Shown: positions 1-64,000 of the stretch, piece after piece
Layout: each line of letters begins with the position of its first letter
Numbering within the stretch: the first letter of the stretch is position 1
From: Daejeonella sp. JGW-45
GTDB taxonomy: Bacteria; Bacteroidota; Bacteroidia; Sphingobacteriales; Sphingobacteriaceae
Length of the DNA stretch: 64,000 nucleotides
Assembly: GCF_029360805.1 (NCBI RefSeq)
Contig: NZ_JARKNC010000006.1
Span: forward strand, 312,199-376,198
Direction: 5' to 3'
Program-made: the position numbers and the translations under genes
The notes under the pieces: model-generated
Seen by the model: the letters and a program-made list of their open reading frames with translations, nothing else
The model's database searches: none
Told to the model about the DNA's origin: nothing

Positions 1-228
1 AATAACTACAACCTCTGAATCGGCAGTGCTGGCATAGTCGTTAGTAACACCTTTTATTTTTGTGTCAAAGCCAAGCAAGGCTGATGTCTGCATCATGTCT
101 ATCGCCTTGCCTTCAGCAAAACCCTCCCTGATGTCCAGTAAGATAAGCTCTTCCGCTAATTCTTTTCTTGCAATGTTATCAGCACAGGTTGCTCCTACTG
201 CACCGGCTCCTACAACTGTAATTTTCAT
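1..228 (-). CDS. mdh: Malate dehydrogenase, N-terminal part (cut by window edge)
   Basis: NAD-dependent malate dehydrogenase of the TCA cycle, oxidising malate to oxaloacetate in the cytoplasm. Only the first 76 codons are in the window; the gene runs off the left edge on the minus strand. The translation opens MKITVVGAGAVGATCADN, which carries the Rossmann GxGxxG motif at residues 7-12. An acidic residue follows the second strand (LLD, Asp32), as expected for NAD rather than NADP binding. The stretch GKAIDMMQTSALLGFDTKI then matches the LDH-like MDH family of Bacteroidota. The ATG at 226-228 is the natural start. The assignment to malate rather than lactate dehydrogenase rests on overall resemblance, because the substrate-loop residues lie outside the window. 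Confidence 0.88.
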   Translation of the reverse strand, partial: MKITVVGAGAVGATCADNIARKELAEELILLDIREGFAEGKAIDMMQTSALLGFDTKIKGVTNDYASTADSEVVVI

Positions 229-453
229 GTTTTTTTAATTATTTAATGATATAAAAGGCGGAAGCTTACATGTTTTAGTCGTTCCAGCCTGCTTCAATTT
301 AAAATTGATTTGTTTGTAGAAAAATATTTGCCCGAATATAGAGATTAGTATCTTTTTTATGAAATTGAAGGGTGGTATTTGTGTAATATTTATTTTTCAC
401 AGTGCACTTAAAGATGGAAGATAAGAATACAGTTTTCCGACGAAGCTGCTGAT

Positions 454-1215
454 CTAAGGCATCGGTTGTCCAGAGACGCCCATGTCTCGGCCTCCGACGT
501 TGATAACCAATCCCAGGCTGAAAACAGAATTTCCGGCGGTCAGAAATTTTCTGTTTTTTAAACCGAAATTGCTGCCGCTGGTATATTGTATCTGGACGGC
601 ATTGCTCAGCGCCATGCGCGTAAAGAATACCGGTTCAAGAAATATATTGTCTTCTTTAATTTGGTCTATATCGTTTCTTTTGAAGTCAGTCATCTTTACA
701 TGGCTGATTCGTAATGCTGTTCCATAGTTAAGCGGAAACCGTGCACCAAAAAGTTTAAGGTCCTGTTTTCGTTTGGAACTGTAGTTTACCTGGATAAATG
801 TTTTATTAAAGTTCGTTTCCTGGCGATCTTCAGTAACGATACCCGCGGATGTTTTATCCTTATAAACCCGCTCACTATTGCCTTTACCAAGCCCCAGATA
901 AATTTCGAGAATACGGTTGTTTTCAGGCCCGAAAGTGTCAAAGTACCCCAGACCTGTTTCGATTAGGTTATGGTTGAAATCTTTGCGTGCCCTATTGTTA
1001 TTCATTACAGATCCGTTTAATAATATGCCAAAATGCTCGCCCGGGGCATAGGCTGCGTTTACAGATACGTTTCCTTTGAGTGTAGTGTGTCCTGCTGCAT
1101 TTAATTCGCCTTTGGAGCTTAACATTGGCGTGTTTGGGACATTAGGCATATAAAGAGAAGAACAGCTGGCAAAAAGAATGGGTAGGATCGCCAGGTAAAG
1201 AAAGGGGAAACGCAT
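454..1215 (-). CDS. Outer-membrane-type lipoprotein of unknown function
   Basis: The function is not recognised. The protein of about 253 aa starts best at the internal Met (MRFPFLYLAILPILFASC), which gives a clean lipoprotein signal with lipobox LFASC and the lipid-anchored Cys at about residue 18; a start 7 codons upstream would only add a polar tail. After the Cys the sequence alternates short hydrophobic and polar segments (VSVNAAYAPGEHFGILLNG, LEIYLGLGKG, IQVNYSS, FSLGLVINVG). This pattern fits a small beta-barrel or beta-sandwich, perhaps an outer-membrane-beta-barrel-like lipoprotein. It lies alone, divergent from dnaE and not in an obvious operon. Exported lipoprotein is well supported; the barrel is inference. 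Confidence 0.72.
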   Translation of the reverse strand: MRFPFLYLAILPILFASCSSLYMPNVPNTPMLSSKGELNAAGHTTLKGNVSVNAAYAPGEHFGILLNGSVMNNNRARKDFNHNLIETGLGYFDTFGPENNRILEIYLGLGKGNSERVYKDKTSAGIVTEDRQETNFNKTFIQVNYSSKRKQDLKLFGARFPLNYGTALRISHVKMTDFKRNDIDQIKEDNIFLEPVFFTRMALSNAVQIQYTSGSNFGLKNRKFLTAGNSVFSLGLVINVGGRDMGVSGQPMP

Positions 1216-1364
1216 AATTTGTAAGTCGGTTTGCAATTAAACTCTCAGTTAAACGAAATATTGTAATTCCAGGTTGACATAAAAAATCGTGCCGGGGCAG
1301 GGAAATCATCCGTAAAATTTATTTTTTACTTTTCCACAAGCACATCCGCCGTTTAAAAGATTTG

Positions 1365-1372
1365 TAAATTTG
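1365..1372 (+). promoter_or_regulatory. Candidate -7 box for dnaE
   Basis: TAAATTTG matches the Bacteroidota -7 consensus TAnnTTTG and lies 35 nt before the dnaE ATG. No convincing TTTG -33 element is seen at the usual spacing, so this is a half-supported promoter. Confidence 0.4.
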
Positions 1373-1407
1373 AACCTCAACCATGTCATTAACTACCGCG
1401 GTCCTAT

Positions 1408-4400
1408 ATGCCTGATTTTTCGCATCTCCACGTTCATACACAGTTTTCGCTTCTTGATGGTGCCGCAGATATTTCGCGGCTTTTTAAGAAAGCGAAGGCC
1501 GATAACATGAAGGCTATGGCGATCACTGACCATGGTAACATGTTTGGCGTATTTAAGTTTGTTGCGGAAGCCGGAAAACACGGGATAAAGCCAATTGTTG
1601 GTTGTGAGTTTTATGTGGTTGAGGACAGGACCATAAAATCTTTTACGAAAGAGAAGCGCGACCAGAGATTCCACCAGCTTTTACTCGCAAAAAATGCTCA
1701 GGGTTATAAGAATCTTGTAAAGCTATGCTCGCTGGGGTACATGGAAGGTCTTTATAGTAAATGGCCGCGTATCGATAAGGAGTTGATCCTGAAATATCAC
1801 GAAGGCCTGATTGCAACAACCTGTTGTCTCGGTGCCTCCGTTCCGCAAGTGATCCTTAAAAAGGGAGAAATCGAAGCCGAGGCAGAATTCAAATGGTGGC
1901 TGGATCTTTTCGGTGAAGACTATTATATTGAACTCCAACGCCATGATATTCCGGAGCAGTCAACCGTTAATGAGGTTCTCCTGAGATTTGCAAAAAAATA
2001 TAACGTTAAGGTCATTTGTTCTAATGATTCTCACTATGTAGATCAACAGGACGCAAATGCTCATGATATTTTACTTTGCGTGAATACCGGCGATATGCAG
2101 AGTACTCCCATCGCCACAGATGAGGAAGGTGGAAAAGGCTTCCGGTTTGGATTTCCGAATGATCAGTTCTTTTTTAAGAGCCAGGCTGAAATGGGACAGC
2201 TTTTTCATGATCTCCCCGAGTCTCTTGATAATACCAATGAAATTGTAGATAAGGTAGAACACCTGCAGTTGAAACGGGATATTATGCTCCCTAATTTCCC
2301 TATTCCTGACGAGTTCAGAATTCATACCGGTCCCGAGTCGGATAATATGAACCAATGGGAATATCTTAAACATCTTACTTTCACCGGGGCAAAGGAGCGG
2401 TATCGCGACATCAGCCCGGAGGTTGAAGAGAGGCTTAATTTTGAACTGTTTACGGTCAGAACAATGGGTTTTGCCGGATATTTCCTGATCGTTGCTGATT
2501 TTATAAAAGCTGGCCGCGACCTGGGCGTATTTATAGGCCCTGGAAGAGGATCTGCCGCCGGATCTGTCGTTGCCTATTGCATCGGGATAACTAATATAGA
2601 TCCTATTAAATATAACCTGCTTTTTGAAAGATTCCTGAATCCCGATCGTAAGTCAATGCCCGATATTGACACCGACTTTGACGACGCGGGCCGGCAAAAG
2701 GTAATTGACTATGTGGTCGATAAATACGGTAAAAATCAGGTAGCTCAGATTATTACCTATGGATCAATGGCCGCCAAATCCAGTATCAAGGACGTTGCCC
2801 GCGTACTGGATCTTCCATTAGCTGAATCTAACATGTTGGCCAAGCTAGTGCCCGACAGACCGGGAACAAGTCTTGTGCAGGTCATGACGGCGCCTATTGA
2901 CAGTGTGCGTAAGGAACAGAATCCGGAAGATTTTGAAAATATAAAAACGCTTCGAAAGATACTGGAAGACGGGAACACCACGCAATCAAAAGTACTGAAG
3001 GAAGCACTCGTGCTCGAAGGTTCAGTCAGGAACGTAGGAGTCCATGCTGCGGGTATAATAATCGCGCCCTATGATCTTACCGATATCATACCGGTTGCAA
3101 CTTCAAAAGAATCGGACCTCCTCGTGACGCAGTTTGACGGACGGGTTATCGAAGATGCAGGTGTAATCAAGATGGACTTCCTGGGACTTAAAACCCTGAC
3201 AATTATTAAGGATGCGCTCCGTTTGATCAAGCAGAACCACAATGTCGACATTGATATCGATTATATCTCTCTTGAGGATGAGAAAACGTTCGAACTTTAT
3301 CAGCGTGGGGATACAAACGGTACTTTCCAGTTTGAAAGCGACGGAATGCAGATGTACCTGCGGGAATTGAAACCCGACAAGTTTGAAGATTTGATCGCAA
3401 TGAACGCCCTTTACCGTCCCGGGCCGATGGAGTATATTCCTAAGTTCATTTCAAGAAAACATGGCCGCGAAGATGTCACCTATGATCTGCAGGATATGCA
3501 GGAACATCTGGAGGAAACCTACGGAATCACCGTGTACCAGGAGCAGGTAATGCTTTTATCACAGAAGCTTGCCGGGTTTAGTAAAGGGGATGCAGACGTA
3601 CTTCGTAAAGCTATGGGTAAAAAGCAGATCGAAGTGCTGAACAAAATGAAAGCACAATTCATGGAAGGCTGTGAGGCCAATAAACATGATATTAAAGTAG
3701 CTGAAAAAGTTTGGACAGACTGGGAGGCCTTTGCGCAATATGCATTTAACAAATCCCACTCAACCTGTTATGCGTTCGTAGCTTATCAAACTGCATATCT
3801 GAAAGCAAACTACCCAGCAGAATATATGGCTGCGGTCCTGAACAATCAGAATAACATAGAAAAGATTTCATTCTTCATGGAAGAATGTAAGCGAATGGGG
3901 ATCCCTGTTCTTGGCCCGGACATCAATGAGTCTGAATTGACTTTTACAGTAAACAAGAAGGGAGAAATCCGGTTCGGTATGTCCGGAATGAAGGGAGTAG
4001 GAGAGAAGGCGGTCGAGAGTATTGTAGAAGAGCGGTTGGAAAACGGACTTTATCAGAGTATTTATGATTTTTCAAGACGCACAAATTCGCGGGCTGTTAG
4101 TAAGAAGGTATACGAGAATCTCGTGTATGGCGGTGCTTTCGATTGTTTCGGGTTTAAAAGATCTCAGTTCTTTCATAAGCCTGAGGGAAGCCTCTATAAC
4201 GGTATAGAGCGGTTGGTAAAATATACAAATGACTTCCAAAACAACCTGAATTCATCCCAGGCTTCCCTTTTCGGAGGCACAAGTGATGCCCAGATAGTTG
4301 AACCCCAGCTTCCTGAGTGTGAAGAATGGGGTTTGATCGAGAAGCTTAAATATGAGAAGGAATCGATCGGTATATATCTAACCGGGCACCCTCTGGATAA

Positions 4401-5040
4401 CTACAAGTTCGAACTGGATAACTTTTGCTCACACCAGGTTAAACATCTTAGCCTTGTAAATCGCATGAAGGGCGCAGAGGTATTACCGGAAGACCAGGAA
4501 GAGTTCAGAAAGATCAGCAATCGCGATCTGATCATTGGCGGTCTGGTGTCTGCTGCCAGTCACAGAACCACGAAGACCGGCAAGCCTTTTGGCTCGTTTA
4601 TGCTGGAAGACTATGGCGATACCTTTGAAGTAGTGCTTTTCGGGGAAGATTATGTCAGGCTGAAACAGTATTTAAATGAAGGATATTTCATCCAGGTCAG
4701 GGGCCTGGTAACTGAGCGGTTTAAGCAAAAAGACAACTGGGAATTTAAGGTTAACAGTATTGTTCTTCTCTCCGAGTTAAGAGATAAGATGTCAAAATGT
4801 CTTACGATCCAATTACCACTAACTGAGGTTTCTGATGGATTTATGGAGAAGATTGACGAGATTGTTAAAATTAATTCGGAACAGAATCCCGTAAGGAATT
4901 GTCAGCTTAAATTCATGATCATGGATTATGATGAGGAGACGACGCTGGAAATGCCCTCGAAAACTTTGAAGATTAGTCCGAGCAATGAATTTCTGGAGGA
5001 TATTTCCAAATTGGTCGGGGTGCGGTATAAGTTGAATTAG
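1408..5040 (+). CDS. dnaE: DNA polymerase III subunit alpha
   Basis: Replicative polymerase alpha subunit (DnaE class), 1210 aa. The N-terminal PHP domain is visible from residue 4 (FSHLHVHTQFSLLDG, then AITDHGNMFG). The polymerase core follows, with GPGRGSAAGSVVAY at about residue 380 and the catalytic-aspartate motif PDIDTDFDD at about 418. LYRPGPMEYIPKF and the YQEQVM segment lie near 670-715. A helix-hairpin-helix region (FGMSGMKGVGEKAV) is near 855, and a C-terminal OB-fold region (DLIIGGLVSAA, GSFMLEDYGDTFEVVLFG) is near 1035-1075. The length is normal for the family. The ATG at 1408 directly precedes the PHP motif, so the start is secure. trxA follows 76 bp downstream with its own promoter. 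Confidence 0.97.
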   Translation: MPDFSHLHVHTQFSLLDGAADISRLFKKAKADNMKAMAITDHGNMFGVFKFVAEAGKHGIKPIVGCEFYVVEDRTIKSFTKEKRDQRFHQLLLAKNAQGYKNLVKLCSLGYMEGLYSKWPRIDKELILKYHEGLIATTCCLGASVPQVILKKGEIEAEAEFKWWLDLFGEDYYIELQRHDIPEQSTVNEVLLRFAKKYNVKVICSNDSHYVDQQDANAHDILLCVNTGDMQSTPIATDEEGGKGFRFGFPNDQFFFKSQAEMGQLFHDLPESLDNTNEIVDKVEHLQLKRDIMLPNFPIPDEFRIHTGPESDNMNQWEYLKHLTFTGAKERYRDISPEVEERLNFELFTVRTMGFAGYFLIVADFIKAGRDLGVFIGPGRGSAAGSVVAYCIGITNIDPIKYNLLFERFLNPDRKSMPDIDTDFDDAGRQKVIDYVVDKYGKNQVAQIITYGSMAAKSSIKDVARVLDLPLAESNMLAKLVPDRPGTSLVQVMTAPIDSVRKEQNPEDFENIKTLRKILEDGNTTQSKVLKEALVLEGSVRNVGVHAAGIIIAPYDLTDIIPVATSKESDLLVTQFDGRVIEDAGVIKMDFLGLKTLTIIKDALRLIKQNHNVDIDIDYISLEDEKTFELYQRGDTNGTFQFESDGMQMYLRELKPDKFEDLIAMNALYRPGPMEYIPKFISRKHGREDVTYDLQDMQEHLEETYGITVYQEQVMLLSQKLAGFSKGDADVLRKAMGKKQIEVLNKMKAQFMEGCEANKHDIKVAEKVWTDWEAFAQYAFNKSHSTCYAFVAYQTAYLKANYPAEYMAAVLNNQNNIEKISFFMEECKRMGIPVLGPDINESELTFTVNKKGEIRFGMSGMKGVGEKAVESIVEERLENGLYQSIYDFSRRTNSRAVSKKVYENLVYGGAFDCFGFKRSQFFHKPEGSLYNGIERLVKYTNDFQNNLNSSQASLFGGTSDAQIVEPQLPECEEWGLIEKLKYEKESIGIYLTGHPLDNYKFELDNFCSHQVKHLSLVNRMKGAEVLPEDQEEFRKISNRDLIIGGLVSAASHRTTKTGKPFGSFMLEDYGDTFEVVLFGEDYVRLKQYLNEGYFIQVRGLVTERFKQKDNWEFKVNSIVLLSELRDKMSKCLTIQLPLTEVSDGFMEKIDEIVKINSEQNPVRNCQLKFMIMDYDEETTLEMPSKTLKISPSNEFLEDISKLVGVRYKLN

Positions 5041-5060
5041 TGTCACATTAGCAGAACGAA

Positions 5061-5091
5061 TTTGTGGCAGAGATATTGAATAGTATATTTG
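5061..5091 (+). promoter_or_regulatory. Bacteroidota-type promoter for trxA
   Basis: A TTTG -33 element (5061-5064), a 19-bp spacer and the -7 box TATATTTG (5084-5091) give a full match to the Bacteroidota consensus TTTG-N17-23-TAnnTTTG. It lies after the dnaE stop, 25 nt before the trxA ATG. Confidence 0.7.
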
Positions 5092-5116
5092 ATTATAAAC
5101 AGTAAATAATAATATC

Positions 5117-5437
5117 ATGGCATTAGAAATAACAGATGCAAACTTCGACGAGTTAGTGCTTAAATCGGACAAACCGGTATTGATAGATTTTTGGGCGGAA
5201 TGGTGCGGGCCATGTCGCATGGTAGGGCCGGTAGTAGAAGAATTGGCTAAAGAATATGAAGGTAAAGCAGTAATCGGTAAAGTAAACGTGGATAATAATC
5301 CGGAAATTTCAATGAAATTCGGTATTCGCAATATCCCTGCTTTATTATACTTTAAAGGTGGTGAAATTGTGGATAAGCAGATCGGGGCAGTGCCTAAATC
5401 GGTTCTAGCCGAAAAATTGATAAAACAATTAGCTTAA
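5117..5437 (+). CDS. trxA: Thioredoxin
   Basis: Small cytoplasmic dithiol-disulfide oxidoreductase, 106 aa, the usual thioredoxin length. The active site WCGPC is at residues 29-33, preceded by the beta-strand PVLIDFWAE. The cis-proline loop [10 protein letters not shown] near residue 74 and the C-terminal [12 protein letters not shown] helix are both present. It reduces disulfides in targets such as ribonucleotide reductase and peroxiredoxins; a Bcp-type peroxiredoxin is encoded at 21224-21691. It has its own consensus promoter and is followed by a strong bidirectional terminator, so it appears to be monocistronic although it follows dnaE. Confidence 0.97.
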
Positions 5438-5458
5438 TCTTAATATATTAACATATTA

Positions 5459-5494
5459 AAAAAACTCCATCGACGCAAGTTGATGGAGTTTTTT
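5459..5494. terminator. Bidirectional rho-independent terminator
   Basis: A perfect 9-bp inverted repeat, AACTCCATC (5463-5471) and GATGGAGTT (5482-5490), has a 10-nt loop, an A-tract on the left and a T-tract on the right. It lies between the convergent trxA and S9 peptidase genes and can terminate both. Confidence 0.85.
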
Positions 5495-5503
5495 GTTTCG
5501 CAA

Positions 5504-7651
5504 CTATTTCTTCCAATAATCCAGGAACTCCTGAGGCAGCGGCTTTTGCAATATATGGGTATACATAAATCGTACTGTTTCCTGAGTGCTGTGCTTTGCC
5601 TTCAATCCTCCCCAGCCATGTCTTTCGCCGGGATATAACATGAACTCGAAATGCTTATTCAGATCCTGTAGCTTGTTTACAAGTTGTATGCTGTTTTGCA
5701 TATGAACATTATCGTCCATAGTGCCATGTACAATTCTCAGGGTACCTTTCAATCTGTCGGCATAAGTAAGAGGTGAAGTTATCCTATAGCCCTCAGCATT
5801 ATTTTTCGGTGTTCCCATAAAGCGCTCTGTATAATGAGTATCGTAAAGCGCCCAATCCGTAACAGAGTAATTTGCGATCCCGTGAGTAAATATATCCGAG
5901 CCATAGGTCAATGCCATAGTGGTGATATAGCCGCCGAAGCTTCCCCCCGTAATCCCTATCCTGGTATGGTCAACGTACGGCTTTGTCTTCAGGCTGCTTG
6001 CAGCATCCATGTAATCCTCAATTTCGTACTTGCCCATTTTTCTATAGATAAAATCCATCCCAACTTTCCCTAAATGCCCGGCGCTCCGGTTATCGATTAC
6101 CACCTGAATGATGCCTTCTTTTGCCCACCAATAGTTAATTCCAAGAGGGCTTTTCCATCGGTCATAAACAGTTCCTGCATCGGGTCCTCCATATACCGTT
6201 ATCCAAACCGGATATTTTTTAGACGCATCGAAATTGAGCGGCAGGGTTATGGTCATTGGCAATTCCAGCCCGTCACGGGTCTTATAGTAGCTTAACTCGG
6301 TTTTTGGGATATTATGGAACTCATAGGCCGTCCCCTGGGCGTTTGCCAGTTCTCGTACGATTTCTCCCTTATGATCGACCAGAGCAACTTTCGGCGGACT
6401 GCTAAGGCTCGAATAAGTAGTGATGAAATATTTTCCGTCCGGGGAGAGACTAACCTGGTGATCGTAATTTCCAAAAGTTAGCCGTTTGGGCTCGTCGTTG
6501 CCCCTTAATCCAACTGTGTAAAGGTCATATCGTGTCGAGACCTCCTGGCGGGCCGTAAAGAATATTTCCTGATCGCCCTCGTCCACCCGCAGTAATTCGC
6601 CAACTCTCCACGAGCCTGATGTAAGCTGTTTCTTCAGGTTTCCCTTCAGGTCGTAAAAGTAAAAATGTCCCCATCCGCTTTTGTCACTTTTAAGGATAAA
6701 CCCCGAACCATTTTTAAGAAAATACATACTATCGAACCAATCGACCCAGGTTTCCTGTTTTTCTTCATAAATGATACCCTTCGATCCTGAAAGAGGGTCT
6801 ACGTTATAAATTATCAGGTCGTTCTGATCCCTGTTCATCCACTGCACCCAAAGACTCTTGCTGTCTGCCATCCAGTAAGGGGTTCCAAAATACTGATCAG
6901 CTTTGGGATCGAAATCAGCCCATACTGTTCCTTTTGTTCCAGCCGATACTATACCCACTTTTACTTCAGGGTTACGATCCCCTGCTTTTGGATAACGTGT
7001 GTTCTCAAGAAAGCCATGTTGTCCCGCGGAATTGTAAATAGGGTATACAGGAACCTTTGAATCGTCGAAACGCATATAAGCAATTCTTTTACTGTCAGGA
7101 CTCCACCAAAAGGCTTTATATCGTGTCGCCCGGCCAAGGATCTCCTCGAAATAAACCCAGGAAGCCCAGCCGTTATAGATAACATCCGAGCCATCAGTAG
7201 TATACCTGGTTTCGTTTCCTGATGTCACATCAACTGAAAAAAGGTCATTATTGCGTGTGAACGCGACCCGTTTTTTATCAGGTGAAAGCGTAGGGTTCTT
7301 TTCCAGCAGCGTATCCCGCGTAAGCTGTTTTTCATTGCCGGCGGCATCTTTAAAGAAAATATCCTTATTGAGGATAAACACTGTTGCTTCGTTCACCTGG
7401 GCGGGCGCTGATGGAACGGCAGATCCCGTTTTCGCTTCCACAGTATAAGGCTTGGTCTGCTGCCCCTCCTGCCGGTATTCTATATAATGATTGTCATCTA
7501 TCCATCCCGAATAGACCGGTAATGGATTAAGTATGTCTTTCGCGGGGGCTACAAAAATCTCCCGGAAACTTAATTCCTTTTGCTGGGCGGCAGCAGTAAA
7601 TGAAATAGACAGGAAGCTCAATAATATTACAACCCTGGATGTATTAATCAT
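5504..7651 (-). CDS. S9 family peptidase, dipeptidyl peptidase IV-like, exported
   Basis: Serine exopeptidase of the prolyl oligopeptidase clan (S9), about 715 aa. It is expected to remove X-Pro or X-Ala dipeptides from peptide N-termini in the periplasm. The start is set at MINTSRVVILLSFLSISFTA, a Sec signal ending near AAAQQ; an upstream in-frame Met (7729) would put a charged tail before the signal. An N-terminal beta-propeller with repeated SPDKKR/SPDSKRIAY/SPDGKY blades covers about the first 450 residues. The alpha/beta-hydrolase domain follows, with nucleophile motif GITGGSFGGY, Asp in HGTMDDNVH and His in PGERHGW. The N-terminal Glu motif of DPP4 is represented by WVYFEEILGR. DPP4/DPP7-type subsite preference cannot be read with certainty. 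Confidence 0.92.
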   Translation of the reverse strand: MINTSRVVILLSFLSISFTAAAQQKELSFREIFVAPAKDILNPLPVYSGWIDDNHYIEYRQEGQQTKPYTVEAKTGSAVPSAPAQVNEATVFILNKDIFFKDAAGNEKQLTRDTLLEKNPTLSPDKKRVAFTRNNDLFSVDVTSGNETRYTTDGSDVIYNGWASWVYFEEILGRATRYKAFWWSPDSKRIAYMRFDDSKVPVYPIYNSAGQHGFLENTRYPKAGDRNPEVKVGIVSAGTKGTVWADFDPKADQYFGTPYWMADSKSLWVQWMNRDQNDLIIYNVDPLSGSKGIIYEEKQETWVDWFDSMYFLKNGSGFILKSDKSGWGHFYFYDLKGNLKKQLTSGSWRVGELLRVDEGDQEIFFTARQEVSTRYDLYTVGLRGNDEPKRLTFGNYDHQVSLSPDGKYFITTYSSLSSPPKVALVDHKGEIVRELANAQGTAYEFHNIPKTELSYYKTRDGLELPMTITLPLNFDASKKYPVWITVYGGPDAGTVYDRWKSPLGINYWWAKEGIIQVVIDNRSAGHLGKVGMDFIYRKMGKYEIEDYMDAASSLKTKPYVDHTRIGITGGSFGGYITTMALTYGSDIFTHGIANYSVTDWALYDTHYTERFMGTPKNNAEGYRITSPLTYADRLKGTLRIVHGTMDDNVHMQNSIQLVNKLQDLNKHFEFMLYPGERHGWGGLKAKHSTQETVRFMYTHILQKPLPQEFLDYWKK

Positions 7652-7854
7652 CGTATGCCTGATTGTTGCGTTAATAATTCGAGTAAATTGATGGAATGAT
7701 ATCGTCTGGTAAAAACGACGTACAAACACCGAAGGTATAAATCTTTTTTAATAAATGCCATCCGCTAAGCAGTGTAGACAGTTAACTGTCACTTTATTAC
7801 CTTCGAATCTTTCATGCATCCTGATAGAAAAATAATTAATTCCTATTTTAGGGT

Positions 7855-8775
7855 ATGGAACCAAATCTGACCAATTATAGAGAACTCCAGGACTTTGGGA
7901 ATCTTGAGCTGCTGTCCCAGCAGGTTGTTGAAGGATTTATAACAGGGCTTCATAAGAGTCCGTTTCACGGTTTCTCGGTAGAATTCGCAGAACACCGCTT
8001 ATACAATATGGGAGATTCGATCAAGAACATTGATTGGAAATTGTATGGCCGCACGGATAAGCTCTTTGTAAAGCGCTTTGAGGAAGAGACTAACTTGCGT
8101 TGTCAGATTGTGATGGATGTGTCTTCGTCGATGTATTATCCGGAAAAGAGTTTCAATAAATTGTTATTCTCTGTTTATTCTGCGGCTTCGTTGATGTATC
8201 TTTTTAAAAAACAGCGTGATGCATTTGGGTTAAGTTGCTTTTCAGATAAACTTGAGCTGTCAACTCCTGCTAAATCAACCGCTGTTCATCAAAAATATCT
8301 GTTCTCAGAACTTGAGAAGCTGATGAGCAGGACGGGAAGGGGCGACAGTACCACGGTAGCTACCGCGCTTCATGAAATTGCTGAACAAATACACAAACGT
8401 TCGCTTGTCATCATATTCAGCGATATGCTGGAAGGCGGAGACCAGGGCCAGCTTACCGAAATATTCTCAGCATTGCAGCATCTCAAACATAACAAACACG
8501 AAGTGGTTATCTTTAACACTCTGGATCATAAGACGGAGTTACAGTTTGACTTTGAAAGCCGGCCCTATCATTTCATTGATCTTGAGAGCGGTGAGGAGCT
8601 GAAGGTACATCCCGGAAATATTAAGGAGGCGTATCTGAATGCAATAGATTCGTATCATCAGGAGCTTAAATTGAAATGTGCCCAATACAAGATTGACCTG
8701 GTAGACGCCGATATTCATGCAGGGTTTTATCAGATATTATATTCTTATCTGATAAAACGGGCGAAGATGGCATAA
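7855..8775 (+). CDS. DUF58 domain-containing protein (vWA-like)
   Basis: Soluble 306-aa protein of the DUF58 family. The hallmark segment is visible near the N-terminus: SPFHGFSVEFAEHR, then YNMGDSIKNIDWKLYGRTDKLFVKRFEEE at about residues 36-80. A von Willebrand A-like MIDAS sequence DVSSSMYY follows near residue 88. Such proteins usually lie beside a MoxR AAA ATPase and membrane vWA proteins; no such partner is visible here, so it is an orphan copy. The cellular role is unknown; the family is linked to MoxR-type assembly of surface or metallo-proteins. The downstream GH130 gene is 38 bp away on the same strand, so co-transcription is possible although no functional link is known. Confidence 0.85.
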   Translation: MEPNLTNYRELQDFGNLELLSQQVVEGFITGLHKSPFHGFSVEFAEHRLYNMGDSIKNIDWKLYGRTDKLFVKRFEEETNLRCQIVMDVSSSMYYPEKSFNKLLFSVYSAASLMYLFKKQRDAFGLSCFSDKLELSTPAKSTAVHQKYLFSELEKLMSRTGRGDSTTVATALHEIAEQIHKRSLVIIFSDMLEGGDQGQLTEIFSALQHLKHNKHEVVIFNTLDHKTELQFDFESRPYHFIDLESGEELKVHPGNIKEAYLNAIDSYHQELKLKCAQYKIDLVDADIHAGFYQILYSYLIKRAKMA

Positions 8776-8813
8776 TATCTGTTTAGTAAAGGAATTTAGC
8801 CGAACAATTATAT

Positions 8814-10301
8814 ATGAGATTATCAGTAGAACGCAGTCCTGTAAAAGTTTATCCGGATCCCAAACGTGTTATAGCCAGATTTTTCTTTAGCCAGGATGAA
8901 CGTGCCAAAGAGTTAATACTCCGGGTAATGGCATTATCCGAAGAAGAGGTTTTCAATATCATCTCGCCGTTATTGCAAGAGTATTCTAAAAGGCATCGTA
9001 ATATCACCAAGATTCTTAACAGGCATTGTGACAAGGTCAAGAGACTTATTGCGGAAGTTGGAGTTGATTACGCCTCGATCGAGCAATTCCGGAAGCTGCT
9101 TATCGGGTCGTATTTCACCCACGAGTATTCGATTGAATCGGCCGCATTCTTTAACCCGTCTATTGTAGAAGATCCTGACCAGTCTGAACTTGTAGACGGA
9201 CAAAAGAGAATGATCATCAGCTTCAGGGCTGTGGGGGAAGGGCATATTTCGTCCATAGTTTTTCGGAGAGCGATGGTTGAGAAGAATGGCGATCTCACAG
9301 TGATACCTGCCGGTAACTATATCGATGAGGCTGAGATAGTGAGGAACGCAGTGTACATCAAAAAGCTGTTTTTTAGCAAAGCTGCTGATAATAATATCGA
9401 TGGCGACGTTCTGAATAACGTAAGGGAAAAGCTGGGCGATAAGTTCGAATATCAGGAGCTCCGGAATGTTATTATAGGATTGAAGAATCAGCAAACTTCG
9501 GACGAAGCCAGGCTGAATTACGATAAGGTGCTCTGGCTGTCAGACTCGTATCACGATATCAGTTTCTCAAAAGATACAGATATCTCAGACAGGGTTATCT
9601 TTCCTATTTCTGAATTTGAAAAAAAGGGAATTGAAGATGCGAGGTTTGTCAAGTTTATAGACGACGATGATTCAGTTATATATTATGCGACATATACCGC
9701 GTATGATGGCCACCTGATCATGCCCAAACTACTCCAGACAACCGATTTTTATGATTTCAAGATATGTCCTCTCTATGGCGCGGGTGCGCAGAACAAGAAC
9801 CTGGCGCTATTCCCGCGCAAAATAAACGGCAAATACGCAATGATGTCGCGAATTGATGGCTGGAATAATTACATTATGTACTCAGACAAGATCCAGGTCT
9901 GGGAAAGCCCCGAACTTTTGCAGCAGCCTCATGCGGCATGGGAGTATATCCAGATAGGCAACTGCGGTTCTCCCATCGAAACAGAAGATGGATGGCTTAT
10001 TATTACACATGGTGTAGGACCGATGCGTCGTTATTGTCTTGGTGCAAGTCTGCTGAAACTCGACGACCCCTCTGTTGAGATCGGCCGCTTGTCTGAGCCC
10101 CTTATCATTCCTAATAAAGATGAAAGGGAAGGTTACGTTCCTAACGTACTTTATTCATGCGGCTCTATTATCCATAATGATAAGCTGATAATACCGTATG
10201 GCTTGTCTGATTATTGTTCATCGTTCGCTACTGTTGATATAAACGCACTTCTGGATAAGCTAAAAAGCAAATCATCATCTATGTACGATCTGTTTATATA
10301 G
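8814..10301 (+). CDS. GH130-family glycoside phosphorylase/glycosidase
   Basis: Five-bladed beta-propeller enzyme of family GH130, whose characterised members phosphorolyse or hydrolyse beta-linked mannosides. The 495-aa protein has an N-terminal helical extension (about residues 1-130), then propeller sequence (ISFRAVGEGHISSIVF, CPLYGAGAQNKNLALFPRKI, YAMMSRIDGWNNYIMYSD). The family signature ITHGVGPMRRYCLGASLL is near residues 397-415, followed by LDDP and LPNVLYSCG-like sequence. There is no signal peptide, so it is cytoplasmic. It faces two GT4 genes whose last gene overlaps it tail to tail. This pairing suggests joint synthesis and turnover of a mannose-containing oligosaccharide, but the substrate is inferred. 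Confidence 0.85.
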   Translation: MRLSVERSPVKVYPDPKRVIARFFFSQDERAKELILRVMALSEEEVFNIISPLLQEYSKRHRNITKILNRHCDKVKRLIAEVGVDYASIEQFRKLLIGSYFTHEYSIESAAFFNPSIVEDPDQSELVDGQKRMIISFRAVGEGHISSIVFRRAMVEKNGDLTVIPAGNYIDEAEIVRNAVYIKKLFFSKAADNNIDGDVLNNVREKLGDKFEYQELRNVIIGLKNQQTSDEARLNYDKVLWLSDSYHDISFSKDTDISDRVIFPISEFEKKGIEDARFVKFIDDDDSVIYYATYTAYDGHLIMPKLLQTTDFYDFKICPLYGAGAQNKNLALFPRKINGKYAMMSRIDGWNNYIMYSDKIQVWESPELLQQPHAAWEYIQIGNCGSPIETEDGWLIITHGVGPMRRYCLGASLLKLDDPSVEIGRLSEPLIIPNKDEREGYVPNVLYSCGSIIHNDKLIIPYGLSDYCSSFATVDINALLDKLKSKSSSMYDLFI

Positions 10302-11282
10302 GGCAAGATAATCGGCAACCATTTTTTCGCTTGAGAAATTTGCTTTCGCCCACTGATGGCAGTCTGATCTGTCGAGAAGGTGGATCCTGTCAACAGCATC
10401 GGAAGCTTCGTCGACATTCTCAACAAGGAAGCCGTTCTTATTGTCACGGATTAATTCAGGCATTGAACCCCGGTTAAATGCTATGACCGGGGTTCCACAG
10501 TACATTGCCTCGACTACACTAAGACCAAAAGGCTCGTTAAAATTTATAGGATGCAGCAAAGCAAGAGCTTTGCCCAACAACTTATTTCGCGCTTGGGGCC
10601 CGGAATGCCCAACGAAAATAATATCGTCGTTGAGCTGAGGTTGTATTTTTTCTCTAAAATAGCTCTCATCCTGAACTATCCCGGAAATAATCAGCCGCTT
10701 TTTACCTTTTGTAGCTATGCGGATTGCTTCCAGTGTTCCCTTGTCAGGATGGATGCGTCCCAGAAACAAGAGGTAATCATCTGACACCGGGCTGAAGCTA
10801 AAATCGTTTGTCGCAATGCCATTATATACGGTAGCTATATATTTGAGAATTGGCGAGCGGTCGGAATTGCTGATCGAAACGTAAGACGATAAGTGATTAT
10901 ATTTCTGGTATACCGGAATTATCTTTGACGATGAGAACCCGTGAATTGTAGTGATAACAGGGGTTTTAATAAGGCCGCAATAAGTAAGCGGCAGAAAATC
11001 AAAGTGGTTATGAATGATGTCGAACTCAGCCGATCTTTCCATAAGATTGCTGATGTGAAGGCATTCTACAACCTTTGCATCCTGGGTTTTATCTTCTTCA
11101 TACCCGGTATCTACTACGTAATTAAGTTTGCCGGAGGTTATCGAATCACCGGTTGCAAACAAGCTTACCTCAATGCCAGCTTTCACCATTCCCTCGGCGA
11201 TATTATACGCCATCTGTTCCCATGGCCCATAATGCCGCGGGGGCGTTCTCCATGCAATCGGAGATAATATTGCGACCCTCAT
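10275..11282 (-). CDS. GT4-family glycosyltransferase
   Basis: Retaining GT-B glycosyltransferase, 335 aa, cytoplasmic. The N-terminal domain opens MRVAILSPIAWRTPPRHYG, typical of group 1 transferases. The nucleotide-sugar domain carries FLGRIHPDKGTLEAI and the EX7E motif in NEPFGLSVVEAMYCGTPVIAF near residues 248-270. Its start overlaps the stop of the upstream 762-aa transferase by one base (TGATG), so the two are translationally coupled. Its 3' end overlaps the convergent GH130 gene by 27 bp. The acceptor and donor are unknown; a role in a mannose-based glycan with the neighbours is inferred. The homologues often called glycosyltransferase family 4 in stress-related GH130 clusters look the same. 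Confidence 0.88.
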   Translation of the reverse strand: MRVAILSPIAWRTPPRHYGPWEQMAYNIAEGMVKAGIEVSLFATGDSITSGKLNYVVDTGYEEDKTQDAKVVECLHISNLMERSAEFDIIHNHFDFLPLTYCGLIKTPVITTIHGFSSSKIIPVYQKYNHLSSYVSISNSDRSPILKYIATVYNGIATNDFSFSPVSDDYLLFLGRIHPDKGTLEAIRIATKGKKRLIISGIVQDESYFREKIQPQLNDDIIFVGHSGPQARNKLLGKALALLHPINFNEPFGLSVVEAMYCGTPVIAFNRGSMPELIRDNKNGFLVENVDEASDAVDRIHLLDRSDCHQWAKANFSSEKMVADYLALYKQIVHR

Positions 11283-13570
11283 CAGGCTGCTTCTACATCA
11301 GCCTCAGCCTGTATGATCATTACCTTTTTCTCATCACTCTGTACAGACTCAAGTTCGAGCCCCTTAAGCACAAGAAGGTGCGATATGAAATACGCCAGCG
11401 TGCTTTCCGCCCCCTGGTTTCGGTTTAGACCCCCTGGCTGTAAACCGTCGCAACAGCCTTTGGTTTCATGATCGTAAAGTGGAAGGCGCAGCGTGTTTTC
11501 TCCAAGAAACCACTGAAAACACAAATACATTTTACTTAAATATTGCTTTTCACCACTAATATCAAAGGCTTTAAAATACATCAGCACCATTGCCATGCTC
11601 TCTATAGCCTGCTGGTCGAACAAAGCCATGCTTCCGTTCCGGTAATACCAGCCATCACTGCCTACCGGACTGAGATAACCTTTGCTGAGAGTGAGGCGAT
11701 CAAGGAATTCAATAGACTCAAGCGCAATTTCAAGCGTTCGGTTATCGCCTGTTATTTCCGAGGAGTGCAGGAGAGCAAGCGGCAATATGGCATTGTCGTA
11801 GCTAAGCTTATCTTCAAACCAGTGCCATTTGTTATCTCTGTGGCTCTCATAGGCGTGAATCAGGGGCTTTGTTAGCTGGCTGAGCTCATCTTTTAGTCCA
11901 TCATCGTGCGGGTGTACTGCCAGGTAATATGACACACCAATAATTGTATTGGCCAGCCCCCTTAAATGGTGCAGCGTTTTAAAATGAGGAATAGATCTCT
12001 GGAACAACTCTTCAGCAAATTCCCTGTAAGAATTATTAGGGGCAGAATTAATAAGGTAGCCCAGGGCCCATATAGTTCGTCCGAACGAATCTTCTGAGCC
12101 CACCTCATCCAGGTATTCTCTCCTGAAACTAAGGAAATTCCTGAAGTTTCCGTCATCCATCTGCATATACTGGATATAGCTCAGATAGATGGGCAGCAGC
12201 TCCAGAGCTTCCTTGCTTTTGTTCTGTTCATAGGCCATCAGGGCCATGATCAGCGCGCGCGAATTATCATCCAGGCAATAGCCTTCCTTTAAGTTAGGAA
12301 TACCGTATTTGGCATGCTGCACGATACCGGTATCGTCTGTGAGACGTTTAACATGTGTAAGATTGAATTCAGGAATAATGTCTGAATCAATAATATGCCT
12401 TGTTTTGTTTTTTATCGGACGAGGCTGCATGGAAGCTTCCTCAAGGAGTCTTGTATATTCCCTCCCGATCGCAGGCCATCGTAAGTTTAAACCGTAATTA
12501 AATGCATTCTTTTTTAATGCAGTTAATTTTTCGGGATGGTCGAGCAGATCGTTGACTGATGCGGCTAAGCTCTCAAAGTCCCTGAAGCCGAAAAGCCTTC
12601 CTCTCCTGTTCTCAAGAAGTTCCTGGGCATGCCAGTAGGGGGTAGATAATACCGCAGCTCCCGAGCCTACAGCGTATGATAATGTTCCGCTCGTTATTTG
12701 GGCCTCGTTAAGATAGGGCGTTACATAGATATCACAAGCTGTTAGATAATTATGGAGTTCATTTTCCGACACGAATTGGTTGATAAAAGTCAGGTGATCT
12801 TCCACATTCAGTGCTTTCGCCATCCTTTTCAGGCTATCCCGGTACTCCTCGCCTGAATTTCTCCTCACGCCCGGATGGGTGTTCCCTAATATCACGTACA
12901 TAACATCAGGATGCTTTTCCACGATTGCCGGTAAAGCACGTACAACTGTTTCTAACCCCTTGTTCCGGCTGATCAACCCAAAAGTAAAAAGTACTTTTCT
13001 GTTTCTGAATGAGGGCAGATTTTTGACAGGGTTGCTTTCTATAGGTTCCAGATCAGGCACACCATGCTCTATACGCTGAATCTTTTCCTTTGGAATATGG
13101 TAGATATTCTGCAGGAATTGGACCGCCCTTTTACTCATTACTACGATCCTGGAAGACTGTTTGGCAATCTCACGAATAATGATTTGCTGCATGAAGGTGG
13201 GTTCCCTGAGAACAGTATGCAAAATTGTGATAAGGGGCTTTTCCAGCCTGCTGATCAATGGAAGCAGATATACACCGCTTTCTCCTCCATATATGCCAAA
13301 CTCGTGTTCGACGATGCATGCGTCGACATTACTGTTATTGATAAATTCTGCTGCTTTTATATAATCCTTCTGCTGTTCCTGCCTCACGATGAGCTTAACT
13401 TCAGGCGGGTAATCGTATTCATCGAGTTTATCCGAATCATTCATCGCCACCACGAATCCATTTAAAGTTCCATCTGGATTGTCAGCGTTTATCGCCCGTA
13501 TAAGATTGTAATTAAAGGTTGCAATTCCACATTCACGTGGTGTGTAAGAAGAAATATATGCGATTTTCAT
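11282..13570 (-). CDS. GT4 glycosyltransferase fused to a C-terminal helical domain
   Basis: 762-aa cytoplasmic protein, about twice the length of a simple GT4 enzyme. Residues 1 to about 385 form a GT-B transferase: MKIAYISSYTPRECGIATF, FTFGLISRNKGLETVV near 195, and ITSGTLSYAVGSGAAVLSTPY near 290. From about residue 400 onward the sequence changes to alpha-helical repeats (EGYCLDDNSRALIMALMAYEQ, DSFGRTIWALGYLI, LRGLANTIIGVSYYLAVH, YDNAILPLALLHSSE, GSMALFDQQAIESMAM). This resembles an alpha/alpha-toroid of the kind found in glycoside hydrolases and lyases. The second domain could be a glycan-processing or acceptor-binding module. The gene is translationally coupled to the next GT4. Confidence 0.85.
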   Translation of the reverse strand: MKIAYISSYTPRECGIATFNYNLIRAINADNPDGTLNGFVVAMNDSDKLDEYDYPPEVKLIVRQEQQKDYIKAAEFINNSNVDACIVEHEFGIYGGESGVYLLPLISRLEKPLITILHTVLREPTFMQQIIIREIAKQSSRIVVMSKRAVQFLQNIYHIPKEKIQRIEHGVPDLEPIESNPVKNLPSFRNRKVLFTFGLISRNKGLETVVRALPAIVEKHPDVMYVILGNTHPGVRRNSGEEYRDSLKRMAKALNVEDHLTFINQFVSENELHNYLTACDIYVTPYLNEAQITSGTLSYAVGSGAAVLSTPYWHAQELLENRRGRLFGFRDFESLAASVNDLLDHPEKLTALKKNAFNYGLNLRWPAIGREYTRLLEEASMQPRPIKNKTRHIIDSDIIPEFNLTHVKRLTDDTGIVQHAKYGIPNLKEGYCLDDNSRALIMALMAYEQNKSKEALELLPIYLSYIQYMQMDDGNFRNFLSFRREYLDEVGSEDSFGRTIWALGYLINSAPNNSYREFAEELFQRSIPHFKTLHHLRGLANTIIGVSYYLAVHPHDDGLKDELSQLTKPLIHAYESHRDNKWHWFEDKLSYDNAILPLALLHSSEITGDNRTLEIALESIEFLDRLTLSKGYLSPVGSDGWYYRNGSMALFDQQAIESMAMVLMYFKAFDISGEKQYLSKMYLCFQWFLGENTLRLPLYDHETKGCCDGLQPGGLNRNQGAESTLAYFISHLLVLKGLELESVQSDEKKVMIIQAEADVEAA

Positions 13571-13695
13571 AAGTGTTAGATTCCCGTCTGAACTTTTTAC
13601 TATATTTCTAACACATTCCCTTGTATTTTGTTCAGTTTTTGTTCTAGATTTAAGGCTGATCAGAGAAAATACGTATTACTACCCAAAACCTAAAG

Positions 13696-14352
13696 ATGAA
13701 ATACCTGAAATTATTTGCTTCCGCTATTTTATTACTTGCGCTAACAAGTATGACGACCCAGAAACCGGTGAAAGTTGTATTGTTTGGAGATTCCATAACC
13801 CAGGCGGGTGTTCGCCCGGGAGGGTATATTACATTAATGCAGCAATCCACATCAGATTATGAACTGGTAGGCGCCGGCATCAGTGGCAACAAGGTGTACG
13901 ATCTTTATTTAAGAATGGAAGAGGATGTCCTTAACAGGAAACCAGAAGTTGTAATTATTTATATCGGAGTGAATGATGTCTGGCATAAATCGAGTCTTCA
14001 GACCGGAACAGACGCTGATAAGTTTATAAAATTTTACTCAGCGATGATCAAAAAAATGCAGGCTGCAGGCATAAAGGTGATCGTATGCACCCCCGCCGTG
14101 ATTGGTGAAAGAACCGACTTCAGTAATGCCCAGGATGGCGATCTTAACAAATATAGCCAGCTAATAAGAAATCTCGCCAAAGAGTATAATTGTACGTTGG
14201 TAGATCTCCGCAAGGAATTTCTAGCCTATAACCTCGCTAATAACCCCGAAAATAAAGAATCAGGGATACTTACCACAGACCGGGTTCACTTAAACGCTGC
14301 CGGGAATAAATTGGTGGCGGGGCTAATGATGAAGGCACTTGAAGGGAGGTGA
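13696..14352 (+). CDS. Exported SGNH/GDSL-type hydrolase
   Basis: Esterase/lipase-like SGNH hydrolase, 218 aa, with an N-terminal signal (MKYLKLFASAILLLALTSM). Block I is VLFGDSITQAG with the nucleophile Ser33. The block II Gly is probably in LVGAGISGNKVYDL, block III is IYIGVNDVWH (Gly-x-Asn-Asp), and block V is TDRVHLNAAGN with Asp195 and His198. It therefore has a complete catalytic set. Relatives include lysophospholipases, rhamnogalacturonan acetylesterases and peptidoglycan or sugar O-deacetylases; the substrate cannot be read from sequence. It is divergent from the GT4 operon across a 125-bp gap and is followed by a heptad-repeat hairpin. Confidence 0.9.
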   Translation: MKYLKLFASAILLLALTSMTTQKPVKVVLFGDSITQAGVRPGGYITLMQQSTSDYELVGAGISGNKVYDLYLRMEEDVLNRKPEVVIIYIGVNDVWHKSSLQTGTDADKFIKFYSAMIKKMQAAGIKVIVCTPAVIGERTDFSNAQDGDLNKYSQLIRNLAKEYNCTLVDLRKEFLAYNLANNPENKESGILTTDRVHLNAAGNKLVAGLMMKALEGR

Positions 14353-14443
14353 AAGTTGAAAGTTGAAACCCGATAGGTATCGGGTTGAGAGTTGAAAGTT
14401 AATGATCCAGTCACTTTCCACTTTCCACTCTCCACTTTCAACT
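14353..14443. repeat. Heptad-repeat hairpin 1 (GTTGAAA type)
   Basis: The left arm consists of 7-bp units like GTTGAAA; the right arm is the complement (CACTTTC/CAACTTT units). A perfect palindrome, AACCCGATA-GG-TATCGGGTT (14367-14386), sits inside the left part. The locus fills the gap between the convergent SGNH and helicase genes and may also serve as a bidirectional terminator. Confidence 0.75.
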
Positions 14444-14445
14444 AA

Positions 14446-15708
14446 TTACCGTCTCTTTCCAAAATACCTCTTTGGAGCTCCCTTGGAACCCGACGTATTT
14501 TCTGAACGTTCTGGTTTCTTTTTTGAGCCGCCTTTTTTCTTCGTGGACTTCGATAACAGGTAAGCTGCACCTCTCAAATGGTAAGGCTGCTCTTCAACTA
14601 CCGGGATCGAACGTGAAATGAGTTTCTCTATATCCTTAAGATATTCCATTTCTTCCTCGTCACAAAATGAAAGAGCTATGCCGCTTGAACCTGCACGGCC
14701 TGTCCGCCCAATACGATGTACATAGGTTTCCGGTACATTGGGCAGTTCGAAGTTAATAACGTGCGACAGTTCCTCGATGTCGATTCCCCTGGCGGCTATG
14801 TCAGTGGCGATAAGAGCCTTTATCTGCCCGCTTTTGAAGTTCGATAAAGCTTTTTGCCTTGCATTCTGCGACTTGTTGCCGTGGATAGCTTCTGCTCTGA
14901 TGCCCGCTTTGACCAGGTCTTTTACAATTTTATCAGCACCATGCTTCGTTCGCGTAAAGACGAGAGCAGATTTGATCGCTTTATCATTCAGCAAATGAAT
15001 AAGCAGTTTTTTCTTGTCCCCTTTTTCAACGAAAAAGATCGATTGGTCTATAGTATCTGCCGTGCTTGAAACCGGAGTAACCTCAACCTTTTCAGGATCA
15101 ACTAATATGGTGTTGGCCAATTTTTGTATCTCCGGCGGCATAGTTGCCGAGAAAAACAGGGTCTGGCGTTTCTGGGGGATCTTGGTAATGATCTTTTTTA
15201 CATCATTAATAAAGCCCATATCCAGCATTCTGTCAGCCTCATCCAGCACAAAGATCTTAAGATAATGTAAGTGCACAAACTTTTGGTTTATAAGATCAAG
15301 CAATCTGCCGGGAGTGGCTATAAGAATATCGACCCCAGACTTTAGCGCAGACACCTGCGAGCCCTGCGAAACTCCGCCGAATATAACACTATGTTTCATC
15401 CCGGTATGGCGGCCATAAGCCGCAAAACTTTCGCCAATTTGTATGGCAAGTTCGCGGGTAGGGGTTAGTATAAGGCATTTTATGGCCCGCGGTCCTTTAT
15501 CGTATATCTTGCCGCCCTCCAGTATCTGAAGTATAGGTATGGCAAATGCTGCTGTTTTTCCGGTGCCGGTCTGTGCACAGCCCAGCAGGTCTTTACGTTC
15601 TAATATGATCGGAATTGATTGTTCCTGTATGGGGGTAGGGGTGGTATAACCTTCTGTTTTTAAAGCCTTTAAAATAGGCTCAATTAAATTTAAATTTTCG
15701 AATGACAT
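14446..15708 (-). CDS. DEAD-box RNA helicase (RhlE-like)
   Basis: ATP-dependent RNA helicase, 420 aa, of the short RhlE-like type. All motifs are visible in order: Q motif (GYTTPTPIQEQSIP), Walker A (AQTGTGKTAAF), PTRELA, TPGRLLD, DEADRMLDMGF, the FSATMP motif III, then the second RecA domain with LVFTRTKHGADKI, IATDIAARGIDI and HRIGRTGRAG. The tail (KKKGGSKKKPERSENTSGSKG) is basic and low-complexity, as usual for RNA anchoring. The role is RNA remodelling in ribosome assembly or mRNA decay, probably most important in the cold. The gene appears to be transcribed alone; the start is the ATG before FENLNL. Confidence 0.95.
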   Translation of the reverse strand: MSFENLNLIEPILKALKTEGYTTPTPIQEQSIPIILERKDLLGCAQTGTGKTAAFAIPILQILEGGKIYDKGPRAIKCLILTPTRELAIQIGESFAAYGRHTGMKHSVIFGGVSQGSQVSALKSGVDILIATPGRLLDLINQKFVHLHYLKIFVLDEADRMLDMGFINDVKKIITKIPQKRQTLFFSATMPPEIQKLANTILVDPEKVEVTPVSSTADTIDQSIFFVEKGDKKKLLIHLLNDKAIKSALVFTRTKHGADKIVKDLVKAGIRAEAIHGNKSQNARQKALSNFKSGQIKALIATDIAARGIDIEELSHVINFELPNVPETYVHRIGRTGRAGSSGIALSFCDEEEMEYLKDIEKLISRSIPVVEEQPYHLRGAAYLLSKSTKKKGGSKKKPERSENTSGSKGAPKRYFGKRR

Positions 15709-15756
15709 GTATTGATTTTAGGATTGCTGGTAAAAATGCCTGCAATTATTTTGGCG

Positions 15757-15764
15757 CAAATGTA
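15757..15764 (-). promoter_or_regulatory. Candidate -7 box for the DEAD-box helicase
   Basis: On the minus strand TACATTTG matches TAnnTTTG, 48 nt upstream of the helicase ATG. No -33 element is seen at proper spacing, so support is partial. Confidence 0.35.
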
Positions 15765-15773
15765 CGCCTTTAT

Positions 15774-15794
15774 TATGAGGTATGAGGAATGAGG
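15774..15794. repeat. Three heptads, remnant or seed of a heptad hairpin
   Basis: TATGAGG, TATGAGG and AATGAGG lie in tandem immediately after the stop of the aminotransferase gene (minus strand). They use the same word as the larger locus at 36679-36773, but without a facing complementary arm. Confidence 0.6.
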
Positions 15795-16979
15795 TCAAAC
15801 CTCCGACATCGCTTCAACGATAATCCTGCAAGCTTCAATGATCTCTTTCTCTGAAATAATAAGCGGCGGGGCAATCCGTAAGGCGGTATCACAATGTAAG
15901 AACCAATCTATAATGATCCCATTTTCCAGACACCGTGTGCTAATGCTCTCAACCTGCTCAAAGGAGTCAAGCTGGATGCTCAACATGAGGCCAAGGCCCC
16001 GGACTTCCTTGATTTGATGATGTTGAAGCAGTTTGCGAAAGAGCCGTTCTTTAGTATCAACACTGCTAATGAGATGCTCATCAAGAATGACGTTTAAATT
16101 AGCCAGGCCGGCAGCACAACTCACAGGGTGCCCGCCGAAAGTCGTAATGTGCCCGAGTATGGGGTTCTCTTTTAAGACACCCATTATTTCCCCCGACGAC
16201 ACAAACGCCCCTATCGGCATTCCGCCACCCATTCCCTTGGCGATTAGCAGAATATCGGGAACAATTCCAAAGTGCTCGAAGCCAAAGAGCTTGCCGGTCC
16301 GGCCAAAGCCTGTCTGAATTTCGTCGAGTATTAAAAGCGTTCCGGTTTCGTCACATCGCCTGCGCAACATTTGCATATATTCCATATCCGGCACCCGTAT
16401 TCCTGCCTCACCCTGCACTGTCTCAAGAATAATAGCAGCTGTTTCAGTTGTTATTTGGTCCAGGTGGCCCGGGTTATTAAATTCTACAAAGCTAATTCCC
16501 GGGAGGAGCGGACGATAGGCTTGCTTATAATATTCATTTCCCATCACACTAAGCGCACCCTGGGTGCTCCCATGATAGGACTTGGCGCAGGCAATGATCT
16601 TTGACCTGCCGGTATAGCGCTTAGCAAGTTTCAGAGCGCCCTCTGTTGCTTCAGTGCCAGAATTAACAAAATATACTGAATGCAGATTGTCAGGGAGTAT
16701 TGATGCCAGTCTTTCTGCAAATTTTACCTGTGGCGATTGGATAAATTCGCCGTATACCGTGAGGTGCAAATATTTATCAACCTGCTCTTTGATGGCATCA
16801 ACAACTTTCGGATGCCGGTGGCCGGTATTGCTGACCGCAAAGCCTGATACAAGGTCCATGTAGCTTTTCCCCGACGGATCGAACAGGTACATGCCTTCGG
16901 CACGTTCAACTTCAAGAGAGCGGGGAGAAGAAGATGTTTGCGCCGTATTGAGAAGGAAAAGCTGACGGGTACTGAGCAT
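15795..16979 (-). CDS. Class III aminotransferase (acetylornithine/ornithine-type)
   Basis: PLP-dependent fold-type I aminotransferase, about 394 aa. The start is placed at MLSTRQLFLLNTAQTS, the usual beginning in related Bacteroidota proteins; an upstream Met (17009) adds ten residues. Visible features are YLFDPSGKSYMDLVSGFAVSN near the N-terminus, VNSGTEATEGALKLAKRYTG, the cofactor-binding LLILDEIQTGFGRTG and the Schiff-base lysine in LIAKGMGGGMPIGAF. The subgroup includes acetylornithine, ornithine, 4-aminobutyrate and lysine aminotransferases; no arginine-pathway neighbour is present to decide. It reads as a single-gene unit bounded by a heptad hairpin upstream and a heptad remnant downstream. 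Confidence 0.9.
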   Translation of the reverse strand: MLSTRQLFLLNTAQTSSSPRSLEVERAEGMYLFDPSGKSYMDLVSGFAVSNTGHRHPKVVDAIKEQVDKYLHLTVYGEFIQSPQVKFAERLASILPDNLHSVYFVNSGTEATEGALKLAKRYTGRSKIIACAKSYHGSTQGALSVMGNEYYKQAYRPLLPGISFVEFNNPGHLDQITTETAAIILETVQGEAGIRVPDMEYMQMLRRRCDETGTLLILDEIQTGFGRTGKLFGFEHFGIVPDILLIAKGMGGGMPIGAFVSSGEIMGVLKENPILGHITTFGGHPVSCAAGLANLNVILDEHLISSVDTKERLFRKLLQHHQIKEVRGLGLMLSIQLDSFEQVESISTRCLENGIIIDWFLHCDTALRIAPPLIISEKEIIEACRIIVEAMSEV

Positions 16980-17009
16980 CTGCGAAATTAGGGAAACTTT
17001 CCTTAACAA

Positions 17010-17233
17010 GGTAATCAGGAGATACGTGACCAGTGATCAGTAGTTAATAATCAGTAATTAGTAATCAGTGATCAATAGTCAGTGACCAGTGACCAGTGAT
17101 GGGTATTCAATGATCAGTAATCAGTGATCAGTATTCAGTGATCAATAACGGGTGATAGGTAACCCAAGTCGTACGCACCGATTACCGATTACCGATTACC
17201 GAATACTGATTACCGATTACCCTTTACCGATCA
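17010..17233. repeat. Heptad-repeat hairpin 2 (AGTGATC/GATTACC type)
   Basis: The left arm of about 140 bp is built of degenerate units such as CAGTGAT and CAGTAAT. The right arm (about 17177-17227) is built of CGATTAC units complementary to them. It occupies the whole 231-bp gap between the Spy-like gene (3' side) and the aminotransferase start. No gene is seen in it. Confidence 0.75.
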
Positions 17234-17240
17234 TCATCTT

Positions 17241-17678
17241 CTAATCACTCCCCTTTCGCCTGTTATTCAATTGCCTGTACAAGTGTTCCCTGAATTCGGC
17301 TTCGGCTTTATATAAAGCCAGGATCTTTTGCGGAGGAATGGCCCTGGCGTATAATTTCCTGTATTTCTTTTTTAATTCCAGCATTTTGCTTTCGTAAGCA
17401 AGATCGGCGCTGATAGTCTCATCAGGGTCGGCACTTTTATTATAGCGCGCCTCTCTTCTTTTCCTGAGGAGCTCTAAAAATTCTTTTGTGTAGTTATTGT
17501 ATACGGGCCAGAATTTTTCTGCTTCCTCGCTCGTCAGGTCCAGCTTACTTGTAATAAAAGCAACTTTTAACGATTCGATCTGTTGTGATCTGCCCCAGGT
17601 TTTTTGTGCAAGTGCGGGTAGGGTGAACATCAAACACAATACGAAAATCCACAAGCCCCTTTTTACTAATCCGTTCAT
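17241..17678 (-). CDS. Exported Spy/CpxP-like helical protein
   Basis: 145-aa secreted protein with a Sec signal (LWIFVLCLMFTLPALAQ). The mature part is almost wholly helical and charged: KLDLTSEEAEKFWPVYNNYTKEF, LRKRREARYNK, YESKMLELKKKYRKLYAR, YKAEAEFREHLYRQL. The LTxEQxxxFxPxYxxY pattern is that of small periplasmic sensor or chaperone proteins of the Spy/CpxP type in Bacteroidota. Its ATG overlaps the stop of the upstream membrane protein (ATGA), and that gene follows an ECF sigma gene, so the three form one operon. It probably feeds envelope status back onto the sigma/anti-sigma pair; this is inference. Confidence 0.8.
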   Translation of the reverse strand: MNGLVKRGLWIFVLCLMFTLPALAQKTWGRSQQIESLKVAFITSKLDLTSEEAEKFWPVYNNYTKEFLELLRKRREARYNKSADPDETISADLAYESKMLELKKKYRKLYARAIPPQKILALYKAEAEFREHLYRQLNNRRKGSD

Positions 17679-18301
17679 AATGTTGTGCTATTAATGTACT
17701 GCTCGAGTTCATCTGCCGAAACGCCCGTGGAAACCTTAGTAAGTGCTTCCGGATTAAGGTTCTCTATGATGAAAGGTGTATCACCCGCAGTGCTGTGGAC
17801 CTGGAGGTAATTAATAATTTCCTGCTCGGGTATTTCAGACAGTTGCTCGTTAAAATTATAGGCGTCGGTGTTAAAATAGATACCTGCTGCGATCATCACA
17901 GTGATGCAGGCTGCTGCGGCATAACCAACCCATGAGGTCATTATGCTCCGGATAGGTGTTTTACTTCTTACCGGCGGTTCCAGCCTATGATTTATTCTCT
18001 CAGACAGGCTTTCAAAATATCCGTCCGGTACAGCAAATCCCCCGGCAGGGCTTATTGCTTTAAGGTTCTCAACCGCAATATTATTTTCAATCCTTGAAGA
18101 AAGTTCTTCAAAATACTTTTCAGGAACCTTCAATCCATTGGAACCTTTACCGAGGGTGGATTCTATATATATTCTGCTGTTAACAATACCGGGTAATTCG
18201 TCAAAATAGCCTGCAGGTACGGTGAAAGGAATTGCTTTCCCTATTGCAGCAAGCGTTGGCGCGTCCCTCTGCAAATCTATATCTCTATCATTTAATTCCA
18301 T
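17675..18301 (-). CDS. Single-pass membrane protein, probable anti-sigma factor
   Basis: 208 aa with one transmembrane helix at about residues 122-144 (WVGYAAAACITVMIAAGIYF). The N-terminal, presumably cytoplasmic, half holds three copies of a short motif: FTVPAGYFDELPGIVNSRI, LKVPEKYFEELSSRIENNI and FAVPDGYFESLSERINHRL. The periplasmic tail ends DELEQYINSTTL. Its position directly after an ECF sigma gene (30-bp gap) and the 4-bp overlap with the Spy-like gene argue that it restrains that sigma factor. The classical zinc anti-sigma HxxxCxxC motif is absent, so the role is inferred from context and topology. Confidence 0.72.
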   Translation of the reverse strand: MELNDRDIDLQRDAPTLAAIGKAIPFTVPAGYFDELPGIVNSRIYIESTLGKGSNGLKVPEKYFEELSSRIENNIAVENLKAISPAGGFAVPDGYFESLSERINHRLEPPVRSKTPIRSIMTSWVGYAAAACITVMIAAGIYFNTDAYNFNEQLSEIPEQEIINYLQVHSTAGDTPFIIENLNPEALTKVSTGVSADELEQYINSTTL

Positions 18302-18331
18302 ACTCTTTTGATACTCTGTGTATAAAAAGGT

Positions 18332-18883
18332 TTAATCCGTGTTCAATAAATAGTCTTCGATCTTTTTAACCGCTATATGAAACGAAGCTTTAAGGCCACC
18401 TACTGTTGTGCCAAGGATCTCAGAGATCTCTTCGTATTTAAGATCGTCAAAATACTTCATATTAAAGACGAGTCTTTGTTTTTCGGGTAATGTTAGCAGG
18501 GCTCTCTGGAGTTTCATCTGAGCCTTGTCGCCATCGAAATAAGGGCTGTCCTCAAGAGTTTCTGCAAGCTCATAGCCCGCAGTTTCATCTAATGAAATAT
18601 TGTTCTTTTGTTTTTTACGATTAAGAAAGGTGATACTTTCATTCGTAGCAATCCGGTAAAGCCATGTATAAAGCTGGGAATCGCTGCGAAAATTGGCCAG
18701 GCTTTTCCAAACTTTAATAAAAACTTCCTGCACGAGATCATCCGTATCATCATGATCGATGACGAGCCTCCTGATGTGCCAGTAGATTTTTTGCTGGTAC
18801 TTCTTCAGGAGCAGGTTGAAAGCCTCATTGCGGGTGCTGTCAGAAGCGAATTTTTCGAGAATTTCAGAGTCTTCTGCGTGCAT
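18332..18883 (-). CDS. ECF-type RNA polymerase sigma factor
   Basis: Extracytoplasmic-function sigma-70 factor, 183 aa. Region 2 is seen in YQQKIYWHIRRLV, then DDTDDLVQEVFIKVWKSLANFR and LYTWLYRIATNESITFLNR (-10 recognition). Region 4 is seen in LPEKQRLVFNMKYFDDLKYEEISEIL and GGLKASFHIAVKKIEDYL (-35 binding HTH). It heads a three-gene operon with a membrane anti-sigma candidate and a Spy-like periplasmic protein. This is a different architecture from the two FecR-linked sigma genes later in the window, and an envelope-stress role is likely. The sequence upstream of its ATG enters a heptad-repeat hairpin, so the promoter is probably inside or beyond that repeat. Confidence 0.93.
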   Translation of the reverse strand: MHAEDSEILEKFASDSTRNEAFNLLLKKYQQKIYWHIRRLVIDHDDTDDLVQEVFIKVWKSLANFRSDSQLYTWLYRIATNESITFLNRKKQKNNISLDETAGYELAETLEDSPYFDGDKAQMKLQRALLTLPEKQRLVFNMKYFDDLKYEEISEILGTTVGGLKASFHIAVKKIEDYLLNTD

Positions 18884-18897
18884 TTGTTTGTTATCAA

Positions 18898-19163
18898 GTG
18901 GCTACGCCGCGTGATCAGCTACCAGTGGCTGCGCCGTGATCGGTGATCAGTAATCAGTAATCAGTAATCAGTAACCAGTAATCGGTAATCAGTGATCAGT
19001 GGCTGCGCCAGGTGATCAGTATTAAGAATTGTACTAAGCGTTAGGTACGTTGGCACTGATTACCGATCACCGATTACCCATTACCCATTACCCATTACCC
19101 ATTACCCATTACCCATTACCCATTACCCATTACCTATTACCTATCACCGAATACCAATCACCA
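18898..19163. repeat. Heptad-repeat hairpin 3 (AGTAATC/ATTACCC type) with GTGGCTRCGCC boxes
   Basis: The left arm (about 18911-19020) carries AGTAATC-like heptads. The right arm (19053-19163) carries GATTACC-like heptads, including eight exact tandem ATTACCC units (19073-19128) followed by two ATTACCT. An 11-bp word GTGGCTRCGCC occurs three times (18898-18908, 18925-18935, 18999-19009). It fills the gap between the ECF sigma start and the transketolase C-terminal subunit gene. Confidence 0.8.
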
Positions 19164-19169
19164 ACAAGA

Positions 19170-20123
19170 TCACTTCCGTTTCATCGCCCTCTGGACTGCC
19201 TTAATTATATCCTCAGTATCTAAACCGTATTTTTTCATCAGTTGGTCAGGAGTGCCGCTCTCGCCAAAACTGTCATTCACTGCAACATATTCCTGAGGCA
19301 CCGGGTTATTTGTGCTCAGCACCTGTGCGATGCTGTCGCCCAAACCACCGTAACGGTTGTGTTCTTCGGCGGTAACAACACATTTTGTCTTGGCTGCCGA
19401 CTTTAAGACTGCCTCCTCATCCAATGGTTTAATGGTATGGATATTAATAATCTCTGCACTGATGCCCATTTCTGCAAGTTTCTCTCCCGCTTCAATAGCT
19501 TTCCACACCATATGGCCTGTAGCAAAAATGGAAACGTCGGTACCTTCATTGACCATCCAGGCTTTGCCGATCTCAAATTTCTGATCCGCCGGAGTAAACA
19601 CAGGAACTACAGGGCGGCCAAATCTCAGGTAAACCGGACCATGATGGTCTGCGATAGCAATCGTAGCAGCCATGGTCTGATTATAGTCACATGGATTTAT
19701 CACAGTCATCCCCGGGAGCATTTTCATCATGCCTATATCCTCAAGGATCTGGTGCGTAGCACCATCTTCGCCGAGGGTAAGACCAGCATGCGACGCACAG
19801 ATCTTTACATTTTTGTCAGAATAAGCAATAGATTGCCTGATCTGATCATACACACGGCCGGTAGAGAAATTCGCAAAGGTGCCGGTGAACGGTATTTTGC
19901 CCCCGATGGTTAAACCGGCAGCAATTCCCATCATGTTAGCTTCCGCGATCCCTATCTGAAAAAAGCGGTCAGGAAATTCTTTTATAAAGGCGTCCATCTT
20001 CAGGGAACCTATCAGGTCGGCACATAAGGCGACAACCTGCTCATTTCTTTTTCCTGCTTCCAATAAACCGGCCCCAAAGCCAGAACGGGTGTCTTTTTTC
20101 TCGGTGTATGTGTATTTTTTCAT
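19170..20123 (-). CDS. Transketolase, C-terminal subunit (split form)
   Basis: Pyrimidine-binding and C-terminal part of thiamine-diphosphate-dependent transketolase, 317 aa, cytoplasmic, pentose phosphate pathway. Visible features are FFQIGIAEANMMGIAAGLTIGG (the catalytic Glu of the PYR domain), TFANFSTGRVYDQIRQSIAY, LTLGEDGATHQILEDIGMM, and the C-terminal domain with GTDVSIFATGHMV and VTAEEHNRYGGLGDSIAQVL. The TDP-binding GDG motif is missing because it is on the separate N-terminal subunit encoded just upstream at 20291-21136. The two genes run in the same direction but are separated by 167 bp of heptad-repeat hairpin, unlike the close spacing usual for split transketolases. Confidence 0.93.
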   Translation of the reverse strand: MKKYTYTEKKDTRSGFGAGLLEAGKRNEQVVALCADLIGSLKMDAFIKEFPDRFFQIGIAEANMMGIAAGLTIGGKIPFTGTFANFSTGRVYDQIRQSIAYSDKNVKICASHAGLTLGEDGATHQILEDIGMMKMLPGMTVINPCDYNQTMAATIAIADHHGPVYLRFGRPVVPVFTPADQKFEIGKAWMVNEGTDVSIFATGHMVWKAIEAGEKLAEMGISAEIINIHTIKPLDEEAVLKSAAKTKCVVTAEEHNRYGGLGDSIAQVLSTNNPVPQEYVAVNDSFGESGTPDQLMKKYGLDTEDIIKAVQRAMKRK

Positions 20124-20159
20124 TTAAAAACCTTTGTAAGGTGAAAGTTTAATAATTAC

Positions 20160-20285
20160 TGAGCGGTATCGGGTATCAGGTTTCAGGTATCAGGTTTCAG
20201 CTTAGGGCTTCTAAGCGACGGTAGTTAGGCGCTTGAAAGACGCTGATAGCTGACACCTGATATCTACGGCTCCCAGCCCCCAACT
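20160..20285. repeat. Heptad-repeat hairpin 4 (CAGGTWT/CTGATAG type)
   Basis: The left arm (about 20165-20200) has units CAGGTTT/CAGGTAT; the right arm (about 20241-20264) has complementary GCTGATA/GACACCT units. The centre contains a smaller stem-like stretch CTTAGGGCTTCTAAG. It lies between the two transketolase subunit genes. Confidence 0.7.
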
Positions 20286-20290
20286 CACAG

Positions 20291-21136
20291 CTAATAATCC
20301 CCGTGCGTTTCTTCAACCTGGGCAAGGGCAAGGGCTAACTGCTCATCATTCGGAGCCACGCCGTGCCATTTGTGTGAATGCATCATAAAATCAATTCCGT
20401 TGCCCATCATGGTCTGCATGAGTATCATGATCGGCTTGCCTTTGCCTGTTTTTGCAAGAGCCAGGTCAAGAACACGAACAACATCAGCCATATCGTTACC
20501 ATTCATATCTAATACATCCCAGCCGAATGCTTCCCACTTAGCTCTTAAATTCCCCAGAGAAAGAACAGTTTCAGTTGAGCCATCTATTTGTTGTCCGTTA
20601 ACGTCGATTGCCGAGATCAGGTTGTCAACTTTATTATGACTAGCATACATAGCTGCTTCCCAGGTCTGGCCTTCCTGTAACTCGCCGTCTCCGTGAAGGG
20701 AATAAACGACACGTCCATCGTTGTTTAACTTTTTTGCCAATGCTGCTCCGATGGCCACCGACATTCCTTGTCCAAGTGAACCGGAAGCAACTCTGATGCC
20801 TGGCAGGCCCTCATGAGTTGTAGGATGCCCCTGCAGCCGGGAATTTATCTTACGGAAAGTCGCCAGTTCGCTTACGTCAAAGTATCCTGAACGTGCAAGC
20901 ACACTATACCATACAGGGGAAATATGTCCGTTCGACAGGAAGAACAGGTCTTCGCCGGTTCCGTCCATATTGAAATCCTTATTATGTTTTAACGCGTGGA
21001 AATACAAAGCCACGAAATAATCGGCACAGCCAAGAGAACCGCCCGGGTGGCCTGATTGGCATCCATGTACCATCCTGACGATGTCACGTCGAACCTGGGC
21101 AGCAAGTTTTGTTAATTTATCAATGTCTGGAGTCAT
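20291..21136 (-). CDS. Transketolase, N-terminal subunit (split form)
   Basis: Diphosphate-binding half of a two-subunit transketolase, 281 aa. The TDP/Mg motif begins YSLHGDGELQEGQTWEAAM, with the metal-binding Asn in IDVNGQQIDGS. The N-terminal GHPGGSLGCADYFVALYF and LSNGHISPVWYSVLA are standard transketolase signatures. The start MTPDIDKLTKLAAQVRRDI is well placed. It transfers two-carbon units between ketose and aldose phosphates together with the C-terminal subunit encoded downstream. Codon use and orientation suggest one transcription unit, though the long structured spacer could affect the balance of the two subunits. Confidence 0.94.
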   Translation of the reverse strand: MTPDIDKLTKLAAQVRRDIVRMVHGCQSGHPGGSLGCADYFVALYFHALKHNKDFNMDGTGEDLFFLSNGHISPVWYSVLARSGYFDVSELATFRKINSRLQGHPTTHEGLPGIRVASGSLGQGMSVAIGAALAKKLNNDGRVVYSLHGDGELQEGQTWEAAMYASHNKVDNLISAIDVNGQQIDGSTETVLSLGNLRAKWEAFGWDVLDMNGNDMADVVRVLDLALAKTGKGKPIMILMQTMMGNGIDFMMHSHKWHGVAPNDEQLALALAQVEETHGDY

Positions 21137-21223
21137 AATATTTGCTTAAAGCGCCGCTAAATTAGCTAATGTTGTTTGAATTGAGAAGGTTAAATGGATT
21201 AGACTGTTCGAAAGGCTTAATAA

Positions 21224-21691
21224 TTACAGGTCGTTAACAGCATCGATAACCTGCTGTGATGAATTCTGGGTATCCACTTTTGCAATGATCTTTTTAATGA
21301 TCCCGTCCTTACCAATAATGAAAGTTTTACGGGCTACTCCCATGTATTTCTTGCCATACATGTTCTTTTCTACCCACACACCATAACTTTCGACGATATT
21401 TTTACCGGTGTCCGCGATGAGCGGGAATGGCAGGCTATATTTTGTGATGAATTTATGATGCGATTTTTCATCATCTGTGCTCACTCCCAATACCTGGAAT
21501 CCTTTTCCCAGCAGCGATTCGTAATTGTCCCGGAAGCTGCAGGCCTCAGCAGTACATCCCGGTGTATCATCTTTGGGATAAAAATATAGGATCACATCTT
21601 TGCCCAGGAAATCACTTAGCGAAATGGTATCGCCATTCTGATCTTTAGAGGTAAAGCCCGGCGCTTTTTGTCCTTCGCGTAGTTCAGCCAT
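21224..21691 (-). CDS. bcp: Thioredoxin-dependent thiol peroxidase (Bcp/PrxQ)
   Basis: Peroxiredoxin of the Bcp/PrxQ subfamily, 155 aa, cytoplasmic; it reduces hydrogen peroxide and organic hydroperoxides with electrons from thioredoxin. The active site reads YPKDDTPGCTAEACSFRD, with peroxidatic Cys46 and a resolving Cys51 five residues on in the same helix, the PrxQ arrangement. The loop Arg lies in VARKTFIIGKDGIIKKI. The start MAELREGQKAPGF is standard. It is a single gene; downstream on the minus strand lies the transketolase pair, and upstream lies a cluster of palindromic repeats with no gene. Confidence 0.95.
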   Translation of the reverse strand: MAELREGQKAPGFTSKDQNGDTISLSDFLGKDVILYFYPKDDTPGCTAEACSFRDNYESLLGKGFQVLGVSTDDEKSHHKFITKYSLPFPLIADTGKNIVESYGVWVEKNMYGKKYMGVARKTFIIGKDGIIKKIIAKVDTQNSSQQVIDAVNDL

Positions 21692-21799
21692 AGAAGAGGT
21701 ATTTGAGGGCTAAATTAATAAAATAAATAACGTAAGGGTATTAGGTAATGAAAAGTGTCTGAACGAATGATTTGGGAGGTTCTGGTCTGCCTGCGGTAG

Positions 21800-22305
21800 C
21801 ATTATTTAAGGGATTCAGAATTTTGATTGACATCATTTAAGCGATTTGATCTGTAGATCACACTATAGGCCGACCCGGAAGGGGTCGCATGTTTATAGAA
21901 GAATTCATTATGATCTTTTTCCGACCCCGAAGGTGCCCGCCCGGATGGACACCGTTCGGACGGGGTCGTATGTAAGATTTTAAACATATACGACCGCCTT
22001 CGGGGTCGATTTATCGGGAATATCGATCACTATAAACATGTGACCGCCTTCGGGGTCGGTTGATCAACGCTGGCTGCTTTTTCTATAAACGTGTGACCCC
22101 TCCGGGTCGGGTAAACGCACTAAATAATTTTCTATAAACATTTGACTCCTTCGGAGTCAGTGAATCTGTCTTAAGAGGTTGCATTTGACAAAACGATATC
22201 AAAATTCCTTAAATAATGGCATTGCCCTACGAGGGCGGCTAAGCCGTTTGAAGAAGTTGCATTTAACAACCAAAAGGATATCAAAATTCCTTAACGTAAT
22301 GACAT
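21800..22305. repeat. Palindromic-repeat cluster A (TATAAACAT-GACC..TTCG..GGTC units)
   Basis: At least six small hairpins of the GACCCC-TTC-GGGGTC kind are present, several joined to the word ATAAACAT. Terminal inverted repeats are CATTATTTAAGG plus AATTTTGAT (21800-21827, with a 7-nt insert) and the complement ATCAAAATTCCTTAAATAATG, split over 22198-22218. A second copy of the right end lies at about 22250-22305. It fills most of the 653-bp gap between bcp and the M23 gene; no gene is seen in the gap. Confidence 0.8.
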
Positions 22306-22344
22306 TACCCGTTTCGATCGGGATGACAAGTCACGTATAGGCGG

Positions 22345-24051
22345 TTATCGGGAAAAACTCGACCTGAACACACTGGTGTTAGACTTCATATCACTCACCG
22401 TAAGTTCGAACTCATGCCTGCCGGGCGGTGTACGGTCGTCCAGGGTATGCCAAAGCGATGCGGTTTTAGAGTCATATTCCATCAGCACCCATTTTCCGTC
22501 AATTTTGCCTGTAAATGACCTGATCCCAGAGAGGTTGTCTGAGATCCTGAATTGAATGGAAGAGTTAGCCGGGAAAGATTTTCCTTCACTGATATTTACA
22601 GCGCTTATTCTCGGCGGGATTGTATCAACTGTCACAAAGTAGCTTCCAAATGCCCGGAGGTCAGCTTTGATATTGCCTCCTTCATACGTACCTCCCTGGG
22701 CTATTTTAGTGGAATTTACCAATAGGGCTTTCGATTGAAGCTGCTGAGGCATACCTGGGTCGACCGCTATCGACAAGGTATAAGGAGTATGAACAGGTAT
22801 TAAGCGGTTGTGCACATGGTGAACCGGTGAGAATGAGCCCGGCGGCCCCGGTGAACTTGAATACACAAAGTTCAGATCGCTGTAAAGCGCATTAGCAGGG
22901 ACGGCAATTTTCATCCCGTTCGTGTCCAGCTCATTGGTTTGGTCGAACCGGAAAAGAGTACCCGGAACTTTTTTGGAAACCCTTGCCGAAGCTTCGTTAT
23001 ACGTGGCTTTGAAATTGAGAATGCTTTCATTCCCGGCAACATCCTTTACAATATATTGCAGGTCATGAATATCCTGTCCGCTAAGATTTATAAGGCCATT
23101 ATTAACTCTGGATTTGTAGATCTGTAAGGGGTTGCCCGGTTCAATAAAACCTTTTTGTATCCTTCTGCCGGTGCTGATTAATGCGGGGTAATCCAGGTGC
23201 GAGTTAATTCCTCTCGAATTGGCGAAAGAAAACTTCTCCCATACCGATGAATAAATTGTCTCACCGTCAAGTCTGAGTTCGATAGAATAAGGCCCGTTCG
23301 TGTTTTCGGACGCCGAATTCCTGTCTGTTGTTATTATACCAAAGCCCGCTTCTCCGCTTACATTAATAACCCTTGATGGGTTCAGCTGGTATCTGCCGGC
23401 TGTTCCGCTTACCGGGAAGTATTGCTTCGGGGTATTCTCACTAAAAGGCTCTCCGTTCAGATGGTACAGGTATAACCCGCTTATCACCGGCCTCACCCTA
23501 TCGGGGATAGTGATCCCGAAAAGCTGGGGATTGATGGTTTCCTCGGTGTTTGAATCCCGGATCTCGAAATGCAGATGCGGTCCGCTCGACCCGCCTGTGT
23601 TTCCCGACCAGGCAATGACCTCACCTTTTTTGACCGGGATTTCAACCGCAAGAAGCGGAAAGTCGACATCGTAATTTTCAATCCGGTATTGGTAGGCCTT
23701 TAGCGTCCGGCTGATCCGTTCATTGTAGTCTTTCAGGTGCATATACACAGACGTGTAGCCATTAGGATGAGTGATATAAAGGGCGTTCCCGCCGCCACCT
23801 ATCTGAACGCGGATCCGCGATACGTATCCATCTGCCGGAGCGTAGACAGGGTAGCCCTGACGCTGGTTGGTTTTAAAGTCAAGCCCCGAATGGAAATGGT
23901 TGGACCTTAACTCCCCAAAATTCCCGGAAATAATAGGACTCAGGTCCAGTGGGTACCTGAAATAGGAGCCGGGGTAAACCTTCTGGTTGTCTTGTGCGAG
24001 CACACCGGTATACACGAAAATATAAAGGCATAAAGCCAGGTATCTAAACAT
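22345..24051 (-). CDS. Exported M23-family metallopeptidase
   Basis: Zinc endopeptidase of the lysostaphin/LytM type, 568 aa, with a Sec signal (MFRYLALCLYIFVYTGVLAQ). The M23 domain is near the N-terminus: NHFHSGLDFKTNQRQGYPVYAPADG holds the HxxxD zinc ligands (about residue 55) and SSGPHLHFEIRD the HxH motif (about 160). These residues are complete, so the enzyme should be active on peptidoglycan cross-bridges. The remaining 370 residues are beta-rich and end in IRSFTGKIDGKWVLMEYDS and PPGRHEFELTVSD, resembling Ig-like domains. The FAH-family gene lies 15 bp upstream on the same strand, so the two are probably co-transcribed without an evident metabolic link. Confidence 0.92.
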   Translation of the reverse strand: MFRYLALCLYIFVYTGVLAQDNQKVYPGSYFRYPLDLSPIISGNFGELRSNHFHSGLDFKTNQRQGYPVYAPADGYVSRIRVQIGGGGNALYITHPNGYTSVYMHLKDYNERISRTLKAYQYRIENYDVDFPLLAVEIPVKKGEVIAWSGNTGGSSGPHLHFEIRDSNTEETINPQLFGITIPDRVRPVISGLYLYHLNGEPFSENTPKQYFPVSGTAGRYQLNPSRVINVSGEAGFGIITTDRNSASENTNGPYSIELRLDGETIYSSVWEKFSFANSRGINSHLDYPALISTGRRIQKGFIEPGNPLQIYKSRVNNGLINLSGQDIHDLQYIVKDVAGNESILNFKATYNEASARVSKKVPGTLFRFDQTNELDTNGMKIAVPANALYSDLNFVYSSSPGPPGSFSPVHHVHNRLIPVHTPYTLSIAVDPGMPQQLQSKALLVNSTKIAQGGTYEGGNIKADLRAFGSYFVTVDTIPPRISAVNISEGKSFPANSSIQFRISDNLSGIRSFTGKIDGKWVLMEYDSKTASLWHTLDDRTPPGRHEFELTVSDMKSNTSVFRSSFSR

Positions 24052-24066
24052 AATTGCGCTGAAGTG

Positions 24067-24678
24067 TTACCGGATGTAAAAGTCCAGTAATTTATCCTCT
24101 TCCAAATAGCCTGCCAAATGATCGCCGATATTAACCTTGCCTACACCTGCCGGGGTTCCGGTAAAGATCAGGTCTCCCTTTTTCAGGGTAATGTATTGCG
24201 ATACAAATGCGATTATCCTTTCAAAGGAAAACAACAGGTCGCGGGTGTTTCCTGTCTGAACTGTTGTACCATTAACATCCAGCCTGAAATGCAGGTTTTC
24301 AAGATCCTGAAACTTAGTTTTCGGCAGAAATTCGCTTACAGGCGCTGAGTTATCAAATGCTTTGGCAAGTTCCCATGGTAATCCTTTTTCCTTATGCTTT
24401 TGCTGGATATCCCTGGCCGTGAAGTCCACTCCCAAGGCAATTTCCTCGTAATATCTGGACGCGAATTTCTCTGCTATATGCTTTCCCTCTTTGCAGATCT
24501 TAAGTACCAGCTCTATCTCATGATGTATGTCGGATGAGAATTCAGGGTGGTAGAACGGCTTATTGTCTTTCAGAACAGCAGTATCCGGCTTCATAAATAT
24601 TACCGGAACCGCAGGAACGGGATTATTTAGTTCTTTGGCATGCTCCGCATAGTTACGGCCGATAGCAATTATTTTCAT
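24067..24678 (-). CDS. Fumarylacetoacetate hydrolase (FAH) family protein
   Basis: 203-aa member of the FAH superfamily, whose members act on 2-oxo acids and acylpyruvates, for example fumarylpyruvate or oxaloacetate. The opening MKIIAIGRNYAEHAKELNN is the usual short form. The divalent-metal ligands sit in HHEIELVLKICKEG (two Glu) and LGVDFTARDIQ (Asp). LPWELAKAFDNSAPVSEF and DLIFTGTPAGVGKV complete the active-site signatures. Many Bacteroidota carry one such gene as a housekeeping oxaloacetate tautomerase or decarboxylase-like enzyme; the reaction cannot be decided here. It heads a two-gene unit with the M23 peptidase. Confidence 0.92.
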   Translation of the reverse strand: MKIIAIGRNYAEHAKELNNPVPAVPVIFMKPDTAVLKDNKPFYHPEFSSDIHHEIELVLKICKEGKHIAEKFASRYYEEIALGVDFTARDIQQKHKEKGLPWELAKAFDNSAPVSEFLPKTKFQDLENLHFRLDVNGTTVQTGNTRDLLFSFERIIAFVSQYITLKKGDLIFTGTPAGVGKVNIGDHLAGYLEEDKLLDFYIR

Positions 24679-24714
24679 GGAATTTATTAAAGAGTTCTCA
24701 AATAATGAAGAGGA

Positions 24715-24830
24715 TCGGGTATGAGGTGTCAGGTGTCAGGTATGAGTATGAGTATGAGGTGTGTTCCTATATAAATCGCTTTCCAGCTATGCATCCAGTA
24801 CCTGATACCTGACACCTCACACCTGATACC
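24715..24830. repeat. Heptad-repeat hairpin 5 (AGGTGTC/CTGACAC type)
   Basis: The left arm (24715-24762) carries GAGGTGTC, AGGTGTC and GAGTATG heptads. The right arm (24797-24830) reads ACCTGATACCTGACACC and onward, complementary to the left. It lies between the FAH gene start and the T9SS cargo gene end. Confidence 0.75.
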
Positions 24831-25370
24831 TTATAAAATCGAAATCCGTTTCGTAACCGTCTCGCCTGATACGCTAACCCGGATAAAATAGAACCCGCTG
24901 TTGAGGCGTGATGCGATATTGAAGGAATTGGATTGCTCGCCGGCCGAAAGCCTCTCAGTCAGAAGTGTTGTAACCTCATTGCCAAGAACGTCCATGATCT
25001 TAATTATCACATTCGCGTCTTTGGATATAGAATAAGATAGGTTAAGGTGATCTGCCACCGGGTTAGGGTAAACTTTAACGTTGTTTAACACCTTATCATT
25101 GTCAGATTGTTTTATAGACTTCGGTGATCCCGCAAAAACCTTTTCCTTGGAGGGTTTAAAGGGAACAAAGTTTACCATTACGCCATTTTTAAGAAAGGCA
25201 GGTTTGTTAAGACGCGTATCCGTGATCTTAGTGGAGATAGTGGCTTTGATAATCCTGGACGTATCAGATAAAACTGCCCGCATACCCGCAATAACATCCG
25301 CCTGCCCCGGCATTGTGATGCTGGCAAAAAGGACGATTAATACAAGTAGTTTAAGGTAGTTGTTTCTCAT
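24831..25370 (-). CDS. Exported protein with type IX secretion sorting domain
   Basis: About 179 aa. An ATG at 25370 (MRNNYLKLLVLIVLFASI) gives a good Sec signal, and a GTG five codons earlier is less likely. The C-terminal 80 residues form a T9SS type A sorting domain: VKVYPNPVADHLNLSYSI, VIIKIMDVLGNEVTTLL, NSGFYFIRVSV and the terminal GETVTKRISIL. The protein between signal and sorting domain is only about 85 residues with no recognised fold. The protein is thus exported through the outer membrane and probably anchored or released at the surface. The function is unknown. The presence of this tail implies that the host has a type IX secretion system. Confidence 0.85.
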   Translation of the reverse strand: MRNNYLKLLVLIVLFASITMPGQADVIAGMRAVLSDTSRIIKATISTKITDTRLNKPAFLKNGVMVNFVPFKPSKEKVFAGSPKSIKQSDNDKVLNNVKVYPNPVADHLNLSYSISKDANVIIKIMDVLGNEVTTLLTERLSAGEQSNSFNIASRLNSGFYFIRVSVSGETVTKRISIL

Positions 25371-25537
25371 ACGCACTAAATTCACAATAAATATAGGGCT
25401 TTATTACTTATACGCTGGCAGGTCCATAAAGTTTTTAACAATTTTTAACTAAATTCTCTCGTTTAGGTTAATATTCTTGCTGCCAGCCTGCTGAAATTAC
25501 GGAAAACCCCAGATAATTAAACATAAATTTCTGAAGG

Positions 25538-25567
25538 TTGTTTAATTGTTTTTAACGTGTACTTTTG
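25538..25567 (+). promoter_or_regulatory. Bacteroidota-type promoter for kup
   Basis: A TTG -33 element (25538-25540), a 19-bp spacer and the -7 box TACTTTTG (25560-25567, a match to TAnnTTTG) lie 18 nt before the GTG start of kup. Confidence 0.65.
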
Positions 25568-25585
25568 TGACATAGATTTATCAGC

Positions 25586-27529
25586 GTGTCAAATTTAAAA
25601 AACCTCCATAAACTATCTGCAGCAGGTTTATTATTAAGTTTAGGGATTATTTACGGTGATATAGGAACGTCGCCTTTATACGTTTTTAAAGCCATCGTCG
25701 GTGATCGAACCATAACGAGCGACCTGATTTTAGGGGGGTTATCCTGCATATTTTGGACCCTGACTTTACAGACCACAATAAAGTATGTGATAATTACGTT
25801 ACGCGCCGATAACAAAGGGGAGGGTGGAATACTATCGCTTTTCTCACTTGTTAAGAAGAAGGCCAAGTGGCTGGTGATCCCCGCTATGATCGGCGGCTCG
25901 GCATTGCTGGCCGATGGAATGATCACTCCTCCAATCACAGTGTCAGCAGCGATTGAGGGACTAAGGGTTCTTAAAGGCTATGAGGATATTCCGACGGTAC
26001 CTATCGTTATTATCATCATTTCTATTCTTTTTCTAGTCCAGCAGTTTGGAACGTCCATTATCGGGAAGGCCTTCGGACCCATTATGTCGGTCTGGTTTGG
26101 CATGATGGCTGTGCTGGGCAGCATTTATCTCGTACAGCTTCCTGAGATATTGAAGGCTGTTAATCCGTATTACGCTTATGCGCTTTTGTCGGCAAATCCG
26201 AACGCCCTGTTCATTCTCGGCGCAGTATTTTTATGTACTACCGGAGCAGAAGCGCTTTATTCTGATCTGGGCCATTGCGGACGGGCAAACATTCGCATAA
26301 GCTGGATCTTTGTTAAAACCTGCCTCCTTCTAAATTATTTCGGGCAGGGAGTATGGTTATGGCAGCACCTGGGCGGTTCCTTAGGAAAGACCGAAAATCC
26401 ATTTTACAGCATTATGCCTGCAGAGTTCCGGATTTTTGGGATCTGTATCGCGACGGCCGCGGCTGTTATCGCCAGTCAGGCAATGATATCGGGTTCTTTT
26501 ACTGTGATATCTGAAGCGGTGCGTTTAAATCTCTGGCCAAAGGTGAAGATTAATTATCCAAGCAATCAGAAGGGACAGCTATATGTTCCATCCATCAATA
26601 TCCTCTTGTGGGTAGGATGTATCATTGTGGTTCTTATTTTCCGTGAGTCAGCAAATATGGAAGGGGCGTATGGCCTTGCTATAAACCTGACGTTCCTCAT
26701 GACCACCATCCTGGTAGCTGCTTATCTCAAAAGAAAGAAATTCCCAAATTATATCATTGCAATATTCCTGAGTATCTACGGAATCATAGAGCTGGGATTC
26801 CTCGTGGCTAATATGGCAAAATTTATGCACGGTGGCTGGTTTACGATATTGTTAGCCTCGATGATCCTATCAGTGATGTGGGCCTGGTCTTCTGCCCGCA
26901 GGATCAAGAACCGCTTTGTGAAGTTCGTGGAGATTGATTCCTATTATACTATTCTGAAGGAACTGAGCGATGATCAGTCGGTGCCGAAATATGCCTCACA
27001 GCTGGTGTATCTGACCAGTGCGAACTTCAATTCGGAAATTGAATCCAAGATCATGTATTCGATCCTGCAAAAGCAGCCGAAGCGGGCAGATGTATATTGG
27101 CTCGTCCATGTCGATGTAACTGATGAACCATTTACCCGTGATTATAAAGTGGATTTCCTGATTCCTAATAAGCTGATACGTATCGATTTTAAACTTGGTT
27201 TCCGGGTGGAGCAGCAGATCAATGTCTTCTTCCGGAAGGTGGTGGAAGAACTGGTAAAAAACGGCGAAGTTGATATTACCAGTAGGTATAAATCACTCAA
27301 TAAGCACAGGATAATAGGCGATTTCAGGTTTATTGTGCTGGAGAAGGTCTTGTCGAAATCCAATGTTCTTACCTTTGTCGAGAGGTTTATCATGGACTAC
27401 TATTTCATCCTGAAAAAGTTCTCCCTTTCTGAAGAGCGTGGCTTCGGGCTGGATATCAGTTTTGTAACGATCGAACGTGTTCCGCTGATCGTGTCATCGC
27501 AGGATGATATCGGGTTGACGAGGCTGTAG
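25586..27529 (+). CDS. kup: Kup-family potassium uptake protein
   Basis: Potassium:proton symporter of the KUP/HAK/KT family, 647 aa, inner membrane. The family signature LGIIYGDIGTSPLYVFKAI is at residues 19-37. About twelve hydrophobic helices follow (for example IPAMIGGSALLADGMITPP, FILGAVFLCTTGAEALYSDLGH, FTILLASMILSVMWAWS) up to about residue 440. A soluble C-terminal domain of about 200 residues follows, as in other members. The start is a GTG (MSNLKN), placed by the upstream promoter and family alignment. The stop codon overlaps the left arm of the inverted repeat that opens repeat cluster B. Confidence 0.95.
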   Translation: MSNLKNLHKLSAAGLLLSLGIIYGDIGTSPLYVFKAIVGDRTITSDLILGGLSCIFWTLTLQTTIKYVIITLRADNKGEGGILSLFSLVKKKAKWLVIPAMIGGSALLADGMITPPITVSAAIEGLRVLKGYEDIPTVPIVIIIISILFLVQQFGTSIIGKAFGPIMSVWFGMMAVLGSIYLVQLPEILKAVNPYYAYALLSANPNALFILGAVFLCTTGAEALYSDLGHCGRANIRISWIFVKTCLLLNYFGQGVWLWQHLGGSLGKTENPFYSIMPAEFRIFGICIATAAAVIASQAMISGSFTVISEAVRLNLWPKVKINYPSNQKGQLYVPSINILLWVGCIIVVLIFRESANMEGAYGLAINLTFLMTTILVAAYLKRKKFPNYIIAIFLSIYGIIELGFLVANMAKFMHGGWFTILLASMILSVMWAWSSARRIKNRFVKFVEIDSYYTILKELSDDQSVPKYASQLVYLTSANFNSEIESKIMYSILQKQPKRADVYWLVHVDVTDEPFTRDYKVDFLIPNKLIRIDFKLGFRVEQQINVFFRKVVEELVKNGEVDITSRYKSLNKHRIIGDFRFIVLEKVLSKSNVLTFVERFIMDYYFILKKFSLSEERGFGLDISFVTIERVPLIVSSQDDIGLTRL

Positions 27530-27894
27530 TCCCTCGCTGCGTTCGGGATACAGCCGACCCTCTAGGGGTCGCATGTTTATAGATGAATGCATTCACCTAT
27601 ACCCGACCCCGAGGGTGCCCGCCCGGATTAACACCGTTCGGACGGGGTCGTATGTGCTGGATTGAATGATAATGTGTTTATCACATGCGACCGCCCTTCG
27701 GGGTCGGTAAAACGCGCTAAATAATTTTCTGGAAACATTTGACTCCTTCGGAGTCAGTGAATCTGTCTCAATAGGTTGCATTTAGCAAAAGGACATCAAA
27801 ATCCCTTAACTTCATGACATTGGCCGCAGTGAGCCTCCTCACCCTTTTATAATTTCAAAAACACCTGCCATCCCGAACGTAGCGAGGGACCTAC
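27526..27894. repeat. Palindromic-repeat cluster B bounded by inverted repeats
   Basis: It is bounded by a nearly perfect inverted repeat, GTAGTCCCTCGCTGCGTTCG.. (27526-27549) against 27870-27894 (one base inserted and one mismatch). Inside are four TTCG-type small hairpins with the same order and wording as cluster A, including a GACTCCTTCGGAGTC palindrome and an ATCAAAATCCCTTAA end. The repeat starts at the kup stop and ends next to the permease stop, so it may act as a bidirectional terminator. No gene is seen. Confidence 0.8.
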
Positions 27895-27895
27895 C

Positions 27896-29611
27896 TCATA
27901 GCTCCTGCTTCACATTCAGCTTACTCTTACGATACCCATAGGTGAAATAAATGATCAGCCCTAAACCAAGCCATATCAGGAACCTCAGCCAGTTGGTATA
28001 GCCAAGCTCTGTCATCAGGTATAAACAGCTCAGGAGGCCTAAAACAGGTATCAGCGAAAGTTTTTTGACAAAGGACAATACCGACATCACTACTGCAGCG
28101 ATAAGAAACAAAAAATAGGGAAGCTTATCTTTATAGACATGCCAGTCGCCGTCATATTGAAACAGGGACTGGATCTGAGTGCGGAAGACAATAAACAGGA
28201 AAATCATTAATGCCGGCACAATATAACGGCTGCTGATATACGGTATCCGGAAGCGTTTGTGATTGGCGTCGGCAGGGGACTCCCGGGGTAAAAGCAGCAC
28301 CCCTCCGCAAACGAGCACGAAAGCAAACAAGGTTCCGATGCTGGTCAGGTCGGTAACCTCAGTGAGGTTCATAAAGAGCGCGGGTATGGCCACCAGGCAG
28401 CCCGTTACAATGGTAGCAAACCAGGGAGTTTTATATTTGGGATGAATGCTTGAGAATTTTTCAGGCAGCAGTCCGTCACGGCTCATGGCCATCCAGATCC
28501 GGGGCTGGCCCATCTGGAAGATCAGCAGTACGCTTGCTGTGGCTATTACCGCGCTAACCGAGATCACGTAACTGACGTTGTCAAGTCCGACGCTCTTAAA
28601 AACAAAAGCCAGCGGATCTTCCACCTGCAGGTATTGATAATTAACCATGCCGGTTAGGACCAGGGCAACCAGGATGTAGAGAACGGTACAGATGACCAGG
28701 GAATATATCATGCCTTTGGGCAGGTCGCGCTGCGGATCCTTACATTCCTCGGCGGTAGTTGATATTGCATCAAACCCGATGTACGCAAAGAAAACCCCCG
28801 ATACGCCTTTCATCATACCTTCGAAGCCATTCGGCATAAACGGGTCCCAGTTGGCCGGGGTGACATAGAAAAGACCCAGCATAATTACGCCGACAACTAC
28901 CCCGACTTTAAGGATAACCATCGCATTAGTAGCTTTTTTCGTTTCACGGATGCCAATGTAGACCAGGTAGGTGATGAGAAAGACGATGCCGAGCGCGGGC
29001 AGGTCGGCAATAAGTTTGAAGCTGCCCGGTCCGGGTGCTGTATCCCAGGCCCGGGCGGCAAATTTTACTTTGTCACTTATAGCGCTCAGATTGCCGCCGG
29101 CGGCTAAAACCTCCGCATGAGCGTTTGCAGCCGAGAGGTAATCCATTGTCAGGTAAGCCGGAATATGTATGTTAAATCCTGCTAAGAGGTTGGTGAAATA
29201 TTCGCTCCATGATATTGCAACAGCGATATTTCCAATTGCATATTCCATCAGGAGATCCCAGCCGATTATCCATGCGATCAGCTCGCCGAACGAAGCATAC
29301 GCATAGGTGTAAGCGCTTCCAGCCACGGGTATCCTGGATGCAAACTCAGCATAGCATAGGGCGGAGAACCCGCAGGTAATGGCTGTGATTACAAATAAGA
29401 GACTTACTCCCGGGCCTCCGTGAAAAGACGCGTTACCGATGGTGGAGAAAATGCCGGCGCCGACCACCGCAGCTATGCCCATGAAAGTAAGGTCTTTTAC
29501 CGTGAGGATCCTTCGCAAGCCCTGTTCCGCTACTTCAGAATCTGAAAAACCGGCGTGTCGGTCTGCCATTATCCGGTCAATAGATTTTTTACGAAAAAAG
29601 GTCCCGGCCAT
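27896..29611 (-). CDS. APC-superfamily amino acid permease (CAT-like)
   Basis: Inner-membrane amino-acid transporter of the APC superfamily, 571 aa, with about 12-14 helices. The first helix reads LTFMGIAAVVGAGIFSTIGNA (the unwound GAGIF substrate motif). GFSALCYAEFASRIPVAGSAYTYAYAS is the second APC signature, followed by GVFFAYIGFDAISTTAEECKDPQRDLP. These signatures and the length match the cationic amino acid transporter-like (YfnA/CAT) group. The C-terminal pair of extra helices ends in YFTYGYRKSKLNVKQEL. It lies downstream of the SusCD pair but behind a terminator, so it is probably a separate transcript. The actual substrate is not readable. Confidence 0.92.
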   Translation of the reverse strand: MAGTFFRKKSIDRIMADRHAGFSDSEVAEQGLRRILTVKDLTFMGIAAVVGAGIFSTIGNASFHGGPGVSLLFVITAITCGFSALCYAEFASRIPVAGSAYTYAYASFGELIAWIIGWDLLMEYAIGNIAVAISWSEYFTNLLAGFNIHIPAYLTMDYLSAANAHAEVLAAGGNLSAISDKVKFAARAWDTAPGPGSFKLIADLPALGIVFLITYLVYIGIRETKKATNAMVILKVGVVVGVIMLGLFYVTPANWDPFMPNGFEGMMKGVSGVFFAYIGFDAISTTAEECKDPQRDLPKGMIYSLVICTVLYILVALVLTGMVNYQYLQVEDPLAFVFKSVGLDNVSYVISVSAVIATASVLLIFQMGQPRIWMAMSRDGLLPEKFSSIHPKYKTPWFATIVTGCLVAIPALFMNLTEVTDLTSIGTLFAFVLVCGGVLLLPRESPADANHKRFRIPYISSRYIVPALMIFLFIVFRTQIQSLFQYDGDWHVYKDKLPYFLFLIAAVVMSVLSFVKKLSLIPVLGLLSCLYLMTELGYTNWLRFLIWLGLGLIIYFTYGYRKSKLNVKQEL

Positions 29612-29633
29612 ATTGCATGAGGTGATTTACCAT

Positions 29634-29641
29634 CAAACTTA
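29634..29641 (-). promoter_or_regulatory. Candidate -7 box for the amino acid permease
   Basis: On the minus strand TAAGTTTG matches TAnnTTTG, 22 nt upstream of the permease ATG. No TTTG at 17-23 bp spacing is seen. Confidence 0.4.
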
Positions 29642-29696
29642 AAAATTTATTCGGATTGATGGGGGTGAATTTGCAAAGGTAATTGATGGGTAAGCA

Positions 29697-29738
29697 AATA
29701 AAAAAAGGCCGCTAAAAATATCTATTCTTAGCAGCCTT
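29697..29738 (-). terminator. Rho-independent terminator after the susCD pair
   Basis: Read on the minus strand, AAGGCTGCTAA and TTAGCGGCCTT form an 11-bp stem with one G-T wobble and a 12-nt loop. A run of seven T follows. It lies 17 bp after the SusD stop (stem 29705-29738). Confidence 0.85.
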
Positions 29739-29755
29739 CAAACGGTTAGTTTTAA

Positions 29756-31663
29756 TTACTTCTTAGCCCACCATAACGGGGTAAGCACGGCATCTTCGCC
29801 TCCTAAAAACCCTACAGCCTGAGCATAGCCGGCAGCATTACTGTTTTTAAGCCCGGAAGGATATCTTAGCCTTTGCGGGAAATTTTTCACGCTATTGGTC
29901 ATGAAGTTGCCTGAGGTTAGGTTTGGCAAATTAACCAGGGGATTTTCAATTGCCGGGTTCTCAAAGAACGGAAGACCAAGCCTGCGGTGATCACTCCACG
30001 TTTCCAAAGGCAGCCATGGAGTTTGCGCGATGAATTTCTGGGTGATGATCTTGGTCAGCAGGTCATTTTTTACTGCGCCAGCTTTATAAATGGTATTGTC
30101 CGGATATTTGATCTGAACCGTGCCGGTGGTGTTGGTATAGCCATCTTTATAGTCCATCGCATGGGTGGCAGGCGGCTCAGTGGTATGATCCCAGCTGGCC
30201 GAAGTACCATTATTGTTATAAGCTGTGGAAGTTAAGTAGGCAGTGCTCTGCGCGCCCACGCCCCAATGATCCAGATTGGCTTTTACACCTGCTTCGTAAG
30301 CTGCTTTGCCTGACATAGGTACAGTCCAGCCCCGCACGGCAGCTTCTGCTAAGAGAAAATAAGTTTCCCAGTTAGCGAAGAATATCCTTGAGCTGGCACT
30401 GGTCCTGAACTCGTTGGAAACACGCGGCATGGTACCGTTGAAAGCTCTTACGTTATTTTTGGAGCCGGGAGTTCCCCAGTCGCCGCTGGTGTATGCGTTC
30501 CAGGTATACTTCGCATCAATGGTTTGAAGTGTAGTGGTACCATTTGTCAGCGTGTTGGTCGTTGTTTTTGCAGTGTTATCCCAGGAAGGGTAACTGTTAA
30601 AATTCGGATTAGTTACATCACCGGGAATGATAAATGTTTTAAAGGCTCGCGGATCTACTTTGTTTGGCAAACCGTCCAGCCAATATCCTGCAAAAGGATC
30701 GTTGGTCTTCGTGGTAAAGTGATCCAGGTAACGCAGCCCGATATAGTTATCCGGCTTAACCGCCGGCTGCAACGCTGCACCCACCTGGGTGGCTGCAGGG
30801 ATACCTCCCAGGTTAAAAGTGATGTTCCGGTAAGCCGCGCTCATGATCTGAGCGTTCCATTCGCGGCTCATTACACCTGTCAGCGCATCCCATCCCGGAC
30901 GCTCTTTAATTGTAAACATCTGATCGGCACCGGTTAATAGCGGCTGACTGGCAGCTTCTTCAAACGAAGCTTTGGCCTTGGCGGCGTCTACCTCCGACAG
31001 GCGCATAGATAATCTCAAACGCAATGAGTTAGCATATCTTTTCCATTTATCATAGTCATAGGCAAATGCAGGGTCTTGTTTCTTGACAGCATCCGGATTG
31101 ACCACACTCATATCCAGTTTTGATGTGGCGTCTTTCAACTCGTCCAGTAAGTGATAGTAAACATCCTTTACACTGGAGAACTCGGGGTTTTTACCCTGGA
31201 AGCCGTTAATGGGAATAGGTCCGAAATTATCGGCCAGCTCGCTCATCAGGTAGGCGCGCCAGATCCGGGCAACCTGGACCAGGTTTTTTGTGTAGGCTTT
31301 ACTTGTACCTTTGGCAATTTGGTCATTCCCCACCTCGATGGCAGAATTGGCGTGGTTCAGCCAGCCGGACATGTAGCCTCCGCCGTAGTAGTCAGACGAC
31401 CATCCGTCATCGTAGCCGCCGCTTGAAATTCCGCCGCCCATTTGCTGGCGTCCTGCAGTTTTCCAGTAAAGTACGAATACACGCTCTGCAATATGCGGAT
31501 CCTGCTGCGCAGAGATGATACTGTTGTTAATAAAATAGTCAACCTGCACCTGGTCGCTGTTAGCTGCCAGGGGGTTGTTATTGATCTCGTCGAACTTGTT
31601 ACATGATGATGCCGTTACTAAAGCGGCAGCCAGTAAACATGTTCCTATATATCTATTTTTCAT
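29756..31663 (-). CDS. SusD/RagB-family outer membrane lipoprotein
   Basis: Surface substrate-binding lipoprotein partner of the adjacent SusC, 635 aa. The lipoprotein signal ends LVTASSC with the anchored Cys, followed by FDEINNNPLAANSDQ, the typical start of the SusD-like_2 group (RagB-like). Helical TPR-like sequence follows (IWRAYLMSELADNFGPIPI, YANSLRLRLSMRLSEVDAAKA). The C-terminal part ends ALTPLWWAKK, as in many members. It is longer than the usual 480-540 aa because of loops rich in T, N and G. The substrate is unknown; the neighbouring permease and absence of glycosidases make a peptide or amino-acid ligand at least as likely as a glycan. Confidence 0.9.
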   Translation of the reverse strand: MKNRYIGTCLLAAALVTASSCNKFDEINNNPLAANSDQVQVDYFINNSIISAQQDPHIAERVFVLYWKTAGRQQMGGGISSGGYDDGWSSDYYGGGYMSGWLNHANSAIEVGNDQIAKGTSKAYTKNLVQVARIWRAYLMSELADNFGPIPINGFQGKNPEFSSVKDVYYHLLDELKDATSKLDMSVVNPDAVKKQDPAFAYDYDKWKRYANSLRLRLSMRLSEVDAAKAKASFEEAASQPLLTGADQMFTIKERPGWDALTGVMSREWNAQIMSAAYRNITFNLGGIPAATQVGAALQPAVKPDNYIGLRYLDHFTTKTNDPFAGYWLDGLPNKVDPRAFKTFIIPGDVTNPNFNSYPSWDNTAKTTTNTLTNGTTTLQTIDAKYTWNAYTSGDWGTPGSKNNVRAFNGTMPRVSNEFRTSASSRIFFANWETYFLLAEAAVRGWTVPMSGKAAYEAGVKANLDHWGVGAQSTAYLTSTAYNNNGTSASWDHTTEPPATHAMDYKDGYTNTTGTVQIKYPDNTIYKAGAVKNDLLTKIITQKFIAQTPWLPLETWSDHRRLGLPFFENPAIENPLVNLPNLTSGNFMTNSVKNFPQRLRYPSGLKNSNAAGYAQAVGFLGGEDAVLTPLWWAKK

Positions 31664-31790
31664 CTTGTATATAATTTGGTTTTCAATGGTGATGAAGCCT
31701 GTCCGAACGGCGTTCAGCCGGGCGGGCTATCATGATTTAATGTTTATACCCCTGCGGGCTTTGGCAAAATCATGATGGTTTCATCTTGTA
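31658..31790. repeat. Inserted palindromic element between susC and susD
   Basis: A 12-bp direct repeat TTTCATCTTGTA occurs at 31658-31669 (it includes the SusD start codon) and again at 31779-31790. Between them lie GC-rich TTCGGACGGG-like sequence, an ATGTTTATACCCCTGCGGG unit like those of clusters A-C, and a perfect 10-bp inverted repeat ATCATGATTT (31729-31738 against 31767-31776). Confidence 0.6.
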
Positions 31791-31802
31791 ATTTTTTAAA
31801 GA

Positions 31803-34800
31803 TTAAAATCCTAATCCCAGGTTAAATAATATCGTGCGCATTGTCGGCAGTCCTGCGTTCTCAAAACCTACAGCATTACTGTTAGTAGCATAGATCGACT
31901 CCGGGTCAATGCCTCTCATGTGACTTTTTATCATCCACACGTTGTTGGCTGACACCCCGATCTTCGCGCTTTTCACCGGCGAAGTTCCCAGCAGTTTACG
32001 CGGTAAGGTGTAGCTAAGCTGAATGTTTCTCAGCCGGACGTTAGTTGCATCATAAATGTTTGCCTCAGAAATACCCAGGTTATTTGCCGTGGCAACACCA
32101 ACCCAGTAAAGCTGCGGAGTTACCGCTGTGGTATTAGGAGTATAGCCGCCGGTACCGTTAGACTTTACACCTGGTGCTACAAAGCTTTCTCTCGTACCGC
32201 CCGGAGCTGTTATAGCCGCAGTTCCTGCAGCCTGCATGGCTACCTGTGTGCCGGAGAATATCTCGCCGCCGATTCTTGCATCAACAAGGAACGACAGGCC
32301 AATACCTTTATAATCGAATGAGTTGGTGAAGCCTACCAGTGCTTTAGCCTGCTGGTTTCCTAATTTCACAATTTCCGGGTCGCGGGTTGGAACTCCGTTA
32401 GCATTCAGGATAACCTGGCCAAAATATGGGCTGGCGGGGTCTTTCACGCGTGAGTAGCGGGTGCCATAAATATCGCCGTATTTCTCGCCTACAACTGCAA
32501 GTACTGATACATCATCAAAGCCACCTAGTGCGTAGCGGTTGATCCCCGGATATAGTGATTCGATGGTGTTGTTATTTCGTGAGAAGTTGAACGAGGTAGC
32601 CCAGTTGAAGCCGTTTGGTTTCTCAATAACACGGCCGTCTAACACGATCTCAAAGCCCGTGTTCTGGATATCGCCCGCGTTTATTTTCATCGCTGTGTAC
32701 CCGCTTTGAGCATCCATCGGCAAATCGATCAGCTGCCGGGTGGCGTTTGATTTATAGTAAGAGAAGTCTAATCCTAAGCGGCCTTTAATGAACCTCATCT
32801 CGGCACCTAATTCCAGGGATTTGATCAGCTCGCTCCGGACGGTTGGATCATACAGCACCGAATTTCTTCCCGCTGTAGTATTTCCGTTGGGGTCTTTGCC
32901 GATGTTGAAGGTGTTGTACAACTGGTAAGGGGCAAGGTCGTTACCTACCTGTGCATAAGACGCTCTTAACTTACCGTAGTTGAACCAGTCAGGCAAAGTA
33001 CTGCCCATATTGGTCATCATTTCGGTAAACACGTATGATAAACTCACTGAAGGATAGAAGAATGAACGGTTTGCCGGGCTCAGGGTTGATGACCAGTCGT
33101 TCCTGAAAGTCGCATCCAGGTACAGGAATCCGTCATAGCTTAGTTGTCCGCTGCCATATACAGAGTTGATCCTGCGCCTTGAGACGCTTTCGCTGACCCC
33201 TGCAGGGCTTACACCATTATTCAGTGAAAACAGGTTGGGAACAACCAGCAAGCCTACGCTTGAACTCAGTGAAGTGAATTCAGTCGCCATAAGGTTACCG
33301 CCCAGGGTAAGCATACCGCCCACCTTGCCGAAAAGGTTGTCCTTCCGTGCAGTTACCATGGTGCTGAAATTAGTTTCTGAAAACGTTTGTTTACCCATGC
33401 CATAACGGCCGCTTGCAGCAATCGGGCTGCCGGCGTAAACGTGGGAGTTGGTATTCGTAGTATATAGATCGGCTCCGCCTTTTACTTCAGCATTCAGCCA
33501 GCTGTTAAAATTATATTTAACCGAACCGGTCATAATGAAACGGTCCCTTGAATCTTCGTTCAGATTATACTGCCTGTTCCAGTAAGGATTAATGGCGTTT
33601 CCGCTGCCCGGATACCAGAGCATATTGCCGGAAGCGTTTGTGGCGGATTCGAAATCTCTCACATCCATAGAGCGCGGCAGCATGTACAGTACATAGGCGC
33701 TGCTGTTGTCGCGGCCACCCTGCGGCCTGTTGTTGGCTGTGGAATTACTGTATTGGATCTTGGTATCAGTTACCCAGCGTTCGTTGGCGCCGAATTTGCT
33801 CACTGCCCTTGCAGTCAGGTTATTACGTACGAGTTTCGTGCCCGGTACAATACCTTCGTCCTCCAGCCGATTGAAAGAGCTGTACACCGAAGTGTTCTTG
33901 TATAGCTGCTGGAAGGCAATGCTATTATTGAAGTTTGAACCCGGCTGCATATAATTGCTCACGTTATCATAGGTCGTCAGGTTAGCAGGCTGTCCATTCC
34001 AGTTTGTGACGGCCTGCCCGGTGGCCTGCGGCCCCCAGCTCGTGGTTAACTGCGCATTATAAGTACCGTTATTACCCTGACCGAACGAGTCCTGAACCTC
34101 CGGGTTTGTGAAGATATTGGAGATGCCATAGGTGCTGGATACGGTAATACCCAGGCCGTCCTGTGCGCGTCCGGATTTTGTGGTGATCAAGATAACCCCG
34201 TTGCCCGCACGTGAACCGTACAGAGCAGCGGCAGAAGGCCCTTTCAGCACAGAAAGCGTCTCAATATCATCCGGGTTTATATCCGCAATACCGTTACCCC
34301 TGTCTAAAGCCCTGTTCCAGTAGCCATTGTCCGGTGCTCCGGTAAAGTTATCGATCGGCACTCCGTCCACAACGATCAGCGGCTGATTACTTCCAGTAAG
34401 CGAATTACTTCCGCGGAGTAAGATCTTTGAAGATCCGGCAGGCCCGTCACTTGACCTGACCACCTGCAAACCGGCGATCTTTCCGGTGAGCGTATTAGCC
34501 AGGTTGGGTTCTTTAGCTGAAACTAATGTTTCTCCCTTGACTTCCTGCACGCCGTATCCCAGCGATTTTCTCTCTCGCTTGATCCCTAACGCGGTAATAA
34601 CTACCTCGCCGAGCTCACTGTCTGACGACGTAAGTGTTACGTCAATTGTTTGCTGTGTACCGACTGTGATTTCCTGCCTGGCAGAACCTACCATGGTAAA
34701 GACGAGTATGTCGCTTGGACTCGCCGAAACCGAAAACTTTCCACCTGCGTCAGTCTGGGTTACTCTGGTTGTACCTTTGACTGTAACGTTAACTCCGGGA

Positions 34801-34913
34801 ACCGGCCCCGAATTGTCCCTTACCGTTCCGGTAATGGTTCTTTGCGCAAATGCAGTAATGCTCAGCATGATGAGCATCAACACACTTAAACACCTTAAGT
34901 AGTTTTTTTTCAT
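31803..34913 (-). CDS. SusC/RagA-family TonB-dependent receptor
   Basis: Outer-membrane TonB-linked transporter, 1036 aa. A Sec signal (LSVLMLIMLSITAFAQ) is followed by a carboxypeptidase-D regulatory-like domain (RTITGTVRDNSGPVPGVNVTVKGT). The link SELGEVVITALGIKRERKSLGYG leads into the plug domain with LRGSNSLTGSNQPLIVVDGVPID and LSVLKGPSAAALYGSRAGNGVILITTK. The rest is a 22-strand barrel ending in a C-terminal Phe (RTILFNLGLGF). There is no STN signalling domain, unlike the two receptors at 40513 and 54130, so it is not expected to signal through FecR. A ROK regulator encoded just upstream is the likely controller. Confidence 0.95.
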   Translation of the reverse strand: MKKNYLRCLSVLMLIMLSITAFAQRTITGTVRDNSGPVPGVNVTVKGTTRVTQTDAGGKFSVSASPSDILVFTMVGSARQEITVGTQQTIDVTLTSSDSELGEVVITALGIKRERKSLGYGVQEVKGETLVSAKEPNLANTLTGKIAGLQVVRSSDGPAGSSKILLRGSNSLTGSNQPLIVVDGVPIDNFTGAPDNGYWNRALDRGNGIADINPDDIETLSVLKGPSAAALYGSRAGNGVILITTKSGRAQDGLGITVSSTYGISNIFTNPEVQDSFGQGNNGTYNAQLTTSWGPQATGQAVTNWNGQPANLTTYDNVSNYMQPGSNFNNSIAFQQLYKNTSVYSSFNRLEDEGIVPGTKLVRNNLTARAVSKFGANERWVTDTKIQYSNSTANNRPQGGRDNSSAYVLYMLPRSMDVRDFESATNASGNMLWYPGSGNAINPYWNRQYNLNEDSRDRFIMTGSVKYNFNSWLNAEVKGGADLYTTNTNSHVYAGSPIAASGRYGMGKQTFSETNFSTMVTARKDNLFGKVGGMLTLGGNLMATEFTSLSSSVGLLVVPNLFSLNNGVSPAGVSESVSRRRINSVYGSGQLSYDGFLYLDATFRNDWSSTLSPANRSFFYPSVSLSYVFTEMMTNMGSTLPDWFNYGKLRASYAQVGNDLAPYQLYNTFNIGKDPNGNTTAGRNSVLYDPTVRSELIKSLELGAEMRFIKGRLGLDFSYYKSNATRQLIDLPMDAQSGYTAMKINAGDIQNTGFEIVLDGRVIEKPNGFNWATSFNFSRNNNTIESLYPGINRYALGGFDDVSVLAVVGEKYGDIYGTRYSRVKDPASPYFGQVILNANGVPTRDPEIVKLGNQQAKALVGFTNSFDYKGIGLSFLVDARIGGEIFSGTQVAMQAAGTAAITAPGGTRESFVAPGVKSNGTGGYTPNTTAVTPQLYWVGVATANNLGISEANIYDATNVRLRNIQLSYTLPRKLLGTSPVKSAKIGVSANNVWMIKSHMRGIDPESIYATNSNAVGFENAGLPTMRTILFNLGLGF

Positions 34914-35007
34914 GTTGTTGTTGTTTTAATTGATCGTGGTTAGTTGTTTATAATTGGTCTTTTATCGTATATATTCTTTAACCGGGTGTACCGGCCATTA
35001 TTTTAAT

Positions 35008-36198
35008 TTATTCATACAGGCTGTTCTCTACCACCAGGCTGGCGGCAGCCAGCAATTCGGCGTTATCTGCCAATGTTGATAAGGCAATTCTGGTTTGATC
35101 AGCTATACGGGGTATGCAAAATTCATTGATGGCCTGCTGTATTGCCGGGAGTAACATTTTACCTGCCCGGGCACCCCGGCCGCTAAGCACGATACATTCC
35201 GGGTTCAGGATATGGATTAATGTGGATAAGCCCTTTCCTAATTGGAAGCAGGCGGTAGAAAGAATGGATATTGCCAATGGGTCTTGTTGAACAACTGCGT
35301 CTAAAAAATGATCGCCATAGTGTTTTGATCGGTCCTTAAAGAGCTTGTTCATACTTGATTCAGTCCCCTCTGCAAGTGCCGCCTTTGCTTTTTCGACCAT
35401 CACCCATAGGGAAGTATCTACTTCCAGGCAGCCCCGTTTACCGCATGAACAGAGATTGTTGGTTGTTGAGAGGGGGATATGACTAAATTCTCCGGCATAG
35501 CCCGTACTGCCGCGGTACAGGTTGCCCTTCATAATTATTCCCAAACCTGTTCCCCAGCCCACGTTAACTACCAGGGCATCCTGCATTCCTTCTGCCTCAC
35601 CGAAATGGAGCTCGGCCAGGGTGATCAGACTTGAGTCGTTGTCGATGAACACTGGCAAGGCTAGTTCTTCCGTCAGGTAATCAGCCAGGTTAGCTCCGCT
35701 AGGAGTGGGTAAGTGAGAGTTATTAATTCCTTTTTCGGCATTTACAAGCCCGGGCATTCCTATCCCTATACCTAATAAGGCTATCCTGTCGATACCGGAC
35801 TTTTGAATACTGGTATTAATAAACGTGATAAGTTTATTCACGGCCTGGTGATCTTCGCTGATATTGAGATTGAGCAGCTGAAGCTTCAATACGATCTCGT
35901 TGGCCAAATTGAAGATCACCAAACGGGTGATCAACTGGTCCATAGCCACAGCCACGATATATTTCTGCTTAGCCGGATTATTTAAAAACATTAGTGGTCT
36001 GCGGCCACCTGTTGAGGGGGCTAGACCCTGTTTCTTAATGTATTTGTCTTCTATTAATGAATTCACAGTAGAAGTGACCAGCGGCAGGCTTCGTTGTGTG
36101 AGCTTGCTCAGATCGGTTAAGGAAAGTGTCTTTTTATAATAGAGATATTTAATGATATCCGCTCTGAGGCGTTGGCCGTTTTCAACTTTTACAGACAT
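35008..36198 (-). CDS. ROK-family transcriptional regulator with HTH
   Basis: 396-aa repressor/sugar-kinase-like protein (NagC/XylR type). The N-terminal winged helix, about residues 10-65, reads IIKYLYYKKTLSLTDLSKLTQRSLPLVTSTVNSLI. The ROK domain follows, with LGIGIGMPGLVNAEKG and WGTGLGIIMKGNLYRGSTGYAGEFSHI. The zinc-binding CSCGKRGCLEVD lies at about 247-258, and the kinase catalytic Asp region is VFIDNDSSL. Such proteins sense a sugar or sugar phosphate. It lies 94 bp upstream of the SusC gene in the same direction, so it probably regulates the SusCD transcript and itself. That is the one hint that this SusCD pair handles a sugar-related ligand. Confidence 0.92.
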   Translation of the reverse strand: MSVKVENGQRLRADIIKYLYYKKTLSLTDLSKLTQRSLPLVTSTVNSLIEDKYIKKQGLAPSTGGRRPLMFLNNPAKQKYIVAVAMDQLITRLVIFNLANEIVLKLQLLNLNISEDHQAVNKLITFINTSIQKSGIDRIALLGIGIGMPGLVNAEKGINNSHLPTPSGANLADYLTEELALPVFIDNDSSLITLAELHFGEAEGMQDALVVNVGWGTGLGIIMKGNLYRGSTGYAGEFSHIPLSTTNNLCSCGKRGCLEVDTSLWVMVEKAKAALAEGTESSMNKLFKDRSKHYGDHFLDAVVQQDPLAISILSTACFQLGKGLSTLIHILNPECIVLSGRGARAGKMLLPAIQQAINEFCIPRIADQTRIALSTLADNAELLAAASLVVENSLYE

Positions 36199-36215
36199 TT
36201 TTGATCTTCTTAAAT

Positions 36216-36248
36216 CAAACTTAATAAAATAAAATAAAAGATCTCAAA
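36216..36248 (-). promoter_or_regulatory. Bacteroidota-type promoter for the ROK regulator
   Basis: On the minus strand TTTG (36248-36245), a 21-bp spacer and TAAGTTTG (36223-36216) match the -33/-7 consensus. The -7 box lies 17 nt before the ROK ATG. AGATC words flanking an A/T-rich centre on both sides could be an operator. Confidence 0.55.
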
Positions 36249-36300
36249 TCTTTTTAATAATTTTATAAAGATGATTTAAATTCTGCATTCATAGGCATAG

Positions 36301-36664
36301 GCGATATAAAATTTTATTTATGTCTGTTTTGTAGAATAAATAGGATGTTTGGTGCGGTAGTGTATCTGAGGTCAGGAGCTCCTGGAAGGCATCGGACATA
36401 TATGAAGCTTGCTCAAGCCCCTTGGCGCCCTACCGTGTACCCACTTTATATTTTTAATCAATGCAATGACCCGGAACGGGTCAAATGTTTATAAAACATC
36501 TTTCTAGCCCGAAACCCCGACCCCGAAGGTGGTCGCATGTGTCGTTTTGTTACATGCGACCACCTTCGGGGTCGACAAACTCGTTATTAATGCTTCACTA
36601 TAAACATTTGACCCACTTCGGGGTCAGCTTGGCGGGTGACTTTATATCGCTTTTGTAGAATAAA
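36301..36664. repeat. Palindromic-repeat cluster C with a perfect 23-bp inverted repeat
   Basis: An outer inverted repeat GCGATATAAA (36301-36310) faces TTTATATCGC (36641-36650). A direct repeat TTTTGTAGAATAAA occurs at 36327-36340 and 36651-36664. Inside is a perfect 23-bp inverted repeat (36518-36540 against 36552-36574, 11-nt loop), together with GACCCGGAACGGGTC-like and TATAAACATTTGACCC units shared with clusters A and B. It lies in the 623-bp divergent gap between the ROK and PAP2 genes; no gene is seen in the gap. Confidence 0.8.
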
Positions 36665-36678
36665 CAGAGAGTTTTTCA

Positions 36679-36773
36679 GAGGTATGAGGTATGATGGATT
36701 TCCGACATTTGATATCCGTTGTGCTTCTCCGCCCAGCTCATACCTCATACCTCATACCTCATACCTCATACCT
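36679..36773. repeat. Heptad-repeat hairpin 6 (GGTATGA/CTCATAC type)
   Basis: The left arm is GAGGTATGAGGTATGATGG (36679-36697). The right arm consists of five exact tandem CTCATAC heptads (36737-36771). The loop is about 40 nt. It sits directly upstream of the PAP2 gene promoter region. Confidence 0.75.
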
Positions 36774-36793
36774 TCTTACTATTAAAAATTCTT

Positions 36794-36801
36794 TAATTTT
36801 G
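36794..36801 (+). promoter_or_regulatory. Candidate -7 box for the PAP2 gene
   Basis: TAATTTTG matches TAnnTTTG, 20 nt before the PAP2 ATG. The expected -33 position falls at the end of the heptad hairpin and has no clear TTTG. Confidence 0.4.
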
Positions 36802-36821
36802 AATACACAACAAGCTTAAAA

Positions 36822-37478
36822 ATGCGCAAAAGCTTTCGGGACATACTTCGGGAACATATTACCTTCATTATCCCATTCTTAATCCTGGTGATCATATGTT
36901 TCGTCATTCTATTGACGAACGCTAAGGCCGAACTATTTCTCAGAACTAATGTCTACCACAATGCGTTTTTTGATGAGTTCTTTAAAATATGTACTCTTTT
37001 GGGGGATGTGGTAACCACCCTTGTTATTTGCATAGCAATGCTGTTTATCAGGTACCGTTTTGCGGTCCTCACTTTTTTGGCTTATGCCTATTCATCGGTT
37101 ATTGTTCAGATCCTGAAAAGAATATTCGATTCACCACGGCCAAGCAAGTTCTTTGAAGGGTTGAATCCTATCCGCACCATCGAGGGATATCCGCTGTACG
37201 AATGGAATAGCTTTCCATCCGGGCACAGCACCAATGCATTTACATTGGCGGTTGTGTTATCATTCATATTGTCCCATCGAAGCCGGCATTGGATCATTAT
37301 CCCAATAGCGGTGCTCACTGCTTTTTCAAGGGTCTACCTGGCGCAGCATTTCTTCCAGGATGTTTTTGCGGGAGCTGTTCTCGGGGTGGTTTTAACTTTT
37401 CAGCTGATCTGGTGCCTGGAGAACACCGAATGGTACCATTCTCCGACGCTGGACGGTAGTTTATTGAAAAGGAGATAG
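36822..37478 (+). CDS. PAP2-superfamily membrane phosphatase
   Basis: Integral-membrane phosphatase of the type 2 phosphatidic acid phosphatase family, 218 aa, with about six helices. All three catalytic motifs are intact: KRIFDSPRP (KX6RP), FPSGHST (PSGH), and SRVYLAQHFFQD (SRX5HX3D). The substrate is a lipid phosphate such as phosphatidic acid, undecaprenyl pyrophosphate or a phosphatidylglycerol phosphate; sequence alone does not choose. The active site faces the periplasm in this family. Its 3' end is only 10 bp from the convergent neighbouring gene at 37489, so the two transcripts probably overlap. Confidence 0.93.
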   Translation: MRKSFRDILREHITFIIPFLILVIICFVILLTNAKAELFLRTNVYHNAFFDEFFKICTLLGDVVTTLVICIAMLFIRYRFAVLTFLAYAYSSVIVQILKRIFDSPRPSKFFEGLNPIRTIEGYPLYEWNSFPSGHSTNAFTLAVVLSFILSHRSRHWIIIPIAVLTAFSRVYLAQHFFQDVFAGAVLGVVLTFQLIWCLENTEWYHSPTLDGSLLKRR

Positions 37479-37488
37479 AGTGCCGCTC

Positions 37489-38142
37489 TCAAATTCTTCT
37501 CCTTCGAACCAGAAACACAATTAAAGCCAGTAAAATTATTCCTCCCGGGATAGCCCAGTAGAGGTATTTTTTACTTGCAGCGTTATTGCTGTTGATCTCG
37601 TCGCTGGTAAACTGGTCTTTTTTATTTAAACTTTCGTTTACCTGGATAGAGTTAAAAAACTTCTCTTTTTCAGGCACTGCAAACTGGGAATGCAGATCCT
37701 GGTAGAGAAATTCGAAAATATAGGTTGCACTGCTGGCATGTAAAAGCCTGAAGTTCCGATACAGAACCCCGCTTCCGGTATCGATCTGAAGTGTAAAATC
37801 CTTTACCTTGAGCTCGCCCAGCAAGCCATTTTTTTCATCTTTAATGACGGATCCCGTTGATACTGTCCTTACATTATTAATATAGTCGTCGTAATACTGT
37901 TGAAGGTGTTTATCTTTTTCGATATCCGGTGTCACCATAGGATCATCCGGCGTCTTAAAAATCAGGATGGTTCCCCATGGGCTTACAGCAACAAGGCTGT
38001 ATTTATCGTTTTTCTCAGTCTTATTAAATCCTTTCGGAAGTTTTACTGAAACAGCGCTGTCGATCCGGACGGTTTCCCATTCCTGAGAATAGGAGGTATT
38101 CGACAGAATAAAAAGGGCTAGTGTCAGGAATATTGCTTTCAT
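37489..38142 (-). CDS. Exported protein with C-terminal membrane anchor, unknown function
   Basis: The function is not recognised. The 217-aa protein has a Sec signal (MKAIFLTLALFILSNTSYSQ), a mature domain of about 160 residues with strand-like stretches (VSVKLPKGFNKTEKN, GTILIFKTPDD, LLGELKVKDFTLQIDTG), and a single C-terminal helix (YWAIPGGIILLALIVFLV) followed by RRRRI. This fits a periplasmic domain tethered by its C-terminus to the inner membrane with the basic tail in the cytoplasm. It is convergent with the PAP2 gene. The sequence upstream of its start is a heptad-repeat hairpin. Confidence 0.7.
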   Translation of the reverse strand: MKAIFLTLALFILSNTSYSQEWETVRIDSAVSVKLPKGFNKTEKNDKYSLVAVSPWGTILIFKTPDDPMVTPDIEKDKHLQQYYDDYINNVRTVSTGSVIKDEKNGLLGELKVKDFTLQIDTGSGVLYRNFRLLHASSATYIFEFLYQDLHSQFAVPEKEKFFNSIQVNESLNKKDQFTSDEINSNNAASKKYLYWAIPGGIILLALIVFLVRRRRI

Positions 38143-38170
38143 GGGGAGGGGTATTGCAAGAAGTGTGCCT

Positions 38171-38534
38171 TAGAAGTTGAGAGTTGAGAGTTGAGAGTTG
38201 AAAGTTGAAAGTGGAAAGTTGAAAACTGAAAGTGAACTAAAGAGTATGTTCAGATAACTGTGTTAATGTATAACACAGATGGGTGTTTGGCGGTGCTCGT
38301 CCCCGACTGGATCGGGGATCTCGTTATGATACCGCGGCTTCCGCCGCAGGTTATTACTGGGACATTCAGCCTGCATGTTAATTACGATCTAAATACCTAT
38401 TTTGGTAACCGTTTATATAATGACACAGTTAATTGAGCACTACCACACAGCGTTTAGACGCTTTCAACTCTCAACTTTCAACTTTCCACTTTTAACCCGA
38501 TAGCTATCGGGTTTCCACTTTCAACTTTTAACAA
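38171..38534. repeat. Heptad-repeat hairpin 7 (GTTGAGA/CAACTTT type)
   Basis: The left arm (38171-38232) is made of GTTGAGA and GTTGAAA heptads. The right arm (38461-38531) is made of CTCAACT/TTTCAAC units and contains the perfect 20-bp palindrome AACCCGATAGCTATCGGGTT (38494-38513). About 228 bp separate the arms and hold an inverted-repeat element. It lies in the divergent gap before the first FecR-linked sigma gene. Confidence 0.75.
38247..38439. mobile_element. MITE-like element of 193 bp between heptad arms
   Basis: The terminal inverted repeats are 26 bp (38247-38272 against 38414-38439, 20 of 26 matching), with core TAACTGTGT and outer TGYTCA. The interior has no coding capacity but holds GC-rich stems (GCGGCTTCCGC, CCCCGACTGGATCGGGG). 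No transposase is nearby. The class is unassigned. Confidence 0.5.
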
Positions 38535-38589
38535 ACTCCGCCAGTTTAAAAATTGCATTTTTTAAAATTTTAGGTAAATTGAGTCTGCG

Positions 38590-39180
38590 ATGGCCGACTA
38601 CTCAAAACTATGTGATTCTGAACTTCAGCACCTCCTGATCATGGGGGATACTTACGCATTCACTGAAATTTATAATCGATATAAAGGGGTCTTGCATCAG
38701 CATGCATTGAATATGCTTAAGGACAGGGATGAAGCAAAAGATGTACTCCAGGAATTATTCACTAATCTGTGGGTTAATCGCGAGTCGATACATGTACAAT
38801 CAAATCTATCCGGGTATTTGTACACCGGCGTTCGCAATAGGGTGCTGACCATGATCGCTCACCGGCAGGTGGAATCGAAGTATATATCGTCATTGGGCGA
38901 TTTTATTAATAAGGGTGAGTTTATAACAGATCATCGTGTCCGCGAGCGCCAGCTCGCTGAGCTTATTGAAAAGGAGATAGATGCTTTGCCCGGAAAGATG
39001 CGGGAGGTTTTCCGGCTGAGCAGGATCTCAAACTTAAGCCATAAGGAAATTGCTGAGGAGCTTTCTATATCGGAACAAACCGTCCGGACCCAGGTGAGGA
39101 ATGCTTTAAGGCTTCTTCGGGTAAAACTGGGTTTGCTAACCCTATTCTCAGTTCTTTTGAATATCCGGCATCCTTTTTAG
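38590..39180 (+). CDS. ECF sigma factor of a FecR/SusC module (module 1)
   Basis: ECF sigma-70 factor, 196 aa. Region 2 is YTFAEIYNRYKGVLHQHALN-like sequence followed by DRDEAKDVLQELFTNLWVNRE. Region 4 is LPGKMREVFRLSRISNLSHKEIAEELSISEQTVRTQVRNALRLL. The C-terminal hydrophobic stretch (LGLLTLFSVLLNIRHPF) is usual in this Bacteroidota group. The next gene, 77 bp downstream, is a FecR anti-sigma regulator, then an STN-bearing SusC. Ligand binding at the receptor is expected to free this factor to transcribe the module. It is similar in layout to the sigma gene at 52092, but regions 2 and 4 differ enough for separate regulons. Confidence 0.94.
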   Translation: MADYSKLCDSELQHLLIMGDTYAFTEIYNRYKGVLHQHALNMLKDRDEAKDVLQELFTNLWVNRESIHVQSNLSGYLYTGVRNRVLTMIAHRQVESKYISSLGDFINKGEFITDHRVRERQLAELIEKEIDALPGKMREVFRLSRISNLSHKEIAEELSISEQTVRTQVRNALRLLRVKLGLLTLFSVLLNIRHPF

Positions 39181-39257
39181 ATCAGATACTTTTTTTTAAA
39201 AAATACCTACCCCATCCCCGGGTGTCTTCCAGTCTATATATTATTGACACCCAATGA

Positions 39258-40394
39258 ATGGACAGAAACGAAATCATCAACCTACTGAAGAGGTATAATT
39301 CAGGTAACTGCTCCGACGAGGAGAAGGCTATAATAGAATCCTGGTATTTACAGTACAGGGATAATTCAGCCGCCAGTTTGACTGAAGAGGAAAGACTAGA
39401 CGATCTTCAGAGCGTGTTTGATGCGCTGCCTTTACCTCAGAATGCCAGGAGATATCGTGTGCTTCCGCTCTACAAAATAGCAGCTGCTGTGGCTGCAGTA
39501 TTTATCGTGGTACTTGGGATATATTTTTATAGGTCACAACAGACGGATACCCGGCTTGCACAGGTCATAGAAACGAAAATAGTTCCGGGCGGAACCAAAG
39601 CGACACTTACCTTATCAGATGGTTCGAGAATAATATTGGATGACGCTGAAACGGGAGTTTTAGCCAGCCAGTCAGGCGTATCTATTCAAAAAACTGCAGA
39701 CGGCCAGCTGATATATTCGGTTTCCAATTCAACAGCGCCGGCCGCGCAATCGGGGAACGAACTAATGTATAATACTATTGAAACCCCCGTAGGCGGAAGC
39801 TACCAGATCAATTTGCCCGATGGCACAAAGGTATGGTTAAATGCCGCGTCGAGCCTGAGCTTTCCGACTAAGTTCAGCGATGGATCACGTGTTGTGAAGC
39901 TCACCGGAGAAGCTTATTTCGAGGTGGCCAAAAATAAGCATATGCCTTTTTCGGTGAAATTTAACAAGCAGGTCGTTGAAGTGCTTGGGACGCAGTTTAA
40001 TATAAACTCTTATACTGATGAGGGGGCTGATAAAACTACTTTATTTGAAGGCTCAGTCAGGCTCAGTCAGGGCAGCAAGCAGGTTGTGTTAAAGCCGGGG
40101 CAGCAGGCGGTTTATGAAAAGGATGAAATGAAGGTTAAGGATACTGATCTTGAAGAAGCTCTCGCCTGGAAAAATGGGTACTTTATGTTTAAGAATGAAA
40201 ACATTAAGAGCATAATGAGAAAAATTGCCCGCTGGTACGATGTTGAGGTTAGCTACAGCGGTAATATACCTGATATTGGATTTGGCGGTACTATTTCCCG
40301 CTCGACAGATATTACAGAGGTTCTTAATGCACTTCAGTTAACCAATTCGATACATTTTAAGATTGAGGGAAGGAGGATTACGGTTATGCCATAG
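39258..40394 (+). CDS. FecR-family anti-sigma regulator (module 1)
   Basis: 378-aa inner-membrane regulator that relays the receptor signal to the ECF sigma factor. The cytoplasmic N-terminus (about residues 1-70, NLLKRYNSGNCSDEEKAIIESWY) is followed by a single helix (IAAAVAAVFIVVLGIYFY, about 72-90). The periplasmic FecR domain carries ETKIVPGGTKATLTLSDGS, TPVGGSYQINLPDGTKVWLNA, LTGEAYFEVAKN and FEVLGTQFNINSY-type sequence. The C-terminal STN-contacting domain reads FMFKNENIKSIMRKIARWYDVEV. Order, spacing and length are standard for sigma/FecR/SusC modules. The gene is followed by a 118-bp gap with a conserved hairpin before the receptor gene. Confidence 0.95.
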   Translation: MDRNEIINLLKRYNSGNCSDEEKAIIESWYLQYRDNSAASLTEEERLDDLQSVFDALPLPQNARRYRVLPLYKIAAAVAAVFIVVLGIYFYRSQQTDTRLAQVIETKIVPGGTKATLTLSDGSRIILDDAETGVLASQSGVSIQKTADGQLIYSVSNSTAPAAQSGNELMYNTIETPVGGSYQINLPDGTKVWLNAASSLSFPTKFSDGSRVVKLTGEAYFEVAKNKHMPFSVKFNKQVVEVLGTQFNINSYTDEGADKTTLFEGSVRLSQGSKQVVLKPGQQAVYEKDEMKVKDTDLEEALAWKNGYFMFKNENIKSIMRKIARWYDVEVSYSGNIPDIGFGGTISRSTDITEVLNALQLTNSIHFKIEGRRITVMP

Positions 40395-40411
40395 TGATAC
40401 TATAGCAATTC

Positions 40412-40450
40412 ATGAAAAACCAGGAACGTTTGCACCGCTCCTGGCCTGTA
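40412..40450 (+). promoter_or_regulatory. Conserved hairpin between fecR and susC (module 1)
   Basis: CCAGGA (40420-40425) pairs with TCCTGG (40439-40444), with ACG/CGC extending the stem imperfectly, preceded by an A-tract. No T-tract follows, so it is not a simple terminator. A related hairpin stands at the same place in module 2. Confidence 0.5.
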
Positions 40451-40512
40451 GCATGGGTTGCAGAACAGAATATTTTGCGAACAATCATTCCTAAACCCAA
40501 ACGATCAAATAT

Positions 40513-43500
40513 ATGAATATTTATTCTTATGCCTCGTACAAGCCATCTGGATATGTTAAAATTCTACTGATGATAAAACTTACGTTTGTTATATTGATCA
40601 CCGCACTTCTTCAAATGAGCAGCGCTGCTTCATACTCGCAAACAGTAACCTTAAGATTTAAAAATGCAAAGCTCGAAACGGTCTTAAAGGAGATCCGGGC
40701 ACAAGCCGGGGTAGATCTGGTCTACGCTGTTCCGGACGTTACTGAAGCCAGGCCGGTAAATATAAACGTAAGCAGGGCCTCATTAAAGGAGGCTCTTGAG
40801 AAATGTTTTGTTGACCAGTCTTTAACTTATACGCTAAGTAATAACATAGTCGTAGTTAAGAAGAAGACTAATCTTATTCCTCCCAAAGTATTCCCCGAGA
40901 CTAAGACAACGGCAGTTGAGGCTGATCCGCCGATCATTGTCACCGGTGAGGTGAAGGATGCTGAGGGAATCACTCTTCCCGGGGTGAGTGTAAAGATCAA
41001 GGGAACTACGCTCGGAACCTCTACAGACGTAAACGGAAAGTATTCTATTACGGTGCCGGATAATTCAAGTGTATTGGTATTTACTTATATCGGGTACCTC
41101 ACTCAGGAGGTAGCAGTTAATGGTCGAAGTTCCATTGATGTCCGGCTTGAAGTTACTGATACTGCTTTAGGAGAAGTGGTTGTCACTGCTCTCGGTATCG
41201 AGCGGGAGGCCAAATCTCTCTCATACTCAGCGCAGACGCTCACAGCAGATAAGCTGAATGAGGCAAAAGAAACTAACTTGATCAACTCCCTGCAGGGAAA
41301 GGTAGCCGGGGTCACAATTACCCGCAATGCTACAGGCCCCGGAAGCTCCTCCAAAGTCGTTCTGCGCGGAAACCGGTCAATAACAGGAAATAATCAGCCG
41401 CTATACGTGATAGATGGAGTTCCCATGGACAATACAAGCCGGGAGCAGGGTGTGGGTGGCAGTAATGGAGGCCGGGATGGAGGTGACGGAATAGGAATGA
41501 TCAATAGCGATGACATCGAAACCATGACAATTCTGAAAGGAGCATCTGCCGCTGCCTTATATGGAAGTCAGGGGCAAAATGGTGCAATAATCATTACTAC
41601 AAAAAGGGGAAAGGCAGGCAAGATCGCGGTTGATTTTATCTCAAATGCTTCATTTGATCAACCGAACATCATGCCTGAACTGCAAACCGCGTACGGTCAG
41701 GGAAACCAGGGCTTATACTCCGCGGTGTCTGAAAGTAGCTGGGGCCCTGAAATTGCCGGACAACAAGTTACATTATGGAACGGTAGCCAGGTGAATATGA
41801 CCGCTTATCCTGACCGGATCAAGGATTTCTACAGAACTGCCGGGAATTATACCAATACCGTCGGTGTAAGCGGGGGCAGCGAAAAGCTCCGCACATACTT
41901 GTCTTACGGTAATACTCAGGCTGAAGGTATCCTGAGAAATCATGAGTACCGGAGAAATAATCTTGACCTCAAGGTCGAAAACGATATCAGCTCAAAACTT
42001 TCTCTTTTCGGCAAGATATCCTATATACTGGAAGATGTGGACAACAAGCCATTTACAAGTGAACGGAACGACGCTACATCAAGAATATACTATGCCCCTG
42101 TTTCTATTCCACCGGCTGAGATGCAGAAGTATGAATATTTTGATGCCCTGAACAACAGAAAGCAAAGCTACTGGAGTCCCGGCTCCCTGTTCCTGGGGAA
42201 TCCCTACTGGACGCTTAACAGGCAGTTGTTTTTCGAGCATAAAGACAGGGTATTAGGATTGTTCTCGGCAAAATACCGGTTCACAGACTGGCTGGATCTC
42301 CAGGTACGGGCAAGTGTAGATCAGACGATCGAGGACACCGAGGAAAAGCTGTATGAAGACTCGTATAATTTACTCGGCTACGGCGAGGTATTTACCTTGT
42401 ATAACGGCAAGCGCAAATCGACGAATCTGGATGCACTTCTTTCGGTAAAAAGGGACATAACCAAACATATCGATGTGTCAGGACACCTTGGTGCGTCAAT
42501 ACAGGAAAGTAAGTACGAATCAGTACAGTCTCTGGCAAACGGGCTGAATAAGCAGGACTATTTTTTCATGAGCAATGCGCAGAACCCGCAAAATATAAAT
42601 TCCTATGGCCGGACTCCACAGGTTCAGTCATTGTACGGGACGGCAACTGTCGCTTTCAAAGACTACCTGTATCTTGATGTAACTGCGAGAAACGACTGGT
42701 CTTCGGCTCTGCCGAAAGAGAATCAATCTTATTTCTATCCGTCGCTGGGCCTGACCGGCATTATCTCCGATATGGTTAAACTTCCCAACTGGGTCTCCTA
42801 TGGAAAAGCCAGGATAACCCTGGCAAGTGCCGGATACGGTGGTACAGAGTATCTTACAGATAATTATTATGCAGTGGGGGTCGGCGGGGTCATAACTCCA
42901 CCCTTAACCAGGTCTCTCGGAAATTACAAACCTGAAATTACAAACACGTTTGAAGCCGGCCTGGACTGGAGATTCTTCGGGAGCCGCTTAGGCTTCGATG
43001 TTACCTATTATAAGAGTCATACCAAGAACCAGTTGATCACCCTTTCTGTACCCAATGCCAGCTTATTCAGAAATGAATATATAAATGCCGGGCTGATCCG
43101 GAACAGTGGGATAGAACTTATGCTGAACGGAACCCCGGTGAAAACGAATGATTTTTCATGGAATATAATGCTTAATTATTCAAAGAACGTAAACAAGGTT
43201 GTCAAATTAACAGACGAGCTGAAAACAGTTGTTCTTGGGGATGACCGCCAAGTATTGCAGACAGTATCAGAGGGCGGAACCTACGGTGAGATGTATATGG
43301 CAGAATGGAAAAAGGACGCTCAGGGCCGCCTTTTAGTATCTCCCGCAGGAATTCCTTTGGTGGTAACAGCCAAAACAGCATATGCCGGCAATTATAATCC
43401 TGACTACCTGTTGGGAGTATCCAATTCATTTAACCTGTCCGGCTTATCGCTGAGCTTTTTACTCGACTACAGGCATGGTGGAACCGTGGTTGGCGGTACC

Positions 43501-43920
43501 CAGGCAGCCATGGATGCAAACGGCACTTCGGTAAATTCCTTATTTGGTAGGGAGGGCGGTATTGTACTGGACGCCTATACTGAGGCAGGGGTCAAGAATA
43601 CAAAATCTATTTCATCTGAAGCCTATTTCCAGGCAGTTGGGAACAGGACCCCCGTAAAGGACTTGTATGCATATTCCGGCACCAATCTGAGACTGAGGGA
43701 AGTAGCTCTTGGCTATAGCATTCCGGTCGATTTCGTAAAAAAATCCGGGTTCATTCAGTCGGCAAAGCTTTCTCTGGTAGGGCGAAATTTATATTTCTTC
43801 AAACGGGATGCGCCATTTGACCCTGAAATTGCAACTGCTGTTTCAAACAGGGGAGGGATCGAGTATGCTTCACTGCCATCGACAAGAAACATTGGTTTAA
43901 ACCTGAAACTGTCGTTTTAA
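40513..43920 (+). CDS. SusC/RagA-family TonB-dependent receptor with STN domain (module 1)
   Basis: Outer-membrane transporter with a signal-transducing N-terminus, 1135 aa. After a signal peptide (VILITALLQMSSAASYSQ) comes the STN domain, about residues 44-115 (LRFKNAKLETVLKEIRAQAGV, FVDQSLTYTLSNNIVVVKK), which contacts FecR. A carboxypeptidase-regulatory domain follows (VTGEVKDAEGITLPGVSVKIKG), then the plug (LRGNRSITGNNQPLYVIDGVPMD, LKGASAAALYGSQGQNGAIIITTK) and the barrel ending LNLKLSF. The extended N-terminus before the signal (MNIYSYASYKPSGYVK) is usual in this group. It is partnered with the SusD-like lipoprotein encoded 40 bp downstream. Confidence 0.96.
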   Translation: MNIYSYASYKPSGYVKILLMIKLTFVILITALLQMSSAASYSQTVTLRFKNAKLETVLKEIRAQAGVDLVYAVPDVTEARPVNINVSRASLKEALEKCFVDQSLTYTLSNNIVVVKKKTNLIPPKVFPETKTTAVEADPPIIVTGEVKDAEGITLPGVSVKIKGTTLGTSTDVNGKYSITVPDNSSVLVFTYIGYLTQEVAVNGRSSIDVRLEVTDTALGEVVVTALGIEREAKSLSYSAQTLTADKLNEAKETNLINSLQGKVAGVTITRNATGPGSSSKVVLRGNRSITGNNQPLYVIDGVPMDNTSREQGVGGSNGGRDGGDGIGMINSDDIETMTILKGASAAALYGSQGQNGAIIITTKRGKAGKIAVDFISNASFDQPNIMPELQTAYGQGNQGLYSAVSESSWGPEIAGQQVTLWNGSQVNMTAYPDRIKDFYRTAGNYTNTVGVSGGSEKLRTYLSYGNTQAEGILRNHEYRRNNLDLKVENDISSKLSLFGKISYILEDVDNKPFTSERNDATSRIYYAPVSIPPAEMQKYEYFDALNNRKQSYWSPGSLFLGNPYWTLNRQLFFEHKDRVLGLFSAKYRFTDWLDLQVRASVDQTIEDTEEKLYEDSYNLLGYGEVFTLYNGKRKSTNLDALLSVKRDITKHIDVSGHLGASIQESKYESVQSLANGLNKQDYFFMSNAQNPQNINSYGRTPQVQSLYGTATVAFKDYLYLDVTARNDWSSALPKENQSYFYPSLGLTGIISDMVKLPNWVSYGKARITLASAGYGGTEYLTDNYYAVGVGGVITPPLTRSLGNYKPEITNTFEAGLDWRFFGSRLGFDVTYYKSHTKNQLITLSVPNASLFRNEYINAGLIRNSGIELMLNGTPVKTNDFSWNIMLNYSKNVNKVVKLTDELKTVVLGDDRQVLQTVSEGGTYGEMYMAEWKKDAQGRLLVSPAGIPLVVTAKTAYAGNYNPDYLLGVSNSFNLSGLSLSFLLDYRHGGTVVGGTQAAMDANGTSVNSLFGREGGIVLDAYTEAGVKNTKSISSEAYFQAVGNRTPVKDLYAYSGTNLRLREVALGYSIPVDFVKKSGFIQSAKLSLVGRNLYFFKRDAPFDPEIATAVSNRGGIEYASLPSTRNIGLNLKLSF

Positions 43921-43960
43921 AAAGGGTCGAATTATTATTGGTTTTAACAAGTAATTAATC

Positions 43961-45520
43961 ATGGAAAATTTTACTATAAAGTTCGGTATACGAAAATTTG
44001 CCTGTCTGATACTGATGGTCTGCATCTTATCGCCTGGTTGTACCGATGATTTCGAAGAAATAAACACCAAACCAAGCGGATTGAAAACTCTGGATCCCTC
44101 GGATGTGAGGAGCCTTTTCCCTTCAGCTCAGTACAATGTGTTTACTGAACGAACCGGTTACAACTGGCAGACGATGACCATGCTGTTCGCCGGAATGTAT
44201 TCCCAGCACTTTGCCGGGGTACAGCCCGCCCAGGAATCGCATCGTTATGTAATTGTTCAGCGCTGGATGGATATATGGCCTGCTACCTACACCAATGTCA
44301 TGTCTAATCTGCAAAGTATCATTGAAAACACTGACAGTAAAGAACCTACTTTAAATGCCATAGCCAGAATATGGAAGGTGGTTACCTTGCAGCGGCTGAC
44401 CGATTACTTCGGGCCTATTCCATATTCCCAGATCGGGACGAAGGAGCGAAGCATCAGATATGATGCTCAGAAAGATATCTATTACGATTTCTTTAAGGAA
44501 CTGGATGAAGCCACAGTCTTATTGAAAAACAATATGGCGCGGGTGTCTTTTGCAGATAAGGATCTGCTTTACCAGGGAGACAATGCAAAGTGGCTGAGAT
44601 TTGCAAATTCGCTGCGTTTGAGGCTGGCGATCAGGATCTCGAATGTTGAACCGGCCAAGGCGAAAGAGGAAGCGGAAAAGGCGTTCGCCGGAGGAGTGAT
44701 GATGGCAGTTGGAGACGGTGCCTATATCAAATCTTCATCGGATTTTCCTCACGGGCTGAATGCTCATATTGCCAGGAACAATAGCCGGATGAGCGCAACC
44801 ATGGAAAGCATTCAGAAGGGCTATAATGATCCGCGCATGCAAGTGTACTGGAGTCCGGCTCCCAGTGACGGCCAGTACCGGGGAATAAGGAACGGTATGA
44901 CAGTTGCCGATCAGAATTTGCCGGTGCATTCAAGAACTAATCTATCTAACGTGGGACTCAAATATTCACCGTCCACCGCGAACACTACACCTATGGTATG
45001 CATGTATGCTTCAGAAGTCTACTTCCTCAGGGCTGAGGGAGCGTTGAACGGCTGGAACATGGGTGGAAATGCAAAGGACCTGTATGAAAAGGGCATCGAA
45101 ACCTCAATGAACGAGCACGGAATTACCAATAGTGCCACGATAAGCACTTATACTAACGGGACAACAGGTGCGAGTGCACTGAACGATATGTACAAAAGCC
45201 CGCCTGTGACTACCGTTCCTGTTAAGTTCTCTGCCGATGTCAAAATTCAAAGGGAACAGATCGGAACGCAGAAGTGGCTGGCATTGTTCCCCGAACCTCA
45301 TGAAGCATGGGCGGAAATCAGAAGATCAGGATATCCCAGATTTTATCCTCTGCTGAATTCGCAGAATCCGGATATAGCACCTGACAAAATGATCCGCAGG
45401 ATCTCCTTTTTGGATCGGGAAATTATTGCTAACGGGGAGGCTGTTAAAGCTGCGGTACCTCTTCTGGGTGGGCCTGATAACGTAGCAACCCCCCTTTGGT
45501 GGGATAAAAACCCGAAATAG
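43961..45520 (+). CDS. SusD/RagB-family lipoprotein (module 1)
   Basis: Outer-membrane substrate-binding partner of the preceding receptor, 519 aa. The lipobox is LMVCILSPGC, with Cys at about residue 27, followed by FEEINTKPSGLKTLDPSDV, the SusD-like_2 opening. The helical repeats read VVTLQRLTDYFGPIPYSQIG and FANSLRLRLAIRISNVEPAKAKEEAEKA. The end VATPLWWDKNPK is typical. The gene is followed after 26 bp by the first exported-enzyme gene, so receptor, binding protein and enzymes look like one operon. The ligand is unknown; the enzyme content argues for a peptide- or amide-like compound. Confidence 0.93.
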   Translation: MENFTIKFGIRKFACLILMVCILSPGCTDDFEEINTKPSGLKTLDPSDVRSLFPSAQYNVFTERTGYNWQTMTMLFAGMYSQHFAGVQPAQESHRYVIVQRWMDIWPATYTNVMSNLQSIIENTDSKEPTLNAIARIWKVVTLQRLTDYFGPIPYSQIGTKERSIRYDAQKDIYYDFFKELDEATVLLKNNMARVSFADKDLLYQGDNAKWLRFANSLRLRLAIRISNVEPAKAKEEAEKAFAGGVMMAVGDGAYIKSSSDFPHGLNAHIARNNSRMSATMESIQKGYNDPRMQVYWSPAPSDGQYRGIRNGMTVADQNLPVHSRTNLSNVGLKYSPSTANTTPMVCMYASEVYFLRAEGALNGWNMGGNAKDLYEKGIETSMNEHGITNSATISTYTNGTTGASALNDMYKSPPVTTVPVKFSADVKIQREQIGTQKWLALFPEPHEAWAEIRRSGYPRFYPLLNSQNPDIAPDKMIRRISFLDREIIANGEAVKAAVPLLGGPDNVATPLWWDKNPK

Positions 45521-45546
45521 CGATTAGAAAGCTTTAACTCCACTGC

Positions 45547-47670
45547 ATGAAAGTATCAATTAAAAAATTAATGATGAAGAAGGAAAGAGATCCTTCATCT
45601 GTAGAACACTCGCACGAGCAAGCAGGCGGCCCCGACCATATATCAGGCCAGGCCCCTTTTGCCCCGCGCAGGGCTTTTCTTGGTAAAGCTTTGCTTGGAT
45701 TTGCAGGTTTAGCTTTGCCTGTCCCGGCCTTACCGGCTTCGAAACGCGGTAAAGGCGATGCCGGGACACCAGGCTGGGAAAGCTTGCAGCCTAAAGAAGC
45801 ATCTTACTGGGATCGTACCGACCGGTTTGAGGAAAAATTGGACGCTCTCCAGTCGGCATGGGACCGTAAGGACTACCGCCTGGCAAGCGCCATCTCAAAT
45901 TCATTAAGAATAAGCGGAATTCAGGCGCAGTCAGATCATGCCGGGGTTTCGGCACCCGACTCAGCTTCGACTGATTTTTCAGAAGTTTCCGCACTTCCTG
46001 AACCCCTCCGGAAATGGGCCAAAGGATGGAAATATTTCAAAGTGATCAGTCTTGAACAGGTAAGTAAGCCGAAAAGGACAATTTCGCCGGAAGCCGAACT
46101 TCTGGGGTACCCGGTTAATAATATCCCTGATCCGCAGTTTAGGAGCCACGAACCCGTAGAGTTATCCCTGGCTTTTAAATCTGCGCAGGTTAGGTCGCCA
46201 AGTCGTGAAATACGTTTAGCAAAGTTAGAAGGCGGCCGTTTGGCCGAAACCCCTTCACAGGTTTATGACGAAGTGAGAAGGGGCGATTCATGGCACTGCA
46301 AGCTTGCATTTCTCGCTGAGAGTAACGGAGCCGTCAAGAATGTTTATCTGGTGTTCTTTGGCAATCCGGATGCAGAGCTTCCCGCCTATGTTTCCGACCT
46401 GGAAACAGAAGGTGACGGTTACGCCCTGGATATACAAAACGACTTTTTCAGAATTAAGCTGTCACGCCAGACAGGTCAGATCGAAAGCATTTTCTTTAAA
46501 AGAGAGCGCGGTCTTGAGCTCTATTCGGGGGGATATGGCCATGGTGAGCCTCCGGGCCTGGATTGGTCGCATGATTATATTTCGCAGGGATATTTTCAGA
46601 AGCTCAGAACAACTTTATGGGATGAGTGCCCCGACTATGAGATAATTCGCGGGCCTGTGTGTACAATAGTCAGAAGATGGGGCTTTCCTTATTCGCCCAT
46701 ACATCCGGTATTTTCCCCGAGTCGTATCAATATGTATGTAGAATACAGGTTTTACTCAGGAGTACCCTATTTCATTAAGTCCAGCAAGTTCACTGCATTG
46801 AAAGAACTTGTGGTCGATAATCTGCGGGATGATGAATGGGTATTTACAGGTCAGGCCTTTACTAACAAGCTATGGGTCAGTAAGGACGGGAAAGTGAATT
46901 TGGGGGAACCGGACGCGAAAAGCAAAAATAATCTTTGGGGTACAGGTTTTTACCATGACGACAACATGGATTCAATCATCGGGCTGTTTCTGGACCATAG
47001 AGCGGAAGGATTGGACTCGATCAATCACTCAGGGCAGCCCGTACTTGTTAACAAATGGCATGGCCAGCTTTGGAGCAGGGCGGTTTTGGGGCAGAATACT
47101 ACGGTACCTGCCGGTTCAACCCTGTATCAGAAGAATGCTTATCTGGTAATTCCATTTACTGAATCCAATGGGCCGGCTATCGTGGAGGATGTGAGGGAGG
47201 AATTGATTAATCCCCTCCGCATAAAAGCCGGTAAACTTCCTGTGCTGACAAAAAATGAGACGGTCTCAGGAGCTCTAGCCCGTGCCGGAGAGGCTGGGGA
47301 CTCGATCATTCCTAAAGAATCCTTATGGAAGGCATTAGAAATGGCGAAAGATGGACAGTTTCTGAGCGGAACGCCTGTTTCAGGCTTGTTAAGCGTAGTC
47401 GAACTGGGATTCGTATATGATCTTGCCGTCGATGGCGGCACTGTAACTGTCATATTTGCGATGCCTCACAGGGGCAGGCCGAGGGCAGAATATTTTGAGT
47501 CAGGGTCAAGTTCTCATGTAAGTTATAAAGGTTCTCTAAATGTGCCGCAGGCATTATTGACTGTCCCGGGGGTAAAGAAAGTGGTCTTTCAGCAGACCTG
47601 GTATCCGGTGTGGACGTCAAACCTGATCACAGACGAGGGCAGGAAAAAGCTGCAGCTGCCGGCAATATGA
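45547..47670 (+). CDS. Tat-exported protein with MIP18/DUF59-like C-terminal domain, paralogue 1
   Basis: The family is not characterised. The 707-aa protein has an unusually long n-region and then a twin-arginine signal (PRRAFLGKALLGFAGLALP, RR at 41-42). Residues about 90-330 include a YWDRTDRFEEKLDALQSAW helix and IRLAKLEGGRL. The middle part (about 300-560) is beta-rich and carries the strongly conserved block GPVCTIVRRWGFPYSPIHP, with YGHGEPPGLDWSHDY before it. From about 589 the sequence resembles the MIP18/DUF59 fold (VVELGFVYDLAVDGGTVTV, then VPGVKKVVFQQTWYPVW). The Cys usual in that family is replaced: the loop reads MPHRGRP. It is a tandem duplicate of the next gene, 81 bp away. Confidence 0.75.
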   Translation: MKVSIKKLMMKKERDPSSVEHSHEQAGGPDHISGQAPFAPRRAFLGKALLGFAGLALPVPALPASKRGKGDAGTPGWESLQPKEASYWDRTDRFEEKLDALQSAWDRKDYRLASAISNSLRISGIQAQSDHAGVSAPDSASTDFSEVSALPEPLRKWAKGWKYFKVISLEQVSKPKRTISPEAELLGYPVNNIPDPQFRSHEPVELSLAFKSAQVRSPSREIRLAKLEGGRLAETPSQVYDEVRRGDSWHCKLAFLAESNGAVKNVYLVFFGNPDAELPAYVSDLETEGDGYALDIQNDFFRIKLSRQTGQIESIFFKRERGLELYSGGYGHGEPPGLDWSHDYISQGYFQKLRTTLWDECPDYEIIRGPVCTIVRRWGFPYSPIHPVFSPSRINMYVEYRFYSGVPYFIKSSKFTALKELVVDNLRDDEWVFTGQAFTNKLWVSKDGKVNLGEPDAKSKNNLWGTGFYHDDNMDSIIGLFLDHRAEGLDSINHSGQPVLVNKWHGQLWSRAVLGQNTTVPAGSTLYQKNAYLVIPFTESNGPAIVEDVREELINPLRIKAGKLPVLTKNETVSGALARAGEAGDSIIPKESLWKALEMAKDGQFLSGTPVSGLLSVVELGFVYDLAVDGGTVTVIFAMPHRGRPRAEYFESGSSSHVSYKGSLNVPQALLTVPGVKKVVFQQTWYPVWTSNLITDEGRKKLQLPAI

Positions 47671-47751
47671 TCTCTTAACAGCCCGGGCCGGGATCAACCA
47701 GATTATTTAAGCAGGCTTATATGTTGGCCTCTAAACATTAGAAATTATAAT

Positions 47752-49809
47752 ATGATCAAAACTAACAATAGCACGAATTTGCCTGATGCTGATTTGCCTG
47801 CATCTGTTATTCCAGATGATTCTCACGTTACCGACGCACAATCGCTAACGTATCTGACGGAAGATGTGCCGTTAACAAAGATAAGACGACGGAGTTTCCT
47901 GGGATTGACAGTTGGCGGAGTAACAAGTATGGCCCTATGCTCGATTTCTGCGATGGCCGGAATTATAGAAACAAAGGTGAAAAGATCCTCATTGCTGCGG
48001 ATGGTTACCGGGATTGAAAGATCTTATTGGGATAGAACCGACAAGTTCGAGATCAAGAAGGAACTGATTAAGTCTGCCTGGGAACGTAAAGATTTCCGGC
48101 AAGTCAGGGCGCTTGCCAACTCAATCAGGATTTCAAGCCTTCAGGCCCGGATTGAGGAAGGCCCGCTGGATACCCCGGTCTCCGGGTCGTTAGATTTCCA
48201 TGAAGTTAGCGCACTTTCGCCGGAATGGCAGAAGTTTGCGAAGGGATGGAAGTATTACAAAGTATTGATTACAGAAGAAAAAAGTGGTTTTGCGCGGGAG
48301 CTGGAACCGGTTGAGGCCTTTTTAGGTTTCCCCGGCGACAAGGTTAAGTTCCTGAGCCGCGAAGTAAGGGTCGCGAAAATAGAAGCGGGAAAATTGTCAG
48401 AGATAAAGTCGCAGGTATTTGAAGAGTCGACCCGAGGGAATGACCGGTTCTGCAAAGTAATATTTCTTGCCGGGGCAAAAGCAAATGAAAAGCAATTTTA
48501 TCTTATTTTCTTCGGAAATGATAATGCGCAACTACCTGTCTATAAAAGTGATCTTACAACATCAGGTGAGGGCTACCGGCTTGAAATAGAGAACAACTTC
48601 TATAAAGCTAATCTTTCACCTCAGGCCGGCAAAATAGAAAGGCTGACCATCAAGCGAAATCACGGGCTGGTGTTATATCCCGGCGGTGTGGGGCATGGTG
48701 AGCCCGGAAACATCGACTGGTCAAACGATTATATGGCTGAGGGCGGATTTCAAAAGTTCAGGATCGCTTTATGGGATGAATCTCCCGATTACGAAGTAGT
48801 ACGGGGCCCGGTTTGTACGATAGTCAGGTGCTGGGGCTTTCCGTATTCGCCCCTGCATCCGGTTTTTTCACCAGCCAGATTGAATATCGATGTTGAATAC
48901 CGGTTTTATGCAGGTTTGCCATATTTTCACAAGTTTTCGCGCATGAGTGCAGTAAAGACGTTCAATGTAGGTGCGATCAGGGATGATGAATGGGTACTTC
49001 CCGGGAAGTCGCTTCCGGAAGTATTATGGATTGGCCCTGATGGTAAACTAAATACAGGTGCCGTACCTCCTGCCTTTTCAGAAAAGTTATGGGGCGTAGG
49101 ATTTTTCAATAAGGATACTTCAGATTCATTTATGGCGCTTCATCTGGAGCATACCGGACAGGGAGTCGATATCCTGCATACCGGGGTGCCAAGAACAGAA
49201 ACCACTAAGTTTCATGGCCAGGTCTGGGCGAGGTATCCTTACCGGAGCGGGCCTATGAAAGAGGGATCAGCTATTTTTTCAAAAAGTGCTTATGTGAGCT
49301 TGCCGTTTACCAGTGAAGAAGGCCCGGGTAAAGTAGAACGCTTAAGAAATGAATTGAAAGCGCCGGTAACTGTTAAAGCCGGTATACTGCCGAAAAATCA
49401 GGTTGTCGCCCGGTCACAGCCAGTCTTGGCAAAGACGGGTGAATCGGGCGATAGCCCGGTATCGAAGGAATTACTTTGGAAAGCGCTTCAGCATTGCAAG
49501 GACCCGCAGTTCTACTCTTCCGACATAAGTATAGTAGAGTTAGGATATGTGTATGATGTAACGGTACAAGGTGACACGGTCAATATTGTACTTTGTATGC
49601 CGCACCGGGGCAGGCCGCTTGGTGCTTATTTCACCCATGGGTCAAGTTCAGTACAACAGGGGCCTGGGACAGGCAAAGCATCCCTGACCATCCCGGAAGC
49701 ATTAATGAAGGTGCCTGGTGTAAAAAACGTTACACTAACCCAAACCTGGATTCCGATGTGGAATTCTGGTTTTATAACAGGTGAGGGAAGAAGAAAATTG
49801 GAACTGTAA
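47752..49809 (+). CDS. Tat-exported protein with MIP18/DUF59-like C-terminal domain, paralogue 2
   Basis: 685-aa paralogue of the preceding protein. The Tat signal is IRRRSFLGLTVGGVTSMALC (RRR at 45-47). The shared landmarks are in the same order: YWDRTDKFEIKKELIKSAW, FAKGWKYYKVL, YFGN-type strand LIFFGNDNAQLPVYKSDL, YPGGVGHGEPGNIDWSNDY, the block GPVCTIVRCWGFPYSPLHP, and the C-terminal VELGYVYDVTVQGDTVNIVL, MPHRGRPLGAYF, VPGVKNVTLTQTWIPMW from about residue 571. The middle domain resembles the beta-sandwich layout of mutarotase-like or lyase proteins but is not assignable. The pair probably binds or processes the same compound as the neighbouring dipeptidase. Confidence 0.75.
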   Translation: MIKTNNSTNLPDADLPASVIPDDSHVTDAQSLTYLTEDVPLTKIRRRSFLGLTVGGVTSMALCSISAMAGIIETKVKRSSLLRMVTGIERSYWDRTDKFEIKKELIKSAWERKDFRQVRALANSIRISSLQARIEEGPLDTPVSGSLDFHEVSALSPEWQKFAKGWKYYKVLITEEKSGFARELEPVEAFLGFPGDKVKFLSREVRVAKIEAGKLSEIKSQVFEESTRGNDRFCKVIFLAGAKANEKQFYLIFFGNDNAQLPVYKSDLTTSGEGYRLEIENNFYKANLSPQAGKIERLTIKRNHGLVLYPGGVGHGEPGNIDWSNDYMAEGGFQKFRIALWDESPDYEVVRGPVCTIVRCWGFPYSPLHPVFSPARLNIDVEYRFYAGLPYFHKFSRMSAVKTFNVGAIRDDEWVLPGKSLPEVLWIGPDGKLNTGAVPPAFSEKLWGVGFFNKDTSDSFMALHLEHTGQGVDILHTGVPRTETTKFHGQVWARYPYRSGPMKEGSAIFSKSAYVSLPFTSEEGPGKVERLRNELKAPVTVKAGILPKNQVVARSQPVLAKTGESGDSPVSKELLWKALQHCKDPQFYSSDISIVELGYVYDVTVQGDTVNIVLCMPHRGRPLGAYFTHGSSSVQQGPGTGKASLTIPEALMKVPGVKNVTLTQTWIPMWNSGFITGEGRRKLEL

Positions 49810-49828
49810 TTAAAGGCATAGTATATAT

Positions 49829-51145
49829 ATGAAATCGTCACGTTTTATAAAGGAGTCTCCGCCTCTCACTGAAGGTGGCAATGAGCAACCGGCTAAACGG
49901 ATGAACAGGCGGAATTTTCTTGATCTAAGCCTGGCAGGTATGGCTTTATGCCTTCCTGTTGTTGGCGGGGCAGCAGTTTTTCGTACTGGTGGCAGGATTT
50001 TCCATGGGGATGAGATTTTGGATGACAGTAAGGGTTTCAAAAGGAAGATGTTCGTTATGGATGGCCACATTCACGTAATGTCAAGACAATTGCTGCAAGG
50101 CCTGGATATTGGCCAGCGATACACGGACGGTACCGTAGACCTGCCCCGTATGATCGAAGGAGGACTTAATGCGGTATTTTTTTCTGTCTATACGCCTGAG
50201 GCTTATTATCCTGGCCGGCATGAAGTAAAAAACACCTTCAGGGTTGTAGAACTGGCCCTGGACCAGATAGAAAAGAACAATAAGGTCATCGAACTTGCAC
50301 TCAATGCCGGGGATATTGAGAGGATCAGCAAAAAAGGGAAAATAGCGGCTTTTCTTGATATCGAGGGGGGATTCGACCTTGACGGTGATCCGGGACTCCT
50401 GCGGGCGCTTTATCGCCTGGGCGTCCGCTCGCTTCAGTTGACAGCACACAACGAAAGCAATGCCTTTATTGACTCCTGTTACGGAAAAAAGTTATGGGGA
50501 GGAATTAATGATCATGGCCGCTTATTGATTTCGGAAATGAACAGGCTGGGCATGCTGATCAATGTAGCCCATGCATCTGATGATGCCATCCTGCAAACCG
50601 TCGAAGAAAGCCGGCAGCCGGTTGTTTATAGCCATGGCGGTTTTCGCGGAATTGTGGATAACCAAAGATGCATAAGTGACCAAGCAGCCCGGGCGCTGGC
50701 CGCTAAAGGAGGTGTGATCGGGATCCAGTTTGGCAGCACCTTTAACAATCCCCGGTATGCTGCCTGGATAAAATCTAAAAATCCTGTCGAAAAGCCGAAG
50801 CTGACGCCAATTCCCGCGGATGCACCAATAGCATATATTGATAAGATGGAAGCTGAAACGCTTCCGTTTGTATTCAAAGGAACTATTCCAGACGAGTATT
50901 GGATGGGAACAGATCAGCTCGCCAGGGTGATCGATTATGGGGTCAGATTAGTGGGCGAAGATCATATTGCGCTGGGTTCAGATTTTGACGGAGGGCCGCC
51001 TCTGCCGCGGGAAATTAAGGACGTGAGTGACTATCAGGAAATAGTAAAGGCACTTAAGAACCTGGGATATTCTGATCAGCGGGTAAATAAGATCTGCGGT
51101 CTGAACTGGCTCCGTGTGATCAGGGAAGTAACGGAAGGGAAATAA
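49829..51145 (+). CDS. Tat-exported M19-type (renal dipeptidase family) metallohydrolase, copy 1
   Basis: 438 aa with a Tat signal (MNRRNFLDLSLAGMALCLP, RR at 27-28). The M19 TIM barrel starts at VMDGHIHVMSRQ. Where characterised dipeptidases have His-x-Asp as the first two metal ligands, this protein has His80-x-His82. Other ligand positions are kept: Glu179 in LDIEGGFDLDGD, His248 in INVAHASDD and His269 in YSHGGFRG (usual SHSN replaced by SHGG). ALGSDFDGG closes the barrel. M19 enzymes cleave dipeptides, including those with a C-terminal D-residue, and some beta-lactams. This variant subgroup may have another amide substrate. It lies 19 bp after paralogue 2 in the same operon. Confidence 0.88.
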   Translation: MKSSRFIKESPPLTEGGNEQPAKRMNRRNFLDLSLAGMALCLPVVGGAAVFRTGGRIFHGDEILDDSKGFKRKMFVMDGHIHVMSRQLLQGLDIGQRYTDGTVDLPRMIEGGLNAVFFSVYTPEAYYPGRHEVKNTFRVVELALDQIEKNNKVIELALNAGDIERISKKGKIAAFLDIEGGFDLDGDPGLLRALYRLGVRSLQLTAHNESNAFIDSCYGKKLWGGINDHGRLLISEMNRLGMLINVAHASDDAILQTVEESRQPVVYSHGGFRGIVDNQRCISDQAARALAAKGGVIGIQFGSTFNNPRYAAWIKSKNPVEKPKLTPIPADAPIAYIDKMEAETLPFVFKGTIPDEYWMGTDQLARVIDYGVRLVGEDHIALGSDFDGGPPLPREIKDVSDYQEIVKALKNLGYSDQRVNKICGLNWLRVIREVTEGK

Positions 51146-51171
51146 GAAAGGTATCCTTCATAAGTATATAG

Positions 51172-51336
51172 AAGACTGAGCTAAAAAGCGAGAATCTGCG
51201 CAGGGATTTCATTAAGCAAACAGTATTTGGTACATTGGATTGAGCATTATCCCGGATTCAAGTTTTGCCGGTCCGGCTGGCAAAGAAGTTCCCGCGCACA
51301 AAGCCGGCGACGGAACAGGGGTCAGGAAGGTGAGAA
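51172..51336 (+). pseudogene. Decayed 5' fragment of a family X gene
   Basis: The 237-bp gap between the dipeptidase and ridA holds no intact gene but retains a coding relic. From 51172 it reads KTELKSENLRRDFIKQTVFG. After a frame change near 51235-51240 it reads LSIIPDSSFAGPAGKEVP and later GTGVRKV. This parallels, in order, the start of the intact family X protein at 59233 (KTDKSNTRRDFIKKSVL, LTIIPAFGFG, EGVKTVAL). The start codon position reads ATATAG, and the homology stops after about 55 codons. I infer deletion of the rest of the gene. Confidence 0.6.
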
Positions 51337-51382
51337 ATGAGCTGCATTTAAACACTAGTATTAATAATAAAAAAACAGGAAC

Positions 51383-51850
51383 ATGGAATTAAAACGAAGG
51401 TCGGTACTGAAAAGACTAATGGCCACATTTATTGGGATCGCAGGCGCAGGAAGTCTAGTAAGCGCAAAAGAAATGGAACACGACGAAAAATCGGTGCTTG
51501 ATGTCACGAATTTTCAGGACGTCCCAATGTTTGCAGCTTCAACTCAGTTTGGCAGGCTGGTATTCATATCCGGTACAGGCCCTGATGCTGCGTCTGTGCA
51601 CGACATAAAAAGAGATACAGATTTTGCGCTCAAAAAAATGGAGAAGCGATTGATCGACGCGGGCTCATCTATGGATAAGGTTCTTAAAGTGACGGTGTTT
51701 CTGAATGACATCGCCGATTTTGACGCAATGAATGAAGTTTATAAGGGTCGCTTCGGCAAAAAACCACCTGCAAGATCAACTATAGCAGCAGCCAAGGGTG
51801 GTATTCCCGGCAATTCAATTATTGAAATAGACTGTATTGCCTATGTATAG
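51383..51850 (+). CDS. RidA/YjgF-family protein with a Tat-type signal
   Basis: 155 aa. The N-terminus MELKRRSVLKRLMATFIGIAGAGSLVSA has the RRxxLK pattern and hydrophobic stretch of a twin-arginine signal. The remaining 120 residues form a RidA domain: FGRLVFISGTGPDA, DTDFALKKMEKRLIDAGSSMDKVLKVTVFLNDIADFDAMNEVY, and the substrate-binding Arg in PPARSTIAAAKGG followed by IIEIDCIA. Cytosolic RidA hydrolyses reactive enamines/imines from amino-acid dehydratases; export to the periplasm is unusual and implies an imine or related intermediate formed there by the neighbouring enzymes. It is the last gene of module 1, followed by a 241-bp gap with no recognised feature. Confidence 0.88.
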   Translation: MELKRRSVLKRLMATFIGIAGAGSLVSAKEMEHDEKSVLDVTNFQDVPMFAASTQFGRLVFISGTGPDAASVHDIKRDTDFALKKMEKRLIDAGSSMDKVLKVTVFLNDIADFDAMNEVYKGRFGKKPPARSTIAAAKGGIPGNSIIEIDCIAYV

Positions 51851-52091
51851 TTAACCTGTTTCGACAACCATATGCCCTGAGGTAAAGGACATAGAGATCT
51901 TTCTTTTTCTGTTGCAATTGACTGTTTTATTTCCATATATTTAAAGACCTTCATGTATAGCCCTTAGGCAGTATCATGTAACTACCCGGAAAACATAGCA
52001 GAGAAATTATAATTTGTATAATTTTTATTATAGGATTTTCATGCTTTCCTATGGAATTAATTACTTGCAATAGACCTTGTCAGGCAGGATC

Positions 52092-52673
52092 ATGTTAACA
52101 GGGAAATCACATACAGCACACGACGGGCTTCTTCTTATTCAGTTAGGCGAAGGAAGCAGCCATGCTTTTGACGTATTGTATGAAAAGTACTGGCATAACG
52201 TAGTTGACGAAGCTTATAAGCGTCTTGGAGATAAAGATCAGGCAAAAGATATTGCCCAGGAAGTATTTACTGTCATGTGGACCCGGAATAAGGAAGTGCC
52301 TATTGAAAATCTTCCGGCGTGGCTATACACAGTAACAAAAAACCAGGTGTATAAGCTCCTGCAAAAGCAGCAGCGATATGTATCCGTCCCCGACCTTTTG
52401 TCTGAACTGGTTAGCTGCAGCGACCGTACGGATGCTGCTATCATAGAAAAGGAGCTTATCAGGGCTTATAATGCCTTAGTTGACTCGCTCCCGGATCAGC
52501 AGCGTATTATATTTAAGATGCGGTACCACGATGAGCTTAGTCCCGATCAGATAGCTTCCACCCTCAGTCTTTCCCCGAAAACTGTTAGAAATCACCTGGG
52601 CAGGGCCTTATTGAAGTTGAAAACAACCTTCATGCTGCTCCAATTATTTATTATCCTTACAGACAAGTACTGA
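52092..52673 (+). CDS. ECF sigma factor of a FecR/SusC module (module 2)
   Basis: ECF sigma-70 factor of about 193 aa. The ATG at 52092 is preferred over a TTG five codons earlier. Region 2 is HAFDVLYEKYWHNVVDEAYK and GDKDQAKDIAQEVFTVMWTRNKE. Region 4 is LPDQQRIIFKMRYHDELSPDQIASTLSLSPKTVRNHLGRALLKL. It opens the second sigma/FecR/SusC/SusD module. FecR follows at 52761. The sequence is clearly diverged from the module 1 sigma (for example KTVRNHLGRALLKL against QTVRTQVRNALRLL), so the two modules are probably insulated from each other. Confidence 0.94.
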   Translation: MLTGKSHTAHDGLLLIQLGEGSSHAFDVLYEKYWHNVVDEAYKRLGDKDQAKDIAQEVFTVMWTRNKEVPIENLPAWLYTVTKNQVYKLLQKQQRYVSVPDLLSELVSCSDRTDAAIIEKELIRAYNALVDSLPDQQRIIFKMRYHDELSPDQIASTLSLSPKTVRNHLGRALLKLKTTFMLLQLFIILTDKY

Positions 52674-52760
52674 GCGCCCTTAAAAAGGAACCTTAAAATT
52701 TATTTTCAATCCCGCTGGGCAAAACCAGGCTTTCAGGACACATGTATATAAAACCCATAC

Positions 52761-53933
52761 ATGGATCAGCTCGAAAAGAAACGGTTTCTTGAAATTCTTG
52801 AGAAATATAATTCCGGGAACGCTTCTGAGGAAGAGGTGGGGTTTCTTGACGCTTATTATAAAGCATTTGGCTTGCGCGCTGACTATACCGCCGGTCTGGA
52901 GGAAAACGAACGTGCACAGTTGAAAACTGATCTGAAGAACTCGATCAGCGAAAATATTTTATCGCACCAGGCTGATATGACCAGGAAGAAGAGAAGAATC
53001 GTTTTCAGACTGGCCGCTTCCGCCGCTGCGATAGTTGTAATCGCGATTGGCTTGTTTTACCAGCCGCAGGCAGATAAGCCAGCCCCGCTTGCCGGCCAGG
53101 GTGTTGAACAGGAGCAGATCGTTCCCGGCGGAAATAAGGCGATGCTTACCCTGGCCAATGGTAAGAAGATCATTTTAAGCGATGCCAGCAATGGCACACT
53201 TGCCGAACAAGCCGGCGTGCAAATTAGTAAAACCGCTGACGGGCAGTTAGTCTATAAAATATTAGACCCGTCGCAGCAGGACCTGAACACCGGTAATCAG
53301 TTTAATACCATTGAGACACCTAAGGGAGGACAGTATCAAATACATCTGCCCGACGGTTCAACGGTGTGGCTTAATGCTGCCTCAAAGCTAACTTACCCTT
53401 CAAGTTTCTCTTCTCATACAAACCGTAAAGTTGACTTAACCGGCGAAGCATACTTTGAGATCGCCAAAGATCATTCACGCCCGTTCATTGTTAAAACGGC
53501 GACACAGGAGGTTGAAGTCCTGGGGACGCACTTTAACGTCAACTCGTATGAAGATGAGCCTGCTGTTAAAACGACCCTGCTGGAGGGAAGTGTTAAAGTA
53601 AACACTAATAATGGCAGCAACAGAATATTGAAACCAGGTCAGCAGTTAGCTTTAACAGGAAACACGATACATATCGCGAATATTGACACGGAACTTGCCG
53701 TTGCCTGGAAGAACCAGCAGTTCGTTTTTGAAAGTGACGACATACGCTACATTATGCGAATGGTATCACGCTGGTATAACGTGGAGGTAGAGTATAGGGG
53801 GCCTATACCCGAGAGCAAATTTGGAGGTTCCGTATCGAGGTTTGACAACGTCTCGGAAGTTTTGAAGCCTCTTGAATTGACGGGGAGGGTCAGGTTTAAG
53901 ATAGAAGGAAAACGCATCATTGTGACCAAATAA
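52761..53933 (+). CDS. FecR-family anti-sigma regulator (module 2)
   Basis: 390 aa, same architecture as the module 1 FecR. The cytoplasmic FLEILEKYNSGNASEEEVGFLDAYYKAF region is followed by a membrane helix (LAASAAAIVVIAIGLFY, about residues 82-98). The periplasmic part has QEQIVPGGNKAMLTLANGK, ETPKGGQYQIHLPDGSTVWLNAAS, LTGEAYFEIAKDH and the C-terminal FVFESDDIRYIMRMVSRWYNVEVEY that contacts the receptor STN domain. It transmits substrate sensing by the SusC at 54130 to the sigma factor encoded upstream. The stop is followed by a 196-bp gap containing a hairpin related to that of module 1. Confidence 0.95.
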   Translation: MDQLEKKRFLEILEKYNSGNASEEEVGFLDAYYKAFGLRADYTAGLEENERAQLKTDLKNSISENILSHQADMTRKKRRIVFRLAASAAAIVVIAIGLFYQPQADKPAPLAGQGVEQEQIVPGGNKAMLTLANGKKIILSDASNGTLAEQAGVQISKTADGQLVYKILDPSQQDLNTGNQFNTIETPKGGQYQIHLPDGSTVWLNAASKLTYPSSFSSHTNRKVDLTGEAYFEIAKDHSRPFIVKTATQEVEVLGTHFNVNSYEDEPAVKTTLLEGSVKVNTNNGSNRILKPGQQLALTGNTIHIANIDTELAVAWKNQQFVFESDDIRYIMRMVSRWYNVEVEYRGPIPESKFGGSVSRFDNVSEVLKPLELTGRVRFKIEGKRIIVTK

Positions 53934-54002
53934 GCCAGGAAATAACATTATTAACTTAAATAAGCGCTATGGAGAAATACTTACGAACGAAAAGCTAAGG
54001 CA

Positions 54003-54036
54003 AAAAAACCAGAAATGCGGAAACATTCCTGGTTCA
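54003..54036 (+). promoter_or_regulatory. Conserved hairpin between fecR and susC (module 2)
   Basis: AACCAGAAATG (54007-54017) faces CATTCCTGGTT (54024-54034), an 11-bp stem with one mismatch and a 6-nt loop, preceded by a run of A. It has the same place and the same CCAGG/CCTGG core as the hairpin of module 1. Confidence 0.55.
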
Positions 54037-54129
54037 TGTTTGGCAAAGCCAATAATTAACTTATCAACGATCATCAGCAAATACCCCAGCCTCGAAACCA
54101 AGGTATTCTGCTTAAAACCAAACAGACAA

Positions 54130-57100
54130 ATGTATAAAAATTATATGAAGGAATTGGGTATGCCCGATTCCAGAAGAATAGGGCTTGTTATGCGCCTGAC
54201 AACGGTAATATTAATAGCTACATTCATGCAGGTCAGCGCGGCGGGTTTCGCACAGAGGATCACCCTGTCAAAGTCGAATGCCCCGCTAAAATCAGTGCTT
54301 AAGGAACTGCGGATTCAAAGCGGGTTTAACTTTATTTATACTGATGACCTCCTGCAAATGGCCGGGCCTGTTGATATCGTAGTAAAGGGATCAACTCTGG
54401 AGTCTGTGCTGAAAGAGATCTTCAGTGTACAGCCTCTTACGTATAGCATCAATAAAAACACAGTTACGATTAAAGAAAAAGAGAGGCCTGTTGAATTTAA
54501 AGCTGCGGTTGAAGAGGTGATCCCCCCGGTCACTATCACGGGTGAGGTTAAAGATAAAGATGGGATCACACTTCCCGGTGTGAGTATAAAGATCAAAGGG
54601 ACGACCATGGGAACCACAACCGACCTGAATGGAAAATATACCCTTACGGTTCCTGATAATTCCGGCATCCTTGTTTTCACTTATATAGGCTACACAAGTC
54701 AGGAAGTTCCCATCGGTAACAGGACGTCGATCAATATGGTGCTGGAAGTTGCGAATGCAGCTTTGAGTGAGGTTGTTGTCACCGCCCTGGGTGTAACAAA
54801 GTCAAAAAGAGGGCTGGGTTACGCGGTACAGGAGGTTCGCGGAGAAGAATTTACAGAGGCACGTCAGAATAATATTGCAAGTTCCTTAACCGGTAAAATT
54901 GCTGGTGTCGACGCCACCCAGGTCAACTCAGGCGTTGGTGCCTCAAGCCGTGTTATTATTCGCGGAAATACATCGCTGAATGGTAACCAGCAGCCTTTAT
55001 ATGTTGTTGATGGTATGCCCATCAATAATACAAACCGGTCTGCAAATCCAAGTTCCAGCGGCTTGAATGTGGACCGTGGTGATGGCATATCCAGCATGAA
55101 CCCGGACGATATAGCTACAATTTCTGTTCTGAAGGGTGGTGCAGCTGCGGCGCTTTATGGAAGTCAGGCGGCAAATGGGGTGATACTTATTACGACAAAA
55201 AAAGGAAGTATACAAAAGGGTGTTGGTATCGACGTTACCTCAGACTCAAACTTTGGGATGCCCTCTGTATTTCCCAATTTTCAGTATGAATACGGCCAGG
55301 GCTCTACAGGCGTAAAACCAATAACAGAGGCAGAAGCAGTGGCTTCAGGCCGCTTATCATTCGGCGCAAAAATGGATGGGTCACTGGCAATGCAGGCTGA
55401 TGGGGTTATGCGCCCTTATTCTCCATTTTATGCTAAAGACAATATCCGGAATTTCTTCAGGACAAGTCAAAATATAACAAATACCGTTGCATTCAATGCG
55501 GGCAATCAAAACTTAAGGATGAGATTATCTGTCAGCGATCTTCGCGCCAAAGATCAGCAGCCGAATTCAGAGTATAAGCGGAAAACTGCGAATCTGAATG
55601 TAATTGGAAAGATGGGAAAAAATGATTTTATCACCGTTGAAACCAATGTTCAGTACAATATGGTCGAAGGCCGGAACAGGCCGAATGTGGGGTATGCTGA
55701 ATTAAATGCGGCATGGGGTGTATACATGGTGGCGAGTTCAGTTGATATCAGGAATATGATCGGCAATCCGGAAAATCCCGGCATTGACCCTGCGACCGGG
55801 CGGGAACAGCGATGGAATTCTTCTTTAGCGTCCGTCAATCCTTACTACGCAGCTTATCAGTTAGGTAACAAAGACGACCTTCAAAGATTAATAGGCAGGG
55901 CGAGTGTTCAGGTTAATCTGCTTCCGAATCTCTATGTCAAAGGTACGGTCGCAAAGGATTATAATGATTACAGCGAATCAAATTATGTTCCTAATACAAA
56001 CGAATATTTTCAGCTGGGTTATTTCGATTCTCAAACGAGGAGAGAAGATAAAACCAATTTTCAGGGAATTGTAAACTATAATCAAAGGTTTTTGTCCGAC
56101 AAGCTAGGAGTTAACATTCTTGCCGGTTCTCAAAGTGAAAGAGATTTTGGCAGGGTCCAAACCGCAAATGGAACCGAATGGATAGTGCCTGATTTCTATA
56201 GCCCTTCCAATCTTGTAAACAGGGAACTTGTTAATTTAAATGAAAATAAAAGCGGAACTAATTCTCTTTTCGGCGAAGCAAATATCGATTATAAGAACTT
56301 TCTGTATTTAACAGTTACCGGGCGTAAGGATTGGTTCTCTGTTTTAAATCCAGGCTTTAATTCCATCTTTTACCCATCTGTGGGATTAAGCTTTATTCTC
56401 TCAGATGTAGTGAAATTGCCTTCGCTGTTTAATTATGCTAAGCTTCGTTCATCGTGGGCCGAGGTAGGAAGCGCTACGGTGAATGCGGGAAGTATAAATC
56501 AAACGTATACAATTAACACGTTGAACGCGTATAATGCACCGGGCCTGTCTAATCCGAATACTTTGCAAAATCCAAATATTCGCCCGGTTGCAGTGACCAC
56601 TGTAGAAGGCGGATTCGAGGTTCAGATGTTAGACAGCCGCTTAGGTCTTGACGTGAACTATTATTCCAGAAGTACCAGGGACGATATTCTCACTCCTCCT
56701 ATCTCCGTGACGACCGGGTATGCTGCCGGCCGGCAAAACCTGGGCCTGGTAACCAACAAGGGCTGGGAAATAAGCTTGAGCGGTACCCCGGTGAGGAAAG
56801 ACAACTTCAATTGGGATGTGAATTACAATTTCAGCTATAATGAAAGTAAGATCGTTGAGCTTGCAGAAGGAATCGATTTTCTTTCATTGGGAAGCGGCAT
56901 CGGGGGGGTGAGTATGATCAATGCAGTTGGCCTGCCTTATTCGACCTTACGCGCAAATGTATTTTTAAAGAATGCCGACGGAGTGCAGATCTTCAACAGA
57001 ACATCCGGATTCCAGGTGGTCGGCCTTAAGGATGTTGGAGTAGGCAATCCGCCATACCTGATGGGCCTCAGTAACTCTTTCAGGTATAAACGTCTGTCTA

Positions 57101-57585
57101 TGGCAGTGGATATCGATTCAAAATTTGGTGCGGTAGGCTACAGTAATATGATGCAATATGCCGCCCGGTTTGGTAAAACGAAGAGTACGTTGCCAGGCAG
57201 GGAAAATGGACTGACCGTAAGTGGTGTCGATCAGACCGGCGCTCCGTTCACGAGAGTATGGCCGGTTGCAACCCTTGCCACTTATTATAATAACTATGGA
57301 AATAATAACCGGGAAGAATTTATTTATAAAACGGATTTTGTAAAGCTTCGGCGAGTTGTTTTAAAATATAACCTGCCGGTCAATTCTCTCAAATTCCTGA
57401 AAATCCAGTCGGCTTCTGTTGGTATTACCGGTTTAAATCTCGCCATCCTCTACCAGGATAAACGCATCAAGGAGGCAGGTATCGATCCGGAGATCCAGGA
57501 GTCTGTAACGAATGCCCAGGGTACCCAGGGAATTTCTATGCCCCGCACGAGGAATATTGGGTTCAACCTCAATTTAAAATTCTAA
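54130..57585 (+). CDS. SusC/RagA-family TonB-dependent receptor with STN domain (module 2)
   Basis: About 1151 aa from the ATG at 54130 (MYKNYMKELGMPDSRRIGL); a TTG 30 codons earlier would start inside the upstream hairpin region and is less likely. The signal (VILIATFMQVSAAGFAQ) is followed by the STN domain (ITLSKSNAPLKSVLKELRIQSG, FSVQPLTYSINKNTVTIKE). Then come the carboxypeptidase-regulatory domain (ITGEVKDKDGITLPGVSIKIKG), the plug (IRGNTSLNGNQQPLYVVDGMPIN, LKGGAAAALYGSQAANGVILIT) and the barrel ending NIGFNLNLKF. It is a homologue of the module 1 receptor with clearly different barrel loops. It pairs with the SusD encoded 13 bp downstream. Confidence 0.95.
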   Translation: MYKNYMKELGMPDSRRIGLVMRLTTVILIATFMQVSAAGFAQRITLSKSNAPLKSVLKELRIQSGFNFIYTDDLLQMAGPVDIVVKGSTLESVLKEIFSVQPLTYSINKNTVTIKEKERPVEFKAAVEEVIPPVTITGEVKDKDGITLPGVSIKIKGTTMGTTTDLNGKYTLTVPDNSGILVFTYIGYTSQEVPIGNRTSINMVLEVANAALSEVVVTALGVTKSKRGLGYAVQEVRGEEFTEARQNNIASSLTGKIAGVDATQVNSGVGASSRVIIRGNTSLNGNQQPLYVVDGMPINNTNRSANPSSSGLNVDRGDGISSMNPDDIATISVLKGGAAAALYGSQAANGVILITTKKGSIQKGVGIDVTSDSNFGMPSVFPNFQYEYGQGSTGVKPITEAEAVASGRLSFGAKMDGSLAMQADGVMRPYSPFYAKDNIRNFFRTSQNITNTVAFNAGNQNLRMRLSVSDLRAKDQQPNSEYKRKTANLNVIGKMGKNDFITVETNVQYNMVEGRNRPNVGYAELNAAWGVYMVASSVDIRNMIGNPENPGIDPATGREQRWNSSLASVNPYYAAYQLGNKDDLQRLIGRASVQVNLLPNLYVKGTVAKDYNDYSESNYVPNTNEYFQLGYFDSQTRREDKTNFQGIVNYNQRFLSDKLGVNILAGSQSERDFGRVQTANGTEWIVPDFYSPSNLVNRELVNLNENKSGTNSLFGEANIDYKNFLYLTVTGRKDWFSVLNPGFNSIFYPSVGLSFILSDVVKLPSLFNYAKLRSSWAEVGSATVNAGSINQTYTINTLNAYNAPGLSNPNTLQNPNIRPVAVTTVEGGFEVQMLDSRLGLDVNYYSRSTRDDILTPPISVTTGYAAGRQNLGLVTNKGWEISLSGTPVRKDNFNWDVNYNFSYNESKIVELAEGIDFLSLGSGIGGVSMINAVGLPYSTLRANVFLKNADGVQIFNRTSGFQVVGLKDVGVGNPPYLMGLSNSFRYKRLSMAVDIDSKFGAVGYSNMMQYAARFGKTKSTLPGRENGLTVSGVDQTGAPFTRVWPVATLATYYNNYGNNNREEFIYKTDFVKLRRVVLKYNLPVNSLKFLKIQSASVGITGLNLAILYQDKRIKEAGIDPEIQESVTNAQGTQGISMPRTRNIGFNLNLKF

Positions 57586-57598
57586 TAAATCCCAGAAC

Positions 57599-59203
57599 AT
57601 GAAAAAGATATTCATTAAATCGATATATGTCGCTTGCATGTTTCTTATTGCTTTCGTTATTCCATCTTGCAATTCGGAACACCTGACTGACCTGAACAAG
57701 AATCCGAACGCCATAGAATATGCAGTGCCTCAATATTCATTTACTTCAGCGGTATTGGAATCCGGCCCCACTCAAAGTTACGGCACTCTTGAAACGGGCC
57801 TTCAATATCGTTCTACCTATAAGGAAAATACGGTATCATCCCCGGGCGACCGGTTCTCCTCCTTTGGTGGTACCATCGCCAATTTCGACGTGTTTAAAAA
57901 TCAATGGAACCGGCTTATTCAGATTGTTGCCCAGATACCGGGCCCCGAGAACGTCAATAAAAGAGCTGCATGTAACATACTCAGGATACTTGCCATACAT
58001 AGAGTAACTGATGTTGCAGGCGATATGCCGTATACGGAAGCTATGAAGGGCCTGGACAATTTAAAGCCAAAATATGATACTCAAAAAAGTATCTACACAG
58101 CCATGCTGAACGAACTGGACGCAGCCTTAAAATCCATGGATGCTTCCAAACCAAATGTTTTTGGATCGTCGGATCTCTATTTTAAAGGCGATATAACCAA
58201 ATGGAAGAAATTCGGCTATACCCTGATGCTTCGCCTGGGCATGCGTCTCTCGGATGTTGAACCTGCAACTGCTAAGATTTGGGTAGAAAAGGCTGTCGCC
58301 GGGGGGGTAATGGCCGACTTCAGCGATATTGCATATATCAAGTATGCAAATGTTGCCGGGCAGACAAATCCGCGGATAGATCAGTACATCAGTGTTGATT
58401 TTGCAACCCCCGGAGGCGACAATTCGAGCGGAGGCAAATGGGCTGCCACCTTCATTGATCACTTAAAAGCAACGAATGATCCTCGTTTACCTATGCTTTC
58501 CGTTGTATGGGTGCGCTCCGGCAGTACCTATAATCCGGATAATACCCCGGCTAAGCAGCGTGGAATGATAAACGGTACTATGAACTTACTGCCGGCAGAT
58601 TTTGATACCTATTCTGAGCCCTCGTTGTTTTACTTAAACCGTGCGGCGCCTATTATTACCATGGGTGCGGCCGAAGCTTACCTTCTTTTGGCAGAAGGCG
58701 CCGCCAGAGGTTGGAATGTTGGAACAACAGCTAAAACGGCGTATGAAAACGGGGTACGTGCTGCGATGGCAGAATGGGCATTATGGCCGGCTGTAGGTTC
58801 TGTCTCCGGAGTGATTCCAGCTTCGTCTGTAAATGCATATTTGACAGCAAATCCTTATTTAGTTAATGACACCTTTGCGAAGCAGCTTGAGCAAATATCT
58901 ACCCAGAAGTGGATAAGCATGCATGGCGATGTTTTCGAAGTTTATTCAAACTGGCGCCGTACTAAATATCCTGTGTTCAACTACGCAAATTGGGTATCCG
59001 GTACTGCCAGGATCCCATGGCCCGGAAACGTTACGGGAGGTAAAATGTTCAGAAGGTTCTCTTTACCGCTCAGTGAAAGGGACGTAAATTCCGTCAATTA
59101 CCAAGACGCTATTAAAAGACAAAACTTTACTGAACAAAATACGGATCTCCTGCAAGGCAGAATGTGGTGGGATGTAGGGCCGGGCACAGGACAAAGCAAT
59201 TAA
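57599..59203 (+). CDS. SusD/RagB-family lipoprotein (module 2)
   Basis: 534-aa outer-membrane binding lipoprotein. Its signal ends FLIAFVIPSC, followed by LTDLNKNPNAIEYAVPQYSF, the SusD-like_2 opening. The helical core reads ILRILAIHRVTDVAGDMPYTEAMKG and FGYTLMLRLGMRLSDVEPATAKIWVEKAV. The end LQGRMWWDVGPGTGQSN differs somewhat from the LWW ending of the other two SusD proteins. It is the immediate downstream partner of the STN-type receptor. Enzyme genes start 29 bp later on the same strand, so the group probably forms a single transcript. Confidence 0.93.
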   Translation: MKKIFIKSIYVACMFLIAFVIPSCNSEHLTDLNKNPNAIEYAVPQYSFTSAVLESGPTQSYGTLETGLQYRSTYKENTVSSPGDRFSSFGGTIANFDVFKNQWNRLIQIVAQIPGPENVNKRAACNILRILAIHRVTDVAGDMPYTEAMKGLDNLKPKYDTQKSIYTAMLNELDAALKSMDASKPNVFGSSDLYFKGDITKWKKFGYTLMLRLGMRLSDVEPATAKIWVEKAVAGGVMADFSDIAYIKYANVAGQTNPRIDQYISVDFATPGGDNSSGGKWAATFIDHLKATNDPRLPMLSVVWVRSGSTYNPDNTPAKQRGMINGTMNLLPADFDTYSEPSLFYLNRAAPIITMGAAEAYLLLAEGAARGWNVGTTAKTAYENGVRAAMAEWALWPAVGSVSGVIPASSVNAYLTANPYLVNDTFAKQLEQISTQKWISMHGDVFEVYSNWRRTKYPVFNYANWVSGTARIPWPGNVTGGKMFRRFSLPLSERDVNSVNYQDAIKRQNFTEQNTDLLQGRMWWDVGPGTGQSN

Positions 59204-59232
59204 CTCATTAATCTATTTAACAAAGATGTTTT

Positions 59233-60615
59233 ATGAAAACAGATAAAAGTAATACCCGCAGGGATTTTATTAAAAAATCAGTTCTGACAGCTACCGGTTT
59301 GACGATCATTCCTGCATTCGGTTTTGGAGAGGAGTTTAATAATACCCCGGCCAATAATAACAAAGTCCAGGTATCACCTGTGCAGGAGGGTGTGAAGACC
59401 GTGGCTTTAATTTGCCACGCCTATTACCGAAGGTCTCATGCCGATGTACTTTTTACTAAGTTTTTTGTCGGGCTTCCGTTGGATGACGGCATGAAACGTA
59501 TGAATGTAAAAGTCGTTTCCATGCATATTGGCCAGATAACAGACGAAGATATTGGCGTCAGGATCGCAAAAATGAATGGGGTACCTCTTTATTCCAGCGT
59601 ATCCGAGGCTTTAACGCTGGGCGGCGATAAACTGGCTGTTGACGCTGTTGTATATACCGGAGAGCATGGTGATTATCCGTACAACCGGCTGGGGCAAAAA
59701 ATGTATCCCAGGATGAATACGCTGGAACAGATCTTCAGAGTGTTTGACGCTTCCAAAAAATCAGTGCCGGTTTTTTCCGACAAGGCCTTGTCCTATAGCG
59801 CGCTTGATAGCAGGTGGGTCTATGACCGGGCTAAAGAATTAAAGGTGCCCATGATGTCGGGCTCGTCGCTCCCGTACGCTTATCGCCCGTCAGGTCTTGA
59901 GCATCCTATGGGCGTAAAAATTACTGAAGCCGTGGCAGTGGGCTACGGTACGCTTGATGGCTACGGCCATCATGTTACAGAAATTCTTCAGTGCATGGTA
60001 GAACGCCGGGCCGGCGGGGAAACAGGTGTTGCCAGTGTACGGGGCTTACAGGGTGATGCGGTATGGGCTGCTATGGACTCAGGGGAGATCTCCTGGGACC
60101 TGGTAAATGCAGCCTGTGATACCATTTCTTTCCGGGTTCCGGGTTCTTTGCGGGAACTGGTTAAAAACCCTTCTGCCGTGATTGTGAAATATAATGACGG
60201 CCTTAAAGGAGCTATCCTGATATTAACCGGGACGGCCGGTAAGAGAAACGATGACCTGCCGCCGCGGCCGGGTGGATTTGCATATGCTGCAAAAGCCAAT
60301 GGCAAGACCGTTGCAACAGAGTTCTACCTGGACATCGGACTACGCAGTTCTCATTTTAGTTATTTACTCTATAATGTTGACAGGATGATCCAGACCGGGG
60401 AGCCGCAGGCACCGTTTGAACGGAACTTATTAACAAGCGAACTTATTGACATGGGGATCCGATCCCTGAATGAGGGTAAACTAAAGGAGACGCCTTTCCT
60501 GAATATTAAATATTCAGCACAAGGCTATAAGCCGTTCCGGTCGCCAAATCCATTACCGACGAACGCCGTTCCATGGCCGCCCCAGGGCTATGAGTTTTTG
60601 GGCTGGCGGAAATAG
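59233..60615 (+). CDS. Tat-exported family X protein of unknown function
   Basis: 460 aa with a classical Tat signal (TRRDFIKKSVLTATGLTIIP, RR at 9-10). The mature part starts with VKTVALICHAYYRRSHADV. Conserved blocks shared with the second copy at the window end are GGDKLAVDAVVYTGEHGDYP, MYPRMNTLEQIFRVFDASKK, VPVFSDKALSYSALDSRWV, PMMSGSSLPYAYR and EILQCMVERRAGGETGV. The alternation of strands and helices with several conserved His, Asp and Glu suggests a Rossmann-like or metal-dependent enzyme, but no characterised family is recognised with confidence. I recall similar unannotated proteins in Planctomycetes and Acidobacteria. It is adjacent to M19 copy 2, as the relic at 51172 is to M19 copy 1. 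Confidence 0.75.
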   Translation: MKTDKSNTRRDFIKKSVLTATGLTIIPAFGFGEEFNNTPANNNKVQVSPVQEGVKTVALICHAYYRRSHADVLFTKFFVGLPLDDGMKRMNVKVVSMHIGQITDEDIGVRIAKMNGVPLYSSVSEALTLGGDKLAVDAVVYTGEHGDYPYNRLGQKMYPRMNTLEQIFRVFDASKKSVPVFSDKALSYSALDSRWVYDRAKELKVPMMSGSSLPYAYRPSGLEHPMGVKITEAVAVGYGTLDGYGHHVTEILQCMVERRAGGETGVASVRGLQGDAVWAAMDSGEISWDLVNAACDTISFRVPGSLRELVKNPSAVIVKYNDGLKGAILILTGTAGKRNDDLPPRPGGFAYAAKANGKTVATEFYLDIGLRSSHFSYLLYNVDRMIQTGEPQAPFERNLLTSELIDMGIRSLNEGKLKETPFLNIKYSAQGYKPFRSPNPLPTNAVPWPPQGYEFLGWRK

Positions 60616-60635
60616 CGCCCGGATCTGATCTAAAC

Positions 60636-61871
60636 ATGAAACGAAGAAGCCTTATAAGGTACTTAACAATTTTGCCGCTGGCCGGGAGGATACTCCCGGC
60701 AAATGCAAACATATCTCCCTTGATGGATGACAATATTTCATTTTCTGAATTAACTTCATCAAGTGCTGCCAAGCCTTTTGTGATGGATGGCCATATCCAT
60801 GTGATGTCTAGGCAGCTTTTACAGGGCCTGGATATTGGTCAGAGGTATACAGATGGTTCCGTGGATCTTCCGCGTATGATTGAAGGAGGGCTCAATGCCG
60901 TATTTTTTTCAGTTTATACCCCTGAACCCTACTATCCCGGACGGCATGAAATTAAAAATACGTTCAGGGTGGTAGAACTGGCGCTGGACCAGATCGAAAA
61001 GAACAGCAGGGTGATAGAACTTGCCCTTAATGCCAGGGATATTGAGAAGATCAGCAAAAAGGGAAAGATAGCTGCTTTTCTTGATGTTGAGGGGGGATTT
61101 GACCTTGACGGTGATCTGGGGCTCCTGAGAGCGCTTTATCGTCTGGGAGTCCGCTCGCTCCAGCTGACAGCGCACAACGAAAGCAACGCTTTTATTGACT
61201 CCTGTTATGGCAAGAGGTTATGGGGAGGAATTAACGATCACGGCCGGAATATCATTCGTGAAATGAACCGGCTGGGCATGCTGATCAATGTCGCCCATGC
61301 ATCTGACGAAGCTATTCTTCAAACTGCAGCTGCAAGTGATCACCCGGTAATTTACAGCCACGGCGGATTCAGAGGGGTTGTGGATAACCAGCGTTGTATA
61401 AGCGATTCAAGCGCAAAAGCCGTTGCGGCGAAGGGGGGTGTTATCGGAATTCAATTTGGAAGCAGTTTCAATAATCCTGAATACGCTGCCTGGATAAAAT
61501 CTCAGAACCCAGTTGAAAAACCGAAGGTATTGCAAGTGTCGCATGATTCAACTATCGAGGATATCGATAAACAGGTTGCCACCGGTTTACCTTTTGTTTT
61601 TAAGGGATTGATCCCTGATAAGTATTGGATGGGCGTAAGCCAGCTTGCTAAAGTAGTAGACTACGGAGTTCGTTTACTTGGGGAGGACCACGTTGCGTTA
61701 GGGTCAGATTTCGACGGTGGTCCGCAGCTCCCCAGAGAAATTAAGGACGTAAGCGATTATCCGGAAATGCTGAAAGCGCTGCAGGACCTGGGTTACACTG
61801 ATCAGCGGATTAGAAAGATCTGCGGATTGAACTGGCTGCGGGTTATCCGGAAAGTAACAGAAGGCGTTTAA
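60636..61871 (+). CDS. Exported M19-type metallohydrolase, copy 2
   Basis: 411-aa paralogue of the enzyme at 49829; from VMDGHIHVMSRQLLQGLDIG onward the two are nearly identical over long blocks. The N-terminus MKRRSLIRYLTILPLAGRILPANA is a short Tat-like signal. The metal-site variant is the same: His53-x-His55 in place of His-x-Asp, VEGGFDLDGD, INVAHASDE and YSHGGFRGVVDNQRC, with LGSDFDGGPQLPREIKDVSDY near the C-terminus. The close similarity suggests a recent duplication with the module, or ongoing gene conversion between the copies. It follows the family X gene by 20 bp. Confidence 0.88.
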   Translation: MKRRSLIRYLTILPLAGRILPANANISPLMDDNISFSELTSSSAAKPFVMDGHIHVMSRQLLQGLDIGQRYTDGSVDLPRMIEGGLNAVFFSVYTPEPYYPGRHEIKNTFRVVELALDQIEKNSRVIELALNARDIEKISKKGKIAAFLDVEGGFDLDGDLGLLRALYRLGVRSLQLTAHNESNAFIDSCYGKRLWGGINDHGRNIIREMNRLGMLINVAHASDEAILQTAAASDHPVIYSHGGFRGVVDNQRCISDSSAKAVAAKGGVIGIQFGSSFNNPEYAAWIKSQNPVEKPKVLQVSHDSTIEDIDKQVATGLPFVFKGLIPDKYWMGVSQLAKVVDYGVRLLGEDHVALGSDFDGGPQLPREIKDVSDYPEMLKALQDLGYTDQRIRKICGLNWLRVIRKVTEGV

Positions 61872-61910
61872 AGAGCCCTGAATTATAATGATCATTTTAA
61901 TCTATAATGC

Positions 61911-63233
61911 ATGAATTCGATGAATGATGTTAGGAAGATTGTCAAAGAGCCCTCAGCGATCTTAAGGCCCTTCGCTGTTTCGCTTGCCGCATTTTTATTC
62001 CTTGTTCCGATGCTTGTACACGCCCAGGAATTCGATTTGCTGATTAAGAACGGACAGGTGATTGACACGAAGAACGGTATAGATTCAAAGATGGACATCG
62101 CAATCAGGGGAGGGAAGATAGCTAAAATAAGCAAGGATATCTCGGCAGGGCAATCTGCTAAAGTGATCGATGCGAAAGGTTATCTGGTAACCCCCGGCTT
62201 GATAAATATACATACCCATGTTTTTGTCGGCAGCAAGCCTAATACATTTGCCGATGGCGTTTTGAGTGTTTCTCCTGATGATTTTTCTTTTCGTTCAGGA
62301 ATTACAACGGTTGTTGATGCGGGCACATCAGGCTGGCGTAATTTCCCGCAGTTCAAGAAGCAGGTCATTGATCAGTCTAAAACCCGGATACTTTCTTTTT
62401 TGAATATTTTCGGTGCGGGGCTGACCGGTGAATGGCCGGCGCTTACAGGCTTTCCCGGTATAGATGATATCGACGCGGCCAGCATGTCGGACATGATTAG
62501 AGAATACCCCGGCCTGATCGTAGGGATCGTTATCGGTCACTATCACGGCAAAGAATGGATCCCCTTTGATAAGGGTATCCAGGTTGCAAATGATCGCAAA
62601 GTCCCGATTCTCGTAGAATGCTTGCTGCCCGAACTCCCGTATGAAAAGATCCTGGAAAGGTTGAGGCCCGGTGACATAGTAACGCATGCTTACCAGGATG
62701 TTGCTGCAAGAAAGCCGGTGCCCAATGATAAAAGAAAAACCCTGGTTGACGAAAAGGGATCTGTACAGCCTTTTATTCTGGAAGCGAGAAATAAGGGGGT
62801 ACTGTTTGATGTCGGTCATGGGGGTGCTGGTTTTTGGTTTAGCCAGGCCATACCTGCAGTAAAGCAAGGTTTTTTGCCCGATTCGTTTGGAATGGACTTG
62901 CACAGGTTTAGTATGAACTCCGGGATGAAGGATATGCTGGATATTATGTCAAAATTCCTGGCCATGGGGATGAGTGTGAACGACATCATTGCCCGGGCCA
63001 CCTGGCTGCCCGCCAAATCGATACAGCAATTCGGCCTGGGGCATTTGAGTGAAGGCGCCGTGGCAGACATAGCAATACTAAACATCGAGAAAGGAAATTT
63101 CGGTTTTATTGATTCAGCGGGATTTAAGCTCGGGGGGGATCAAAAGTTTCAGGCCGTGCTGACGATCCGTGACGGAAAAGTAGTATGGGATCTGAATGGT
63201 ATTGCAGCCCGGGAATACGGGAAAGCCAGGTAG
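61911..63233 (+). CDS. Exported amidohydrolase/deacetylase-family metallohydrolase
   Basis: 440-aa amidohydrolase of the EF_0837/AHA_3915-like deacetylase group, with a Sec signal ending LVPMLVHAQ rather than a Tat signal. The domain begins FDLLIKNGQVIDTKNGIDSK. Metal ligands include the His-x-His of LINIHTHVFVG (101 and 103), the region VGIVIGHYHGKEW, His in VTHAYQDVAA and His in FDVGHGGAGFWF, with Asp in SFGMDLHRF. The C-terminal small domain has HLSEGAVADIAILNIEKG. Relatives hydrolyse N-acyl or cyclic amide bonds. In this operon it would act after or beside the dipeptidase, releasing or opening an amide product in the periplasm. Confidence 0.88.
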   Translation: MNSMNDVRKIVKEPSAILRPFAVSLAAFLFLVPMLVHAQEFDLLIKNGQVIDTKNGIDSKMDIAIRGGKIAKISKDISAGQSAKVIDAKGYLVTPGLINIHTHVFVGSKPNTFADGVLSVSPDDFSFRSGITTVVDAGTSGWRNFPQFKKQVIDQSKTRILSFLNIFGAGLTGEWPALTGFPGIDDIDAASMSDMIREYPGLIVGIVIGHYHGKEWIPFDKGIQVANDRKVPILVECLLPELPYEKILERLRPGDIVTHAYQDVAARKPVPNDKRKTLVDEKGSVQPFILEARNKGVLFDVGHGGAGFWFSQAIPAVKQGFLPDSFGMDLHRFSMNSGMKDMLDIMSKFLAMGMSVNDIIARATWLPAKSIQQFGLGHLSEGAVADIAILNIEKGNFGFIDSAGFKLGGDQKFQAVLTIRDGKVVWDLNGIAAREYGKAR

Positions 63234-63261
63234 TATAAACGTATAACGGTGAACATAGATT

Positions 63262-64000
63262 ATGCAATCAAAAGAAAACAATGAGACGGAGAATTCCATC
63301 AAAACCGTGGCTTTTATCGCCAATGTTTACAGGAACCGTTCACATGCCGACGTAATAGGGACTAAACTCTTTCTCGGGATTCCCACGGATGAAGGCATGA
63401 TAAGCCCCCAGGTAAAAATTGTGTCTATGTGGATTGACCAGATTGATGCTACGGATACCGGCGTTCGTTTATCTGAAATGCATGGCGCAGCAGTTTATCC
63501 CACCATTGCGGAGGCCCTTACACTTGGAGGCGATAAACTGGCTGTTGATGCCGTCATTTATATTGGCGAGCACGGAACGTATAAAAAAAGCCGCCTTGGA
63601 GCGACCATGTATCCGAGGATGAATTATCTGGAACAGATCTTCCGGGTGTTTGACGCTTCTAAGAAAGTTGTTCCGCTTTTTAGTGATAAGCACCTGTCGT
63701 ATAGCTGGCTGGACAGTAAGTGGATATATGACCGGGCTAAAGAATTGAACGTGCCCATGATGGCTGGTTCAACTCTGCCTTATGCGTGGCGCGATCCCGT
63801 ATTTCAGCATCCTCTGGGAACTAAAATTAAAGAGGCCGTAGCTATAGGCTATGCTTCGCTTGACTCGTATGGCATTCATGCTATCGAAATCCTTCAGTGC
63901 ATGGTTGAGCGCCGGAAAGGGGGGGAAACGGGTGTCAGAAGCGTACACACGCTGGCGGGAAATGATGTTTGGGCAGCGATAGATTCAGGCAAAATTTCCA
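63262..64000 (+). CDS. Second family X protein, without signal peptide (cut by window edge)
   Basis: The gene is open to the right edge of the window; 246 codons are present. It starts ATG at 63262 (MQSKENNETENSIKTVAFIAN) with no signal peptide, so unlike the copy at 59233 it is expected to stay in the cytoplasm. The blocks match that copy closely: ANVYRNRSHADVIGTKLF, GGDKLAVDAVIYIGEHG, MYPRMNYLEQIFRVFDASKK, VPLFSDKHLSYSWLDSKW, PMMAGSTLPYAWR and EILQCMVERRKGGETGV. It may act on the imported product of the periplasmic steps. The function is unknown. Confidence 0.75.
   Translation, partial: MQSKENNETENSIKTVAFIANVYRNRSHADVIGTKLFLGIPTDEGMISPQVKIVSMWIDQIDATDTGVRLSEMHGAAVYPTIAEALTLGGDKLAVDAVIYIGEHGTYKKSRLGATMYPRMNYLEQIFRVFDASKKVVPLFSDKHLSYSWLDSKWIYDRAKELNVPMMAGSTLPYAWRDPVFQHPLGTKIKEAVAIGYASLDSYGIHAIEILQCMVERRKGGETGVRSVHTLAGNDVWAAIDSGKIS

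Follow-up and report, generated by a model that had tools for sequence, protein, structure and literature searches.

Analysis of a 64,000-nt stretch of the Daejeonella sp. JGW-45 genome (the window) by open reading frames and profiles revealed an island of two adjacent modules, each encoding an ECF sigma factor, a FecR-type anti-sigma factor, a SusC-type TonB-dependent transporter and a SusD-like lipoprotein (all genes given with coordinates lie on the + strand). An initial annotation, which covered the window from position 43961, had already described two such modules; module 1 actually starts upstream of that point, at 38590, and its sigma, FecR and SusC genes occupy 38590–43920. They comprise the sigma factor (38590–39180; Sigma70_r2 and r4_2), the anti-sigma factor (39258–40394; FecR and FecR_C above cut-off) and the transporter (40513–43920; TIGR04056, 655.6 bits), followed by the SusD-like lipoprotein (43961–45520; PF12741, E 2.7e-127). 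Module 2 repeats this order with a sigma factor (52077–52673) and an anti-sigma factor (52761–53933), both assigned by profile match, a transporter (54040–57585; TIGR04056, 575.8 bits) and a SusD-like lipoprotein (57599–59203; PF12771, E 5.6e-71). Both transporters had been described as carrying an STN domain, which holds for SusC1 (36.0 against a Pfam cut-off of 28.4), whereas SusC2 falls slightly under it (25.8).

Enzyme genes and putative export signals

Downstream of the module 1 SusD gene lie two paralogous fusion genes, fusA (45547–47670) and fusB (47752–49809), a dipeptidase-family gene, M19a (49829–51145), and a RidA-family gene (51383–51850). RidA may be transcribed separately from M19a because a gap of 237 bp lies between them. 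Module 2 continues with X1 (59233–60615), M19b (60636–61871), an amidohydrolase gene, AH (61911–63233), and X2, which occupies 63262–64000 in the window and ends 485 bp past it. The module extends about 3.2 kb beyond the window: profile matches identify a GGT-type Ntn hydrolase after X2 (to ~2.2 kb past the window) and then an RraA-type protein (to ~3.2 kb), with gaps of 25–28 bp among these three genes. Open reading frames and profiles thus agree with the earlier count of two M19 genes, one RidA, two members of a family termed X, one amidohydrolase and two fusion paralogues.

Twin-arginine motifs were sought with a simple pattern within the first 75 residues, not with a dedicated Tat predictor. 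They are present in the putatively exported fusA, fusB, M19a, RidA, X1 and M19b; the same pattern is absent from AH, X2, the GGT-type protein and the RraA-type protein. This matches the original proposal that all exported enzymes except the amidohydrolase and the last X protein carry such signals. The island has the SusC/SusD pair and the sigma/anti-sigma genes that mark a polysaccharide utilisation locus. No Pfam sequence match to a recognised CAZyme was found in it, the fusB model has a carbohydrate-enzyme super-sandwich fold, and the window contained no Rfam matches.

The complete two-module set was seen only here. In other genomes pairs of its genes recur, but the combination was not seen.

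Fusion proteins and family X

FusA and fusB are 50% identical across 631 residues and consist of a Tat-type signal, a large body and a C-terminal DUF59/MIP18-type domain. Each protein scores below the Pfam cut-off for DUF59 on its own (17.7 and 17.8 versus 23.5 bits), but with a 14-row profile there are matches to DUF59-type proteins of solved structure (1uwd, E 3.2e-9; 2cu6, E 1.8e-7; 3lno, E 3.1e-6), so the DUF59-like label first given to them stands by profile similarity. DUF59 apart, the fusion proteins have no Pfam match at E 1. The body of fusB models as a super-sandwich like that of PL26 exo-rhamnogalacturonan lyases and GH38 enzymes, and a similar body is predicted for fusA from the fusB model. 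Model residues ~165–546 align to PL26 (Z 16.4, 336 residues, 4.6 Å) and likewise to GH38 (Z 16.0, 323 residues). At ~9–10% identity these are matches of fold alone; the model is of modest confidence (mean pLDDT 69.1), TM-scores are low (0.19–0.35 on the long matches listed), and fusB is smaller than its structural counterparts and has the additional C-terminal domain.

These models bear on the suggestion that the substrate is "not a glycan", made on the grounds that no glycosidase or lyase is present. That observation is correct at the level of sequence families and fails at the level of folds, and the conclusion is unsafe because the DUF59 fusions model as super-sandwiches like PL26 lyases and GH38; the sugar-oxidoreductase fold predicted for X and the sugar-metabolism genes beside X outside Bacteroidota, both described below, point the same way. 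The island could instead be an acidic-glycan utilisation locus with unfamiliar enzymes, in which fusA and fusB would be lyase-like, X would assist them as an oxidoreductase-like protein, and N-acyl substituents would be trimmed by the products of the amide-cleaving genes. The PL26 match argues for this, as do other fusion loci, which contain MFS transporters that score best, though below cut-off, against the D-galactonate family, and SusC/SusD proteins 61–66% identical to the module 1 pair where whole copies were read. We nevertheless consider it unlikely: no CAZyme family is matched by sequence (Pfam), the likeness to PL26 is one of fold, and three of the six genomes that carry X and M19 have no copy of the fusion proteins.

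In a survey of 250 related genomes of one order, in which the best six or seven candidates were scored per protein per genome, fusion proteins occurred in 3 genomes, a distribution that they do not have in common with X and M19. A search of the phylum matched 24 of 345 genomes, and the 26 rows outside the Daejeonella genome span the DUF59 end only (model positions 525 onward). None of five other fusion loci had a labelled X, M19 or amidohydrolase; these loci, like the sister loci discussed below, were fetched for holding the query genes, which biases counts of gene partners in them.

X1, which has a Tat-type signal, and X2, which lacks the motif, are 62% identical across 393 residues. An AlphaFold2 model of X (pLDDT 78.4, pTM 0.80) has the two-domain Gfo/Idh/MocA fold and aligns to GenD2 (6nor; Z 24.1, 283 residues, 3.6 Å), with 9–16% identity to the structural matches listed. 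In contrast to Gfo/Idh/MocA oxidoreductases, none of 95 family X relatives contains the GxGxx[GA] dinucleotide loop and none of 22 members has a Pfam match to Gfo/Idh families (PF01408) at E 0.1, which rules out an ordinary Gfo/Idh enzyme. Comparison by hhalign with nine Gfo/Idh-type proteins (chosen by motif pattern, plus one by eye) gave E 0.051, while an M19 control scored better (E 0.0027); a repeat with 95 family X rows likewise left the similarity unsupported. As profile–profile comparison gave no support, the Gfo/Idh link for X is one of predicted fold. Structure prediction, proposed in the initial annotation as a check, yielded folds for both X and fusB, and both speak against its exclusion of glycans.

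Family X has at least 579 confirmed stretches, spread over Poribacteria, Latescibacterota, Gemmatimonadota, Planctomycetes and others, and the 95 relatives share 15 invariant positions that hold a charged residue or tyrosine. Outside Bacteroidota, sugar-metabolism genes adjoin X. Among 80 loci around X retrieved from other genomes, not one had a gene labelled M19, and the X–M19 pair is therefore narrow. Within the order, the 6 of 250 genomes that carry X are also the six with the H-x-H form of M19 (hypergeometric 3e-12, uncorrected for kinship), and the two genes are adjacent in every one of them. The expected co-occurrence of the island's families is thus seen for X with M19 and not for the fusions.

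Putative amide-cleaving enzymes and deamination partners

The canonical metal-binding motif of M19 dipeptidases is H-x-D. M19a and M19b (82% identical across 375 residues) match the whole PF01244 domain of this membrane/renal dipeptidase family (281.2 and 282.1 bits against a cut-off of 26; E 1.3e-83 and 7.3e-84) but have H-x-H in place of H-x-D. This motif (H53/H55, M19b numbering) is present at the metal site in all 10 rows of their clade; of three remoter M19 proteins aligned, two, both encoded in the Daejeonella genome, have H-x-D and the third has no motif at that site. The best solved relative of M19b is 3id7, which prefers L-Xaa-D-Xaa dipeptides, and the family assignment suggests that the pair cuts amide bonds. 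AH has an N-terminal hydrophobic, non-Tat signal and belongs to the amidohydrolase/deacetylase family PRK09237 (NF006689, 394.9 bits against a curated cut-off of 371), with 8je0, 2ogj and 2ics as solved relatives; no paper was found on the PRK09237 relatives Atu3266 or EF0837. The amide-cleaving chemistry first suggested for the island is consistent with such families dominating module 2, to which the GGT-type gene beyond the window adds another.

The order GGT then M19 is the textbook one for gamma-glutamyl compounds such as glutathione conjugates. Salvage of such compounds would fit a GGT-type protein that scores above the TIGR00066 cut-off (411.6 versus 357.85 bits) and shares an operon with an M19 protein. 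This protein is closer, however, to 2nlz, its nearest PDB entry, which was deposited as a cephalosporin acylase (444.5 bits), than to entries named GGT (250.1 bits and below). Gamma-glutamyl salvage, which leaves X, the fusions, the amidohydrolase and RidA unexplained, is very improbable.

The RidA protein, which has a Tat-type signal, matches PF01042 (69.5 versus 27.3 bits, E 3.4e-19) and solved RidA relatives, and scores below TIGR00004 (69 versus 106.25). No DgaE-like gene lies inside the two-module island; a DgaE-like PLP ammonia-lyase family is tied to it through sister islands of the same genome. These putatively exported proteins match the DgaE-family model TIGR01437 at a score below its cut-off (164.9 versus 385.3 bits). 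All 24 keep an active-site-type lysine in an S-G-x-K motif matching that of DGL, 21 have a Tat-type N-terminus, and none has the H-H pair of DGL, so that the proton-donor histidine is missing. According to the DGL paper (PMC9529869), the H163A enzyme releases enamine, and RidA removes enamines. In our alignment the H-H pair falls at 162–163 of the DGL chain, in agreement with that paper, whereas the lysine that aligns with K241 has number 213 in the chain and the paper names Lys-217.

Of the seven DgaE-like genes scored in the Daejeonella genome (from 17 candidates), six have a RidA gene within 5 kb and one does not, a comparison less biased than that of fetched loci; for M19 genes of this genome the count is 3 of 6. 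Across the order, the 26 of 250 genomes with the amidohydrolase are also the 26 with a DgaE-like enzyme, and in at least 21 of them the two genes are at most 600 bp apart (52 of 62 DgaE-like rows used). One further locus of the Daejeonella genome, L157, brings together an H-x-D M19, RidA and a D-serine-dehydratase-type enzyme.

A narrower form of the initial reading would have the island collect peptides with D-amino acids, N-acyl-D-amino acids or lipopeptides, all without a sugar part, and the grouping at L157 fits it. The relationship to 3id7 and the deacetylase-family match of AH are in keeping with such substrates, and OngC of the Ong pathway also deaminates D-serine and D-threonine (PMC9537276). 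This reading appears rather unlikely, since it leaves fusA and fusB unexplained, together with the sugar-oxidoreductase fold of X and its sugar-metabolism neighbours in other phyla.

Proposed pathway

Literature searches found no described system with this gene set, as the initial annotation had supposed, and surfaced the Ong pathway for oxidised chitin in Pseudoalteromonas prydzensis as an analogue (PMC9537276). In the sections of that paper available, use of GlcNAc1A, an N-acetyl amino-sugar acid, needs OngB (amidohydrolase-type), OngC (PLP enzyme) and OngD (RidA-type). The same reaction types are joined there: deacetylation by an amidohydrolase-type enzyme, deamination of a beta-hydroxy D-amino (sugar) acid by a PLP enzyme, and the step of a required RidA. 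The components differ, however, as far as those sections describe them. GlcNAc1A catabolism is cytoplasmic, whereas the Daejeonella proteins are of exported type; OngB is D-aminoacylase-like and AH is PRK09237-type; OngC is of fold-type III, in contrast to the DgaE/SelA-type enzymes with Tat-type signals in the Daejeonella sister loci; and no counterpart was found for X, the fusions or H-x-H M19. No fold-type III PLP gene is present among the island genes, and the island does not belong to the Ong pathway as defined by cytoplasmic OngB, OngC and OngD. Our best reading is that it would be chemically like that pathway and built from other, exported families. C1-oxidised chitin made by the organism itself is not a likely source, because no LPMO_10 match was found in the genome (97.6% complete).

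The explanation that we favour starts from gene content, gaps, motifs, the recurrence of X with M19 and of amidohydrolase with DgaE, and the missing proton-donor histidine of the DgaE-like proteins, all directly observed. From these we infer substrate, activities, order and export: with a probability of roughly 40%, the two adjacent SusCD operons dismantle, outside the cytoplasm, a conjugate in which amide bonds join a beta-hydroxy amino acid to sugar-like or acyl parts; this amino acid would probably have the D configuration and could plausibly be an amino-sugar acid. Each operon would be switched by its own sigma/FecR pair, and SusCD would take up the conjugate. FusA, fusB and X are proposed to work on the sugar-like part, and amide-bond cleavage would be the task of H-x-H M19, AH and the GGT-type acylase. 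Once released, the beta-hydroxy amino acid could lose water and ammonia on the exported DgaE-like PLP enzymes encoded in the sister loci, exported RidA would hydrolyse the resulting enamine/imine, and the RraA-type protein may cleave the 4-hydroxy-2-oxo acid so formed.

For family X itself, a possible if doubtful proposal is that it keeps the Gfo/Idh/MocA fold without the dinucleotide loop and carries out non-redox chemistry (acid–base or metal) on sugar acids at an invariant, H/E/H/K/H-rich site that would comprise H69, E144, H145, K184 and H247. In this bacterial group, exported by Tat and tied to H-x-H M19, it would form a periplasmic amino-acid/amino-sugar-acid deamination route with exported RidA and with exported PLP ammonia-lyases that have lost the proton-donor histidine.

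If the proposed pathway is correct, SusCD would feed a route outside the cytoplasm in which PLP enzymes eliminate ammonia and RidA removes enamines, an arrangement that was not found described in literature searches. SusCD loci would then reach beyond glycans and proteins, and an unnamed, widespread protein family, X, would gain a testable function.

Layout and recurrence of the island

Open reading frames and profiles recovered every gene that the initial annotation had listed for the window. Module 1 comprises an ECF sigma factor (start 38590), FecR (39258), SusC (40513), SusD (43961), the paralogous DUF59-type fusion proteins fusA (45547) and fusB (47752), the M19 dipeptidase-family protein M19a (49829) and RidA (51383). 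Module 2 comprises an ECF sigma factor (52077), FecR (52761), SusC (54040), SusD (57599), the family X member X1 (59233), M19b (60636), the PRK09237-type amidohydrolase AH (61911) and X2 (63262), to which the genome sequence adds GGT-type and RraA-type genes past the window end. Intergenic gaps are 13–40 bp from the second SusC to RraA and 19–81 bp from the first SusC to M19a, and RidA lies 237 bp beyond M19a. Paralogue identities are 82% (M19a/M19b), 50% (fusA/fusB) and 62% (X1/X2). Elsewhere in the window, genes named by eye include a third SusC/SusD-like pair with a ROK-like regulator ahead and no adjoining enzyme gene (29756–36198, minus strand), and a putative GH130-type phosphorylase gene opposite two glycosyltransferase-like genes (8814–13570).

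Co-occurrence of the island's families, as proposed initially, was borne out for X and the H-x-H M19 in 250 genomes of one order: X (E 1e-10) and M19b-like M19 (E 1e-60) occur in the same six genomes and adjoin in all six (the window, L040, L041, L043, L044 and L045), with the order X-X-X-M19 in two and X-X-M19 in one. The fusion proteins did not follow this distribution: fusB is found in three genomes, all within these six, and the other fusion loci fetched have no labelled X, M19 or AH. AH and a DgaE-like enzyme of the PLP ammonia-lyase family (query from the sister island on contig C7) share an identical set of 26 genomes that includes all six, and lie within 600 bp of each other in at least 21 of the 26 (52 of 62 DgaE-like rows used). 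Hypergeometric values of 3e-12 (X/M19) and 7e-36 (AH/DgaE) ignore kinship and serve as a guide only. The island's parts recur in a non-random fashion; among the genomes and loci compared, the whole two-module set was seen only in the window.

Family X and the H-x-H M19 proteins

Searched against Pfam, X1 gives no hit at E 1, and none of 22 relatives matches any Gfo/Idh family at E 0.1, where the few weak matches bear unrelated names plus one Tat signal. A model from these 22 sequences (mean pLDDT 78.4, pTM 0.80; first 51 residues unreliable) resembles GenD2 (6nor, Gfo/Idh/MocA; Z 24.1, 283 residues, 3.6 Å) and myo-inositol dehydrogenase (4mie; Z 23.4), and Foldseek matched it to Gfo/Idh/MocA structures at E 5e-13. 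GxGxx[GA] is absent from all 95 relatives across the alignment columns spanning X1 residues 53–77, and hhalign against Gfo/Idh profiles gave E 0.051, poorer than an M19 control (E 0.0027), with the same outcome using 95 rows. The Gfo/Idh/MocA-type fold is thus a prediction, sequence kinship with Gfo/Idh is not supported by profile comparison, and NAD(P) use is doubtful. H69 is invariant (94/94), and E144, H145, Y148, R160, D183, K184, R218, H247, E257, R259, E263, D322, R397 and Y427 are each present in 95/95 relatives.

A scan of genome contigs gave at least 592 X stretches (at least 579 confirmed), of which 80 loci were kept; by BLAST labelling, none of the 80 holds a window-like M19. Record titles among the matches listed name Poribacteria, Latescibacterota, Gemmatimonadetes, Planctomycetes, Acidobacteria, Caldilineaceae and Lentisphaerae, together with several Sphingobacteriales/Bacteroidota MAGs. 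Among Bacteroidota, 28 of 32 X proteins carry the twin-arginine pattern, versus three of 63 from elsewhere, one of these three probably through a wrong start. Outside Bacteroidota, 133 same-strand genes close to X were reduced to 98 by size, and the 75 scanned gave overlapping family counts: xylose-isomerase-like TIM barrel (10), UxuA (7), Gfo/Idh (6), amino-acid kinase (5), PhyH and zinc alcohol dehydrogenase (4 each), and sulfatase, SGL and BNR (3 each). At four loci from Gemmatimonadota/Latescibacterota records (L056, L062, L066 and L096), a shared gene series comes after X, with lengths near 508, 345 and 569 codons; the 345- and 569-codon genes resemble SGL-type and sodium:solute symporter genes, respectively.

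In the M19 clade, M-D-G-H-x-H is present in all ten aligned members with H53 and H55 invariant, as are E152, H221 and H242, the remaining ligands expected for the family. Three more distant M19 proteins from this genome were also aligned: two have H-x-D, and the third has no motif at that position. The closest solved protein to M19b is 3id7.

Fusion proteins

Charged and aromatic residues are strongly conserved across a 14-row fusion-protein alignment, and profile comparison identifies the C-terminus as DUF59/MIP18-type. The fusB model (mean pLDDT 69.1, pTM 0.70) matches the GH38 enzyme Bl_Man38B (Z 16.7, 235 residues), a PL26 exo-rhamnogalacturonan lyase (Z 16.4, 336 residues) and LacZ-type domains (Z ~15–16); as the TM-scores are low, the predicted fold is assigned as a super-sandwich and PL26 membership is withheld. 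Other fusion loci carry 1–5 copies behind SusCD, with SDR genes, creatininase-type genes and MFS transporters whose nearest family is that for D-galactonate, at 216.4 and 229.9 bits (under the cut-off of 395). No X, M19 or AH was labelled in those fetched, so a link with amide chemistry is seen only in the window, plus one RidA at L152. Creatininase-type genes come after fusion loci L147, L150 and L152; the last scores 104.1 bits against creatininase and 66.1 against 3-dehydro-scyllo-inosose hydrolase, both under cut-off.

Sister islands and proposed chemistry

A sister island lies at 80–112 kb of contig C7, with counterparts of varying content in three other genomes and several MAGs. Such islands begin with SusCD, X, AH, DgaE-like genes, RidA, an SBF-type transporter, an MlrC-type peptidase and a GGT-type gene, and continue with X, cytochrome-linked dehydrogenase-like, CBM9-like, 3-hydroxyacyl-CoA-dehydrogenase-like, class-III aminotransferase and FAD/Fe-S oxidase genes. 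H-x-H M19, AH and DgaE-like genes stand together at L149, L153 and L154. Locus L157 (G000:C9:145000–162000, minus strand) carries SusC, sigma/FecR, an H-x-D M19, RidA and a D-serine-dehydratase-type gene, with ThuA-type, GMC oxidoreductase and gluconate-2-dehydrogenase subunit-3-type genes, making it a second, independent case in which a D-hydroxy-amino-acid dehydratase is found together with M19 and RidA.

Aligned with the D-glucosaminate-related lyase DGL (7lc0; 106.1 bits), the DgaE-like protein of C7 has R-E opposite the H-H pair of DGL. That pair is found in none of 24 DgaE-like proteins from the fetched loci (one is truncated at the site, and one is from a Latescibacterota record); all 24 have an active-site-type lysine and 21 a twin-arginine start, and of the three lacking that start two are truncated by the end of their contig. 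According to PMC9529869, His-163 of DGL protonates the enamine, H163A leads to enamine release, and such enamines are broken down by RidA. The 4.1-Mb genome has 15 RidA-family domain hits at 13 loci, and six of seven scored DgaE-like genes have one within 5 kb (expected ~4% per gene). Three of the 15 hits share one 401-codon frame (C9:31294–32307). Given the missing H-H pair, the H163A chemistry and the closeness of DgaE-like to RidA genes, it is reasonable to infer that the DgaE-like enzymes may release an enamine with RidA as partner.

The nearest described chemistry is the Ong pathway (PMC9537276), in which GlcNAc1A is deacetylated and ammonia then eliminated to give KDG, a RidA protein being required. 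The island reads as an analogue of these reaction types, but its set is of other families, predicted to be exported and SusCD-fed; its substrate would be a beta-hydroxy (D-)amino acid or an amino-sugar acid held in amide linkage. Self-made oxidised chitin as the substrate source is less likely, since LPMO_10 has no match in the genome. The nearest solved entry to the GGT-type protein is named cephalosporin acylase, which favours a putative general acylase role. The island is genuine and uncommon, and family X is its most novel part.
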